Positions 1-64,000 of a stretch of 64,000 nt of DNA are shown here, piece by piece. The stretch is from Hymenolepis diminuta (Eukaryota > Platyhelminthes > Cestoda > Cyclophyllidea > Hymenolepididae), in NCBI GenBank assembly GCA_900708905.1, contig CAADRB010000088.1, positions 314,873 to 378,872 on the forward strand. Reading direction: 5' to 3'. A model generated the notes under the pieces. That model saw only the letters and a list, made by a program, of their open reading frames with translations, was not told where the DNA came from and did no database searches. Every line of letters starts with the position of its first letter. The stretch's first letter is position 1. A program made the position numbers and the translations under genes.

Positions 1-2754
1 ATTTAAACGCCTGAACTCTCATGATTCAGGGTCAGGGGATAGTTAAAAAGAGAATGTCTTTTGAGTCTAATATCATTTTCTTTAAACTTACTAGAGAGAC
101 TATTCTAATCACCACCAATCAGACTGAAATGCAATCTTAATCGTGATTATGATTATTGGATTATGTCGAATGGAAATGTAACAAAGAACCTAGAACAAGA
201 ATGAGGCAACGCATTATTCCCCTTCTCTTTTCTCTTCTTTAAAAACAGGGAAAAAACTTGACAGATATTTTTACCAAGGTAAACGAGTATACTGAATGAA
301 TCTTAGATACAGGTCGTTGCATTGAAATTGAATCAGATACACAAATCTAAAGCTATAACAATACATAGGCCAATACTTAACAAATACACCTTACAGCACT
401 CATATTGGGCTCCTTGTCAAACAGTTTTAGGTATTGTGCGCGATTATACTTCAAATGGCTTCTGAAGAACTAAATATTAATTAGAGTGCATTGGTTCAAA
501 AATATGTCATTATGCTCTTAGGAGTTACTAAGTTACTAAGCTAATGCTGTTCTGACTGCCAAAACTTTTCCCAAACAAAATAGGAGAAAGATAATCCATA
601 TTAGGGAGGATGAACTCAAGTTTTGACTGTAGCTTGTAAGATGAGAAAGCGTACCTATGGAAAGAGTGGAAGTATCATACATCGTATTTGCGGTAGTCTC
701 TCACACCCCGTTGTTTATTTATCTGTTGAAACTATGTGAAACAGACTCTCAAAACGGTCCAATTGTACCTTACTTGGATATACATATTCAGACACGATTC
801 AACCTTTTGACATTAAGGTACAATGGGACTGGGACAGTTTAGTGATACGGAGTGGTTGGATGCGCAACTATCCTAAATCTTAAATACTGAAACATCTTAG
901 AAGCAGTTCAAAACTCTAATCATCTGCCACGACAGTCAAGTATAAAAGAATAATGGATGAGATGATTTGACAGTGGGAAATGATCGCTAAGCTACTCAAG
1001 AGAATAGTTAAAAATTCTTATGCCATAGACAGTCCAACGCTAAGACAGGGTGCAATGGTACCCGCACTGAATAACTCCAACGAAGTTGCGCTAAGATAGT
1101 AAACATCGCGTGGTTATATTTAGTGCAAAAAGTCAGTCACGTGAGGATTGAATATGTGGAAAAATTGAGATCTTGAGTGGTACATTGATTAGATGATAAT
1201 AAAATGAACGCACATACTTGACAACCCCCTCCCCCTCCCCCTCCCCATTGTGATGAAAAGCATAAAAAAGTACGACGAGTCAACCCAGTAGTGAAATACA
1301 ATTGATGAAACTTTGTTAACCCTAAAACATCAAGTCAGTGTAATGTATCAGCCATGTCTTCAAGTCTCCTTACTTTTTTCTAGAAAGTATCGTAAGATAC
1401 TTTATGCTATCTCTCGAACGTTGTATACCCGCACCATCATTACTATCTCCACTTTCTTTATTGTAATCGCGAGCACCTACAAATCACTTCATTCCTCCTG
1501 ATATTCTACTCCATTTCTTCCAAGTTTCCCAATAATAAACATGTCTCTCATAACATTCTTCTCTCTCTCTGCCGTGCTATTGTAGCGAAAATTGATAAAG
1601 CCTACAGAAAAGCTGCGGACCAAAATTAGAAACCTACCTACCAACTTCCCCTAAAAAATCTCCAATTGACACTTATTAATTTTGATCAATATCATCGAGC
1701 AGCAATTGTTTAATTCGTGTTAAAACACCTTCATTTCATGAGTTTAAAGGAAAACTTAAAGGAGATGAATTCATAAAAGATAAACCTTTGATTAAAATAT
1801 AACTTACAGTGTAGATCAACCCAACCGTTTTAATAGTGATTTCTATTCAAATAGGGAGTAAGCTGTACAGCAAGTCACAATAAATGGCGGCTAAATAGTC
1901 CTATAGCTATTTAAGTAAAACGCGAAATTAACTATCGTCATAGCGACCATATTAGAATAGCGTTGTAAAGGGACAAAAACAATTGCGAAAAGGAAAGCAA
2001 GTGCCTAAAATAATTGGATGCTTTGAATATTGAAGAAGAGCAAGGGTGGCTAAAAGTAACCTTCCTAAGTGAAAACTTTATAAAATGTAAAGACCATGTA
2101 ACCAGGTCTTTCTTTTGTGGAGAATATAAAGAATTTAATCAAAAGATGTCTCGAAGAAATCTTAGGCTTCTTCCTTTAAGGAAAGCTATGAAAAGGCTTT
2201 CCATTGCGCTTTTGAGCAACCCGATACTACCAATAACATGCAATAAGATTAAGCAAGACTCAAAGGGTGTATCTGATTGGAGCAATCTATCAGAACTAAA
2301 AACCCAACCAAATTTTCGCAAATCAAAAATAGCAATATCAGAGAGGTTTGCCTGCTCTATGCCCATAAAAGGCGAAGAATAGAATAGATTATTAAAACAC
2401 AAGTACGATTAATTATATTGGCTTCAAATGCACCATTTCTGGCTGCTTAAAACAGAAAGAGGCAAGGATGGCTGGGATACTGCTTATTAGAATGTCATCC
2501 ACAATTCTTGGCTGACTGAGTAAAAAGACACTTTAACGAAGTAAGTTACCGGCAAATGATCCCTGATTTGAGCTAATGAATAAAGTGAAAGAATAAAAGT
2601 GAAAGAGTATGATGGAATTAATGAACAAAACTCCTGTCATCCTCACAACTTTAGCGTATCAACAGTATGCATCCGCAGGACTTAACAGATTTATACTGAA
2701 TACACCATTCCAACATAAACTAGGTCTAATAAAGAGTATAAATTAGGGACGAAC
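1..2754. other. Probable large intron or 3' part of the BRO1 gene; no exon recognised
   Basis: The BRO1 reading frame ends at a splice donor at 2754, so on the minus strand this stretch should be intron, or intron plus exons I could not recognise. I looked for the next conserved part of a BRO1 domain on the minus strand and did not find it. The only distinctive sequence is the C-rich run at 1225-1246, listed separately. An open frame of about 120 codons at 2014-2382 (plus) resembles nothing I know. Confidence 0.4.
1225..1246 (-). repeat. C-rich tract, potential G-quadruplex on the minus strand
   Basis: Three runs of five C and one of four C are separated by single T residues. The minus strand therefore has four G-runs with one-base loops, the classic pattern for a stable G-quadruplex (i-motif on the plus strand). 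It is probably inside an intron of the BRO1 gene, where it would lie on the sense strand of the pre-mRNA. It may be only a simple repeat. Confidence 0.7.
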
Positions 2755-4365
2755 CTTGCGAAATTTTGGAGGCACAGATTCATCAAGAACACTGACCATG
2801 GCAGCGCAGCGTTCGTAAGACTCAGCCAAGTTCTTCACCAACTTGGCTGTAATGCTGGGAGAACGTTTATCAGCTATTGCCTTCTCCGCTATGCACTCCT
2901 GGGCTTGGCTCTAGAAAATACAACACAAAAATCGTTCATTACAATCAGTGCAAGAAAAGACATAAAGGGAAAAGGACCTTCAAAACAGAAACCTTCAACC
3001 AAGAATCAATTGTACATGTTCATTTTAACTTTCATTAAATGGGAGGAAAATTTTAGTGACAAGAGGACTCTGGAAATATGATTAATGCATGACAGGAAAG
3101 AGTTTTCTCAAAGTGAATATTCAAACACGGTAGAATTAAACATCCCAACGAAATACTACGAATCTCTGCAGCATGTCCGGAAAAGGAACAATATTTCTTT
3201 AATGAAGTGACTCACTTCAACCTAAGCACTAGTAGCCTAAATGACGGGTTCCAATCCAATTACATAAAAAACTCAAAGGCCCGATTGGTTTCCAACACTC
3301 ATGTTGAGCAGAGAGATGGAATAATAAAGCATCATATGATGGGAAACTCGAATTTCATCACCCTATTTTATATGCCAAACCTAACCAGTGCGAGTGGGCA
3401 TTCTGTTCACCGGGGCATGGGCATTGAACTCTTAATCTTTGACTTCATAGCCGGGCAAGCTAACTAGGATCAATGAGAAAACAATGAATAAAGATAAAAG
3501 ACATCATAAATATCAAACTGAATGTCAAATGGGGAGATGATAACTGAATCAAACAAAAGTATAAAAAAGACCTGGTGTAAGGAATCAAAATCGAAATAAT
3601 GGCTTTTTAAAATCTTACAAGACAAATGAGACTGTAGATGTGAAACAGATCTCCAGTCATATCTTCAGCTCCTGTGAATGATCCGTAGCGTTCACGAAGT
3701 GATTGGAATATCCAAGCTGCGCATTGGAAGTAGGTACAAGCAGTTTTCATACTCTAAAAAGAAAAAAATAATGTAATAGAAATAAAAAGAAAAAGGAATC
3801 AGGCAGTTTTATTTACTTCACCCTCCATTCGTGACTGTTTGCGGCCAAGATGAGCATAAGCAGCGCCTAATCCATAAAGAATAGCAGCTTCTTCATAAGT
3901 AATTTCGGTTCGAACAAATTGCTTTTGATAGAATGCATCTTGCCTGGGTAGAGGAAAACAGTAATGATAAAAGCAAATCAAACGACTTGAAAATATAAAA
4001 AAATTAACCTACCATGGCCATTCAACAAGTTTCGGAGTCGTCAAATCAATTCTGTTTTTAAGAAGCATCAAATGTGCATAATATCGCTTAATAATGACCA
4101 ATGAATTTTCATCACTTGGAAACTTGCAACACTCCTAAAGAATAATAAATAGCAAACAGAAAATTTACCGTTCGAAGAGCAAGAAAATTGCGGAAAATAT
4201 CCTCATTAATGAACGTCTGTTCTCCATAGCGCTTCCTAATTTTCTGAGAGGCACTAAATAACCTAAAATCGAACAACTCACTTTCTTTATTGGTGATATA
4301 TCTGGGGCAACGGGACTTATTTTTAAAGGAACAATAAACATAGGAATTCTGGGCACATTATCCAT
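2755..4365 (-). CDS. BRO1-domain protein, HD-PTP/PTPN23-like, N-terminal part only
   Basis: Six exons join in frame (4365-4282, 4243-4169, 4134-4013, 3943-3817, 3753-3619, 2910-2755), giving 233 codons; the gene continues past the left edge. Seen: an N-terminus starting MDNVPRIPM, then RKRYGEQ near residue 30, YEEAAILYGLGAAYAHLG in exon 4, KTACTYFQCAAW in exon 5 and SQAQECIAEKAIADKR in exon 6. This order and wording is that of a BRO1 domain, and the AQEC..EK..xD.R stretch is closer to HD-PTP (PTPN23/Myopic) than to ALIX. Known for the family: BRO1 domains bind ESCRT-III CHMP4, and HD-PTP sorts ubiquitinated receptors at endosomes. The first intron is only 38 nt. A purely BRO1 protein (BROX) or ALIX remains possible because the C-terminal domains are not in the window. 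Confidence 0.8.
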
Positions 4366-6111
4366 TTCAGAGAAAATGTAATTTTGATTTACCCAAGCGT
4401 CAGTTAGTGCAAATAAACGACGTTGTACTCATAGCATTTAAATTTTAACTATGTGTTTAACGCATGTTTAGATTTCAAAATTAAAAATTAAAATAATTTC
4501 CACTGTTGTGCGATGCTTATACTTTATTTTTAAAATATTCGTAAAGATTTAATTTGACGATAGTGTCTCAACTCATGAATTATGTTTTTGATAAAAAATA
4601 AGGATCTTCTGGAAGAAATGACTTATTTTTCTGTGTTTGCATTTTTATATTAAATCTGGGAATATCCGTACAACCCTGTGTAGTTGTTTTCTATATTTTT
4701 TAATTCAATACTTGACTTATGATGTTGCACTGATTCAAATAAAGCTATTTTACTTTTTACAATTAGTAATGGTGGTGTTATTTCCTACGAAAATCCAGTA
4801 AAATAAAGAATTTACAAAATCCAATAAACTTTCTTTGGTCAGATGTACGGGGATTGACATGGATTAATGATAAATTGGACAAGAGCAGTGGAAAGAAAAA
4901 GGCACCGATAAAGGCAGTCAGCAAAGAATATAGTAGTAGTAGTTGTTGTTGTTGTTGTTTTTGGTTGTAGTGAATTTTACAGATGGGATTTATATAGCGA
5001 GGTTTGATTTAACATTAGTCGTATCTTATAAGAACTGGAATTTACTAAAAATCTGAAAGAAATTTTGAATAGTAGTTTTAAATTTGGATGGTTGCTCAAC
5101 AGGATACCACACATCTTTCGCCTAGGTATTTCCAAATGGATAAGTATGTGATATTCGATGTCAGTCTAATGATAGACACTCTTTATTTTAATAAATAAAA
5201 TCGGGTGTCTAATTCTAACTTTACTGTTCCCTTCTAATAATATTTCAGTCCGTGGTCCTCTTCTTCTTTTATTATTTCATACTTGACCTAGATATTTTCT
5301 TGACAACAAGTTTCGTAGGGGGTCTAACTGTTTGTGCTCACCTGCTTATAAATATCTACCCTGATGCCAATCGTAACGCAGAGACTTCAGTGACGAGGTA
5401 TGACTGGCGTCAAATCAAGAAATGTTTGTATTCATCAATAAAATGGGATGGTTTCCCGGCCATATTCGCACTGATCTAATTACTTGAATGACTTGTCTTA
5501 TTTTTCGGTTAGCCCAGTTCAAATAATAGCATAATATCCACAAAAACCCCTAATGTAAAATGTATCTCATCTGAACAAGAGGAGCAGTGAAAAATTATAA
5601 TAGGTGATCGAGAATGGAAGTTAGAGAATAAAGTTAGTGTCTTAATGTAATAAGGTTAAAGGGTCTATCGGGGCCTCGAAGAGATGGAATAAATTAAGTC
5701 GTTCGTGTCGTCAGATCACTTCGGAGGGGGAAGGCAAGCCAGTTTGTTGACTAGTAAATTAGGTTTATATACGAAACATTTCTTCCTTAGACGTTAGTCA
5801 TGTCCGGCGTGATGATAAATACCTGTTTAGGTGTCTATGTGCAACATACAAACACACAGCAGGACCGCCTGTGGACACTATAATAGAGATCTTATCGTCT
5901 GTCAATCATTTTTAATAGCCAGGTGTTGATAGATATCTGCTGGATATACCACTTAATAAAAACTTTGCTTTTTACAAAGTACACTGTTAAGTTTTGATAA
6001 TCGGAACCTTTGATATTTCATATTTGACTCCCGGATACCTGATTGCGTTTTTGCCAGCGACGCTTAGAGTTAAATCATTAGTTGATACAATTCAATAAAT
6101 GATCATATTAC
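4366..6111. other. Intergenic region with short trinucleotide repeats
   Basis: This follows the start of the BRO1 gene on its upstream side. A TAG run (about 4931-4942) passes directly into a TTG run (about 4943-4959). A left copy of a diverged repeat lies at 5795-5920. The open frame at 5252-5479 has no recognisable domain. No gene supported. Confidence 0.5.
5795..5925 (+). repeat. Dispersed repeat, copy 1 (partner at 7070-7195)
   Basis: Shared with 7070-7195 are the blocks TGATGAT, AGGTGTCTAT, ACACACAG and GAGATCTTATCGT in the same order and similar spacing. The copies are roughly 60-70% alike by eye over about 130 bases. No coding sequence is visible. It may be a worn short interspersed element. 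Confidence 0.45.
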
Positions 6112-6240
6112 CTCGGTAAATTTATATTTCATAGACATTAATTGCGAGTAATTAATGCTTGCTAAATGACCTGCTGGAACTCCAAATCTTGAGCAAACGG
6201 ACAGCAAGCATAGAATAAACAATGCAATGAAACTACTCAT
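6112..6240 (-). CDS. Orphan first exon coding a signal-peptide-like N-terminus
   Basis: Reading leftwards from an ATG at 6240 there are 43 codons ending at a consensus donor (GAG|gtaata). Residues 1-20 start MSSFIALFILCLLSVCSRFG, a short polar start followed by a hydrophobic core, as in a secretory signal peptide. AT-rich, TATA-like sequence lies just upstream (about 6265-6285 on the plus strand). The product is not recognised and I did not find the next exon between 4366 and 6111. It could be the first exon of a small secreted protein or a chance open frame. Confidence 0.3.
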
Positions 6241-9200
6241 AATTATGGTAGAAATTATAAATGCTCTTATAATATAAAAATCAAATAAAAAACTATCATT
6301 CGATTACTGATTAAAAAACTTGATCAACATGCATCACCACCGACATATATACAAATTTATTCATGTTTCTTATTGGACTACTCAAAGTCATTTATGATCC
6401 AAAATCCACCTCCATTTCTTTGAAGGCAGAATGAATTGAGCAGGAAATGATCCTCAAATAGAGAGTAAAGATTTAAAACAAATTGTTTTTTTATATTATA
6501 TTAAATGTAGAAAGGAGCCATATTATGTTCTATATTATCTTTATCATACTATTGTCTAGAGATGCACCCTGACAGAAGTACAGAATGAAATTGAATTTGA
6601 TATAGTAGCTGTAAAATTACATTAGTTAATCATCAGCAATATTGCAGAATTTTTAAAATTAAAATTACGCTTATGAAACGATATTTATGGGTTTTTGTTA
6701 AATTTATTTACTTGGTTTAGATTAATAAAAATTCATTGAAAATTATTTCAATAAATATTTCAGTAATTGGGCAACGTCCATTGTCAGTTTACGTTGTATT
6801 TTATTATTGTGGTTAAATTTGCATGATACTCGATGCTTTAATACCGAAAAGTACCGTTTTTTATGATAATACCGGCCTTCGGTAATTATTTTTTATCGAG
6901 CCTTTAAATCCGGCTATTGTGAAAACTTATAGTGTATGCTGAAAATGGAGAAATATCGCTCGTACTGATGTGAAACAATGTAATGTGTGTATCTGGGCAA
7001 CATAAAAGTAAAAAGTCAAGTGGCCGAGAGTTCATCACAATACTTTGTCTGACGTCAATCAAATCTAGTCGTCGATGTCTCTGCTTGATGATCGGCATCT
7101 GCGAAGGTGTCTATAAGCAGAAATGCATACACACAGTTGGATCATGAATAGTTACCTTAGTCGAGATCTTATCGTTTTCCTATCTCCAGATGTTATTTTA
7201 CACAAAGTAGCTCTAATCCTATGTAAAAGTACATTTGGGAATTGACCGAATTCGGCCAGATATCCTTCATGAAATCGATAATCTTCATAAGTTTAACTGA
7301 AATCAACAGCCTACAGTGAGAAAACCAAGATTTGGGTTAGTCCAAAGGTTTGTAGGACAAGTGAAAGTGAGTGCTATAACGTAACCAACTAGGAGTTCGG
7401 ATAGTAATCTAGCAGAGCCAACAATCTAGAACACTCGGTAATATAGCAACTTAACACAGAAGCTAATAACCCACGGCAGATAAGAAGGCACATTATAGTC
7501 AACATACGTGTATTAGCGAAACTCACACTCAATCGGTATCGGCTTAAACAAATACGAATAATTATCAAGTGTCCTTTATCGGTGGGGAAATAAAGAAAGA
7601 AAATACATTTTTGTTCATAGAAGAAGTATTGGGAGCGGGAGAAAATAATTATCATTTCTTCTAACAGTGAGGAAGAGGGATAAGGAGGAAGGACTGGAAG
7701 AAGTTGGGAGGAAAAGGGATGCGATGGCACTGGCGGAAGTCAATCCAGATTGGGAAGCACGACCAAACGAGCTACAATAATAATACGCGTTCTTCTTCCT
7801 TCGACAGTTAGAGAAGAGATATGAATCGTTAATTGCACACTTCATAGAGAGACAAAGCGGAGCTCTGAATCAGGGTGCGCAGGTACTATAAACGTCTATT
7901 ATTTCGAGTGAAATTGGGTCCCGGACAGATACTTATTCATATCATAATATGAACCTAGGTATAAATCAAGTCGCTCAGGTAACGGGAGAAATTCAGAGGT
8001 GGCTGAGAAAGCCATCCCACTATATCGTTAAAGATATTAGATTTCGTTCAAAGTCATTTTCGATGACTGCTATCTATTTACGTTTATGCGTGCACACTTG
8101 AACCGCGCTAGATGGAATTCTGTTGACGGCGTAACATAGTAACGGATAGCCAGATACTTTTTGACATTTTCTATTTAGCAATTTATTAAAATTAGCTGAA
8201 AATCATTAATATTTTAATGGATAATACTTGCATAAATTAAAATAAAACTTTTTTCAGTTGGGCAATGGAACGCATAAATATGATTAATAAATTTAAACAT
8301 GTGAAGGATGACTCTCAATGCTTTAACGTAAATTACGCATTAATCACATAATCAATAAAAATATTTCGGCATGTTGTCTACAAAGCCTCACTGATGTCAT
8401 CGTGTTCCAATGACTCAAACCCTGTCTGTAATGTCCAATTTCATACCTTCACGTTTCCTTGCCCAAGTAACTTATAAAAATTGTCTTTACATTCCTACAC
8501 TCATATGTACACACTGACACGTATGTCTTTACGTGCCAGCTATAGTCCTAGCTTCTACGATCCCGATCTAGTTCATTAGTCGCTTCAAACGAAAAAAAAT
8601 TACTTGTGTTCAATATTTTTCCTTTCATTCGAACAATCTATATTTCTTAAATTTGAATTGAATTCTTTTTTTAACTCAAATAAAAAATATAAAATTTCGC
8701 TACTCGTCCGTAATAACTGAAACTGAGTAAGAAATATAAAGGTTAATTTTTAACTCCTAGATATGTAATTAGATGGACAGCATTATCAAAGAGGGAAATG
8801 CATAATAAAATTTCATGCTATAGAAAGTAAACTTTTACGTTGACGCATTGGTTCACGTACACGTCTGTCAGGTCAGTGGTCAAGAGTTCGAACCGAATGG
8901 CCAACTTTAATGCTTCAGTTTTGCTAACACAGAGGCTAGCAACATTCAAATCTCGCATCAGAGGCACCACAATGCTACTCTTTACCCAAGAAAAGCGTCG
9001 ATATGAGAATTATTACTTATTTTGCTTGTGCAAATGATACACACAGTGAACTAGGGAACTTAAAAATCCTTGACAAACGAACGTTTCATTTAGTTAAATT
9101 ATCATCTTAATATCAAACCGAATTTCAGAATAAGGGGTAAATTTTACAATTTTAGTTTATTTTTGTATATTTACATAAATTAATCGAAGACTAATCAATA

Positions 9201-9295
9201 TATCAAGAACCAATACATTGTTCTTTGCAATCGTGTGTGAAATACTGTTTGCCAAAGCGCTTAACTCAAATTAAACGGGTACATTTTTATAGGTA
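6241..9295. other. Intergenic region upstream of the CENP-C-like gene
   Basis: About 3 kb lie between the orphan exon and the start codon of the large gene. It holds the right copy of the diverged repeat (7070-7195). Long minus-strand open frames at 7389-7845 are low-complexity and show no domain. A sequence around 8875-8895 resembles a tRNA-type B box but no tRNA folds around it. No promoter element could be assigned. Confidence 0.45.
7070..7195 (+). repeat. Dispersed repeat, copy 2 (partner at 5795-5925)
   Basis: See the copy at 5795-5925: the block GAGATCTTATCGT and the flanking AGGTGTCTAT and ACACACAG blocks are shared, with scattered substitutions and small insertions between. Confidence 0.45.
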
Positions 9296-9672
9296 ATGGC
9301 TCGCAAAGATATTTTTAAGAACATACTGGAAGATTCCACTATGAAAGAGAGCACATTAGAAGAGGGTATTTAATTGTTATTTTTTAATCTTTTCTTTAGC
9401 TCGCGAATCGGCTGGGTCAAGTCATCATGTTGAATCATTGTTCATTCGTCCCAGTGCGGTATGTTTTGTTTCGCCGTTTATTATAAATGTAGGAAATTGA
9501 GACCTCGACGGAATCAGGTGTTACTCATCAGAAATTAACGGACAATGAAGGTAGTGTTGTGAGGTGCAAACTTTTATTAGTCAAATTGCAAAATGTTTTC
9601 CTAATTTTCGGTAAATAATTTTTCTTTGATTAAGAAAATCAACAAACCAAAAAGAAAAATCTCAAATCATGG
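9296..9672 (+). other. CENP-C-like gene, exons 1-4 with 34-nt introns
   Basis: Exons: 9296-9365, 9400-9458, 9493-9550, 9635-9672. The product starts MARKDIFKNILEDSTMKE and is rich in charged and S/T residues. The first two introns are 34 nt each with good GT/AG ends. Exon 4 enters in phase 1 and leaves in phase 0, which makes it the linker exon for the first A-type module. The acceptor of exon 4 (ttaag) is weaker than the others, but without this exon the phases of exons 3 and 5 do not match. Upstream non-coding exons are possible. Confidence 0.6.
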
Positions 9673-12600
9673 GTAAATTTGAATTCCTGTTTAGTATTTA
9701 CATTTTCTTTACAAACCTTCATATACTGCTATTTGATTTTAGAAAAATATGAGGAACCTTCGTTCACGACGCAATTTAGTCGACTCTTTTGATCTTTCAA
9801 ATGATGCAACATTCGAGCTCAGTATAGCTCCAGCCATTGATGCTAACGTCGACCAAGAAGGTAAAATTTACAATAATTTATCCCTTTTTCGTCGTTTTTA
9901 CTTACCATTTTCTTCCTCCCAGTTGATTCTGCAAAAAAAGCTAGTTCTACGACAAAGGCGAAGAAAATTGTCCCTCGAAATCGCCGCCAACTTGTGAATA
10001 CTTCAGAACAATCCTCAATAGTGAATACTACATTTGAGTTGAGCGTAGTGTCTTTCGCGGGTAAAAAGAGTGGTCTTCTCGGTAAGTCCCTTTTTCTTAT
10101 TTTTAAAATTGACTTGATTTAATTGCCTAATCATCTCCCTAATCAATAGTGTTGGGAATTTGAACTCCTTTACTGATATGTCTTCAACCATGCTTATTGT
10201 ATTTGGCTGATTTCCATTTTAATTATTGGACGTTTTAGTTTTGTTAACGGTATTTTTATGGACCATGTTTAGTCAATTTTGAGTTGTGGTTGATGTCCTT
10301 GTCCCTAAGACTTTGTCTTAAAGTTAAAAGTAAATTTTTTCTAAGTCTACTCTAATTATACTAATGGGTCCGTACGTGCTCTGGCTAGGTTGTTTGCTTA
10401 ACTTGCTTCGGATTTATACGACCTTTGTTTTGGTCTTTACTAACATAGACTTTTTTAAGCCGTACTCCTGTTTGATGGAATGAGGATTTGGGGTATCAGG
10501 AAGGTAAGTCGGGGACAGACATTAATGTAGACGCTCTAGGTATGGTTTTATATCAATACACTACGCTCTTCCCCCTTTCGAGAGGCTAGTTTGTCATCGA
10601 ATAAGTAGTTCCCATTATTCTTTGGACTGAAAATGACCGAATTTACGGTGTTACTTTGAAGAATAATCAGTTCATGAAGCACTAACACGGGTGAAAGGTT
10701 TGTTCTCGAAGAATACTGACGATGATGATAATATCTCCTTTTAGAATCACCTGACGCTGTAGTTAATCAAATGGTGAGTTGACTAATTCCTAGTTTCTTT
10801 TCATCTTCGTTCTCACATTTTTGACTAAATATCTTATTTATCATTGAAGGGTAAACGAAGGGTTTTTCGGGCACGTAGGGCATTAGTGAAATCAGCGCAG
10901 ATAAATAATGAATCCAAATTTGACCTCAGAGTTATATCTGCAGTCGGACAGAAGCCAAATGAAGGTCTGTTATTATCATTCTTGTAGCATTTCAATGTTT
11001 AATCTGCGGTAATTTTTAAATCATGAAAAGCCAGGTTCCACCTTTCTGAATATTTAAATTTGACTTAAATGTTTGATCGTTACCCTCTAACTTATGATAC
11101 TCGTTATCTCTATAACTTCGCTATTCAGGCTTTTAGTCTTTAACATTTTATTAGGGTATAATTTTTATGAATTCGGTATTTCCTACCTTGTGACAGAAGC
11201 CATTTTAAGCCTAAATGGGGTTTCTCTGATATCTTTTCCTATGTAAGAGTATATTTAATGCAGTCGTTATAATGTGCTCATTTTTATCAACCCTTACCAA
11301 TTGTTCCGGTGACCACCTTAGATCTGTTTTGATCCGTTCGACCATTTATAGGGAAGGCGAGTTTTCATATCCATTATAACACTGGACTTGATAGGTGGGA
11401 GGTATCTTGGGGCCGTTCTTGTAAGAAACTCTTTTTTACCAAATTTGACCAATGCGATTAACCATCCCACATCCCTGGATATTCACCGACGACCGCACAT
11501 TGACCACTGCACCACCGGGGAACAAGACCAGAATTGTTATTATTTCTCATTTTATGGAACCACACGAATCAGCCAATCTGAGTGATGGTGCTAGCCATTC
11601 TATAAACTTGTTTTGAGCACTATCTTTGCCTTTCATGCACTAATGGAGGTTCAATCCATCTTCGGATAGGCTAACTGGTTTGTGTTGTGCTCCATCTAGT
11701 TACACATGCCCCATGGCATTTTCCTCACACTGAACTTAATGTCTTCAAAAGTGGTTTAACACCTCATTTTTATTGACTTAAGAGGTTAAAAATTTATGCT
11801 GACATGAAAACCGATAAGTTACCGAATCTCAATTGCACTATCGAAAAGATGAAAATAATAAAATACATTTAATAAGTATGCTTATAGTTAAAAGCTGAGT
11901 GTAAAACAATAAATGAGGAAAAATGTGCTGCGTCTCCCTGTTTTTTGTCGCCTACATGGTTCTCTCATCGTACGACCAACTTTAAAATATTTTCGACTGG
12001 ATATCTTCCGAGAATTTTTGTTGTAGTGTAATAAATCGTCTTTTTCTTTTAGAATTACCTAATGGTGCCAAGAATGAGAAAGTGAGTGTCAATAATTTTC
12101 TCCATTTTTGCCGACTAATTCATTGTTCAGTTGTTCACTTTTTCACAGAAGGGTAAATCGAAAGCACACCGTGCGCGCAAGGCACTAGTTGACTCAACAA
12201 TAGCTGGAATTGAGGAAACATTCGAGCTTAGCGTTGCCTCTGGAGTAGTGGAACCAAAAGCCAGCCATGGTAGGCGTTTCTTATATGTTTTTTCATCTTA
12301 CTGAATGCATATCAGTAATGTTTTGTGGTAAGCTAACATTGCTAATATGAATGCAGATGATTTCTGACGACACTAACAGAAGACATGTCATTGTTGATAA
12401 AATAAATATTTATTCAGATACATTGTTCGTTATGTTGCCTCCTTGAATGTTCACAGGACTAAGGTACTAAGCGACAGCATGGGACAGCTAAAGATCTGTC
12501 CCATAACTACTTAACTTCCCGTTCCAAATTAGGAGTTAGAAGGGGAATCTAAAACGTCTCTAGTATGTCAAAGTGTGGGTCTATCTCTATCAATAATAAA

Positions 12601-15600
12601 AATTGAGTTTAGCAAATAGTTTTATGCCATTCAAGAAAAGGCACTCGTTGACTCATATGTTGGCATTGGTCTATTTGTCAAATGCTAACTTTTATTGGTT
12701 GTTCATGAGAAGAATTAATTATGCAAGATAATTGAATTCCACTCCCAAAGTCATTGATTCCCCGCTGTAATAAATTTTATTTTCTATATGTTTATCTCTT
12801 CTTACGGTGGTGCAATCTACCCTCATTCTCCACGCAGCTCTTGGTCTTCTGATTTAGGATAGGTTATTGTGTCCTATTGGTCCCTAGGACGGTCATCAGT
12901 TTTGTAAGGGTATACCTCTAAGCCTAACTGACTTCTAAGGTAGTTCTATTGATGAAATTTACCGCTACTTTAGACTCTATAAAATTGATATCATAAAATG
13001 GGTATGTTTTACAATAATCTGACCTTCGTTACTTTGAATCCCCTATTTTTAGAATCAGTTCCAGTTGTCTCTCATCAAAGTGTAAGTTAATTGCCTATAC
13101 ACATATTTTTTGTTCATGTCTTTTCAAACTAAAGTTTTCTCATTAGATTAAAGGGAAGGCTCTCCGATCATCTCAAGCTCTAGTCGATTCAATTAGAACA
13201 GGAAATGAAATCACATTTGGACTGGGTGTCGCAAATCCAATTGAACGAAAGCCAAATGAAGGTTTGTACTTTTCCATTTATTCAAAAAGCTAGTTACACA
13301 TGTCGTACTGACGGAGGTATTGCCTTTAAGTCCAGGACTTTGAAGAAAGGCCTGTCCTTCGAACTCTGGTTAACTTTTCTCATTCGATTGTGTTTTCCCA
13401 TTTTTTGTGTGTTAGTTCAGATTAGCCATTCAACTTCCTGAAGCAAAAGCTGGACATACTTTCCAACACCAGTTGTACCTTATCTTAATTTGTCACAATT
13501 TAAGGATGAAGCCCGGAAAGGTAGCTTCTTAAGTACTCTTCTTTGGTTTAGGAATTGAGTTAATTGAGTTTTCCTGTCTGTGTACCTTTGCCGCCATCTT
13601 ACTGAAAAGAAATTTGCATTTTAAAGTTCAACGCAAACTTAACTCAAGCGTGTATCGGTGACGTTCTTGTCCGCAAAGATAATCACTGCCACACTTCTAA
13701 TGAACGTTAAGCCTAACCGTACGAGTTAATACATATCAATTTCAGATTTAGGGTGCAAATTTCTCAATCATTCTGTCTAAGCGGAATGGAAAAGCTACCT
13801 TTCAAATTGAATTAAAAGTTACCAGAGTTACCAGATTTCTATTTCTCCATAATGAAAGGGAAGAGACGCAGTTAGGTAAAAGTTTAATTAGGAATGGCAA
13901 CGATAATAGATAGTGGAGACAGAGTGGCATAGCGTAAGGTAGCGTTTAAAGTGACGAATAACCCGAAGGGGGTTTATTTAGTTGTAGATTGTAGATGGGT
14001 CAGGTCGACTATGTGATGGACAAGTCAAATTAAAATGGCTCAGTTATTTGATCACATTGGGTGTCCTGCGCTGTGTCAATTAAGGTTAACCTGAGGTCAC
14101 AGGGAGTCTCAAACGTCGAAAATGAAATAACAAAGCCAGTCATAAATAAATATTTGTATTGAAAATGTTCGTAAAGAAATGATATAAAATTGAAATAAAT
14201 GGTGAATTAAATGAATGGAGGAAATTTAATGAAGTTGAAATTAAACAGTACGTTGAAATATATACTCCAAACTTAAAAGTAACACTTTTTTACCCAAATC
14301 TGGCAGCGGATTTCCTAAACAAATCCTATGAATAATTTCCTCTATCTGAAGTTTGTAATCCTAAGGTGAACATTTTCGCATTGGTCATGAAAACCGACTG
14401 CTATCATTCTGACCTTCCCTTATATTAAAGCTTTACTGTTCAACATTTCTAATAATTCATTTTATGCGCCTTCTATCTCAATCATTAAGGAGGTGGGAAC
14501 TAACGGAATGAAAATGAGGAGTTTTTGTTGTGAAATATATCATTTCCTATATGATGCATTGATTACGGAGTTGAGCAAAGTCATGGCCGATTAAGTAATA
14601 TCGTCTTTATTGCGAATTTAGAGGTTCAAGAACCTGCTGGAAAGTCTACTGAATTGGAGAAACGATCTCCTTCTCAAGAACTATCTACATCCAAAATTGG
14701 AGATTTGACATCTCCTGCCCATCGTCGTAGATCCACGATATCAACTTCTGGAACGGTGCAACCTCAAGGTTAGTTCTTTTTGCATTAAATGCTGATCATA
14801 CTTCTAAACATTATAAGTAATACAATAGAAGGAAGAAATGAATTTATAGATTAATTAATTTAAATAATATTTCTTTTAGAATCCGACATACATACCGTTG
14901 ATGCATCAACATCAAATTTACCAGCTACTGATAAAACAATGACGGGAATAGAAGGTTAGTTTGTCTTATTTATTCATTGTATGTATTTAAGTTAATAAAA
15001 AAGAGCATATCTTTGAGGCCTCATATTGTTGGATAAAGAGATATCGTTTTCTGCTGTTTTTTTTTCTATCATTTAGTGCGGAAATAACATTTGTAATCAA
15101 AAGACATTTCTTTTACATGGGTAAGCGTGTGATTAATTGATCTGACCTCATCTATTAATGATGGAAATTATACAGGAAATATGTTGTCTTCCAAGGTCGA
15201 GATTTTAGAGTTGTTCTTTTTTTCTCTTTTTTGATAACTCAGAAATGGAATGTACCACTGTAAAGGAAGTCTTTCTTTCGCATTTATTGAGAACATTTGA
15301 GCGTTTAGTAGTAATTGATTAATAATAATATCATAGACACAAGCTAGCTTTTAATATTACGTTTATTGGATGGCCGTGAAGCGAAATTCGAGGTCTCTAG
15401 TCCAGTGAAATGATGTTTTCGTTAGATCTCGACTTGTGCTTGATGCCTCCACGTCCGTAAAATCCTAGCTTTGTCTAACATTGAATGACGATTTTTCGTT
15501 TACTGACAATTTCGTAATCACACACTGCACAAATCAATTCTTGTTCATCTGATAATAAAAGTAGGCGTCTAAATATTTCATAAGCGTGCAAAATTGTGGT

Positions 15601-18600
15601 AACAATTCTCATCTCTTACTGTTAATTTCTTTGCTATCTATAATTCTGTTTATGGCAAAGATTATACGTCCAGAAGCATATCAGCGCACGTTTTTCCCTT
15701 TCATAGCATAAGAATTTTATCTTACATTCATATCCGAGTTTGTTTTAAAAGCTGATAAGGTGGTGACAAACATGACTATAATTCTCAGAGCCCTTAGTCT
15801 CCGGATAAGCTGACAAGGTGGTCTTCTAATAACCTCTTCTTAGTATTTGGCACCTTCAATGTTAGTCTAGGCATCAGTCCGGCGATGAGTTGACTTTCAA
15901 TTTTCAATTATATGAAGAGGTGTCCATTACAGGAAGCATGGTCTAAAGGATTTATTGTAGAGCACCATATAGGCAGAGTCTTATAGAATGAAAGGAAATA
16001 GGGATCTATAAGAGTAAGAAAGATTTAAAATGTGAAGCAAGAAATAACAAAGGGTACGACGATGAAGGAGAGCGGCCTTATTTGTCATGATTACTACTTC
16101 TGTTCCCAATATTATGGGATTGTGGCTGAGCACATCTCATTGATCCGTTGGTCTGTCTTTTTCTCACTGTTGGCGAGGTTGCTAGCCTACTCTACTTCCA
16201 ATTAAAAGCAGCAGTAATGACTTATATTATGTCAATGCTTTGCCTTGTTTACAAAGCACCAGCTTTCACCTTACGAATTCTGCTGAGTTTATTTTTGTCG
16301 TAGCCATATGGCCATAGAGACCCGGCTTTAATAGGTGCGTATATAACTATATAAGGAAATTATTAGCCTGTGGGCTTATGCTATTTGAAAATGGACTTGT
16401 TTTGGGATTTAATAACTTAATGAACACAACGGGAATACTTTTATTCATTTTGGATAATTAATAACATTTGTTAAAAGTCTCCACAAGGATATGAAGAGTT
16501 CAGCCTTTTTCACTTCAGCAAACTTGATTCAATCCATTGCCTCTGAATCCCTCGAGGAATCATCTATTCACTTCACAAAGGCACCCAGGCGTAAAATGAC
16601 TTTGCGTGGACGTCGTGGTAATCAGCACAACATCGGAGGTATGTTTCATTTAGTTAAAAATAACGCTTCTTTCCTCTAGACTCCGTGATTCAGATCGATT
16701 TTGTTGAAGCTCTCGCAAAATCCCAACAGCAGCAACAACCAACGTCTTCAAGTAATATAAATATATTTTCTCTAATAATGTAGATTTATTGTTTGAATAT
16801 TTTATTTTGTTTCCTTTTAGCTGGGGTTAATATTTTATCAAAGGAATCGGAAAAGAATGCCTTAAATGATGCTCGTTCACTACGTCCTTCAACATATGGT
16901 AATTTTGTAGCGTTTACTGATTTTATTAAGTAGCATCTGACAAAACAGTAAAATAATTTAGATTTGAGTAAATTAAATTAGATCTAACAATTGTGTATGG
17001 TTATTTTAAAGGTTCTAAAAGCAAAAGAAGGAGAAGTAACTTGCTTTCGTTTGCATTCCATTGTTCTTTTACTGTAATATACTTGTTCTAAATCGAACTC
17101 CTTCGTTGTTGTTTTTGTAGAAGGCAGGCGATCAAACAGAAAACGTCGAAATGCGGTTAATTCAACAAGATCTGCCAATGTCCAGAGTTCTGATACTGGT
17201 ATGCATGAAGGTAAAGACTCTGTTTTTTTATAAAGTCTGTTCATATTACTGGTACAAATTACACTGATCGAACATTACTTTAAAGGCTTGATTCTCTGAG
17301 TAGGATTTTTAGTATTTAATATTAGAATCTTGTTCATTACTCTGAGCATGTATGAGCAGCATCTAATTATTTAAAAAGGATGTTGTTAATTGCTTGTGCT
17401 TTAATAAGCAAAAAGGGAAGGACATTTACCTAATTTGCGGATACAAATGAATAAGCGATTTCAGCACCATAAGTTTAGGTTTACGATGGGATGAATGATA
17501 ATAGGAGCGCCTTAAATGTGTGACGTTGACTTAAGTAAAATGAAAGGAAATAATAAGGGCTTGAGGCAGTTGGTTAGTTACAAAATGTTATTTTTATTAA
17601 ACCTATTGTATCCTTAGGTGCTTTGAAGAAGCAAAAATCCTGGTTCTCGTCGTTATAGCAAAAAATTGTGTATGTATTTGAATCTTTTTATAGAAAATAG
17701 GAGACCTAGTAAGAAACTTCGGAGAAGAGAAATTGCAACTGATGAAAATAACGCTAGTAATGTTGCTGCACAAAAGGAGAGTAAGAACCTTGTTAGTTTT
17801 TGCAAGTTTTGTTTATTAATTCCTGTAATTTTGATCGTTATTTGCAATTTTAGATGCGTCAAATCTTCAAGGTACTATTTCTGAAAATGTAACTCAAGAA
17901 GATATCCTGATGGAAGTTAAAAAATCTTCTAGTGAGGGTAAATTTCCCAAAATATTTCTTTTTGCTGTCCCTGTAAACTATCAGTAAAAACTTAAAACCA
18001 TTAATTCTTAGCTTACAATTTTGGGAGTGAAATAAGAGGAAAATTTGAGTGTTTCAATCCCATTGTTGATATTTTCTCTAACACTCGGGTTTCGTATAGT
18101 AGATATTTGTAATTGAGGCTTTAATTTGAAGTATTTGAGGGTATTTATTTCAGCTGGTGCTTCGTTTTGAAGGCTGCCTATTAAAAGTTGAACTTGACGT
18201 TAATTTTTATGATTAAATGTTTACACTCATTTGCATATTCCATTCATGCAATTCAAAGCCAGTTCTAATTAGTTTAATATCAAAAGGAAGCTTTTGGAAC
18301 CGTAAAATTTTATAAATTGGGTAATCCGTCATATTAATGGCAACATAGAGGTTATTTGCAATAGCCAGATATCCGTAGCTTTTTTGTCTGAGCTTTTAAG
18401 ACCTTCATGAATTTTATTATTTCCATTTTAATAGGTTGTTCAAAAACGGGGTTGAAAAATGCTGTTCACTGTCTAGTTCTTAATAGAAAGCGTATTTCGG
18501 CATTTTTGTCTTTGGTTGTTTGTATTGATCGACTATGGACTACCTCAGCATAGTCGATCCTAGTTGACAAAGTATTAGGGACTGTAATCTATATCACAAT

Positions 18601-21600
18601 TTGAATGAATAAAATATCGGAGACAGAGCATTTGCATTTGCCAGAATCCATGGCATTAGAAAAATGTTGATCTATTTTCTGCCAACAATGGCATTTCATG
18701 TTCTTTTTGGTCTCACTCTTAGGGTTTTTTATTTTGTAGAAGGCAGGAGGTCATCAATTGCTAAAGAGCTAGCAGATTCACCTGAGGTCACTTTTCCAGC
18801 CATTAATCAGTCTGGTAAGGACCTCGTCCATGGTATGTGCCTTTGTCCATTCTTGCTTTACATTGATTTTAATATCATAAATTGTCATCTCTAACGTTAT
18901 AGACGCCTCAAAACATCAAAATTGTGCACCTGAGACTCCGAATGTTGAAGCTGACTTGACGGACGCAGATAAATCTACAACTGAGCGTACGGTTAAGAAA
19001 AGTCAAATATTTTGAATTTTCTTTAATAATCCGGTTTGAAATATTTTTTTTTAATGATTATTTAACAGGGTCTAGAAAATCGATGTGGAGAAGTAAATTG
19101 TTCTCGTTTGCTTTTCATCATTTTTTCTCGTTTTGAACTTATTTTATGTTTTACTACTTTGTATTTTAGAAAGCAGGAAATCAAATTGTAAGAGTCAATG
19201 TGTTGAAGGAGATTCAACAAGTATTGTTCCAGCAACTGATATTGATGCACAAAGTGAAGGTGAGTATCATTACCTCGTTCTCTCCGCGCACTTAAGCATC
19301 ATTTTATTTGTCAGTTTCAACTTCAGATGTTTCAAATCTCAAGGGTTCTGCTGATGAAACCGTAAATAACGAAGGAGACTTATTAAGAGCAGAAAAATCT
19401 GCTAAAGAGCGTAAGTTTACAAAAGTTAATTTTAGAATGTTGAACGGAACTACATTCTGTCTTATGTCCATGAATTCCAGTTGAGTCCATGGGAAATCGG
19501 ACATTATTTGTGATTTTTTGTATTACTTTTGAAACGTCTTACGCAAGTTTAGGTGAATGAGGAAACCTTCCTTTTAACACATTTGATCATAAGATTATGG
19601 AAGATGGTTAAATCCTCCATCAACACAGATACCCATGGGTACGCTTTTATTCACTCATATATTCGATTGAGGAGCGTTCATTACTCAGGTAGTGCTGATT
19701 TTAAACTTTGGTTTAGTGAATTGCTAACAAATTGGGCTGCATTGATGCGTAGAAGGAAAATAGTTTGGACTAAGTGGGAACAAGGAAATGGGATCTATTG
19801 ATGAATACAATTTTCTATGCACTTAGATCACTAAAATATTATCGAATGGATTATCGAGTAAACTTAAGTTTTATCATTGGAAACTCATACGATGGATTAC
19901 ATTGAAAACGCAACGTGTTACAATCTTGTGTCGAATGGCCAGCTCACCTTAGCTGAGCTCATAAGCCAGAAGGGAGAAGAATAACTATGTACTGGGATGG
20001 CAAATACCTTGCTAATACTTGTTAATAGTTAGGGTCTGACAAGGGAACCGATAGCAAGAAGTGTGTTTTTAGAGTACTTGTTGCCTCTAATTAAGATTGT
20101 ACAGTCATCTCATTAGTTTTAATAGAATTCCGTGTTTACTTATACTTAATGTGTACTTTTTACATTGTATTTCAGATTCTATGCGTAATATTTCGAATTC
20201 CTCTGTGGCTGCTCGCACTGTTACCCAAGTTAATGATTCATCATCAACTTGCATTATTCAAATAGAGGACCAAGTTAGTAAAGATAGTGTCTCAAGTAGG
20301 TTAACATAATATCATTGATCCATTTGTTCACTTCAAATCTAAAGGCACTCATTTTTATTTACAGTTCCTTTTTCTGTCATGGAATCGGTAGTTTCGTTCG
20401 AAGAGACCTCGATCCAAAACCTTAAGGTACCCAAACGAAAGGTTACGCTTCGTGGTCGCCGTGCAGCACAAAGTGTTGGAGGTAGGACTTGAAAGATTTT
20501 TAATCGTGACGAACATTCTCCTTTAGATTCCGTTATCCAAGTTGACTTCACAGGAGTATCCGCTCAAGCAAATCAACCTCCGCGTTCAGATGCTATTTCC
20601 GTTCATCCAGTTACTGCTAATGAAGAGGTAACATTTTCTACAAATGTTGCTGATAAAACTGCGCCGGTGAAAGAAGGTAAGTTGTGTATTTCTTTTTGGA
20701 GATCTTTTGCATTACTGTCTATCAGTTGTATTTTAAGACGATTAATGCTTCCTTTTAACATCCTCACTGCATCAAACATAAGTTGGACTTGTTTCTTTTG
20801 AAGTAGAGACTAATTATTTTGGAATAAGCTTAATTTTCATCTAGGCTAATTCTAGACCAAATATATCGTAGTGGGACTATGTAATAGACTACATAGTCTA
20901 TATCAAATATATATGCACATAATGTGCATTATATATTTCACATTATTGTCGAGTGTTGAATGAATTAAGAGTCGACATGAAATTCAATTAGGAATGGTTG
21001 ATATACTGTGATTAAGTCGATGAGCGAGAATGGAGGATCCATTAGCACTTGAGACTAATTGAAGGAAGAGAAGACTGGAAAGAGCATTAATGTGAGGATG
21101 AAGATGAAATAAACTCCAATCCACTATCATGACGGGCGAACGTTCTTATTTTTCCGAATCTTATTGAAGATGTATATGTTATATTTTAGATTCTACGGAA
21201 GAAATTTTGAATCTCGCAGTGGTTCCTGCCGTTAACCAGATTATTGACCCATCAACAGCTTGTGTTACTAAAATAGAGGACCAAGGGAGAGAAAATAGCT
21301 CTACAGGTATATAATGACGAAAATGACATATGTAGTTTTTTATTCATAATTGCTAAGTTGTATTTGCAGTTCCCCTTTCTTTGATGCAAATGGCGACTTC
21401 ACTTGAGGAGACCGCAATTCAGAGCCCAAAAGCACCCAAACGAAAAGTTATACTTCGTGGTCGCCGTGCAAGACAGACTGTTGGAGGTAGGATTTGAATT
21501 GGTTAACTTAGTAAACAATTTCCTGTAGATGTTATGATCCAAACTGACTTCACTGCTCAAGCAAATCAACAAAATGAATCAAATATTTCTGCTCATCCGG

Positions 21601-24600
21601 TTTCTGAAAGTGAACAACCATCAATATCTACAAACGATGCTGAAAAAATTGTTCCAGTGCAGGAAGGTAGGTTGTGCTTTTCTTGTAGGATGCTCGCCGT
21701 ATTGTTATATTTTCCTTGCATAACACTCTTGAAGATATATTTGTATGCATCGCTTTGCTATAATTACATAGCGGTAAGTGGATAGACAGTCCTTGTTGTG
21801 ATGAAGACAAGACGAATTGGTAGTTAAATGGACATGTGAAGTCTGGAAGGACAACTGTTGGTATAAAATAGATTTCCTTATGAACTGCCTGTGACACTTT
21901 GAATAATGGACCAAGTGCTAATCTAGTGCTCAAAGATCGGTATAAGTCTCTCATACTGATATATATCTATTTCTGAATATCACAATGAATGTTAATACGT
22001 GTCCGACTAGTTTACCAAATGACGGAGAGGGTGTAATATTGAATTATTCAATGGAGAATCCACGCAAGTAAATCTGCACTAACAAAAATAGTGCATAGTA
22101 GCGTATGGAGAGTGCATGACCAATTGAACCAAGTATATTGTTGATTGCGCCCACTATACTACCTCCTGCTAGAAATGTTTACTATGGATGACTTGGTTAC
22201 TTTATGATATGATGCTTAGGTTTAGAGAATATGTTGATTACAGCAATGTATGATTGAAAGGTGGATGTATGCACAACGTATTCCGGAAATAAATGATCGA
22301 AACTAATGAGTTGATATGCAAGGCCATTTTTTGACAAACTGATGGGAGATATTTATCCGTGGGCATTTTTTATACACTTCATACTATTGCCTGTATCTCG
22401 GGATACAATTGTAATTCTTATTTCTCTCCACAGAAAATTCTTATGATCAAGAAATCGAACAGGTATCAATGGCAGCCAATAAATCTCAAACTAAGAGTTA
22501 GCCTTTTTATAAAATTTTAACGTTTCTTGTTTGATTTTCCATCCTAATAACTTTAATCTCTGTAATCGGATCTCCAGCCGAAACAAATTTAAGTCATTCT
22601 CATATTGATGTATCTTCTCCCACAATTCAAAAAAAAGAACCTTCAAAGCGAAAAACAGGAGATTTCGGTGAGCAGTTAATTTCTGAGACTAAAAATGTTT
22701 CATGGTGTCGTAGTTGGTTCTATTCATTTTGACTTGTTTGCTGTTTTAAGACCTTAAATACCTTGATAATTTTTTATAATGGATTTGCTCTTTACGAACA
22801 TGAGAAATGTCCTCTGTTTCCCTTCCTGAATATCGAGAGAAGAAATTCGCCTTAATTGGAAGCATCGGTCTATTTTTTTCAAAATCCAAATTTTACCAAA
22901 GTTTAAATTTAAAAGCCTGTCTGTCAAGAATTGTGGATGCTAAAATAAATGTATATTGATGGCATTTTCCTTAGTATATAAGCATTTAATTTGATCTTAA
23001 AGATATTGTAAATTACTGGTTTCGAAAATGAAATTAATGTTTTTTATTCTTTTCCTTTTTCTTAAGCTATTGGAATCTCGTCAAATTCACTTGAAGTTGA
23101 AAAGCTTCCTATAGCAGATAGCGTATCAAAAATTACGGATTTTTTGTCAAGCAAATAATTAGTTATTTTAAATACTTCCGTCTAATAATTGTTTGTACTA
23201 TAGTGAAATCTCCAACTAAATCGACTTCGAATAATTCAATAATTCTTGCCGAGAAATCAGCTGTTTTTACTGATCTAAGCTCCGCACGAAGAACAGGAAA
23301 GTCTGGTAAGTACATTGCTTCTGCTTATGCTTAACCAAGTCCAATGTAGGAATATGTATCTCATATTGAGTAAAAGTACTGCATTTTAGGATATCTTTGT
23401 TGATGGAAACTCTTGTAACTCATATCGATTTGTGTAGATTTAGAACTCTGACGTGGTTAGTTTTGGCACTGGCAAGCCTAAAAATACCAGTTGGATAGTG
23501 GATAAATTAACTTTCAGTATAGATTGGAGAATAGGTGAATCTTACCTTATAGTATGTCGTTAAATGTTTGTGGTTCCATGATTAGATCTATAGCCTAGAA
23601 GTATTTTTTCCTCATTGTTTTCTTTTCCTCTCCTTAGCGTCGAGTGCATCTGTTCGGACTAGTATTGATGTCATTTCATCAACAAAGACGGAGGTTACTC
23701 GTGAGTTATTACATGGCTGTAAATATTTGTGTAGTTTAGTAACTAACCTCAACTCGGTTTTTTTTTCAGATGTCGAGTCGACCAAATTCGCGATGGATCA
23801 TGACATTACAACGGAGGTTGTTTCAATGGATGAAACTATAGTAGATAAATCAGGTGTGTCATTTTAAGGTCCATTAATTGACCAAGTGGTCGATTAAATT
23901 CATTCGAGCTTAATTGTCAAGATGAGATGTGGTTTTTAAGTACGGTTCGATGTTTCCGTCGTGGAAATGGATTAGTTAATCATTCAATTATCCATATCGT
24001 CAGATGGGGATTTTAGAAGCACTTGTGGGTTAGTTAAAGGTTGTTTGGTAAGAAAGTGCGTCATATCCTAGTTTTTTTAAGGAAATGCATTTTCCTAATG
24101 CCAATAGTCCACTTATTATACGTTCTATAATTTAATTTTGGGATATTTTGATATGATTTTAAAGAAATGGGCTGATAATATGTCTTTAATAGTGGATGAC
24201 GGCAGCAAAGCTTTGAAGTTCAGTTAGTACCGGAGGTAATCCTAAATGTTCTGGTGGTTATTTTACAGTTTCACTGATGCAGTCGACAATGAGTCCTGAT
24301 CTGAAAAGAGAATCGGTTCCATCTGTAAGTGTTTCGTTACGATTTATTATTATATTTTCAGTGCGTTCTATAAACATTTCCTAAATGCGTATGATTTCTT
24401 TTATTGTATAGAATACTTTTAAAAAGGGGACGAAGGTGTGTGAACTTCGACCGACTGATGCCGCTTCGAGTTCAGTGGTGGAAATCGATTTTGCTGCGAA
24501 TTTGAAAGCGGCTGAAGACACTGAAGCGATTCCGTTAGAAAAATCTGAATGCATAAACTTGAGTTCATCTGGGCGATTTGAACAAGTTCCAGATACTGGG

Positions 24601-27600
24601 GGTAAGTTTTCACTGCTTTTATGGTAGTTATTTGAAGTGAAGTTTAGCTGAGGACGACTCTTTGCTTAGGTTTCTCACTCAGCCGTGCAGGTAGAGCAAA
24701 CTCGTCAGTGCACAATGCTACTCTGTCTATGGCTGTTTTAAATACTTCAGTAGAACGTAATGAAGTTACAGGTTAGCCGAGTCGTTATTTGATGTCTTTA
24801 TTTGGTGTTTTTTTACAGATTATTTGGCTTTTTGAGCTAAGTTAAGCACAATTTCACGATATTTTCAGATGCACCATCTCGGAATTTAGTTCCCATGGAC
24901 AATGGCATATTGAATCACAAAGAGGTTCTAGAAGATTCGGTTCATTCTCTCGCAGAATCTTTGCCCCATTCAACACGGATGCAAAGTCCTGAATTTCCCG
25001 GCTCGCAGATAGTTGATGGTAGGCATATTTAAATCTCCCTATAGCTCTATTATTAAGCAGTCTTATTCAAGCAACGACCTATCTGAGTTTCCTTTCCTTC
25101 CTGAAAGCAAATTAAAATGTCTCTAATTTTGTCTCCTAGCTATAGGAGGCTTAAAGCCAGAACATTCGGATGAGGTCAATTTGGAAGGAGAACTCAGTTT
25201 AGAGGAAACTCCTGAATCAGAAGATAAAGTCGATACTGCTGTATTGAATGCCAATGAATCCACTCTTCAAGGTATATAATCAGTTTTTCCTTCAATTTGA
25301 TTTAAATTTCGGTTTTAATATTCTTTCATTTTCAAATCTGGTAGCTAAATCCACGTCGATATACAATGCTGCCTCTACAAAGTCTGCTAATCCTTCATCC
25401 GAATTAGAAATTGCAAATGGTTTGTGGTGATTTGATTTACCCAAACTTTGGGTTAGATTAGCCATGCCTTCCCACGTACCGTTTTTTGTTCTATATTTAT
25501 CTTTTGTATCTAACTCTTATATACACCTAAGTTTGGTTGCATTTTCAGTACTTGAGATTTGGGCAGGCATATCATGGCGGTCCAAAAGTGTTGCCTTTTT
25601 TTAATGCTTGGTTGCAAAGTGTCGAAGAAATTTTTTTGACCAAACTCTTTGCTTGTCCTCTAATAATTTTCGAGCTAGCTTTGTTAATGGTTTGTAATAG
25701 TCAAGCTCCCATTGGTCTTAACTATAGGCTCTCTAAAATAGGCAAGAGGTCTCAGCTCTTGTTACTTTGTCTAAGGATCCAATTTTATATCCGCATCTAT
25801 TCTGTCAACTCTCCCCGTTCGGTAAATGTATTTTGCTATGCTATTGTTAGAGTTTATGAAGGATGAATGTTTAACCGTATATCAGTTGTTGAGTGATGAA
25901 CTGGAATAATTGAGGAGAAAGCCTGAGCTGTGTAGTCTAAGCTGTAATAAATTTTGGACAAGGTTTGATGTACGATGAATAAATTATTGATTTACTGATC
26001 TATCAGCTTACGCACGAGTTTATGCACTACCTTATTTACATCAATCTTAAAATCTTTCAATTTCGTTTTCTAGAGTTCTTAACAGGAAAGTCTTGTCAAC
26101 AGGCCAAACTTAAGACTCTTCGTTTGCGTCGAGCTCTTGTTGGCTCAGTTGATGCTACTGCTGCTGCAAACGAAACCACTTTTGAAATCAGTGTCGCGTC
26201 AGTTGCTGGACAGAAACCAAGTATAGGTTTGCGATCTTAGTATTCTTTCCTAATGTAAAATTTAGTCAATTTATCACCCTAAGAGTAGTGCAGACAGAAA
26301 TGAAGGGTCGGTTAAGTATTTAGGCCGGGAGATTTGTTCATGTTGATCTAATAATATAGTTGCATGTTGACGTATTTTATGACCGTACATGGTTAAACTA
26401 GGATTACCAGAAAAACATTCTAGATGCTTTCAAACGAAACACCTCTTCGACACCCATTCAATGACTCTGTTATGGCCCTTGTTACTTTATTTGTTAATAG
26501 AAAGAGGAGATTAGAGGCAGCTTTTATTTATTTATTTTGTAGAGCTGGCGATGACAGAGAGGAAGTCAGGCAGTTGCGAGTTGTGTGTGCGATATATCAC
26601 AGTAGTGTGGTTTTGAAGGAACCAAAAAAGGTCAATATGCCCGTCCGCAAGGTTAGAGATTGCGAGATCGGTGCATGTCCAGTGGTTTGAGTGACTAACC
26701 TGGTTAATTGTAATCAACAAGAGAGGTGATGAGAATCACTCGTAAGAGCGGTTCCAGGATACTCAAGTCAATAGTTACGAACACTTCTTCCTATAGATTT
26801 AGAAGGTGTATATATATGTGGATCATAGACAACCTATTCCGATTGACACCATCGAGTATCCAGTGCTGTGTCAATCAAAGTCAATCTCATTAGGTTATAG
26901 ATGTACAGGGAATTCTTATTTTCTCAAATCGACAAAAAGTGTGATCGAGCTGACTTACGGCGAGCATCTACGGGGAATTATCAGTTGGAAAGCAGAAAAT
27001 TCCAACTCCCGTGAAGGATTGATTTCATATTGAAATAAAACAATTCTTATGGCTACATGTTCTTCAGCTTGTATTAGCTATTGCGATTGAGTTTTCTGAT
27101 TACTAAACTTACACTGTTTACTTCCGATCGTCGAATGTATAGACGTGCAAGTTAACGCTAAGACACATATTCCTTATTCTTAACGTTGAGTTTATGATAA
27201 TTTTAGATAATTACAACACTGATAAGACTGCCGTGTTTTATCATGAATCCCTTACACAAGAAGCAACTGCAGCCAAATCTATTGTTGCTGCATCGAATGA
27301 TCGTCAAAATTCGTCCATATCTATCGAGTTGACCTCGCAAATTGAATGTAATGAAGTCGTAGAAGTAATTATGGATTCAACTCAAGGTAGTTCATTTCCT
27401 GTACCCACACCGTATCCTTAATAATTTCGTTCGTACAGCAGATTAATACGAAATGTGTACTTATGAAGATGAATTTGTTATTCTATGTTATCTTTTGATT
27501 TAGTTCTCAACACTCCTGCTGCCGAACGACTTTCTACAGAGAAACAGGTTTCTGATAGTTCCATTCATGCGATGGAAATTGAGAGTGAGTCGGTATTTTC

Positions 27601-30600
27601 ATTTTCTATATATGCTGATGGAAAACTGAATTTATGGATAAAGTTACTGTGAAAAACACTCAATCTGTGTTATCGTTGCTTTGCTTTGATATCAGTACTT
27701 GCTTAATTCTTCAAGTAAATGGAGAATGATGTTATGATTTGCATCTTTAATTGATACATCTCAAGTATTAAAATGGTTATGCCATAGATTTTGTAATTAG
27801 AAATACTTTTACTCGGTACTTTTCCTATAAAGACATTGCAAGTGATTATTGTTAGATTTCTTGATTTTGACTAGGCAAACTTTAGCAATCAAACCTTATC
27901 CTCTCTAAACCATAAAATAAGTAATCGTTGATATTCGTGAGTTTAAAGCTAAATTTTTTTTCTATTTAGAGTCGAAAAATCTTGCTGAACTGTCTGTTGT
28001 AGACGATTCGCCTTGTACAATGGAACTTGAAGGTTAGCTCTTATGTATATATATATTTTTTCACCTTTTTAGAGGGTTTATTAGCGAATCATGGTTAGTG
28101 CCTCCGACTAGTGACTGAGATTACCAAGGTACTTAGCTATTAACCGAAAGTCTGACACTAACCCACAAGAACCCGTAACACACTGGGAATTACGTACAAG
28201 GAACTCCGTAGACTCCAAGAGGGAACATGTTTTATTCGCATAGCATTATATTGTACCAATTACGACTGTTTAGATACACAAACTAGGCACGATTGACGAT
28301 GTGATCAGATAGTGGGAGCCTGAATATCACAGTACCCAAGTAGGAAAAAGCAAAGGAGGAAGCAAGATTGGAATATTTATCCTATAGACATAGTAGGGAA
28401 ATTTTGTCATACTTAAATTCTATAAACACCTTATATGCTGCATACAAATCTTTTTAAGCATGGGAAAAATTAAGAGCATTTATCGAGGTCCAAAATATAA
28501 GACAAGTAGTTGGATACATATTCTGACCAATCACACATCCAAACAACTGGACGTATACTGACGAGCATCGATTTCTTAACTTTTATCTTAACAGACATGG
28601 ATGCTGATCGCTGCACCCACCGACTGTTTGATAATTGGTATTTAATTTTGTTTCTATTGCTTGGTCATGACTGTGTAATTTGTTATAGTATGCCATCTGT
28701 TTACGATAGAAAATAAAGCGATAAAATGCATTCTGATAACTTTTCTCGTTGGTTAGAAACTCTTCGTGGTGCTTGAAATGTATTATTATCCATACAATGA
28801 TCACTAGGCCGGTTTTATCTAATTATGACCTTATGACACATAAACTAAGTAAAATCAGTTAGCTCTATAGTACATATCCTATTTCTTAAGAGCTTATCAT
28901 GACAAATTTTACGTCTCTGGTCATTGGGACCTCAATGATACCTCGTATCTCCTTAAAGCAAGGGGTTCTTATAACTAATACGCTTATCATAATGAATGAC
29001 GTGTCTACTTAATGGTAATGCTTTTCTCTTACAGATTCTTCCAGTGCGACTAGAAAATCAAAGGTGAGAAAAATTGTTTTAATACTAGTTCTTGTTCAAA
29101 ATAACATTTCTACATGTATTTATTTTCCTATTTAGGCTAGACGAGAGAGTACCTCATGTTCTACCATCCCAACGGGTTCCTCCAATGCTATCGTCGACAT
29201 GCTCGTTTCTTCTTTGAGAAAAAGAGCAAGCAAGGAAAGTATAAATAGTTCTCGATCAGGTATGTTTTTGTTCTTAAATTGATTCAATCAGTACTACATA
29301 ATTGTGTGTTTAATTTCATTTTACAGCGCTGGCGTCATCAAACCGTTTATCTCAAGCGCCCTTAAAGGGTAATATCCCTAGTAAGTGTTGAAAACTTGAA
29401 TCTTAATTGATTTCAGTTGTTATCAGTAGTTTGATTTTCCCTTCTCCCTCCTTTCCAGATGAAACGGGTAGAGATCTGCTGCCATTACCTGTTTCGCCGC
29501 GTCGTGTCTGGCCCTCGCCTTTGCGTCGGTCAGGGTCTGTCGGATACACTTGTCCATCAATTTCTTGTGTGCAACTTGGGGAAACTAGATCAAGGAGTTC
29601 TTTCAGTAAGTCTTGCTAGCTCTTATAACAGTCATAGACGTACAAATAAGTGCGTTCTGGTACTAATTTAATAATTCTAATCAGAAGGAATCTCAGAATT
29701 CATATAGCCGTCGTATGGAGCATGTATTAGCACTGAAGGATGCGTTAAGAAACGGTTAACATTATATTTTACAGCTGAACAACAAAACTAATTACTGGGA
29801 AAAGGAGCGCACATTCAAATTATCTCCTGTCGGGATTATCTTAAAAAACATGGAATAACTGTAAAACGGTAACAATATAGATTTAGCGTTTGAAGAAATT
29901 GATTGAGGTCTCTGTGGTCTTCATGCGTTTCTGCAAAGTCAGAAATAATTGATGCGGGTTCTGTGATGCGGATGCCCAACCGCACCAATTAATTTTGGTC
30001 GGCAGGAGAAATTATAAAATGCGAACTGTTCACCAGAGAACCATCAAGATAAATCCTTCTCAATTCAAGTGTAGCTAATACTTCCTTAGGGTGAGTGACC
30101 GTAACTAACTTGGCACTCTTAGTAAAGTTTTGCTGCCAATGGTCTACATTGTTATAAAAGATACATTGGGCGATATCATTTGTGTGCCCTGTGATGTCAC
30201 TATAACCGCTAACCGAGAAACTGAAAGTTTTAATATTTTTCATTGCAGGAAATTATCCAAACATACGGAGAGGTGATAGAGAGGTTTTTTGTTTTGAGTT
30301 TGAGTTATGCTTTACTGTCATCTCGTTAGCTCACTGGTTTGTTCGTTAAAACTTTCCTTTCAACCTCTGTATTTTCACTAAAGCATCGCATTTAATGAGA
30401 GCAAGTTTTCGCCAAAGAATAAAATCGATTTTAGCATTTGATTGTTATTACAAATGCCAAAACAAAACACAAACTTTAGCAAGTTTTGATTACGAGAAGC
30501 TATTAAACTGTCCTGTAAGGGATGAAAATAGGGTAGTAGAATGAAGATGATAAAATCAGGCCATGAAACCTTACCTTATTTGAATATTTGAAACATTCAA

Positions 30601-31184
30601 CCGTCCACTTTTCCCATAATAACTGTAGACCACTGTTTCAGTCTAATGTTACGAACTTCTTGCTTCGACCCCTAGGTTCCTGGGTGGGATCATATTCACG
30701 ATTGATCAGCTGATTTAATCTAGCGGTTTATCTAGTCACTTCGGTAAATTTATCTTTCTAAAAAGCTAGGTTATAATAGGTGGAAAGGGGAATATGACTA
30801 AAATGGGTAAGAGAAATAAATGTGAGCTATATGGGACAAAGTGAAGGAAGGTAAACGAATGGGCTAGTTATGAATAATCATATGGAATTTTGATAGGTTT
30901 CATACTCATGAATTCCTTGATAAGTGTTTAAGAGAGAAAGTATCTCATTACTTTTAATTCAGACTTTGTATCGTTTACTTTATTTTTTTGACATCTTTTA
31001 ATAACACAAACTATTTAGCTACCAAATGAATGTATCATAACCCTTCATCAATACATTCTTATTGATGACAGTCATTCATTACTAATCAAACTTAAAAAAC
31101 GCAAGATATTTTGAGGCGTTAAATCAAATTGATCTTGTGATTATTACTCACCTATACAACGAAACTGCAAGAGCTAAATTTAAG

Positions 31185-31220
<36 letters not shown>

Positions 31221-34200
31221 TTAAGTGCCAAATTAAGAATTGAGATTTAAGGATCAGACGAACAGGGCATGTTATGAAATCAAACATAACCTTTCCTTCT
31301 TTTGACTTGTAGCCCATAGTCACTTTTCGCGTCCTGTTACCATTAATACTGATGGTACAAGATCTACAACTTCAAGTGGTAATCAGCGAAGAATGATAAC
31401 CGAAGAAGAAGTTCGTGAGATGGAAATGAAGCGTAAATTGAACTTCTTTCTCTAAGCATTTTTTCCTTGTCTTTACCCTATTTTGCTTGCCACTTTCAGT
31501 TATGGACATCTCTGCAGATGATATAAGTGTCGATCAGGAGGTTAATATCGTACGTTTAAGCTCTATTTTCTGATGACAGTGGGTATGAATAATTAGAGTT
31601 CATTCCGTTTTTGCTACAGAATAAGCCTGACCCGGTAAATGCGGTACCATCAATTCACGTACCTGAAGATCTCACGCTTTGTGGAGAAAATACCAATGTT
31701 ACTATGCTGCAGGATATGCTCATGTCGCCCCAACCTTTCGAAAAGTCTGCTTCTAAGGCTCCGACTCGTAAATCAGCCGGTCGCAATAAGAGTCGTCGAA
31801 GTGTTCAGTTTGCGCCTTTAGCTGGTAAGCTTGCTATCCTTAATAAATTTTTCTCTATAACATGACAAAATATTGCGATCTTAATTCAGGAACAGATATT
31901 TAAGACTGTTGAAAGATATTTCCAAGGTTGCCATCGCTGACATAACCTGGAGTACCTCTGCTTTTTTCGCTAGGTGTCCACTGAGGTTGCACTACGGCTA
32001 CATTTACTCAGATTTGGAAGAAAGAAGATAGAAAATCTATAGCTTAAACTAGGGTATTTTCCACCTTAGTTAGATAACAATTGTACTTATGTAGGTTAAG
32101 AAACATGGGAATTTATTGGCTAGTCAATAGTGGCAATAGTGTAGAGATTGATAAACAGCTAGAGGAGGGTAGCTGAAATTGTTTTGTTGCAAGGTTGCTC
32201 TATTGTCGATCTCAATTTATATAGAATTCATACTGTATTGTGTGAATACTATCTCTTGGCCGACGTGTAGTTCCCTCTCTTAGCATTTAGTGGTAGTTAA
32301 GATTCTACTTTCTGCATCCATATTTCACTCAATAAACTAGGATTACAACATATATGCGTTTCTGAACTGGTTTTTCTTTGAGCAAATGAAATCAACTAGA
32401 TCAAGCTTTTAATGTGTGGTTCTTAAGAATTCATCAGCACCTTGATTGTTTTATTGAATTTAACAGTTCTAATGAAAATTTCAAGTAGTGTTGTTAAATC
32501 TATTTAATCAACAAATTCGGTCAGCTAATGTTCGTATTAAAAATACGAATTGGACGTAAAGCTGTATAGCTTTAGATATTACCGTTACCAGACGGAGAAG
32601 AAAGTAGAATATGAAGATTTCTTTCTTGAAAAGTAAATTTGCCCCTACTGTTTGGATTGCTATTTGAGCCAATTTGTCCTTCAGGATACTTGAAGAGACC
32701 AATTCTGTTGGAAATTCGATTTAATGACTATTCCTTTTCTTTCTTTTCATAGCTAAGAAGTATTGCCGAGATGTTAATGTAGTGTCTTCTAGCCTTCGAA
32801 TTTTAATCTCCGTGTATTTTAAAATTCCTTTAGAGATGTACGAGGAACATTCTGAGGATAAATGGCGGCGTGTCCCATTGGGTCTTAATAAAGTATCTCC
32901 AACTCGATCCCCCTCATCTGATCTTTCAAAGAATGAGCGGAATTTTCCTCCGATGGATCTTAATGGAATATCACCGATTGCACCTCGTTCATCACCTGGT
33001 GGAAATTTGAATGATTCCTTTATTGATAAGTGTAAGCTCTACCTTCTGTTTATCTTAATGAAGTCCACCTCTTTCGAGTTACCTCAAACTCATTTTAATC
33101 GTATTTATCAATGCAAATAGTGGGATCACCCGAATTTCCGCAAAAATCGCGACTTGGGACAACAATATTAGGAGTCAACGAAGTGGGTCAACTGAGAAGT
33201 GCCCGTCCCTGTCTTACTCCAATAGGTAAGAATAACTGTTTGTTCTGCTTTTGGCAATTCTGCTTAATCCAGTTTAACGGAATCTTTCGAGACTGGAGTT
33301 AGTGTCGGATAGCTTTCAACGTGGATGTCTGTTAAGTCAGAAAGGTCAGAGCCTCGATGCTTATCCAGTGATCAATCTCGTGGTAGTCATTGATGATCAG
33401 TAAGTTTGTGCCAGAAAACAATTTCGTCATATAGGGGTTAGAGGATTCTGACTTGCTAACCCTTTATTGAGGATGATAGTTGAAAATCACATCCATTGGA
33501 TATGGTTGGGAATTAAAGTAATATCATGACTGTTGCATATTTATTAACCAGTTCTTCAACATTTTGCAATTTTACGGAACTCAAACATTCAGTCTTAATC
33601 TTGCAAAGGAGCCGACTGTCAGTTGGGTAAATTTAAGGTGTCAGTTTTTTGTACAGTCTCTCATCCAACTGGGCGATTGTGGTAATGATAAGACATCTAC
33701 ACTTGAAAATGTTATGCATATGACCTTCGATGGATTATTGTCAACAGTGGTGAAATTGAACATATGCTTGTGCCACTGGCACAGTGCTCAACATGCACGT
33801 TTATCACATCACGATTCTCAAAATCGATGGTTTAGTCTGGTTGGTAAGAATATAAGTTTCTCATCTATGCTGCTTTAGAACACCTTCCTTTCTAAGTGCT
33901 GTTGATACCTGCCTTAACTGGAGGTTTTACACGGTATTGATTAGGTATATAAAATACATTATGGTAGTCGGGCTTTAGAGCATTGAGGAAATAGCTCAGG
34001 TACCTTAGAGCCTTTCGGCAATATGGACGTCTGTTAAGTCAAGGAGATCAGAATTTCGGTATTCTTCCAGTGATCGACTTGACATCTCGAACAAGTTAAC
34101 AATAGTAAGTAGAGATGCGGTAGAAATGATTCTCTCATTTCTGGGTTTCTGGATTGGTAATCCTGTGTTCGGCTCAATTGTTCGAACTGGGCTTTTATTC

Positions 34201-37200
34201 ACTGGATTTGGAAATCACGATATTTTGTGAAAGTCACATACTTAACAATCCTATAATAATTAGAATGCGTATTATATAAACTTTGAGTTTTTATCTTGCT
34301 AGATAGCCGAGAGATAGTTGTGTGAATGCCCAACTAGACCTAACATCAAGATAATTGTACTTGAAGATGTTGATCACGAACGCCTACTTATGTGTCTATG
34401 TGAAGCCAATGTTCGATGCATATTCTGTGTATTAGTTTGACAAAAATGTGAGTTCATTAGAGCAGTTCTTGAACGCTTTTCTCTGTTGGTGTTTTTAGTT
34501 CATGCTTTGTTTAGAGGTTTTATATGATATTGATTAGTTGTTTTAAACGCAAGGGGGTAGGACCATCACTTTACTGTGGTTCTTGTTATCACTAAATAAA
34601 TACAACACTTCTGGCAATTATCGCTGGAGAAGTGCTCGGTTTCCTGACATCGAGTTTTGTTTTAGCCCTTGAAGCTCTAACATCTTGGAAAGACGGGAAA
34701 CTTGTGCCTTCACTTGATCCACAGGATTTAGACGCTGCAACGGAAAAGACTTTCGGTGGGTCTTCCACTTAATAACATGCTAATTAATTTTGGAACTGAT
34801 TTATGTTTATTTTTCAATGTCTTTTTGTCATTATTTTCAGCGGAAAATTTAGTCACGGGGAGTCAGATGCTTACGCCCGAACAACTTAAAGCTGTAGTAT
34901 GTTACTCTTTACTCTTTGTTGGTATCAAAATATATTAATCCTAAACGCGTTCCTGTTTTGAAATTGTCAGCTTACCTTCCTTGTACCGAATGAATCGAAA
35001 TTTGTGGATAATCCTTCCTCCTCCCGTGAGTTTTTCGCCCTTTTTTTTTAATTTATTGTTTATTGAGAACACGGACTATATTGGATGATTAAAGATGGTA
35101 GAGGTTGTTATAAACGGTAATTAATCATTCTGGGAAGAAGGGAGAAGACAGTCACTCCAATAAGTTTACTAATTTAATAAAAATTATTTATGGGAATAAG
35201 AGTCCTTGTGTAAGGTTTAATCCACTGTCTGGACTTATAAGACCTTTCTAATGGTATCCGAGTCAGTTTGCATATTGATCTGATATAGAAGAATGTGAAT
35301 TACTCATTTCGAGACAGCTCGTCGACTCCGCGTTCTTGAGCTATTTTTTTTCCGGTGAACGTGCTGGAGAGTTTGGCCAACTCCTGTCACCACGGAGATG
35401 CCTTCAGATTAAGAAGAGTTCGCGCTTGAGGATTGATGTGTTAGGTAGCGATATGTTGCATTCTATCATGAGGGAATAACAATTACTTTAAAACTGCACA
35501 GATTTTCATCGTTATAGCCACCGAGTAGTTTACGAGTGTGAGCCGAGACTAATTACGATCTGTACAACTTTATAAATTTATATTTGAGCATCTTGTATAA
35601 AACTTTTTCTATGAAAGCTTATTTCTTTGTGAAGTATCCTTAAATAAAAAAATGCATTTTTGACAATTGTCGCTACATTTAAAGAGAAATAAGATTGGAT
35701 ATCATACTATTTACCACATAAATCTCCACGCTAATGCCGATCTGAACTTTTACTTTAGACCTTGCAACACAAAAGCATTCTCGGCCTAGAGAAGTGACCT
35801 GCCGAATTGATCCCTCGACAGTGAGTCAGTCGCAATGGTTGCCCCCTCCAGATGAGGGCATGGAATACGACATGGATGCTCTCAGAAAGGCATTGCACTA
35901 CATGCTCCTTGGATGGGCCGAACCGTCCGATCCCATTTTTATTCCTCTACGTGAGTTATCTCTATCAATTTAATCGCACCGATTTTGTGAGATTTTATTA
36001 TGAATCACCCCTTGTCTTATCGTTACAGCCAGATCAGCATACCAACGTCACTGCGCAGGAGAAGCCAACAGGGGCATACGTCGGGGCACCCGAATCCGTG
36101 TTCATACACCTATCGATTCTTGGGATAGGGTCTACAGGGAGACGCGTGTTGATCCTGTCACAGGTCGCAAAGAAGAGTTACCTCTTGGGTACCTGCGATA
36201 CCCCAAACCGGAGGAAGTTCGCAGGAGGCAGAGACTGTTGAGAGCTCGTAGAGGTGACTTTCTAGAGAATTCGTCCAAGCTACTTGCCATGAAGAGGGCA
36301 CGAGAAGCTAGGCTAAAAAAACTTGCCGCTAAAAGGAGACGTGAGGAGGGCAAGGGTATGTGTTTTGGTTTTTATTATTCACTGGAGGATGAAGAAATAT
36401 TTAAGATGCTGTGTGGTTCGAATTTTTTAGCTAAAGAAGAATCCATATGGTTGACCATCAAGCTGGAATCCGACGTGATTTTGATGGACGAAGATACGAA
36501 AACACTTCCCATCGGACATCTCATTAAACCTGATGGACCTTCAGACATTCGTGAGTTAAATCAAATTAGTTGACACATTACAATTACAGGGAATGAGGTT
36601 TTTAAACACACTGTAGGTATGTTGAAATCCTGGTTTCACATCTGAAATCCCCCTCAGTAAATACTGCATTGAAAGTTATGAATCCCGTCAAAACCGTATC
36701 TGTGTTCAAGTTAACCGTATGCCGTAATCTTTACGAATTAGTCGGTTATCGATATAGCGAGTAATTTTTGCAAAACGTGCTCTAGTTACCTGATACTATG
36801 TCATAGTGTTGTTATTACTTATTTAAGCTTACAACAGTTAGAATTCAATAGAACACGTAGTTTTCTTAATGATTATTTGTACTCCAAAATTATGCAAAGC
36901 AACGACTCGGCGATTTAGCGCGTTCTAACAATATGGAAATTTTATGAATAATTAATAATATGTTGTTAATTTGATTTTTCTTTGATAAAAATAATTTTTA
37001 TCCAACAGGTGTTGTCGCGGATAATTATTTGTTTTAATTTCTTTCAGCTGTTATCTTCGATAATGCCAAGGATGCCTCCCCTTTGATCTCTGGTTGTATC
37101 GCTGAAGGGATTGATGACTTTGTAATAGAGACCGGTGTAGGACTTCTCCAGAGCGGTCCTCTTGAAGTCTCTATCCATGACATCACCAACGTGATCTCGA

Positions 37201-37525
37201 CCGAACAGAAACGTCGAGGACTCCATTTCGACACCAAATTCAACAACTTATTCATTCTCCAACTGGATAAATCCGATGAACTGGAATCGGATGACACATT
37301 TTTAATCGTTCAAATTGGCAACTACGCGATCCCTCTGAAGAAGTCTGTTTTGATATTTGTACCAAGGGGTAAGCGTGCGTTTCTTTTATATGAATATTTT
37401 CCCATTATTTGAAGTGCTTTAATTGTCCATTTTATTTCCCTTTAGGTATTCCTTACAAATTTGTTAGCATCGTCCCCTATTCCATCACTGCTTTGCGCTT
37501 TAAATTTATCCCTAAACGACCTTAG
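9296..37525 (+). CDS. Giant CENP-C-like inner-kinetochore protein (65 exons, about 2,284 aa)
   Basis: I joined 65 exons by matching GT/AG sites and reading phase; every junction keeps one frame from the ATG at 9296 to the TAG at 37523-37525 (6,855 nt). The fold-defining part is C-terminal: a CENP-C motif near residues 2020-2034 (RRGTRIRVHTPIDSW, compared with the family pattern of paired R, then P and W) and then a cupin-like domain (about 2150-2284) ending VPRG.PYKF and a C-terminal strand. Known: CENP-C binds the CENP-A nucleosome through R and W of this motif, dimerises by its cupin, and links centromeric chromatin to the outer kinetochore. The N-terminal two thirds are duplicated exon cassettes rich in R/K and S/T, unlike any CENP-C I know. 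Vertebrate CENP-C is about 940 aa. Exons and introns are treated below. A break into two genes is not excluded without transcripts. Confidence 0.72.
10082..10744 (+). other. Intron 6 of the CENP-C-like gene
   Basis: 663 nt of AT-rich sequence with a consensus donor (gtaagt) and acceptor (cttttag). I see no repeat or coding signal in it. Confidence 0.5.
10965..12052 (+). other. Intron 8 of the CENP-C-like gene
   Basis: 1,088 nt between two A modules. An open frame of 65 codons at 11388-11585 has no recognisable domain and is taken as chance. Nothing else recognised. Confidence 0.5.
12270..13052 (+). other. Intron 10 of the CENP-C-like gene
   Basis: 783 nt between two A modules. No coding or structural signal recognised. 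Confidence 0.5.
13262..14621 (+). other. Intron 12 of the CENP-C-like gene, with a piece shared with intron 45
   Basis: 1,360 nt. The stretch around 14050-14110 (CTGTGTCAAT then AAGGTTAACCT...AGGTCA) resembles 26850-26910 in intron 45 (CTGTGTCAAT then AAAGTCAATCT...AGGTTA), suggesting a worn dispersed repeat in both introns. Nothing else recognised. Confidence 0.4.
14622..14954 (+). other. CENP-C-like gene, exons 13-14
   Basis: Exons 14622-14768 and 14880-14954, both phase 1-1. The product is S/T/P-rich with one basic patch (HRRRST). A disordered linker is likely. No domain recognised and no sister copy found. Confidence 0.65.
14955..16518 (+). other. Intron 14 of the CENP-C-like gene
   Basis: 1,564 nt, the second longest intron. 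The B-type cassette downstream has a leading exon in its other two copies; if a leading exon of copy 1 exists it should be in here, but I could not find one. Nothing else recognised. Confidence 0.45.
16519..16898 (+). repeat. B-type exon cassette, copy 1 (exons 15-16) and exon 17
   Basis: Exon 15 (16519-16638) encodes a stretch with ESLEESSI, then KAPRRKMTLRGRRG and a glycine end; exon 16 (16680-16751) encodes DSVIQIDFVEALAKS then five glutamines. The 41-nt intron between them matches the 45- and 42-nt introns in copies 2 and 3. Exon 17 (16821-16898) is a phase 1-1 linker with no recognised domain. Copy 1 lacks the leading exon seen in copies 2 and 3. Confidence 0.75.
17211..17693 (+). other. 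Intron 19 of the CENP-C-like gene
   Basis: 483 nt between exons 19 and 20. A microexon could be hidden near 17618-17650, but no version keeps the phase cleanly. Nothing else recognised. Confidence 0.4.
18527..18559 (+). repeat. Perfect 11-bp inverted repeat in intron 21
   Basis: GATCGACTATG at 18527-18537 and its exact reverse complement at 18549-18559 are separated by 11 bases. It lies within the 802-nt intron 17938-18739, away from both splice sites. It could form a hairpin in the pre-mRNA or be the remnant of a small mobile element; no function is claimed. Confidence 0.7.
19411..20175 (+). other. Intron 26 of the CENP-C-like gene
   Basis: 765 nt. An 82-codon open frame at 19553-19801 has no recognisable domain. 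Nothing else recognised. Confidence 0.45.
20176..21666 (+). repeat. B-type exon cassette, copies 2 and 3 (exons 27-32)
   Basis: Two tandem copies of a three-exon unit: 27 (20176-20295), 28 (20365-20481), 29 (20527-20676); then 30 (21190-21306), 31 (21370-21486), 32 (21529-21666). Exons 28 and 31 share P.S.M...S.EET.IQ, then KRKV.LRGRRA.Q.VGG; exons 29 and 32 share D..IQ.DF...QANQ and end V.EG; exons 27 and 30 share a middle part DPSTACVTKIEDQ-like. The short intron and the start of the following long intron are also alike, so the whole genomic segment was duplicated. The LRGRRA core is strongly basic and may bind chromatin (inference). Confidence 0.85.
20677..21189 (+). other. Intron 29, with two adjacent hairpin sequences
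   Basis: 513 nt. Near its middle are a 9-bp inverted repeat (20875-20883 with 20890-20898) and then an AT-rich near-perfect palindrome centred at about 20924 (roughly 20908-20941). The start of this intron resembles the start of intron 32 (from 21667), consistent with cassette duplication. Confidence 0.55.
21667..22433 (+). other. Intron 32 of the CENP-C-like gene
   Basis: 767 nt. The first 60 or so bases resemble intron 29. Overlapping minus-strand open frames at 21628-21954 are shadows without domains. Confidence 0.5.
22434..25419 (+). other. CENP-C-like gene, exons 33-44
   Basis: Exons 22434-22496, 22578-22667, 23067-23150, 23204-23305, 23638-23700, 23770-23853, 24269-24324, 24412-24601, 24670-24771, 24869-25018, 25140-25271, 25345-25419. 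Products are acidic and S/T-rich with few basic patches, suggesting disorder. Exon 39 (VSLMQSTMS) and exon 40 (VVEIDFAANLKAAED) look like a diverged B cassette. Exon 35 needs a GC donor at 23151; skipping it also keeps the frame. Introns of 400-415 nt at 22668-23066 and 23854-24268 hold nothing I recognise. Confidence 0.6.
25420..26073 (+). other. Intron 44, possible dead exon
   Basis: 654 nt. A good acceptor (gcattttcag) at about 25548 is followed by 18 open codons and then a TAA in the required phase, so it may be a decayed exon. A 109-codon open frame in another phase (25537-25866) has no domain. Confidence 0.35.
26074..26226 (+). repeat. Exon 45: isolated sixth A-type module
   Basis: One 153-nt phase 1-1 exon encodes a short linker, then KLKTLRLRRALVGS, a spacer and TTFEISVASVAGQKP. 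This is the A-module pattern of exons 5-12 with linker and repeat fused in one exon, as in exon 6. It sits more than 12 kb downstream of the main array, at about residues 1342-1392. Confidence 0.85.
26227..27206 (+). other. Intron 45, with a piece shared with intron 12
   Basis: 980 nt. The stretch 26850-26910 resembles 14050-14110. An 88-codon open frame at 26424-26690 has no recognisable domain. Confidence 0.4.
27207..29605 (+). other. CENP-C-like gene, exons 46-52
   Basis: Exons 27207-27386, 27504-27584, 27970-28032, 29035-29063, 29136-29259, 29327-29380, 29459-29605. Exon 49 is a 29-nt phase 1-0 linker followed by a phase 0-1 exon of 124 nt, the same architecture as an A module, although its residues (ARREST...SLRKRASK) have diverged. 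Exon 52 holds a P/R-rich stretch (SPRRVWPSPLRRSG) of unknown role. Intron 48 (28033-29034, 1,002 nt) and the shorter ones show nothing recognisable. Confidence 0.6.
29606..31312 (+). other. Intron 52, the longest intron, with a TA microsatellite
   Basis: 1,707 nt. The TA repeat is at 31187-31217. A minus-strand open frame at 29989-30243 has no recognised domain. Nothing else recognised. Confidence 0.45.
31187..31217 (+). repeat. TA dinucleotide microsatellite
   Basis: About 15 TA units without interruption, 95 nt before the acceptor of exon 53. Confidence 0.95.
31313..33225 (+). other. CENP-C-like gene, exons 53-57 with a PP1-docking-like motif
   Basis: Exons 31313-31432, 31500-31549, 31620-31824, 32753-33031, 33121-33225. 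Exon 55 ends in a basic stretch with RRSVQFAP; R-S-V-Q-F fits the RVxF docking consensus for protein phosphatase 1, with V near residue 1737. Exon 56 is S/P-rich (SPTRSPSS). Exon 56 reads through a possible short intron, so its first third is less certain. Intron 55 (31825-32752, 928 nt) shows nothing recognisable. Confidence 0.6.
33318..33415 (+). repeat. Intron 57 direct repeat, copy 1
   Basis: Shares with 34018-34115 the blocks GTCTGTTAAGTCA, GATCAGA or GTCAGA, and TCCAGTGATC in the same order and spacing. Identity is roughly 65-70% by eye. Confidence 0.55.
34018..34115 (+). repeat. Intron 57 direct repeat, copy 2
   Basis: Partner of 33318-33415, about 700 bases downstream in the same intron. 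Confidence 0.55.
34666..35950 (+). other. CENP-C-like gene, exons 58-61
   Basis: Exons 34666-34755, 34841-34896, 34971-35025, 35759-35950. Exon 61 begins HLATQKHSRPREVT and continues with WLPPPDEGMEYDMDALRK and a hydrophobic, tryptophan-containing end (LHYMLLGWAEP), which may be a folded helix next to the CENP-C motif. For exon 59 a donor at 34897 is needed to keep phase 0. Intron 60 (35026-35758, 733 nt) shows nothing recognisable. Confidence 0.65.
36029..36355 (+). other. Exon 62: CENP-C motif and basic helix
   Basis: The exon reads in the phase set by exon 61 and gives GIRRGTRIRVHTPIDSW near residues 2018-2034. In the family the paired arginines contact the H2A/H2B acidic patch and the aromatic residue contacts the CENP-A tail; both R and W are present. 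After it comes RVYRETRVDPVTGRKEELP, then a long basic region (RRRQRLLRARR, KKLAAKRRRE) that could be a helix and nuclear localisation signal. A frame one base over is also open here but lacks the motif and breaks the phase. Confidence 0.75.
36431..37525 (+). other. Exons 63-65: C-terminal cupin-like domain
   Basis: Exons 36431-36550, 37048-37368, 37446-37525. The region has alternating beta-type strands: IWLTIKLESDVIL, GLLQSGPLEVSIHDI, FLIVQIGNYAIPL, VLIFVPRGIPYKFVSI and ALRFKFIPKRP at the stop. The order, with VPRG followed by Y and a last strand of the L.F type, is that of the CENP-C/Mif2 cupin, which makes the protein a dimer. About 170 residues, the usual size. Intron 63 (36551-37047) contains a repeat shared with 40032-40145. 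Confidence 0.65.
36880..37005 (+). repeat. Dispersed repeat in intron 63 (partner at 40032-40145)
   Basis: Shares TACTCCAAAATT, the CGACT block, TTGTTAATTT and GATAAAA with 40032-40145 in the same order. Roughly 65-70% alike by eye. Confidence 0.5.
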
Positions 37526-40031
37526 ATTTAACCCTGAGTTACGCATTATCATTTCCCATTTAAAGCTGTTTATAGCAACCTACTTATCGTCTTCTTACTT
37601 TGGAGAGGGATGATTGGAGTTCAAGTGGCATTAACTAAAAACAGTAGTGATGTTGAGGGAGCACTGTTTAACTGAAATTGTAATCTTTATGCCTGGAACC
37701 CTATTTGGACTGAATTTTTCACTGAGAATCATTTACAAGTAGGGTTCGAACCAGATTGTACTATTTGATGGCATGATCACATCACAATATCCCTTTCTTA
37801 ACGGGATTACGGTTCGCTTAATTATAGAAGATAGTACATTATTGTAACAGAAAACGTCTTGGGAGCTAGCAACATGACAGAGAAAATTAGCTATGTATCT
37901 ACTAAGTTATCTACTTTGGAATCTTTTGCTGGGTACTTTTATCAGAGGGAAACAATGAAATTTCTTATTTATAAACGGGAAAAACTACGGAGGTCTATTT
38001 TCAACATTGCTAATGTGATTTAAACTTCCTGAATTTGCCTTATCTTTTGAGGGTCCTAGGCATGCCAGCCGATTCTAATCGCCAAATTCTGTCGGATTTC
38101 GGTTCTTGAAGAAGTTGTTCACTCAGACACAACCCACTATTCTTCACTTCTTCCTAATTTGCAATGCTTGATAGACTAAAATCATCTAAACATGAGCCAG
38201 AAAGATCTTATAAGAATTATTTGTAGTGCGCATAGAATTTCTCTTTACAATTTTATCATCAACAGGAGAGTTTGAGGGAATTTTAAAGATATGTGAAGGT
38301 GAAGCAGGAATGCTCTCCGTGTTTCAATAATTATAATTTAATCTAGTAATTATTTTTCGCAAATCTTATCTTAAATACATTAATGCCAAAATGTTATCCA
38401 TCAAAATATCAAAGTTTTCCTAAATAATTAACACTGAGTTATTTTATTTGGTGGTATTATTCGTCTTAAAACAAGTTTTAGTGTTAAGTGCATAAAATAT
38501 ACCTCGGCGAAATACGAGTTTAGTTAAACATCAATTTCTGTAAAACAGTTATTTTTGGTTTTGATTACTAGTAGAGCAAAGAGTAAAAAAGAAAGGATGT
38601 AAGAAATCTTAGGATATTCAAGGCGAAAAGAAAATCACAAACAAGTGTGAAATTTATTACTAATTTTTTTTCGCGTTTAGACTCTGTGATTTGTCCTCTG
38701 TCCGCGGTTTCGGATTGCTTATTGACTGATTGTTCATGATAGTATGTTTTGCCACTAATGCAATCTTTCTCTTAAAACCTGGGAAAGCAAAATGATCTGA
38801 TTTGATATTCTGGAAACTGGCATGGTCTTAAGTTAGCAATACTGAAATTTCTTGTCGGTAATAAGATAATAATAAAGTTGTTGGGTACATTTATTTAATA
38901 GAAGATTTGAATACTTTATTTGACATCCTCCAGTGTTGAAAAGCCATTAGATAAAATGAAGATGAGTCTGGAAATGCTGATACTCTATACAATTTAATCA
39001 CTGCATAGTGGGTATTCCTCGCTGCTTAGATTTTAAAACAGATATGGGACAATATGAGTTGTGTTATTGAAGCGAAACTTGCATAAAACGGATATGGAAT
39101 TGGTACTATTATAATACGGTTTTGATTAGCTGATATTTAACCACTTGCAAAAATTTTGAAGAGTTGAATCAGAAAATATTCACTGAAATTCATTCTTCTA
39201 AAATGATTCATCTTTATAATATTTGATTAGTTAAAACTCGTTAAAGGAAATACCTTCTTAAACCCTTGAGACATCTGTATTTTCTTGATTATAATTCAAA
39301 TATCATCATAATCTCAAAACAGTCATTGATGTAGCTTCGAAGGAGGGTGACATTTACCAAAATGTTAGCTTATCGGTATCCGTTATCTCAATTTTATTCC
39401 ACAATATGTAACTCTAAAACCAAAACAAATATGACTTTGAAATAATACATACTTCGAGTATTATAGTTAATACACTTATAGATAATGCTGGGCATGTGTC
39501 AGCCAACTTGGTATGCATTTGATCGAAATTTCAGTCAATTAAAAGTCGATACTCAAAAATATCTTCTGTTCTGATGACATTATTTTTACCGCAGTTTTAT
39601 GTTATCGCAACATATAAAAGCTCTCCAAGCAGATTAGTTTCGCGTAAAGAATTACGCGTATTCTTTTCCATTTTATGAAATCACAGTAAATATTGCCAAG
39701 ACTAAGAAATCCCTCTAGTGCTTTCAGACTAAGTTTCTGAGATTGAGTAGAATTTGCAGAGACAGTGGCAGTAGGAACATCAGGAAATATTTTGACCTCA
39801 GTTTTTGTAGAAAACTTTTATTACTGTGGATAAGTTCTCAAACATTTTGTAAAGTATGGAGTGATTCACTATTTTTTGAGTGACCGAACACTGTTTTGCT
39901 TTTGGTATTGTAATATCGTCAGAGCTAGTAAATAATATATGATAGCCGTTTGTTATTAACTAATTAGTCTCCGACATAGTCACAAATCGCAGAAGTCAGT
40001 ATCACATGTAGGCACTTTAAAAAGGTAGCCT

Positions 40032-40145
40032 TTACTCCAAAATTGTGCTTGGCGACGACTGCAATTTAAGATGGTGAATATGCAACATTTGCACTAATTA
40101 AAAATGAAATTGTTAATTTTATTTTTTTGGATAAAATTTTTCGTT
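40032..40145 (+). repeat. Dispersed repeat, second copy of the intron 63 element
   Basis: Partner of 36880-37005, 3.1 kb away and outside the gene. Non-coding. Confidence 0.5.
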
Positions 40146-43100
40146 TTGTTCAACCGTTAGGCTTAGAGATGTTCCCTTAAGACATGCATGATCTCCTTAT
40201 GATGATAGTATATAACAGCCTTTCTCAAATCAAAAGACCATGATTTGAGTAGAGAGCTTGGGTATATCGAACAAGAGCAAAAACCGAGGGAAAAAGGTTG
40301 AAGTAATAAGTGAAATTTGAATTTTGAAAGGCAAGTGACAGAGTGCGAAGAAACGGGATTATGAAAAAGAGGCTAAATCGTGGTAAGCCAAGTAGAAATG
40401 ATTTTTGCTTTCTTTCTTCTGATGAGTAACCAATAAAATCGTCATCTGAAAATTAGGTCACAGTCATAGGTATTAACGTATGCGTCGGTAGATAGCTTCA
40501 AGCGCTTGTGTGCTGACTGTATTACACTATAAAAAAACACTGTGAAACGTTACAATTGTGATGTTAGATAAATAGAGGTAAAAGGAGACGATAAAGGTTA
40601 GGCCAAGCCAAGGTTTTTATAAGTCACATCCCTTAACCTTAGGTTTGGGACATAAGCCTGCAAAATAGGTTCGTTTATGTCCCTAGATCAAGCTATAAAC
40701 GAGAAAATGTGATTCATGTCCACAATTCATTTTATATCCTCGGCCATTTTGTGCCTTCGTGGCAACTTCCTTTTTAAGTACTTCACCACAACTGTGCTAG
40801 ATATAATGTGGAAATCGACCTAATTTATCCTTATGAAATTAATCAGATGACTGATCCTATGATTATTTATTTCAAGAACTAAAGTTACTAGCCATTCCTA
40901 AATAAGGTTGGTAATACAGCCAAACGGAGTCTGAAAACTTTTGCATTATAGTGCCACGTTTTTATTTAATTCTGCTACCTCTTCAATGTATTGATTTCAA
41001 TTTGTCCACAAACAAGTAATGCCAAGGATTTTATCAAACATTGGTTTTTTGTTATCTGGAATTCTAATGTTTTATCCTCCATAGGATAGTCGTAACACTG
41101 CGTGACCGGCAACATGGAAACGAAAGCTCATATAAACAAGTCTTAATAAAAGTTTTTTTTGCCATCAATGGGCATAAATAGTTGGAAATGTATTGGCGAT
41201 AAACAAAGCAAATCTTGATATGCCCTTGTTGACTGAATTCGGATTGTGTAAGGACACTCACCCGAAAATTACGCGATAAAAAGTACAATTAGGAAGAGGT
41301 TAACTGTCCGAAGATCTCTGTTATCCATAGGGTTAGAAAGACTAGGACAATTTTTAATCATAAACTGCACATTTGAATTAGCAATATAATCCAATAAAAA
41401 GTGAAACAAGAGGACGGATATGTGTATATAATGAAGTCAGGATGTCAGAAGTCTTATTTTTTTAAGCTCTTTTGTATTATCTCATTTTTTCTTGATTTCA
41501 TCCTTAGGTTCAGTCATTCAGTCAATTGATTTAGCTGACCGACCGGTCATTCCAATTTGATTCGTTTTAATCTTTTTCATCGTTAGGCAGATAGATGATA
41601 TTAGAATTAGTATATAAAACAAAGCACTACTCATTAAGTTTCACTCAAGGTGAGATATTGTCAAAACGTTGACTACTAGAGAATATTCGAAATTAAAGTT
41701 ACGCAAACCTTTAGAAATATGCAATTGTACTAAATTATAGTGATTTATATAGGTATTTTGTATATTTCCGAAAATCGGGGTAAGCAATTTAATTTTGAAG
41801 GATGTTTGAACACGTGCTTATGCACGCAGAAATACGCATACCACTTTTTAAATGCAGGTAGTCAGATAAGTTAAACATAGCCTACTTTTTAGGTCATCCG
41901 TTCATTAATATTAGCATGAACCCTAGATCACCGTAATGGGAAAAGATAATAAAATAGATGCGATTTCAGTATCGTTGATATTAGCGCCTGTTGTATCCGG
42001 GATCTCAGTTTCGAGCCACATGATAAACTTCTATGGAGATACGATTAACTTCCCCTGGCGTTAAGTAGGTATCGCTTGATTAATTAAACATTTGCAATGG
42101 GCACAATATAAGACGCGGTTTAGTAAAGAGGTGTCCTCTCTGGGCATTTTGAGGTATTAAACGTAGTTTCTAATACGTTTAAATGGTGATATCGAACTCG
42201 GAACAGAGAAGATGGCTTTCTAAATCTTCTGTATTAGCCAGTTATCGCATATAGGGAAAGTAGTTGGGATGTGAGATAGTGTTGAAGACTAGTGTACGCA
42301 TTCCTTAATGTCCGACAGTATATAGTGCAGTCTTCCTACTGTATTCCAAGTACTTATCAATGAAATTTGTTCGATAAACACGCTTTTTGTGATGTCAGTC
42401 AAATAAGGCGATATCCGCCCACTATCATTTTGTATGTCACTCCAGCTTACGTCCAAAATTCCAATGATAATTATAAGCAAATTTAATTGATCTCATGTCC
42501 AGCCGATCCAACTAATGAAAATAAATCATTTTCTTCTGAAGTGAAGACCATTTCGAAATTTCCTCATTTTTTAAATTATAATTACTACACGCCATATTCA
42601 TTCCATGAGTACCCGCATTCGTATATGTAATCAACGTTAAAAAATAGCACTTTAAAGAATTAATATATTTTGTCTCCCATATTTGTTCCTATATTTGGAT
42701 ATTCACAATTTAAAATGATTTTGCTTATAATATTATCATGAAAATAACAAGCCGATTTATTTAAACTTCGTACCAAGAATAAGATTTCAACAAAAATATG
42801 CATAGCGTTCAAAGTCTAATTTCTAGAAGTGGGGTCTGCAAGTCTTCATGATTACCATCTTTGTATTTTGACACCCTTTTCTAGCTTTTGATTGTGATGT
42901 TTAGTCCTGAAATTCATATTTATGGAAAAGTTTCTTTACAATTCCTTCTATGGCCTTGAATTCGGAGTAATTATGCGGAAGTGTATATCCGGCAGCGTAA
43001 ATTTTTTTAGGTGTGACCGCGTTGCCAATTTCTTCTTTACAAGCTCGCGTCCAGCAAGATGTTTAAGCTGTCAGCGTTCAGAAAAGCAAAAAATACTGAT

Positions 43101-43710
43101 AAATAATGCTAATCATGGAAAAATTAATTATAAGAAAAAATAAAGCGTAAGAATAAGGGTTGAGAATTTAGAGAATTAAAACAAACTTTTCTTATCGTGT
43201 TGTTCAGAACCAATTGAATAATGGAACCCATTGAGAACTACACACTAGTTTAATTGAGAAAACTAGCAAATCATGATAAATTACAATTGTGTAGCGGACA
43301 AACAGGATATTTTTGATGATAGAGGGAAGTCAAACATATTCGCGACTTATCATGTGGTTATACTATGGAGATCCGAATACCATAACCAGTCGAATGGGTT
43401 GATTATGCTATTTTGATATGTCTTGCTTTTCGAAGAATCAGAGAGCAGTGAGGTGGTATTAATTAAATTTACTGCAAATCTCCACAAGGCAGAATTACCA
43501 AGTCGAACACCTAAGCTTAGTGAAAGGGAAGAAAAATAAACCTCATTCCATGTACAGTTCAGTTAAATACCTAAAGTTTATTTATAAACCATTATCATCT
43601 ATCTTATAACTCTGATGTATATAAATTTTACATTAACAATTATATTTTCCTAGCGATTTTAACCAATATCCCATTTTTATCGATCTTTTTCTTCGAATAA
43701 ATAAATTAAA

Positions 43711-43850
43711 TATGCAGGTATGGTTTGACGTTTGCCTGCAATACCTTGGATTTTCCGCATCCCATCATATATAATCATAGGTCATGACAGACGCAACGTG
43801 GCGACCAGTTTGATTATAGTTATTCATATAATCTTTTATCGATATTAGGC
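43711..43850 (+). repeat. 500-base-spaced direct repeat, copy 1
   Basis: Begins TATGCAGGTATGGTTTGACG and later has CATGACAGACGC and GACATCGG. The partner starts exactly 500 bases downstream. Confidence 0.5.
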
Positions 43851-44210
43851 TGTGGAGTGACGATTTTGGACATCGGTGGGGGAGCGATTAATATGCTCTG
43901 AATTCAGATGTCATTATTCTATACCCATCGGTACACGCCCAGTGAATGGAATAGGCAGGTACACTTATTTATTCAAGCTAAAAAAGTGGCGTTAGAATGC
44001 GAGTTAATCACTTGAAAGGCTCTACGTCATTTAATATTTGTGCTTCTTATTATCCTGTTTTTTTTCAAATTTGGCTAAATATGACTTCCATGTAAATGAA
44101 TATTTACTTTTTCATATTTTCTCAGTACTTCAAGAGCTTTTATCTATTGATTCAACAAACCGCTAAATCTGTACTTTAATCAATGAATTGAAAAGTTAAC
44201 TGAAAGTATA

Positions 44211-44345
44211 TATGCAGGTGTGGTTCGACATTGATCTGCATCAAATTGGCGTTTCAGTACTTCGACAGTAATAAGCAGACATGATGACAGATGCGGTGTA
44301 ATTAATGTTCATATAGCAATTAGCCTGATTGCATATTTTTTAATA
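44211..44345 (+). repeat. 500-base-spaced direct repeat, copy 2
   Basis: Begins TATGCAGGTGTGGTTCGACA, then GATGACAGATGC and CAACATCGG. Same block order as 43711-43850, with substitutions and small indels. Confidence 0.5.
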
Positions 44346-45687
44346 GCAATGACCAACATCGGATCAACTGAATATATAATAGCCAAAAATTGCAAATATT
44401 ATGGATGTAAATTCCTTGAAGTAAACATCTTGAATATTGCAAAGAAATTAAAATCTGCACTTTGACTCAAACAACTAATTTTTCTGATCTAGAGAGATAA
44501 ATCGCCGTAACTTTGGTCTATATAACGGGAAAAAAGGAGTATTTTTTTTCTTTGGAGTATATATATGATAATATTACTATCATGCCTATTATTATTTTCA
44601 TTAATCCTTATTTTAATTAAATTTTGCACACCAAATCTTTTAATAAAATGATAACAAAGTGGGCGATTGTTTATACTGTTAATGTTAAATTACATGTAAA
44701 CAGTTCGATACTAAACTTCATTCACCTTGAGTGAATGCAGCTTACGGTGCTCTGTCAACCCAAAATTTCCAGTTATCTATCTGTCTAGCTATGCTAAGAC
44801 CGTAGGCTGGTGGATATCAAGTAAGATCATTCTGCTATCATAACAATTATAGGAAAAATATGAATTGAAGTGGCAAGACCGCCATCATAATTAAACAACC
44901 GGTCAAGAAGCACGAGACGTCTCAGATGTGCATATGCTGCAATCTAGGGGATAAATTAAAAAATTTTACTTTTGGAACATGATTAATCAAGGTGTCATTT
45001 ACAAGACGTTTAAACATGCATTATATAATAAGCGGGGTACAAATCACTACCGTTTATATTTACCGCAGTTCAATCATTCCAGCGATTACCGAGAGTGTCT
45101 GTTACAAACAGTCATTTTGGTACGGAAGTGTGGATTAGGAGGTTTTAGTCTTAAAACTAAAATCTATATATTACTCCCATTCCGATTAGGGACTCTTAGA
45201 CGTAAATAATTCCATTCCTTGACATTTTTGAGAACATTCGGTTGAAGCTTAATTTTCAAACAATATTGAAAACTGTGGTAGAATACGGTTTTCAAGAGCG
45301 AGGACTTGTTTTTAGGTATTTTATTCTAGTACTAAATCGTCCGATTTCGAAAGAAAGCGCACACTCGATTTGATTGCATTTGAAAGATTGGGCGAGGGCG
45401 TCAATCTCACCTTTAGACTGACAGAGCGGTTTATTTATATAAGCTAGCGAGTTTTGTTCCCTCCATTGGCCAAGATGGAAAGATGATAACAGTTTTATTT
45501 GATTTGAATAAAACAGAGCTCACTAGTGTTCAATCAAGGTGAAATTCATTCTTTTCAACCACTAACTCAGCCTCTGATTTTGCATACTCCTTCCCTATTC
45601 TCTTTCCCACAAGCTTCCGTTTTGAATTTGCATTTTTTATTTATAGTGTACACATAAAATCTCCATTTAGGAATATTTTAAAATATA

Positions 45688-45718
45688 ACACATGGGCTGA
45701 AAAGTCCCAGGCCTAACA
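45688..45718 (+). repeat. Mariner left terminal inverted repeat
   Basis: About 31 bp, matching 46976-47006 in reverse complement apart from two or three positions. TA immediately outside at 45686-45687. Confidence 0.9.
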
Positions 45719-45865
45719 CATAGATGGAGCTAGTTTTGTTGCAGTCACCTTTTTTCGGTTAATACTAACCTTCAAAAGACAGCTCTTAAAATTTCATGAT
45801 ATTCTATTCATTACCTTGTGAGTTATTGTGCTAAGAGTGACGCCACTTTTGTTATTTTCAAAACA

Positions 45866-46942
45866 ATGCATCAAAAACAATTTCGTATTTTAATTTTACA
45901 TTGCTTCTTGATGGGAAAAATTGCCGTTCAAGCGAAGCAATGGCTTGAAAAGTGCTATGGAGACTCCGCCCCATCAGAAACAACAATAAAAGGTTGGTTT
46001 GCTGACTTCAAACGTGGTCGTAGAGACACCGATGATGCAGAACGCAGTGGACGTCCAAATGAGGCGGTAACACCAGAAAACATACAAAAATTCCACAAAA
46101 TCGTTTTGAATGATGGAAAAGTGAAGTTGCGTGAGTTAGCTGACANNNNNNNNNNNNNNNNNNNNNNNNNNNNNNNNNNNNNNNNNNNNNNNNNNNNNNN
46201 NNNNNNNNNNNNNNNNNNNNNNNNNNNNNNNNNNNNNNNNNNNNNNNNNNNNNNNNNNNNNNNNNNNNNNNNNNNNNNNNNNNNNNNNNNNNNNNNNNNN
46301 NNNNNNNNNNNNNNNNNNNNNNNNNNNNNNNNNNNNNNNNNNNNNNNNNNNNNNNNNNNNNNNNNNNNNNNNNNNNNNNNNNNNNNNNNNNNNNNNNNNN
46401 NNNNNNNNNNNNNNNNNNNNNNNNNNNNNNNNNNNNNNNNNNNNNNNNNNNNNNNNNNNNNNNNNNNNNNNNNNNNNNNNNNNNNNNNNNNNNNNNNNNG
46501 GATGTGCGTGGTGTAATATTCATCGACTATCTTGAGAAAGGAAATACCATCAATAGTGAATGTTATGTAGCATTATTGGAGCGTTTGAAGGCCGAAATTG
46601 CAAAGAAACGACCGCATATGGCAAAGAAAAAGTGTTGTTTCATCAAGACAACGCACCGTGTCACAAGTGAATCAAAACAATGGCAAAACTACATGAATTG
46701 AAATTCGAATTGCTCCCACATCCACCGTATTCGCCAGATTTGGCTCCTAGCGACTACTGGCTGTTCTCAGACCTGAAAAAATGCTCGCCGGTAAGAAATT
46801 TTGCACGAATGAAGAGGTTATCGCTGAAAGTGAGGCCTATTTTGAGGCAAAAGAAAAATCGTTCTACAAAAGTGGTATTGAAATGTTAGTGCGGCGCTGG
46901 AATGATTGCGTTGCTCTTGATGGAGATTACGTTGATGAATAA
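45866..46942 (+). pseudogene. Mariner transposase, broken copy
   Basis: ATG at 45866; stop TAA at 46940-46942; usual length near 350 codons. The N-terminal part has the helix-turn-helix region (AKQWLEKCYGDSAPSETTI..W) and the GERSGRP-type linker. After the gap come FIDYLEKGNTINS, the HQDNAPCHK region with the second catalytic D, and HPPYSPDLAPSDYWLF with the third. The first catalytic D would be in the N gap. Three lesions are visible: a one-base loss in the A run near 46626-46632, a TGA at 46668-46670 where a serine codon is expected, and a one-base loss in the A run at 46776-46781. This copy cannot make a full transposase, though its ends could still be moved by another copy. Confidence 0.92.
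46146..46499. other. Assembly gap (354 N)
   Basis: An unbroken run of N inside the transposase gene. It probably reflects failure to assemble a high-copy element; the length may be an estimate. Confidence 1.
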
Positions 46943-46975
46943 AGCTAATTTTGAACCAAAAAAATGTGTTTTCTT

Positions 46976-47006
46976 TGTTAGGCCCGGGACTTTTCAGCTC
47001 ATGTGT
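46976..47006 (-). repeat. Mariner right terminal inverted repeat
   Basis: Reverse complement of the left repeat, followed by the target-site TA at 47007-47008. Confidence 0.9.
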
Positions 47007-50000
47007 TACTGGCATATTTTGCAAGTGTTGATTTTAACATAAAAAACGCGTACGAAATGTGGTTTTAGCTGTTCGGAGATTTGGTTATTTATATTACCAT
47101 GCCTACACATATGTACATCTAAATGATTGCTTACTAGTAAAAAATGTAATAAGCAAATTTTGCTAATAGGTTTATTACCCTGCCCGGTATGATGGAATAG
47201 GTCAATCATCAATTTAGCAGTTGAACGCGTCTTTAAAATCAATTCATTTGCTTCCTTTTATACTCGAATGCAGAAAGGTGAGACTAACGACGATTTGTTA
47301 GCATAGTATGGCTCACTGAAGTTCAACTAAGATGAATGTATATTTTATTGATTATAATTGAAGTTTTAAATTGGGACCTCGTTGTCCTTTTTTTCTTATT
47401 AGAGAAGACATACACATGCTGAGTCAATTTAAATCACAAACTGGATATAAGGAGGATCAAAAAGAATAGATGATGGGTGTATTGATTAATAAATAAACCA
47501 ATAGGAGTTTGCAAAATTACAAGGGGGCAAGCAGTTCAAACAATAATCAGTGTACAGACATTCTTGTATTTCCTCTTCATTTCGGCACGAGAGTGACCTG
47601 AGTTAAAAAATATATAATTATTATCCGTGGTATCTCAAAAAATTATACATTTTTTTAATAATGGAGACTGACAGAAGCTATTTAATCAATGTCAGAGAGT
47701 TTTAGAGTAAATTGAGAATCAAAGGCTTCCTGAACCTGTATTCTGAAAGTGTCAGGATACCTGCATTTTAATTCCCTTTCCTGATGTTTTGAATTATGTT
47801 TATCATCTCTTCATTAAAATTCCGGGTGGCATATTTTCAAATGATCTCGTGACCACCCTTTTCATATAACTTTTGTAGCAGCCATTAATTGATCAGGAAA
47901 GTCTTCTAGTTTGTGGAACATATGCATTTTGATGTTGGTGTGTTCATCCTTGTCTACCCAATTCACACGCTTTTGCGAAGACTATTTTCCTTTTTTCTAT
48001 ACCTTTTATTTGTGGTTGGTATTCTAGTAAGAGCGGGATAGACTTGTTATTAGACTCCTGCATCCACTTTTCACCCCCATTTTCACTCCTGCATTGAGTT
48101 GCCTAAGCCAGCTTTTTGTTTGCTTAAGCTTTAGGTTTTCATAATTTCAGTAATTTGGAATTCAAAAAAGTTTGACGATTGTATCACCTTTTTGTGCAAA
48201 GGTTATGCCTACACTTTTGTAATTGTGCGGCGAGGTTTCTCAGAGCAATTTAAGACCCATTTGTCGTCTGTTGTACAAGCCCAACATCATCCTTCGAGCT
48301 CTTTTCTGAACGGCCCTTAATTTATTATCATCAGCCTTGTGATAGACAATAGTCGACAAAGGAAAAGAATATGTCAAGTAGTCTTGCTCGAGCTTTAATC
48401 GAAAAAATTCGTAAACAAGGAAAGAAAGTACGTTACCCAGTTTTTGCCATTCTACTTTGGTGCCCCTCCTACATTTTTTATTATTAAGTGACAGTCCCTT
48501 TTACTTTACTGTCAAGTTAATTGACAACCACTGAGCCTTAACAATCAACTTTGTAATATATTCATAAGAATAACATCGCTCATACTTTCTTGCATGTTAT
48601 CCTGCGGTTAAATGCATTCTTGTTCATTCAGTTCTATTGTTTTCTGTTCCCTTACATGATATTAATTCCTATTAGAGTACAACCAGTATCTAGGTGCTTA
48701 TTTGAGAACTTATTCCATACACTTTAGTTCAAATATATTTCGAAACTTTGAAAGAATTTTAGCGTAATTTGCAGTAAATCTTATTGTTTTCTGAACACTA
48801 TTCAACAAGCATGGAAGTGCGGCTCTTTTTCTACGCATACGCCTATTTCATAACGAATTGCAACCGTGTTGCTGTCGTCCTAAAAGGAGAGGACCAAATT
48901 AATCACCTTGCATGGAATCTAATCAAATATTGGCTCACTGTTGTGAAATCAGTCATGAGAAATCCAATAAAGAGTCAGAAAATGGAATCGATAGTCTTAC
49001 TTTATCTCTAACGCCTAGAATTTTATTATCTGTAATTATTCATGTAACTCCATTTACAAACCTCAAAATTGTAAAGTTTAGAATGTGCTCAGTTGAATTT
49101 ACACAGTGATTCATTCATGTTTGGAAACTCTTGAGGAAGGAAAATGAAAAGAAGAAGAGGCTGAGGAAATTGTTCATTTCTTTTATTTCCAGCTGTCTCA
49201 GTAAAAATGATCAGATCACGAGACGCAGACGTTGCTAAGTGGGATTAAATAAATTTGATTGATATTGTGTTTTACTGTAGCTGCAAACCGATTGTATGTA
49301 ATTTTCCACCTTTTCATACCGCTTAATGCAGGACTCACTCCTGGGGCTTTATCAATTCACTCCTGTGTCTATTTCCTCAACTTGAGTTTGGCTCCCTTAT
49401 CGATTTGCGTTTTCGACTCCCTAGTTTCAAGGGTTGTCCTTACTTTTTCTTTTCCTATATATGTATTCTGTTGTATTTGTGTCCTTTCCACATTGTGTTA
49501 GGCCACAATATAAGGGACTGGGGAGAGTTTTGATTAAAAAGTTCTCTTTGTCGTAAATTTGGGATGTCTAATTGCTTCTTCTCTTTCAGTTATCAGTTGG
49601 AGTGGATGAATCCCTTTTGCAGAGGCACACATGACATTTTAATTCCCAACTTATAAACTTCGTTCTTTGTCAGTAGTAGTCAGACTTGTTTACTCTTAAA
49701 CAGTTAATTTTTTTCTGATAACAAAGTCCGATACATTACCACTAAATCTAAGAGTTACAACAGGGAAGTAAGATGACAATCCCTTTTATTATAACCGAAA
49801 TCAAAAATTAAATGCGGAAATAAAAGTAGATAGATTTCAAGGAAACCGCATATCTGGTATAATATTTAAAATAAAAAACGAGCTCAAATGTAATGTTTGA
49901 TATTGTATTACCATTTTTCGTAATCAATCATGGCAAGGTAAAACCTTCAAAATTGTTAATAATTGGAAGGAATCGAAACAGAAAAAAAGAGTAAAATAAT

Positions 50001-53000
50001 AAGGATTGAGAAGGAAGGAATTGACAAGAAGGTAAGAATAAAGTTGGAGTATTTTAATAGTTCTATATATTTTGCGAAGTTTCACATATCAGGATTTTCT
50101 CTGTGTGATTAACTTGAGTATTTGATCATGCTATTTCAGCACACTTTACGCAAGCAAAGATACTAATAAGTTGATAGTAGCTTACATGATTTTAACGGAG
50201 CGGAGTTCGTTAGAGTTCACTCAATGTTAAATCTTATTAATGACAGGAATATAAAATCTTTTAGTGATGAGCATATTTATGCAAATACTGTTTTGTACGT
50301 CCCATTATTGAGTAGATAAATGGAGTATTATTATCATTAATGATAGAAAGTTGCTATCATAGGACTCAACCGCAGAATTACTAATTACAATCGAGCGTCC
50401 TATCGATGTTCTAGAGGCTTTCATTTAAGAAATGGTGAATTTTTACGGTAACTGATTGTTCCAGACAATAACAACTGCAGTATCAAAGGAAAAATTAATA
50501 TTATTATGAATGAATCCGGGCATCAATTATTGCGAGTTCCAATTTCTGAATATATCAATTTTACAAAGGGATGTATCCTGCCAAAACCCTACACCCTTTC
50601 ATGGTCCATGAGAATCAGATCCTCCCCTTTTTCCAAAAGATTAATGAAAAAGAAGGTAGTTTAAAAATATAAAGAGTTTAAGGACTTATTATGATTATTA
50701 ACGAAATGGTAAAGAAAATACCATTTTGACTCCAAATTTTACCGATCGATACTGTTTCCAGATCTCCAAGCTCCGCCAGTACTTAAAAATGTAATTATTA
50801 TTTCATTATTTACGGTGTTATTTTGATCAGAATATCTTTTGAAATAGAAATTTTGCATGAATGAAATTCACTAAAGTGTTTTTGATGTCACCAAATGGAA
50901 TTCATGGAAATCTCTTACGGTAAAGTTGTGAAACCCTCTTAGAATTTTGTTTCGTTCTAATTAATATGTCTGTCTGGATAAGGTAACGGGGTTTTATGAA
51001 AACTGGCTTTTTAGTCTTACTTACCATTCCGAATGTCTGCTCGCGTCTATCCAGCCCGACAAAAGGTGTGGGTTTCAGAAAGCCATGATGAGGTTACGAG
51101 AAGTCCGCTTGATTTCGCACGAGATGGATGAGGATTGCAAGTTGGTTGCGTAATATGCACATCTACATGTGGAAGCCTCAGTGACGCAAAATGATCGTTC
51201 TTTTGGCATTGAAACACATAATTCGATTTACGAATGCTCAAGATTAATTTAATGAATTCCAGTTTTAGCTAATCGAGTTCAAGGTTTAAGGACTTAACCG
51301 TTGTCCCTTTTTGCAAGAAATCAAAAAAATTTCTAATATCTAAACTTTACATTATTCATTAATCTATAAAGCTTACTAGGTATGAAAAATCAAATTTATA
51401 AAAATGATCTAAGTTATTCCATTTATCTCCTGAGACCTTCGGATGATATGGATATGACGGAAAATAAATGTAATCATCAGAGACGTCCCACTGTTGCTTC
51501 TCTCTGTCCAAAATAATTTAATTTTATAACATTATCCCCATAATTAACCTACGTTTTTAGTTATTGAATGATTTTGAACCAGAATTCCCTGTTTACTGTG
51601 CACCACTATCATGAGCAAAATGTAATAGCAAATTTAAAATTAGCAGAAATATTTGCCTAATTAAGCAAAATCAGTTTAGGTTCGTACTATAATCGAAAGT
51701 GCTTTAATATCGGTGTTTAACTCAGCGAATAGCATAAATTGTCGCAAATTTAATTCTTAGACCTTCAAGTGCCCGTTACTTTAGTGAACCTCCTGTGAGC
51801 TGGAGACGCAGCCGTTAATGTGTTCATATGTGAGGTCAGAAATGTGAATTTCTCGTCAGAGAGGATCAATGATGTAGCTATGTCAGATGAGTGTTTGGGA
51901 ACGCTTCTTTTAAAGGGCTTGAGAGCTGATGCAGTTGCAATACATGGAAAACAAACACATCCCTAGTGATGAAAGGAGTACTTTAAAGCTAACTGATTAA
52001 TATTTTCTTGTCATATGTGGTACTGTTATAATACTAAATTAATGCTTCTAAAATATTGTAACTCAACGTACTAATTTAAACTTTTCTTGAATTAATATTT
52101 TATAGAAAATAAATAAAACGATTTGATGCATTAGTATTTACGGTTAATGAAGTCAGACACAAAAGTATTATTATGTCATTCGGATTTGTTTATAAAAATG
52201 AGGCCGAAATCTTGAAGTTATTATAAATTACCACTTAAGTTTAATGCTGAAATCAGAATTCATTTTTTATTTGTAAAATTATCTTGATAATTTAGGGAGG
52301 ACTAAGTGTTTGAATTTAAAAACTGCCATTATTTCTTTCACTTTAAAAAACACGAATGAACTCAATCACTTCTAATGAAATTACCTCAGAAGGATATCTC
52401 AAATACATAATGGTAACGACCCAATCCGCTCGCTGCGTACTTTGTCCCATTTGGCTTTTCGCCAATTTCCTGTTTAGGACTAAGTTGCGGTGTATTCCTT
52501 AGATACGAAATGTCGGAATGCTAGAACAGAAGAAAATTATTTCTATGAACTCTATTATTTCGCAATTCCCATATTATTTAATGCCGAAGGTGTCTTTCGC
52601 ATTGTATTTGTCCTGTCAATGGTAATATACTGTTATCTGCTATTTCGCCCCATGTTAGGGAGCATAAAGCTATCATGGAACCTCTATCATTACTTCTTTA
52701 TTGTCTACTATTAACCGGTGCGAATGTTCAAGTAATAGACCTGAATTGAAAAGTACTAGTCTGTGATTACTGACAAGGTAAAAATGTGTGATCCTTTTAA
52801 TGCTCTTTTAACACGATTATATTTTTAGGCGTAAAATACTCTTGAATCATTAAATGAGACTCATAGGATTGGAACATTATGCACCAAGAAAATACACCTG
52901 GAATGAAATTAAGCTTTTATACATATTGACGTTCATCTATCAGTTAAAATTACCTCAAGCGGTATCGTTGGAGATTTTCGTAATCCATTTATGTTTTATT

Positions 53001-53600
53001 GTTTAAATAGAAAAATATTAAGTATTTTGAGAAATCGGTGTCGCTTTTACTATAACAACATCACTCCACACCTTTCCTCGTGTGTTTAGGCTGTGTAGTT
53101 GATACTGATCTCAAAATTCTGGAGACAGTAATATTTATCTACCTCTCTCATCGTAGTAAACATACATTGTGATGTCATTGTCACGGGTTAAGGGATGTAT
53201 TTTTTTAAACTCCTTTGCACACTTGAAATTTTTGCTTAAAGCGCTCTGGAGATGTCCCTTGCAATAGTCAAATGCGTTATGGACTCCCTTTTTTTCCCAT
53301 TTTGACCTCAAACATCATTTTTTCGTATCAATTTCAGATTTTTTTCTATCCGAGCAAAGAAATTTATCCGCTCATGCTTAAATTAAAATGTAAACTAATC
53401 AAGGTGATACACCGATATTACTTTTATTTTTATGGTAGGACGAAAGAAACTGCAAGGACAGCTTTAGGAAAACCGTTACGATCTGCTCTTCTCTGTAGGA
53501 TACCGTAGTCGATTCTTAAATTCTCTAGGACGTTGCATTAGTTATAAATAGAATCGGACAACATCACAATACATAACTATCCAAACCACCACATCAAAAA
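47007..53600. other. Gene-poor intergenic region
   Basis: About 6.6 kb, AT-rich, with only the weak reverse-transcriptase-like segment listed next. Open frames such as 49259-49501 and 52490-52714 are hydrophobic or low-complexity and show no domain. Confidence 0.45.
47860..48560 (-). mobile_element. Possible decayed non-LTR retrotransposon fragment
   Basis: On the minus strand, around 48370-48230, a broken frame reads SFPLSTIVYHKADDNKLRAVQKRARRMMLGL. The pattern Y....D..KL..VQ.RA.R...G is typical of the C-terminal end of reverse transcriptases of non-LTR elements. Stops and frame changes occur every 20-50 codons and no catalytic YxDD box was found, so the call is weak. Confidence 0.25.
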
Positions 53601-53619
53601 AAGGTACACATCTTCGTAT

Positions 53620-54640
53620 TGATAGGTTGACTTATCAGCTTGCAACATAAGTGAAAATTTTGTCAAAAATGCATTTATTTAGTGTTCAGTATAGTCACCA
53701 TTTCTATTAATTACATCTTCCTATCTTGCCATAGCTTTCTTATTCCCTCTTCATAGAATTTTATTAGTTTGGACTCAAAAAAGAAACTAGCTTCATTTCG
53801 ACCTCTTCTTTTGAAGTAAGCCTTTGTCCCATTAAATGAATCTGTAAGCTCCTGAAAAGATGGAAATCGGTTGATTCAAGAGGGGTAGAATGTGGTGGGT
53901 GATGTATGACTTCCCAGCCAAATTCTTCAACGAGATGTGTAGTTGCTCTTGAAGTGTGAGGTCTGGCATATCATGGTGCAGAATCACTCCTTTTTGATTG
54001 ATCAAAGAGGGCCGTATTCCTGCCCTTAGTTGCTTTTAAACGAGTTAGCTGCTGACGGTAAACAGTCCACTTCTTGATTGTGGAATTGGCTTTGAACTAC
54101 GACTTAGCCACTGTCTTTTGCGTTTAACCTTGTTGTTCACCACTCCTCCTTGCTGTCAGTTATAATTGGGTTTAAAAAAGGTGCCTGAAGTTGAGTTCAC
54201 GGGAACGCAGTGAAACACAACAGGTCACACACTGTTGCTTGTTCATTTCTGACAAATTGTGTAGGACCCATTTGTCAGCCTTTGAGACTTTCCCAACCAG
54301 ATCTTTTCATTTCCCTATATTTGGTCATATGGCGGCTTACGTGAAAGTTTTTGCTCGGTACTCTTGTAGTGCAGGTTGGATTTTCATAAATGGCAACTTG
54401 CAATTGCTCAGAATTTAGTTTTTTGAGCATCCTGCTTTCGGTTCGCCTTTCAGACTGAAGTCATCCTTTTTGAAATGTGAAACCACCTTCTGCATGCCCT
54501 TTCATTCACAGCATCATTTCCATAAGTGTCTTTGAGCGTTTTTGCTGCTGAGCTTGTCGTATTTCCTTGGTGAAATTCAAAGTGTAAAATATGCCTGATA
54601 TGCTCTTTAAGTGGAGTGCACATTAGGGCCAGAAATAGTT
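53620..54640 (-). pseudogene. Decayed mariner-family transposase, second lineage
   Basis: Reading leftwards from about 54625 the pieces come in transposase order: EHIRHILHFEFHQGN and SAAKTLKDTYGNDAVNERACRRWF (N-terminal helix-turn-helix), KRKRQWLS, TVYRQQLTRLKAT, HHDM/ARPHTS (second D region), FGWEVIHHPPHS and DFHLFRSLQIHL (third D region, the SPDLAPSD box degraded), and ESKLIKFYEEGIRKLW at the end. Many stops and at least one frameshift are present. The wording differs clearly from the element at 45688-47006, so it is an older, different mariner lineage. Possible left end near 53622 (ATAGGTTGACTTATCAGC); the right end could not be fixed. Confidence 0.8.
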
Positions 54641-55913
54641 ATTTATAACGATAATTATCACGCAATCTGAAGGAAGAAATGATATTTTATTAATTGCCAT
54701 GGAAAAGCATACGACAGTAACAAGCTAAATTGAAGTAATTGTGCACTAAATACAGCTCGAACATTGGACAGAACTTCTGTTACAACCTGATATATTTTAT
54801 GCCATTTACAACCGCAATGTAAATAAATTTGTTCGAATAAAAGGGAATTAAAAGAAGCAGGAATTAAAGAGTGAAAAATAAAGAATTCTGTAAAAAAGAA
54901 TTAATTTGAGGAAAATATTATTTTTTTATATGTAGCAAAAACTAAAGAACACTAGTCATTCCCAACTTTGGAGCGTTTGAATCGGCTTGAGCATAGTTTA
55001 AGAAACGGTCGAGTAACGATGGCAAATATTAACTTTTATTTGTATTTTTCTACCTGATTCTTTCAAAAGAAAAATTCTCATTTGTTCGATAGTAATGAAA
55101 AGGCCGAAATGATGAGCGCCACTGTCGCTGTTAATAGCCTATAAAATTTGATTAGTCAGCTAGGATTTGTAATTATACTCATCAGCAAGCATTCATTCAA
55201 TCCTCAATAAGCCTACGTCGATATGTTGATTTAATAAAATCTATTTTGTTCATTCCGCATTAGATTCTTCAGAAACTCTCCATTTCTCGCTCTCCGATGA
55301 CCTTATTTACATTTAGTTTCTTTATTTTAAATAGAAAAGGGATTTTGATTTATTTCAGTCCTTTATGAGGTAGATTTTTACTGTCTTACAGGCATTAGTC
55401 AATCACTAAAACGATCAAATATTGGTCGTAAATCACAGAAAACGCCACAATTGCAATTGTACGAGTTTAATTATTATATCTTTTAGGTTTTATTGATATA
55501 GATATGCATAAAGTGGACCATTCGCTTTCAGCTACGAGCCGCATTATGCTACCTAATCTTCGATCAAAAGGATGCTTTGCTGATATGTCCTGGTAGTATA
55601 ACAATTAACGTATTTATTTGAGAAGTCAGGAATTGCTGCACGCAATGAGAGGAATGGCCATCCACACTGAGTAATAAAAAGGTTAACAAAATTGGGGCTT
55701 CTCGCCAGGAGAGCACTATGATAATACTCTACCTATGATGAGTGTTTTAAAACATCTTAGAATTGATAGCTATCGTGCCGGTAAATAAGGAAATATGTAA
55801 AATATGTATTGAAGCAATACTTGAAATCATTAAAGTAAGGAGAGTAAGAAATGGCCAATTGGTAAAATATAGAAGAAATAGTGGAAGAAGAAAAGGGTAA
55901 ATCTTCGGCAGAG
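54641..55913. other. Intergenic region and 3' flank of the ZIP gene
   Basis: AT-rich with no gene seen. On the minus strand an AATAAA is present at 55618-55613, about 300 bases beyond the ZIP stop codon, a possible poly(A) signal. Confidence 0.4.
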
Positions 55914-58900
55914 CTAAAAGGCAAGGTGGTCGCTGGCGAGTGTAACTCCCAACACACATCCAAATCCCACCAATAGGCCTAGGCATTGAATGAGGAAAAG
56001 CCATGTTGAATTCTCATTTTTCTTCTCCTTCTCTTCAAGGGATTCACGCAGTTCCGGCAGCTAGGAGACAAGAAAATTAACCAGTTAAAATAATTCAAAC
56101 AATGTGGAAAGAAGAATTTAATTTAAACGTTTGCAAGTGCCTTGTTACTGAACGTTTGATAAACCTGAGGAGCAAAATGTTCCTATTCCTATTGGTTGCG
56201 AATATTGGCTTATACCAACTGATAAAGGAAATTGTGCCACAATCTGGGCAATTCCAGATACTTTCTTCCGCTCCACAAAAGAATAGTTTTTTTGCAATGC
56301 GCAATTAAAAAAGCGCAAATGAACGCAATTCTTCGCTTGTAAAAACATTCAACCATGATTCAATCGTTTTCAAAATTAACCTTTGATACATCTTAACCCT
56401 CCGAAATAAAAATAGTCCACTTTACTTTCGTATGTTATATATTCGTCTTCCACTTTCAGTAACTATAATTAAATGTCATTCTGAAAGCTACACCTCTCTT
56501 AGTCCAACACAAACTGATCAAATGACCTAAATAAATTACTTTTCCAAACGCTGGCCTATCAAGACATTACTTTATAAAAGAGGATGGTCAAATTAGTTTT
56601 CTAGAAAGAAAAAAGGATTAATTCTAAATAATATTTCACAAATGTAAAAGAATGTCAAAACTTGTTCTCAGAAACGTCTCAAGAACAAACATCACAAGTA
56701 ATTTCCCTTGCAAATTCAGATATACAAGTAATAACTCTGCATGTCAGGCAGATACACTAGATGCGTATTCAATATTATATGGTAATAAAAATCAACCGAA
56801 AAATAATAGAGTAGCTACTGGGTTTGATCGCCTTTCAAAATAATATGAGTCTAATTCTTAGAAACACTCAATAAATTAACGGAAATAACAATCTAACTGG
56901 TAAATAGGAATTTACATATTGCAAAAATTATTATTATTTTAAAGAGCCATTGAGATATCCTCCTTCATTTTAATAAACGAAAGCTATAATTAGGTACGAG
57001 CATTTTGATGGCCTCACAGTCATAAAATGTTGTCCGTCCAAATTATAAACATGTATCATTTCACGTGGTCCAAATCACGAGTAATTTTCAATTAATTTTT
57101 TTCTCAACGCAAATGACAAGCCAACTTTCATTCTCCATGACTCGTGACATTTTAATGAAAAAGGGACAATCAGTAACGATGTCAACAATCAAACTGTCAT
57201 GATGGTAATATAGACAAGTGGTGCCAAAGAGATTACATAAACTATCATTAGTATTTATAAGTCTGCTGCTCCAATCGATAAACACGTTATTAAGTAGCCA
57301 CTAAACTTAAACGGTGTGTACAGTTTGAAGACCAGTGTCTAGTCATATGATATACTCTCTAAGAGACAAGGTGCTCTGATTTAAATGGACTTCCCAATCA
57401 TCTAGTTTCTCTTATTTTATCGTTTAAGCAGTTGAGAATCAGAATTTAGTGGGATCGAAGGGATAAACGGAAATTACTGGAGCCAAAGAACCACTGAACT
57501 TGGCACTTACCATATCAGACAGACTGATGTAAAGGAAGAAACCACCACAGATCGCGAAGACGTAAAGAGCTCCCGCTGAAACCTCTCCGATTATAAGGCC
57601 AATGACCAGACCAATATAAGCTGAACAAGCAGATAAAAAATTAGAACAGATAGCCGCTCTAACTGAGAATCCAGAAGATATTAGAATGGCAAAATCACCT
57701 AGGGAAAAAAAACTCTTAAGATAAAAACTCTAACGCAATCGGGTTAATTGCAAATGTATTCCCTTACCCAACTCATGGGGTAATTCTTCAAATAAAATAC
57801 TCAAGGTAAGCGCGATTCCAATATGGGAACCTTCTGTGAAACCGACAGCAATGGTCATTCCATCCATGAGGTTATGAAAACTGTCACCGAAGAGAATCAT
57901 CCATGCAACAGGAGCAATCTGTGTGAACTTTTCACGCGTGAAGTATGAACAACAACGACACTTATGTCCCCGAAGAACAGTCTCGGATTTCTGGGAGATG
58001 TAGATACTTGAATTGGAGACACTGTTTTCCAATTCTGCGCTGTCGACCACGGAAATCTCAGGCTATAACCAAAAGCAGAGGGACGCATTATTTTGGTCCC
58101 TTAAAAGTTTGATATAATAAATAGGTGTAAAACTCACATTTGAGTCGTCATTAGCAGCATCCCAATTTTTCGAACTATCATCTGTTTTGATATCACTGTC
58201 GGATGATGTATCCCACTTAGTGAAATCAAATAAATGCTAATTAGCTTCATTAAAGGGCAAATATTCAGGAACATGACATGAATAATATCTGTGCTTATGA
58301 AATAAAAGATATACTGAAATTTAAAGCAACTCTATACCTTAGTAAAGCTACCTTAGTAGCCAGACCAAGATAGGCTAGATATCCACTCATCGAACGAATT
58401 ATCTTCTTAAGACGAGCATTTAACTAGTGAGAAGACCAAAAATTGGGTAGGAAAAATGCACAGTGGACAAGTGAATATGAATGAGAGGGGAAAAGAGGTA
58501 GGAAGAAGAATTACAAGGAAAGAAGTAGGCGTCAGTGCTAAGAGGGGGCAATTGGAATAGTGTGGAACAGGAAAAATAAGATGGGTTTTGAGACGCTAAC
58601 CGTTATATCCTCTCTAGATTGGAAGATGGGCAACAAATTAAAAATCACCAACTGACAATCAGGTCTGTCAGCCTGCCGGTGTTTTCCAAATATTTATCTT
58701 GGAATTCGCATCTTACCACCCCTCTTACTGATCAGTATTTAATCATGAGGTAGGCCAAATGGGGATCGATTTAATGACCTATCACTTGACAGATGAACAA
58801 GACGACCAATCCGCTACCAGTAAAATGCATTTTGTTGCCCACTCCCATTTGACTACTAATTGTTACTTTGAGAATTAGATACATCAATGTGCATCATATT

Positions 58901-60089
58901 AATTAGACACACTGTAAATATTGAAGACATATTGATTAGGAATGCCTTGTAATAGGGAAAAAAATATAAAACCTACTTTGAAGAGACGGGGAATAATTAG
59001 GAGGAAGTATTCAAGAATGAAGAAAAAGAATACACCAGCAGGAACACAACCCATTTTATAGAGGTAAGTTCGACCTTGTCCTCCAAACTCCAACGGCAAC
59101 TCGACCATTCGCATTGACTAAATTCAATAATAGAGGATATCAATTAAACAGAATCTTATAGAATAATAGTTTTAGATAGATATGAATAAACTGTGACTTA
59201 CTTCAGGGACGAGGACAAGAATGGAAGTAGTTAAGAGAGCACTGACTGCAAGGGACATCATAAAACTGAGAAGAATTGGGAAATGCTTTGAGCGCTTGAT
59301 GGGTATGCAGATAAAACCGGTCACCGAACACAGATTTGTAAGGGTAACGCACAGAAATGAGTATAAAAACGCTGAATAAAAGCAAGAAACCAAATAATCA
59401 AATTTTTTAATAATTACGATTTTCATAATATATGCTTTTACTTAGAAATCCCACTACTGACAAAGAAGGAACAGCCCTTTTTCTCCTAAATTTCAGGCAG
59501 AAGCATAAACATAGCTGAAAACGATAACCTATCTTAGCACAAATATGAACTATCTATATATTAATAATGTAAAGGATAGACCTCATAAAAATATTATTAA
59601 CAATCGTATGTCTATAATCAATTACTTTCTCCAATATTGTGATGTTTTGAAATAGATGGATTGTATATTTCGATAACAAAACTATTGGTGGTGGAATCAT
59701 TAGGAGAATAAATCGTAAGAAGGGCTTTATCATCAGCAATTTTGGGCATCTAAAAAAGAAAATTAGTTTGCTTCAAATGTCATTTATAAAATTTAAAGGG
59801 ATATGAAATAAAGCTTTACATTTCTCAAGGGAACTTTAGCGAGAGAATTAGACTTAAATGTAAAATTAAGCAAGTGGTCAAGGGTGATTGTGTTGATTGC
59901 GCTAGTAGAGGGATCGTTATGGAAATTTTCTGGGAGCTCATGAAGGATCATAGAAGGCTGCGCGCTGACCGTAAAATAATTCAAATTTTCTGTCACAAGA
60001 AGGGAGGTTAGAACAATCACCAGGGTCCAGTGACGAAAAAGTGCCGAAGAAGAACTGACAGTTGTCAAAAACAGAAAAGAAGATGCCAT
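55914..60089 (-). CDS. ZIP metal transporter, SLC39A8/SLC39A14-like (494 aa, 9 exons)
   Basis: Exons 60089-59820, 59749-59626, 59371-59202, 59117-58977, 58423-58352, 58215-58138, 58062-57768, 57698-57511, 56060-55914 join in frame; stop TAG at 55916-55914. Seen: an N-terminal hydrophobic segment (signal peptide) and short extracellular domain, then TM1-TM2 (FLYSFLCVTLTNLCSVTGF, ILLSFMMSLAVSALL), TM3, a loop with HKCRCC, TM4 with HNLMDG at about 348-353, TM5 with EELPHELGD at about 377-385, and TM6-TM8, ending LASDHLAF. Known: the LIV-1 subfamily has HExPHExGD, while ZIP8 and ZIP14 have E first and carry Zn, Mn, Fe and Cd into the cytosol. Length equals human ZIP14 (about 490 aa). The start is the first in-frame ATG; the codons before it continue open without ATG. 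Substrate is inferred. Confidence 0.9.
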
Positions 60090-61931
60090 CTTCAAAAAGA
60101 AGAAAGATACAATCAATTCAATTTATTATAACCACTCGTGTATGCATAATAAACTTGTGTAAGTGAGAATATAACTAAAATTATAATAATAGGGCTTAAA
60201 GTTATCTTGAATTAAAAATAAATTTAATGTATTTAGCATATAATAAAAATTAAAATATCGTTGAAATAGAGAAATCAAAGAACCTGGATAATTTATAAGT
60301 GAATAATTCACACGTTCAAGCCTTAACCTTATATATAAAACAACGGCTCAAAGGGACTACAATTTGTGATGTGCAATCGATTGGTTTACAAAAACAAATT
60401 CTTGCTGTAATATATCTTTTATGATTTATAACACCCAAAAAGCAAATAGAACATTTAATTAAAATTATAAGGTAAATTTTGCAATACCTTAATGTTGCAA
60501 AAAGCTACGTGAATGACAATTTAAAAAACGGTTTAGAATATGTGAAAAAAGGGGTCCATTTGTATGATATAAATATCCTAATTATGGCGAAACTTACAAA
60601 ATTTTATTTCTAAAAATGTTGACTGATTTAAAGTCTGATTTGCATTCTCTTGTTAAAATAATAATGTTTTATAACGCAAACGTGTAAATCGCATTATTAT
60701 AAATATGGTTTGGTAACGCGACTCTCTTAGCTTAATGTTCTAATTATTTTCAATTTCAATTCCTAAAAGTTGCGGCTAATCTCTTTACTGCGCAGGATTG
60801 CAAAATCAAGATTTTGGACCTGTAAAAATAAATTACTTCACAAACATTTCTTCATAACGCCATCATAGAGTTCAAAGTGTGATTCGTACGTAGTGTGAAT
60901 AAAATTTGATATTACTGCGCAATATATTACAGTAACAGAGCCCATAAAGTTGTACAGGTGCTAAATTCAATTATCATTCATGGAAAGCGCAAGTGATTTA
61001 CTATTTGAATTTATCAGAAAAAGAAAGCAAATAAAGCTTATGATAACATATCAAGAAAATACATATAATTGCAAATGGATATAAGAGGAAAAAATATTGA
61101 AAAATTTACAAGTTGAACGATTAAGCAGTGGATAAACAATGGAATTTGTAGTCTAGGTAGGGCGAGCCTACTCTATTCTACGTCGGTGCTATCTAAATAA
61201 TAGAGATATTCCACGGAATAGTTCTCATTTGTTTAATCCCGAAAGATAGCGTAATTCACGAACTACGCGAGTTTAAAAATTGGGTGATTGCTCCACCCCT
61301 ATCTTCATAATTGAGGAGGAAGTATAATCTGGGATTTGCAGCTTCGACAGTAGGCGATAAGGGGACTAGAGAAAGGGGACTACAATTCCCATTGGCCGGT
61401 TGGTTAAAATGCTTCATTTTTCAATGAACTAAATTCTGATGTCATTCAATTTTTTTGTGTTCCCTTCTATTCCATGATACTTTGACTCAAACGTACAATA
61501 CTATTAACTACTAAATTTGGATTAAGGACTAACTCAAAATACTACATTCAACATCGCAGGTCGACTATTCCGAATACTATAACAGGCTGTGTTATGTCAA
61601 AATAACTAGTTAGTGTCTATCAAATCACAGCCAGGTTTATAATTAATAAAACATGCCAATATAATATTTGTTGTCAATGAGATTAACCTGTAGTGTCAAA
61701 CGCAAGCCACTATTTCACAGATACTGCTTAACATCGAAAATTGCATATTCTATCCATGCATGACCTATTGATTAACTGAATTTTGTCAATTGCTCGTTGG
61801 TTATAAATAATAAGAGTACCAATTACTCCCAAGCCCATTTGTGGTAATAATAAAGTGTGCCTTTACTTAAAGATTGTGTGTAGCATACGAATCGGACGGT
61901 GGGATGCATAACTTTCAAGTTCTAGTACATT

Positions 61932-61933
<2 letters not shown>
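60090..61933. other. Upstream region of the ZIP gene
   Basis: AT-rich, with no exon chain on either strand. Open frames on the minus strand at 60126-60311 are hydrophobic and lack domains. No promoter element assigned. Confidence 0.4.

Positions 61934-61965
<32 letters not shown>
61934..61965 (+). repeat. AG dinucleotide microsatellite
   Basis: Sixteen uninterrupted AG units. Confidence 0.97.
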
Positions 61966-61967
<2 letters not shown>

Positions 61968-64000
61968 CAGCGAGGCTTTACGATCACCCTTTCTACATTT
62001 TGACATGCTTTTCCGCCTTGGATTTAATTCCAAAAGTTACATTCATGAAAAGCATTTTCTCATTATTTGAATTTCGTTGAATTTGGAATAAGTGGACGTT
62101 GAAAGTGCACATCCGTTAGCGCGAAAAATAAGAAGAGTGGTGGCATGGCTAATTTCTCCTTTCTTTCTTAGTCTGAGCAAATTTGAGCATTTAGGGAAAT
62201 TTTATCAAGCGCTCACCTTGAATAGTGGAGTAGCATCATAGAGCTTCTCTGACGAGAGATTCGAATTCTACCAATCCCTTCGTTTGTCTAGTCTAAGGAG
62301 TGTCCGTGTGTATCAATTGAAATCGAATCCTGGTCTCTGACTTCATGAAATGGGGTGCATTACCTGCTGCGCCCTCGACGCTCAACTGAACGGTCATATG
62401 TTTCGCCTTAGTTAAATGCAAGCATCGTTGGCGCCCATGTTACACGCACTTTCATTTTGTTTGAGGGGCAAAAATTGTTCTTCCGCATTTCATCAGCCCA
62501 TGTATCATTGATAGAGCATGTTTTAGGGCTAAAGTAGGGACATTCGAACCAGTCTTATTGAGTCATGAGATTGCACACGCCAAGGTCATTAGACCTGTGA
62601 GAACTCTAAGGGTCGTCCTAATTACGGATGGAGGAAAGAGTCATAGTTAAATCAGATGGCCAAGAGTTTAAGGGGAGAGCAAAGTGCATTGGATGCCGGC
62701 AATGAAAATGCGGAAGTTAGAGAGAGCTAGAGGAAGAGAGATTGAAGCTTGACGCCTAGAGAGAGCAAGAACGAAGCCGGAAGTCAAAAGCAAAAGCAGA
62801 GGATAGTTGCTGTGTTGGGTCAGGGTGAGTGTAAACCAGTAATCGATGTGCAGGTGTGCTATGGGTGAAAGGGGTGGGGTGTGCTGGCTGCGCCCGATTT
62901 GCGCGCAGTTCTAACCTTAGTTCTAACCTCATTCGACTGGACATCCTTCAGTATCCTATCTTTGATTAGTGATTGTTGCTGAAGCAGAAATTCGAATGTT
63001 AACTCAACTAAAGAAGATAAGCTCCAATTGCAACTTTTGTATTCATGCTCGTTGGGCCGTGGCTGATATTATAGAAGAAAATGTAGGTGAAGTTAGCTGC
63101 TCCTAACCCCCTACTCTCTACTTTTTCTCCTTCGGCCCGCAACTAATTTATAGAAGCAGGTCGCGAATTCTTTCTTATTTCTTCTATCACACAAACCAGT
63201 TCAAAGTAAACGAAATAATTGCTGAATGCGGTGGGCATATGCAAATCATTTGACTCCAACTGAGCTAATTCACATTTTGGGGCTTGAGAAGTAATCAAAT
63301 AAAAAAATCCATTCCCAATTGACGGAGGTTTGAATTTGAAGTCAAAATTATTGGTGCGTGGGAGTGCACTATGGCTACCATCATTTGACCTCAAGTAATT
63401 AAATGAGGCACAACTCCTCTATAATCCGATTTTATTTTCAAATTTGAAATAACGAGATCTCTCTAGTCCGTGCCAACCGTAGTCGAGTGGTATCTAGTGG
63501 GTGGATATTTCATAACAGCAGAACCAGATCTCCTAGCAGTAGTGCAGCAGAGAAGAGTCATACCACTAGAAAAGTGGGCAACCGAGCAGTTACAAAACTA
63601 CCTACCTAACTTTCCACTTTTAAGGACCATTAGATTTGAAATCAATTAAAATCAAATTGTATTCCTAAAGGTACACGTGAATGTCACAAGACTTTTTCCT
63701 ATTAGTAAGATCACGTCTTTGTGAAGCCACAAAACGTCTGCATGAAGAACAATAGGTTCCAATTTCCGGATTACAAAGCACCTCGATATCGAAAAATCAA
63801 TTTCTTCTGTTAACCTTTCTATCCCAAAATAATACATACATACATGGGAACTATGTCACAAAGAGGGTAAAATAAAAACTAGGAATAGATGATGCTCTGC
63901 GCAATTTGATATTCCAAATTACGGTCGCTTGAAAATATGGAACTTAGGTTTGGCGAACTTGCAGAAATCAATCTGAGTTTTCAAATGAAGACGCTTTGTG
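61966..64000. other. Right-hand intergenic end of the window
   Basis: On the minus strand 62325-62400 contains an A-box-like GGGCGCAGCAGGTAA and, about 40 bases on, a B-box-like GATTCGAT, the spacing of a tRNA promoter, but the stems do not pair, so it is at best a worn tRNA-derived SINE. The purine-rich stretch at 62720-62800 encodes a low-complexity open frame only. No gene seen. Confidence 0.35.

What the first reader, a model, noticed from the sequence alone, without database searches (positions are those of the whole stretch)
9296..37525. Giant, modular CENP-C built from duplicated exon cassettes
A 65-exon gene stays in frame over 28 kb and ends in a CENP-C motif plus cupin, yet its N-terminal two thirds consist of three families of tandemly duplicated exons. 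CENP-C homologues are usually far shorter and have no such array. This could be a lineage-specific kinetochore with multivalent binding to centromeric chromatin, or a result of centromere-drive conflict.
Basis: partly seen in the sequence, partly recalled or inferred. Interest (0 to 1): 0.88.

Follow-up and report, generated by a model that had tools for sequence, protein, structure and literature searches.

The report
Tapeworm CENP-C enlarged by exon cassettes
A rat-tapeworm gene predicted to run over 62 exons encodes a likely CENP-C, the protein that ties centromeres to the cell-division machinery, more than twice the length of the human one because, in its front part, groups of exons likely were copied several times, which would give it many extra grips on centromeric chromatin.

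Summary
The observation largely holds. The species is Hymenolepis diminuta (rat tapeworm). My exon-chaining model gives one gene of 62 exons and 2,219 aa (9296-37525, +). An annotated H. weldensis protein spans the model at 78% identity, and 61 of 62 exons are matched by an annotated relative. Fifty-two of 61 introns are phase 1. Three exon families are real: A (6 copies), B (4) and C/D (one C copy doubtful); the 22 top-scoring of 1,891 exon pairs are all within a family, with 0 of 2,000 shuffles each. They span 41% of the protein.

The CENP-C reading is likely but composite. No Pfam CENP-C family matches; the motif is pattern-like in five tapeworms but not significant by sequence search; the modelled C-terminal domain of an orthologue is a cupin, with three CENP-C cupins among its five best matches, tied with others. 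A CenH3 candidate exists.

Mechanism (inferred): disordered arginine-bearing repeats add weak chromatin contacts to one CENP-C motif and a cupin. Precedent: grass CENP-C exon-pair duplications (PMC549713). A copies predate the Hymenolepis-Rodentolepis split; centromere drive is untested.

The parts
9296..37525 (+). whole gene: 62 predicted exons, 2,219 aa, likely CENP-C
9296..9550 (+). N-terminal exons 1-3; the AG just before the start ATG could be a spliced-leader acceptor (inferred)
   Evidence: N-terminus conserved in P0005 and P0006
9635..13261 (+). family A copies 1-5 (exons 4-12; small exon of 29-38 nt + exon of 115-121 nt, fused in copy 2; core R-x-RR-x-LVDS...TFELSVA)
   Evidence: resemblance among the small exons is weak at DNA level
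26074..26226 (+). family A copy 6, one exon (exon 42)
16519..16751 (+). family B copy 1 (exons 15-16; core PRRKMTLRGRR...DSVIQIDF)
20176..20676 (+). family B copy 2 (exons 25-27)
   Evidence: 75% DNA identity to copy 3 over 146 nt
21190..21666 (+). family B copy 3 (exons 28-30)
24269..24601 (+). family B copy 4, degenerate (exons 36-37)
   Evidence: the GRR core is lost here but kept in H. weldensis and R. nana
17121..19410 (+). family C/D exon pairs (exons 18-24; C = GRRS-type, D = ASNLQ-type)
   Evidence: exon 19, and exon 20 against 22, weak
29459..33225 (+). linker exons 49-54 with blocks WPSPLRRSGS.GYTCPS and RRSVQFAPLAE shared with Hydatigera and, more loosely, Mesocestoides
36079..36141 (+). 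CENP-C motif RRGTRIRVHTPIDSWDRVYRE, residues 1955-1975
36463..37525 (+). C-terminal cupin domain, exons 60-62 (residues 2058-2219)
   Evidence: fold predicted on the M. corti orthologue P0008, not on this protein:

Best explanation
This is a likely CENP-C, predicted to be read from one 62-exon gene, that would hold centromeric chromatin in two ways: once through its single CENP-C motif and likely dimerising C-terminal cupin, and many more times through an upstream array of duplicated, probably disordered, arginine-bearing repeats. The repeated exons, the phase-1 intron bias and the conservation of the repeats in relatives are seen in the sequence. The step from repeats to extra nucleosome (acidic-patch) or DNA contacts is inferred from the conserved arginines in families A and B and from human CENP-C, where an unfolded central domain with an arginine anchor does this job. 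Growth was likely by tandem duplication of whole exon cassettes with their introns: because most exons start and end in phase 1, copies can be added or lost without breaking the frame. Which partner each family binds, and whether all copies are in one mRNA, is untested.
Against: No Pfam CENP-C family matches up to E 10 over the whole protein, scanned in pieces, or in orthologues; the stray matches (NOG1, mRNA_decap_C, DUF2808, 2C_adapt) are all under their cut-offs. By sequence search the motif is not significant: the Hydatigera motif finds only Mif2, E 0.28, with no single stretch significant; the five-species profile ranks a cytochrome subunit first (0.082) and rat CENP-C second (E 2). H. 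diminuta itself misses the strict pattern. Other cupins score as well as CENP-C cupins. The aligned repeats leave out H. diminuta B copy 4, which lost GRR, and H. weldensis B copy 3, which has DY for DF. A matches nothing relevant in the PDB and B nothing. The array is not basic overall (12.4% K+R, 13.9% D+E). No transcript, localisation or binding data.
Confidence: 0.55

Rival explanations
1. The repeats are docking motifs for outer-kinetochore or checkpoint proteins (as MELT repeats do in KNL1), not chromatin grips.
For: A repeats end in T-[FLMV]-E-[LI]-S-V, which loosely recalls the M-[ED]-[LI]-[ST] motif (recalled), and the T and V of that stretch are conserved in at least 90% of the aligned copies. 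The region 1-1354 is 21.7% Ser+Thr, but so is the non-repeat linker (22.0%). MELT copy number balances checkpoint strength (PMC7292645, title and start of abstract in a listing).
Against: The only invariant positions of A are an arginine and a valine in its first half; family B has a different second half (VIQ-D-F). A KNL1 RWD search of the genome was empty but says nothing, since Nuf2 was missed too.
Confidence: 0.2
2. The duplicated exons are alternatives: one or a few copies are spliced in at a time, giving isoforms rather than one giant protein.
For: A copies 1-5 stand next to each other, share length and phase, and any subset keeps the frame; annotations of relatives differ in small exons (3, 4, 31, 32, 56, 57 are missing from P0005).
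Against: One annotated protein holds 6 A and 4 B copies in H. weldensis and 5 A and 4 B in R. nana, though these are predictions; A copy 6 and the B copies stand apart from each other, and most copies are two-exon units.
Confidence: 0.15
3. The expansion is a near-neutral lengthening of a disordered spacer with no special binding role.
For: Repeats are predicted disordered or at most weakly helical (mean pLDDT 60); copy number differs between lineages; B2/B3 show only mild constraint.
Against: Core residues are held across copies and species; pN below pS between copies; A copies kept one-to-one between H. diminuta and H. weldensis, and five of six with R. nana.
Confidence: 0.15
4. The protein is not CENP-C but another nuclear cupin protein with an arginine-rich motif.
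For: No Pfam CENP-C match; many other cupins match the modelled domain equally well; motif not significant by sequence search.
Against: Order of parts (disordered N-terminus, RR..R.R...P....Y/W motif, basic helix, terminal cupin) is that of CENP-C (established knowledge); pattern once per orthologue, in the expected place; the only PDB hit of the Hydatigera motif is Mif2 at its own CENP-C motif.
Confidence: 0.1

Closest known systems
CENP-C / Mif2 / Cnp3 (metazoan and fungal CENP-C family)
   Same: Long, largely disordered N-terminus, one CENP-C-type motif, C-terminal cupin
   Different: 2,219 aa against 943 in human (7xhn_C) and 549 in yeast (7on1_C, which I take for Mif2 because it holds the motif of 6qld_C); exon-cassette array; one more residue between the arginines and the aromatic residue; too divergent for Pfam
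Grass CENP-C with duplicated exons 9-12 (Talbert et al. 2004, PMC549713)
   Same: Tandem duplication of exon pairs in the middle of CENP-C, copy number differing between relatives; the authors suggest from basic residues that the unit binds DNA (passages)
   Different: Two or three copies of a pair in grasses; here about 14 copies in three families, in an animal; no sequence comparison with grass exons was made
Human CENP-C central domain (PMC5472775)
   Same: Unfolded nucleosome-binding segment with an arginine anchor, upstream of the CENP-C motif (passages)
   Different: No such array of copies is described in the passages seen; no sequence homology to the tapeworm repeats was shown
KNL1 MELT arrays
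   Same: Kinetochore scaffold with an amplified short motif
   Different: C-terminus here models as a cupin; no KNL1 Pfam match; motif differs

Membership tests
CENP-C | CENP-C motif (RRSxRxR..P..YW type) upstream of the C-terminal domain | tested here: met
   Pattern read from four solved motifs: strict form once in P0007 and once in P0008 (0 and 1 of 5,000 shuffles), not in the three hymenolepidids; looser form, set after seeing these sequences, once in each of 5 of 5 orthologues (0 to 2 of 5,000 shuffles). The spacing 2-4 before the aromatic was also set after seeing them
CENP-C | Significant sequence match of the motif to known CENP-C | tested here: inconclusive
   Mif2 is the only PDB hit of the Hydatigera motif, E 0.28; five-species profile: rat CENP-C second at E 2, behind a cytochrome subunit
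CENP-C | C-terminal cupin dimerisation fold | tested here: met
CENP-C | Match to Pfam CENP-C profiles | tested here: inconclusive
   None up to E 10 in the protein (residues 1-934, 935-1539 and 1532-2219), in P0007 or P0008; genome search with PF11699 empty. HMMER's filters drop weak matches, and the family may be out of the profile's reach
CENP-C | CenH3 histone present for it to bind | tested here: met
   Divergent H3 at G000:C61 (L009); best PDB matches Cnp1 at 4.9e-18, ahead of canonical H3 (1e-16 to 1e-15). Candidate by sequence only
CENP-C | Centromere localisation and kinetochore function | not testable with these tools
   needs cells
CENP-C | N-terminal Mis12-complex binding segment | not tested
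   no relative with a known segment was compared
KNL1 | C-terminal RWD domains | tested here: not met
   the C-terminus of the orthologue models as a cupin; no KNL1 Pfam match in any piece
Grass-type CENP-C exon repeats | Homology of repeat unit to grass exons 9-12 | not tested
   grass sequences were not fetched

The most novel reading that the evidence does not exclude
Tapeworms rebuilt CENP-C into a multivalent chromatin clamp: three separately amplified, disordered repeat families, at least two carrying their own arginine grip, would let one CENP-C dimer span many nucleosomes of the very large terminal centromere arrays seen in Hymenolepis (known for H. microstoma, where such arrays replace telomeres), so that the same protein could serve both kinetochore and chromosome end.
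Probability: 0.2. Interest if true: 0.85.

Novelty: new variant of a known kind. Interest (0 to 1): 0.58.

Why it matters
CENP-C is essential for chromosome segregation in most animals and fungi and evolves fast (established; PMC549713). No paper in the held open library names both CENP-C and cestode (0 papers); the 6 that name CENP-C and flatworm (listing only) do not look like studies of a flatworm CENP-C. H. microstoma chromosomes end in centromeric arrays put at 5.5 Mb or more each, and its authors say that definitive validation awaits a centromere-specific histone (PMC7653826, passages); the CenH3 candidate and this CENP-C make that testable in the genus. A second and larger case of exon-pair amplification in CENP-C, after grasses, would show that lengthening the chromatin-binding middle of CENP-C with modular exons is a repeated evolutionary route.

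Tried and rejected
Common origin of families A, B and C (each has an arginine core followed by a hydrophobic-acidic stretch): profile-profile comparison is no better than column shuffles (14, 11 and 8 of 100 reach the observed score). Among the 40 tested exon pairs a few cross-family ones were rarely reached by shuffles (exons 5-23, 1 of 2,000; 12-27, 2 of 2,000), which is not beyond 1,891 comparisons. Left as unproven.

Homology of the small A exons (4, 7, 9, 11) at DNA level: only 7-9 (0 of 300) and 7-11 (6 of 300) stand out; 4-7, 4-9, 4-11 and 9-11 do not (48 to 235 of 300). Of the larger A exons, 5-10, 8-10 and 8-12 stand out (0, 1, 0 of 300), the other three pairs do not (38 to 162); the A family rests on protein similarity.

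Further degenerate A or B copies: none clear (best extra p 0.010 to 0.011, exons 18 and 33).

Known fold or partner of the repeats: one irrelevant weak PDB match for A, none for B; AlphaFold2 on six A copies gave only a low-confidence helix.

Loss of other inner-kinetochore proteins as a cause: Ndc80 is weakly found. Of 15 CENP-T rows, 11 lie on or within 6 kb of histone matches; the other 4, two of them over the cut-off, were not followed. KNL1 and Mis12 profiles are silent, but Nuf2 is silent too, so these negatives mean nothing. CENP-I and CENP-N did not complete.

Copy number of the gene in the genome: not established. Positive selection between species: not possible, only proteins of relatives were at hand.

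Paper searches: tapeworm, CENP-C, centromere (1,023 papers with two of three terms, 20 listed); CENP-C and flatworm (6); CENP-C, Schistosoma, kinetochore (5, one read in passages, PMC13322267, about HJURP); CENP-C and cestode (0); CENP-C motif, exon duplication, repeats (250, 15 listed, none relevant); KNL1 MELT; centromere drive, CENP-C, exon, duplicated, basic residues (7).
Full report
Where it is. The window lies in a 170.6-Mb assembly of 203 contigs. An annotated H. diminuta protein, P0001, matches the gene at 100%, so the species is Hymenolepis diminuta, the rat tapeworm.

The gene. A dynamic-programming chainer (GT/AG sites, codon scores, frame kept across introns) was run from the ATG at 9296 and its result edited by hand at a few exons. 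The outcome is 62 exons, 2,219 aa, stop at 37525. Every intron is GT-AG, the joined frame has no internal stop while the other frames have 103 and 211, introns run from 34 to 1,707 nt (median 85), and exon GC is 43% against 34% in introns. The number of exons moves with the penalty used, so single small exons are uncertain.

One gene, not several. P0001 (432 aa, partial at both ends) is contained letter for letter in the model, from exon 53 into exon 61. P0005 of H. weldensis is one annotated protein of 2,163 aa that aligns over residues 1-2218 at 78% identity. P0006 (Rodentolepis nana, 1,733 aa) and P0007 (Hydatigera taeniaeformis, 1,915 aa) align over much of it, and P0008 (Mesocestoides corti, 699 aa) over the C-terminal part. 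By my thresholds 56 of 62 exons are matched by P0005 and 61 by P0005, P0006 or P0001; only exon 32 is unsupported. P0005 has a D-type exon that was not among the off-model matches in H. diminuta. Against: P0002, from another H. diminuta record, is a 292-aa piece that skips part of exon 61. All of these are gene predictions, so transcripts remain the missing proof.

Intron phases. Fifty-two introns are phase 1, nine phase 0 and none phase 2; 42 of 60 internal exons are symmetric 1-1. Against an even chance of phases this has p about 8e-17, though even chance is a crude null. The bias is alike in the repeat region (36 of 42) and downstream (16 of 19), so it is a property of the gene that allows cassette copying rather than a product of it.

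The repeats. Family A has six copies (exons 4-12 and 42), mostly a small exon (29-38 nt) plus one of 115-121 nt; copies 2 and 6 are single exons. Core: [KR]..LR.RR.LVDS....TFELSVA. Family B has four copies (exons 15-16, 25-27, 28-30, 36-37), core P.RK.TLRGRR...GDSVIQ.DF. Family C/D comprises exons 18-24. In an all-against-all comparison of 1,891 exon pairs the 40 best were tested: the first 22 all lie within A, B or D and none was reached in 2,000 shuffles; the other 18 had 1 to 100. The best score in ten whole-set shuffles was 50; 4 of the 22 score below that and rest on the pairwise shuffles. Profile searches find all A and B copies far above shuffled exons, as expected since the profiles hold them. 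Copies B2 and B3 are 75% identical over 146 nt of DNA. Repeat exons span 905 residues, 41% of the protein and 67% of residues 1-1354.

History. Between H. diminuta and H. weldensis each A copy is 77-100% identical to its own counterpart and 26-62% to the others; with R. nana the counterpart is the best match for copies 1, 2, 4, 5 and 6, while copy 3 is degenerate there. So these copies predate the split of the genera. Hydatigera has five A copies; two of them sit in a perfectly identical stretch of 90 residues (686 and 1049), meaning a recent duplication or an assembly or annotation artefact. No B copy was found in the annotated Hydatigera protein, and only a weak B-like fragment in P0008. Substitution counts between copies show pS above pN (A pooled 0.74 and 0.40, near saturation; B2/B3 0.38 and 0.27, dN/dS 0.33/0.53), which fits a coding sequence under mild to moderate constraint. 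The array is less conserved between H. diminuta and H. weldensis (73-97% in 100-residue bins over residues 1-1400) than the C-terminus (89-96% over 1901-2219).

How it would work. In human CENP-C an unfolded central domain and the CENP-C motif each bind the nucleosome, with an arginine anchor for the acidic patch (PMC5472775, passages; there the central domain, not the motif, is what holds CENP-A in place). By analogy, the tapeworm cupin would dimerise, the motif would bind the CenH3 nucleosome, and the A and B repeats with their conserved arginines would add weak contacts to nucleosomes or DNA. The array as a whole is not basic (12.4% K+R, 13.9% D+E), so the unit is an arginine cluster followed by an acidic-hydrophobic stretch rather than a simple DNA-binding tail. 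All of this is inference.

Compared with what is known. Grass CENP-C has recurrent tandem duplications of exon pairs 9-10 and 11-12 in its middle region, with basic residues suggesting that the repeat binds DNA and positive selection in some of the copies (PMC549713, passages). The tapeworm gene is the same kind of change taken further, in an animal, with three families. Searches of the held open library showed no description of a flatworm CENP-C in their listings; subscription papers were not searched. The H. microstoma genome paper reports terminal centromeric arrays and names CENP-A evidence as the missing validation (PMC7653826, passages).

Noticed in passing
G000:C61 about 2421.9-2423.1 kb (locus L009; histone-fold exons end near 1775 and run about 2495-2729): Candidate CenH3 (CENP-A) gene of H. 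diminuta: divergent H3 fold, loop 1 three residues longer by eye; best PDB match is fission-yeast Cnp1, ahead of canonical H3. The 5' exons are uncertain.
   Followed up: partly
P0003, P0004 and P0006 (Rodentolepis nana): Three R. nana records cover the same CENP-C region at only 85-93% identity to each other: alleles, or duplicated CENP-C genes in that species.
   Followed up: no
window 36356-36430: The 75-nt intron between exons 59 and 60 is open and in frame in H. diminuta; H. weldensis P0005 keeps it as coding, P0001 splices it out.
   Followed up: partly
window 2746-2907, - strand: Exon of a BRO1-domain protein (ALIX-like by recall), Pfam PF03097 at 3.8e-8, just under the family cut-off.
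   Followed up: partly
window 45959-46939 (+) and 53866-54093 (-): Likely remnants of mariner-like transposases: weak match to the Mos1 HTH domain (E 0.014, under cut-off) for the first piece only; the rest by eye.
   Followed up: no
P0007 residues 686-775 and 1049-1138: Hydatigera orthologue carries a perfect 90-residue internal duplication containing an A repeat: recent duplication or assembly artefact.
   Followed up: no
P0005 residues 477-505 (between C1 and C2): H. weldensis annotation has one more D-type exon than my H. diminuta model.
   Followed up: partly
G000:C6:2505484-2506690: Weak Ndc80 matches, one over the Pfam cut-off but with a stop inside.
   Followed up: no
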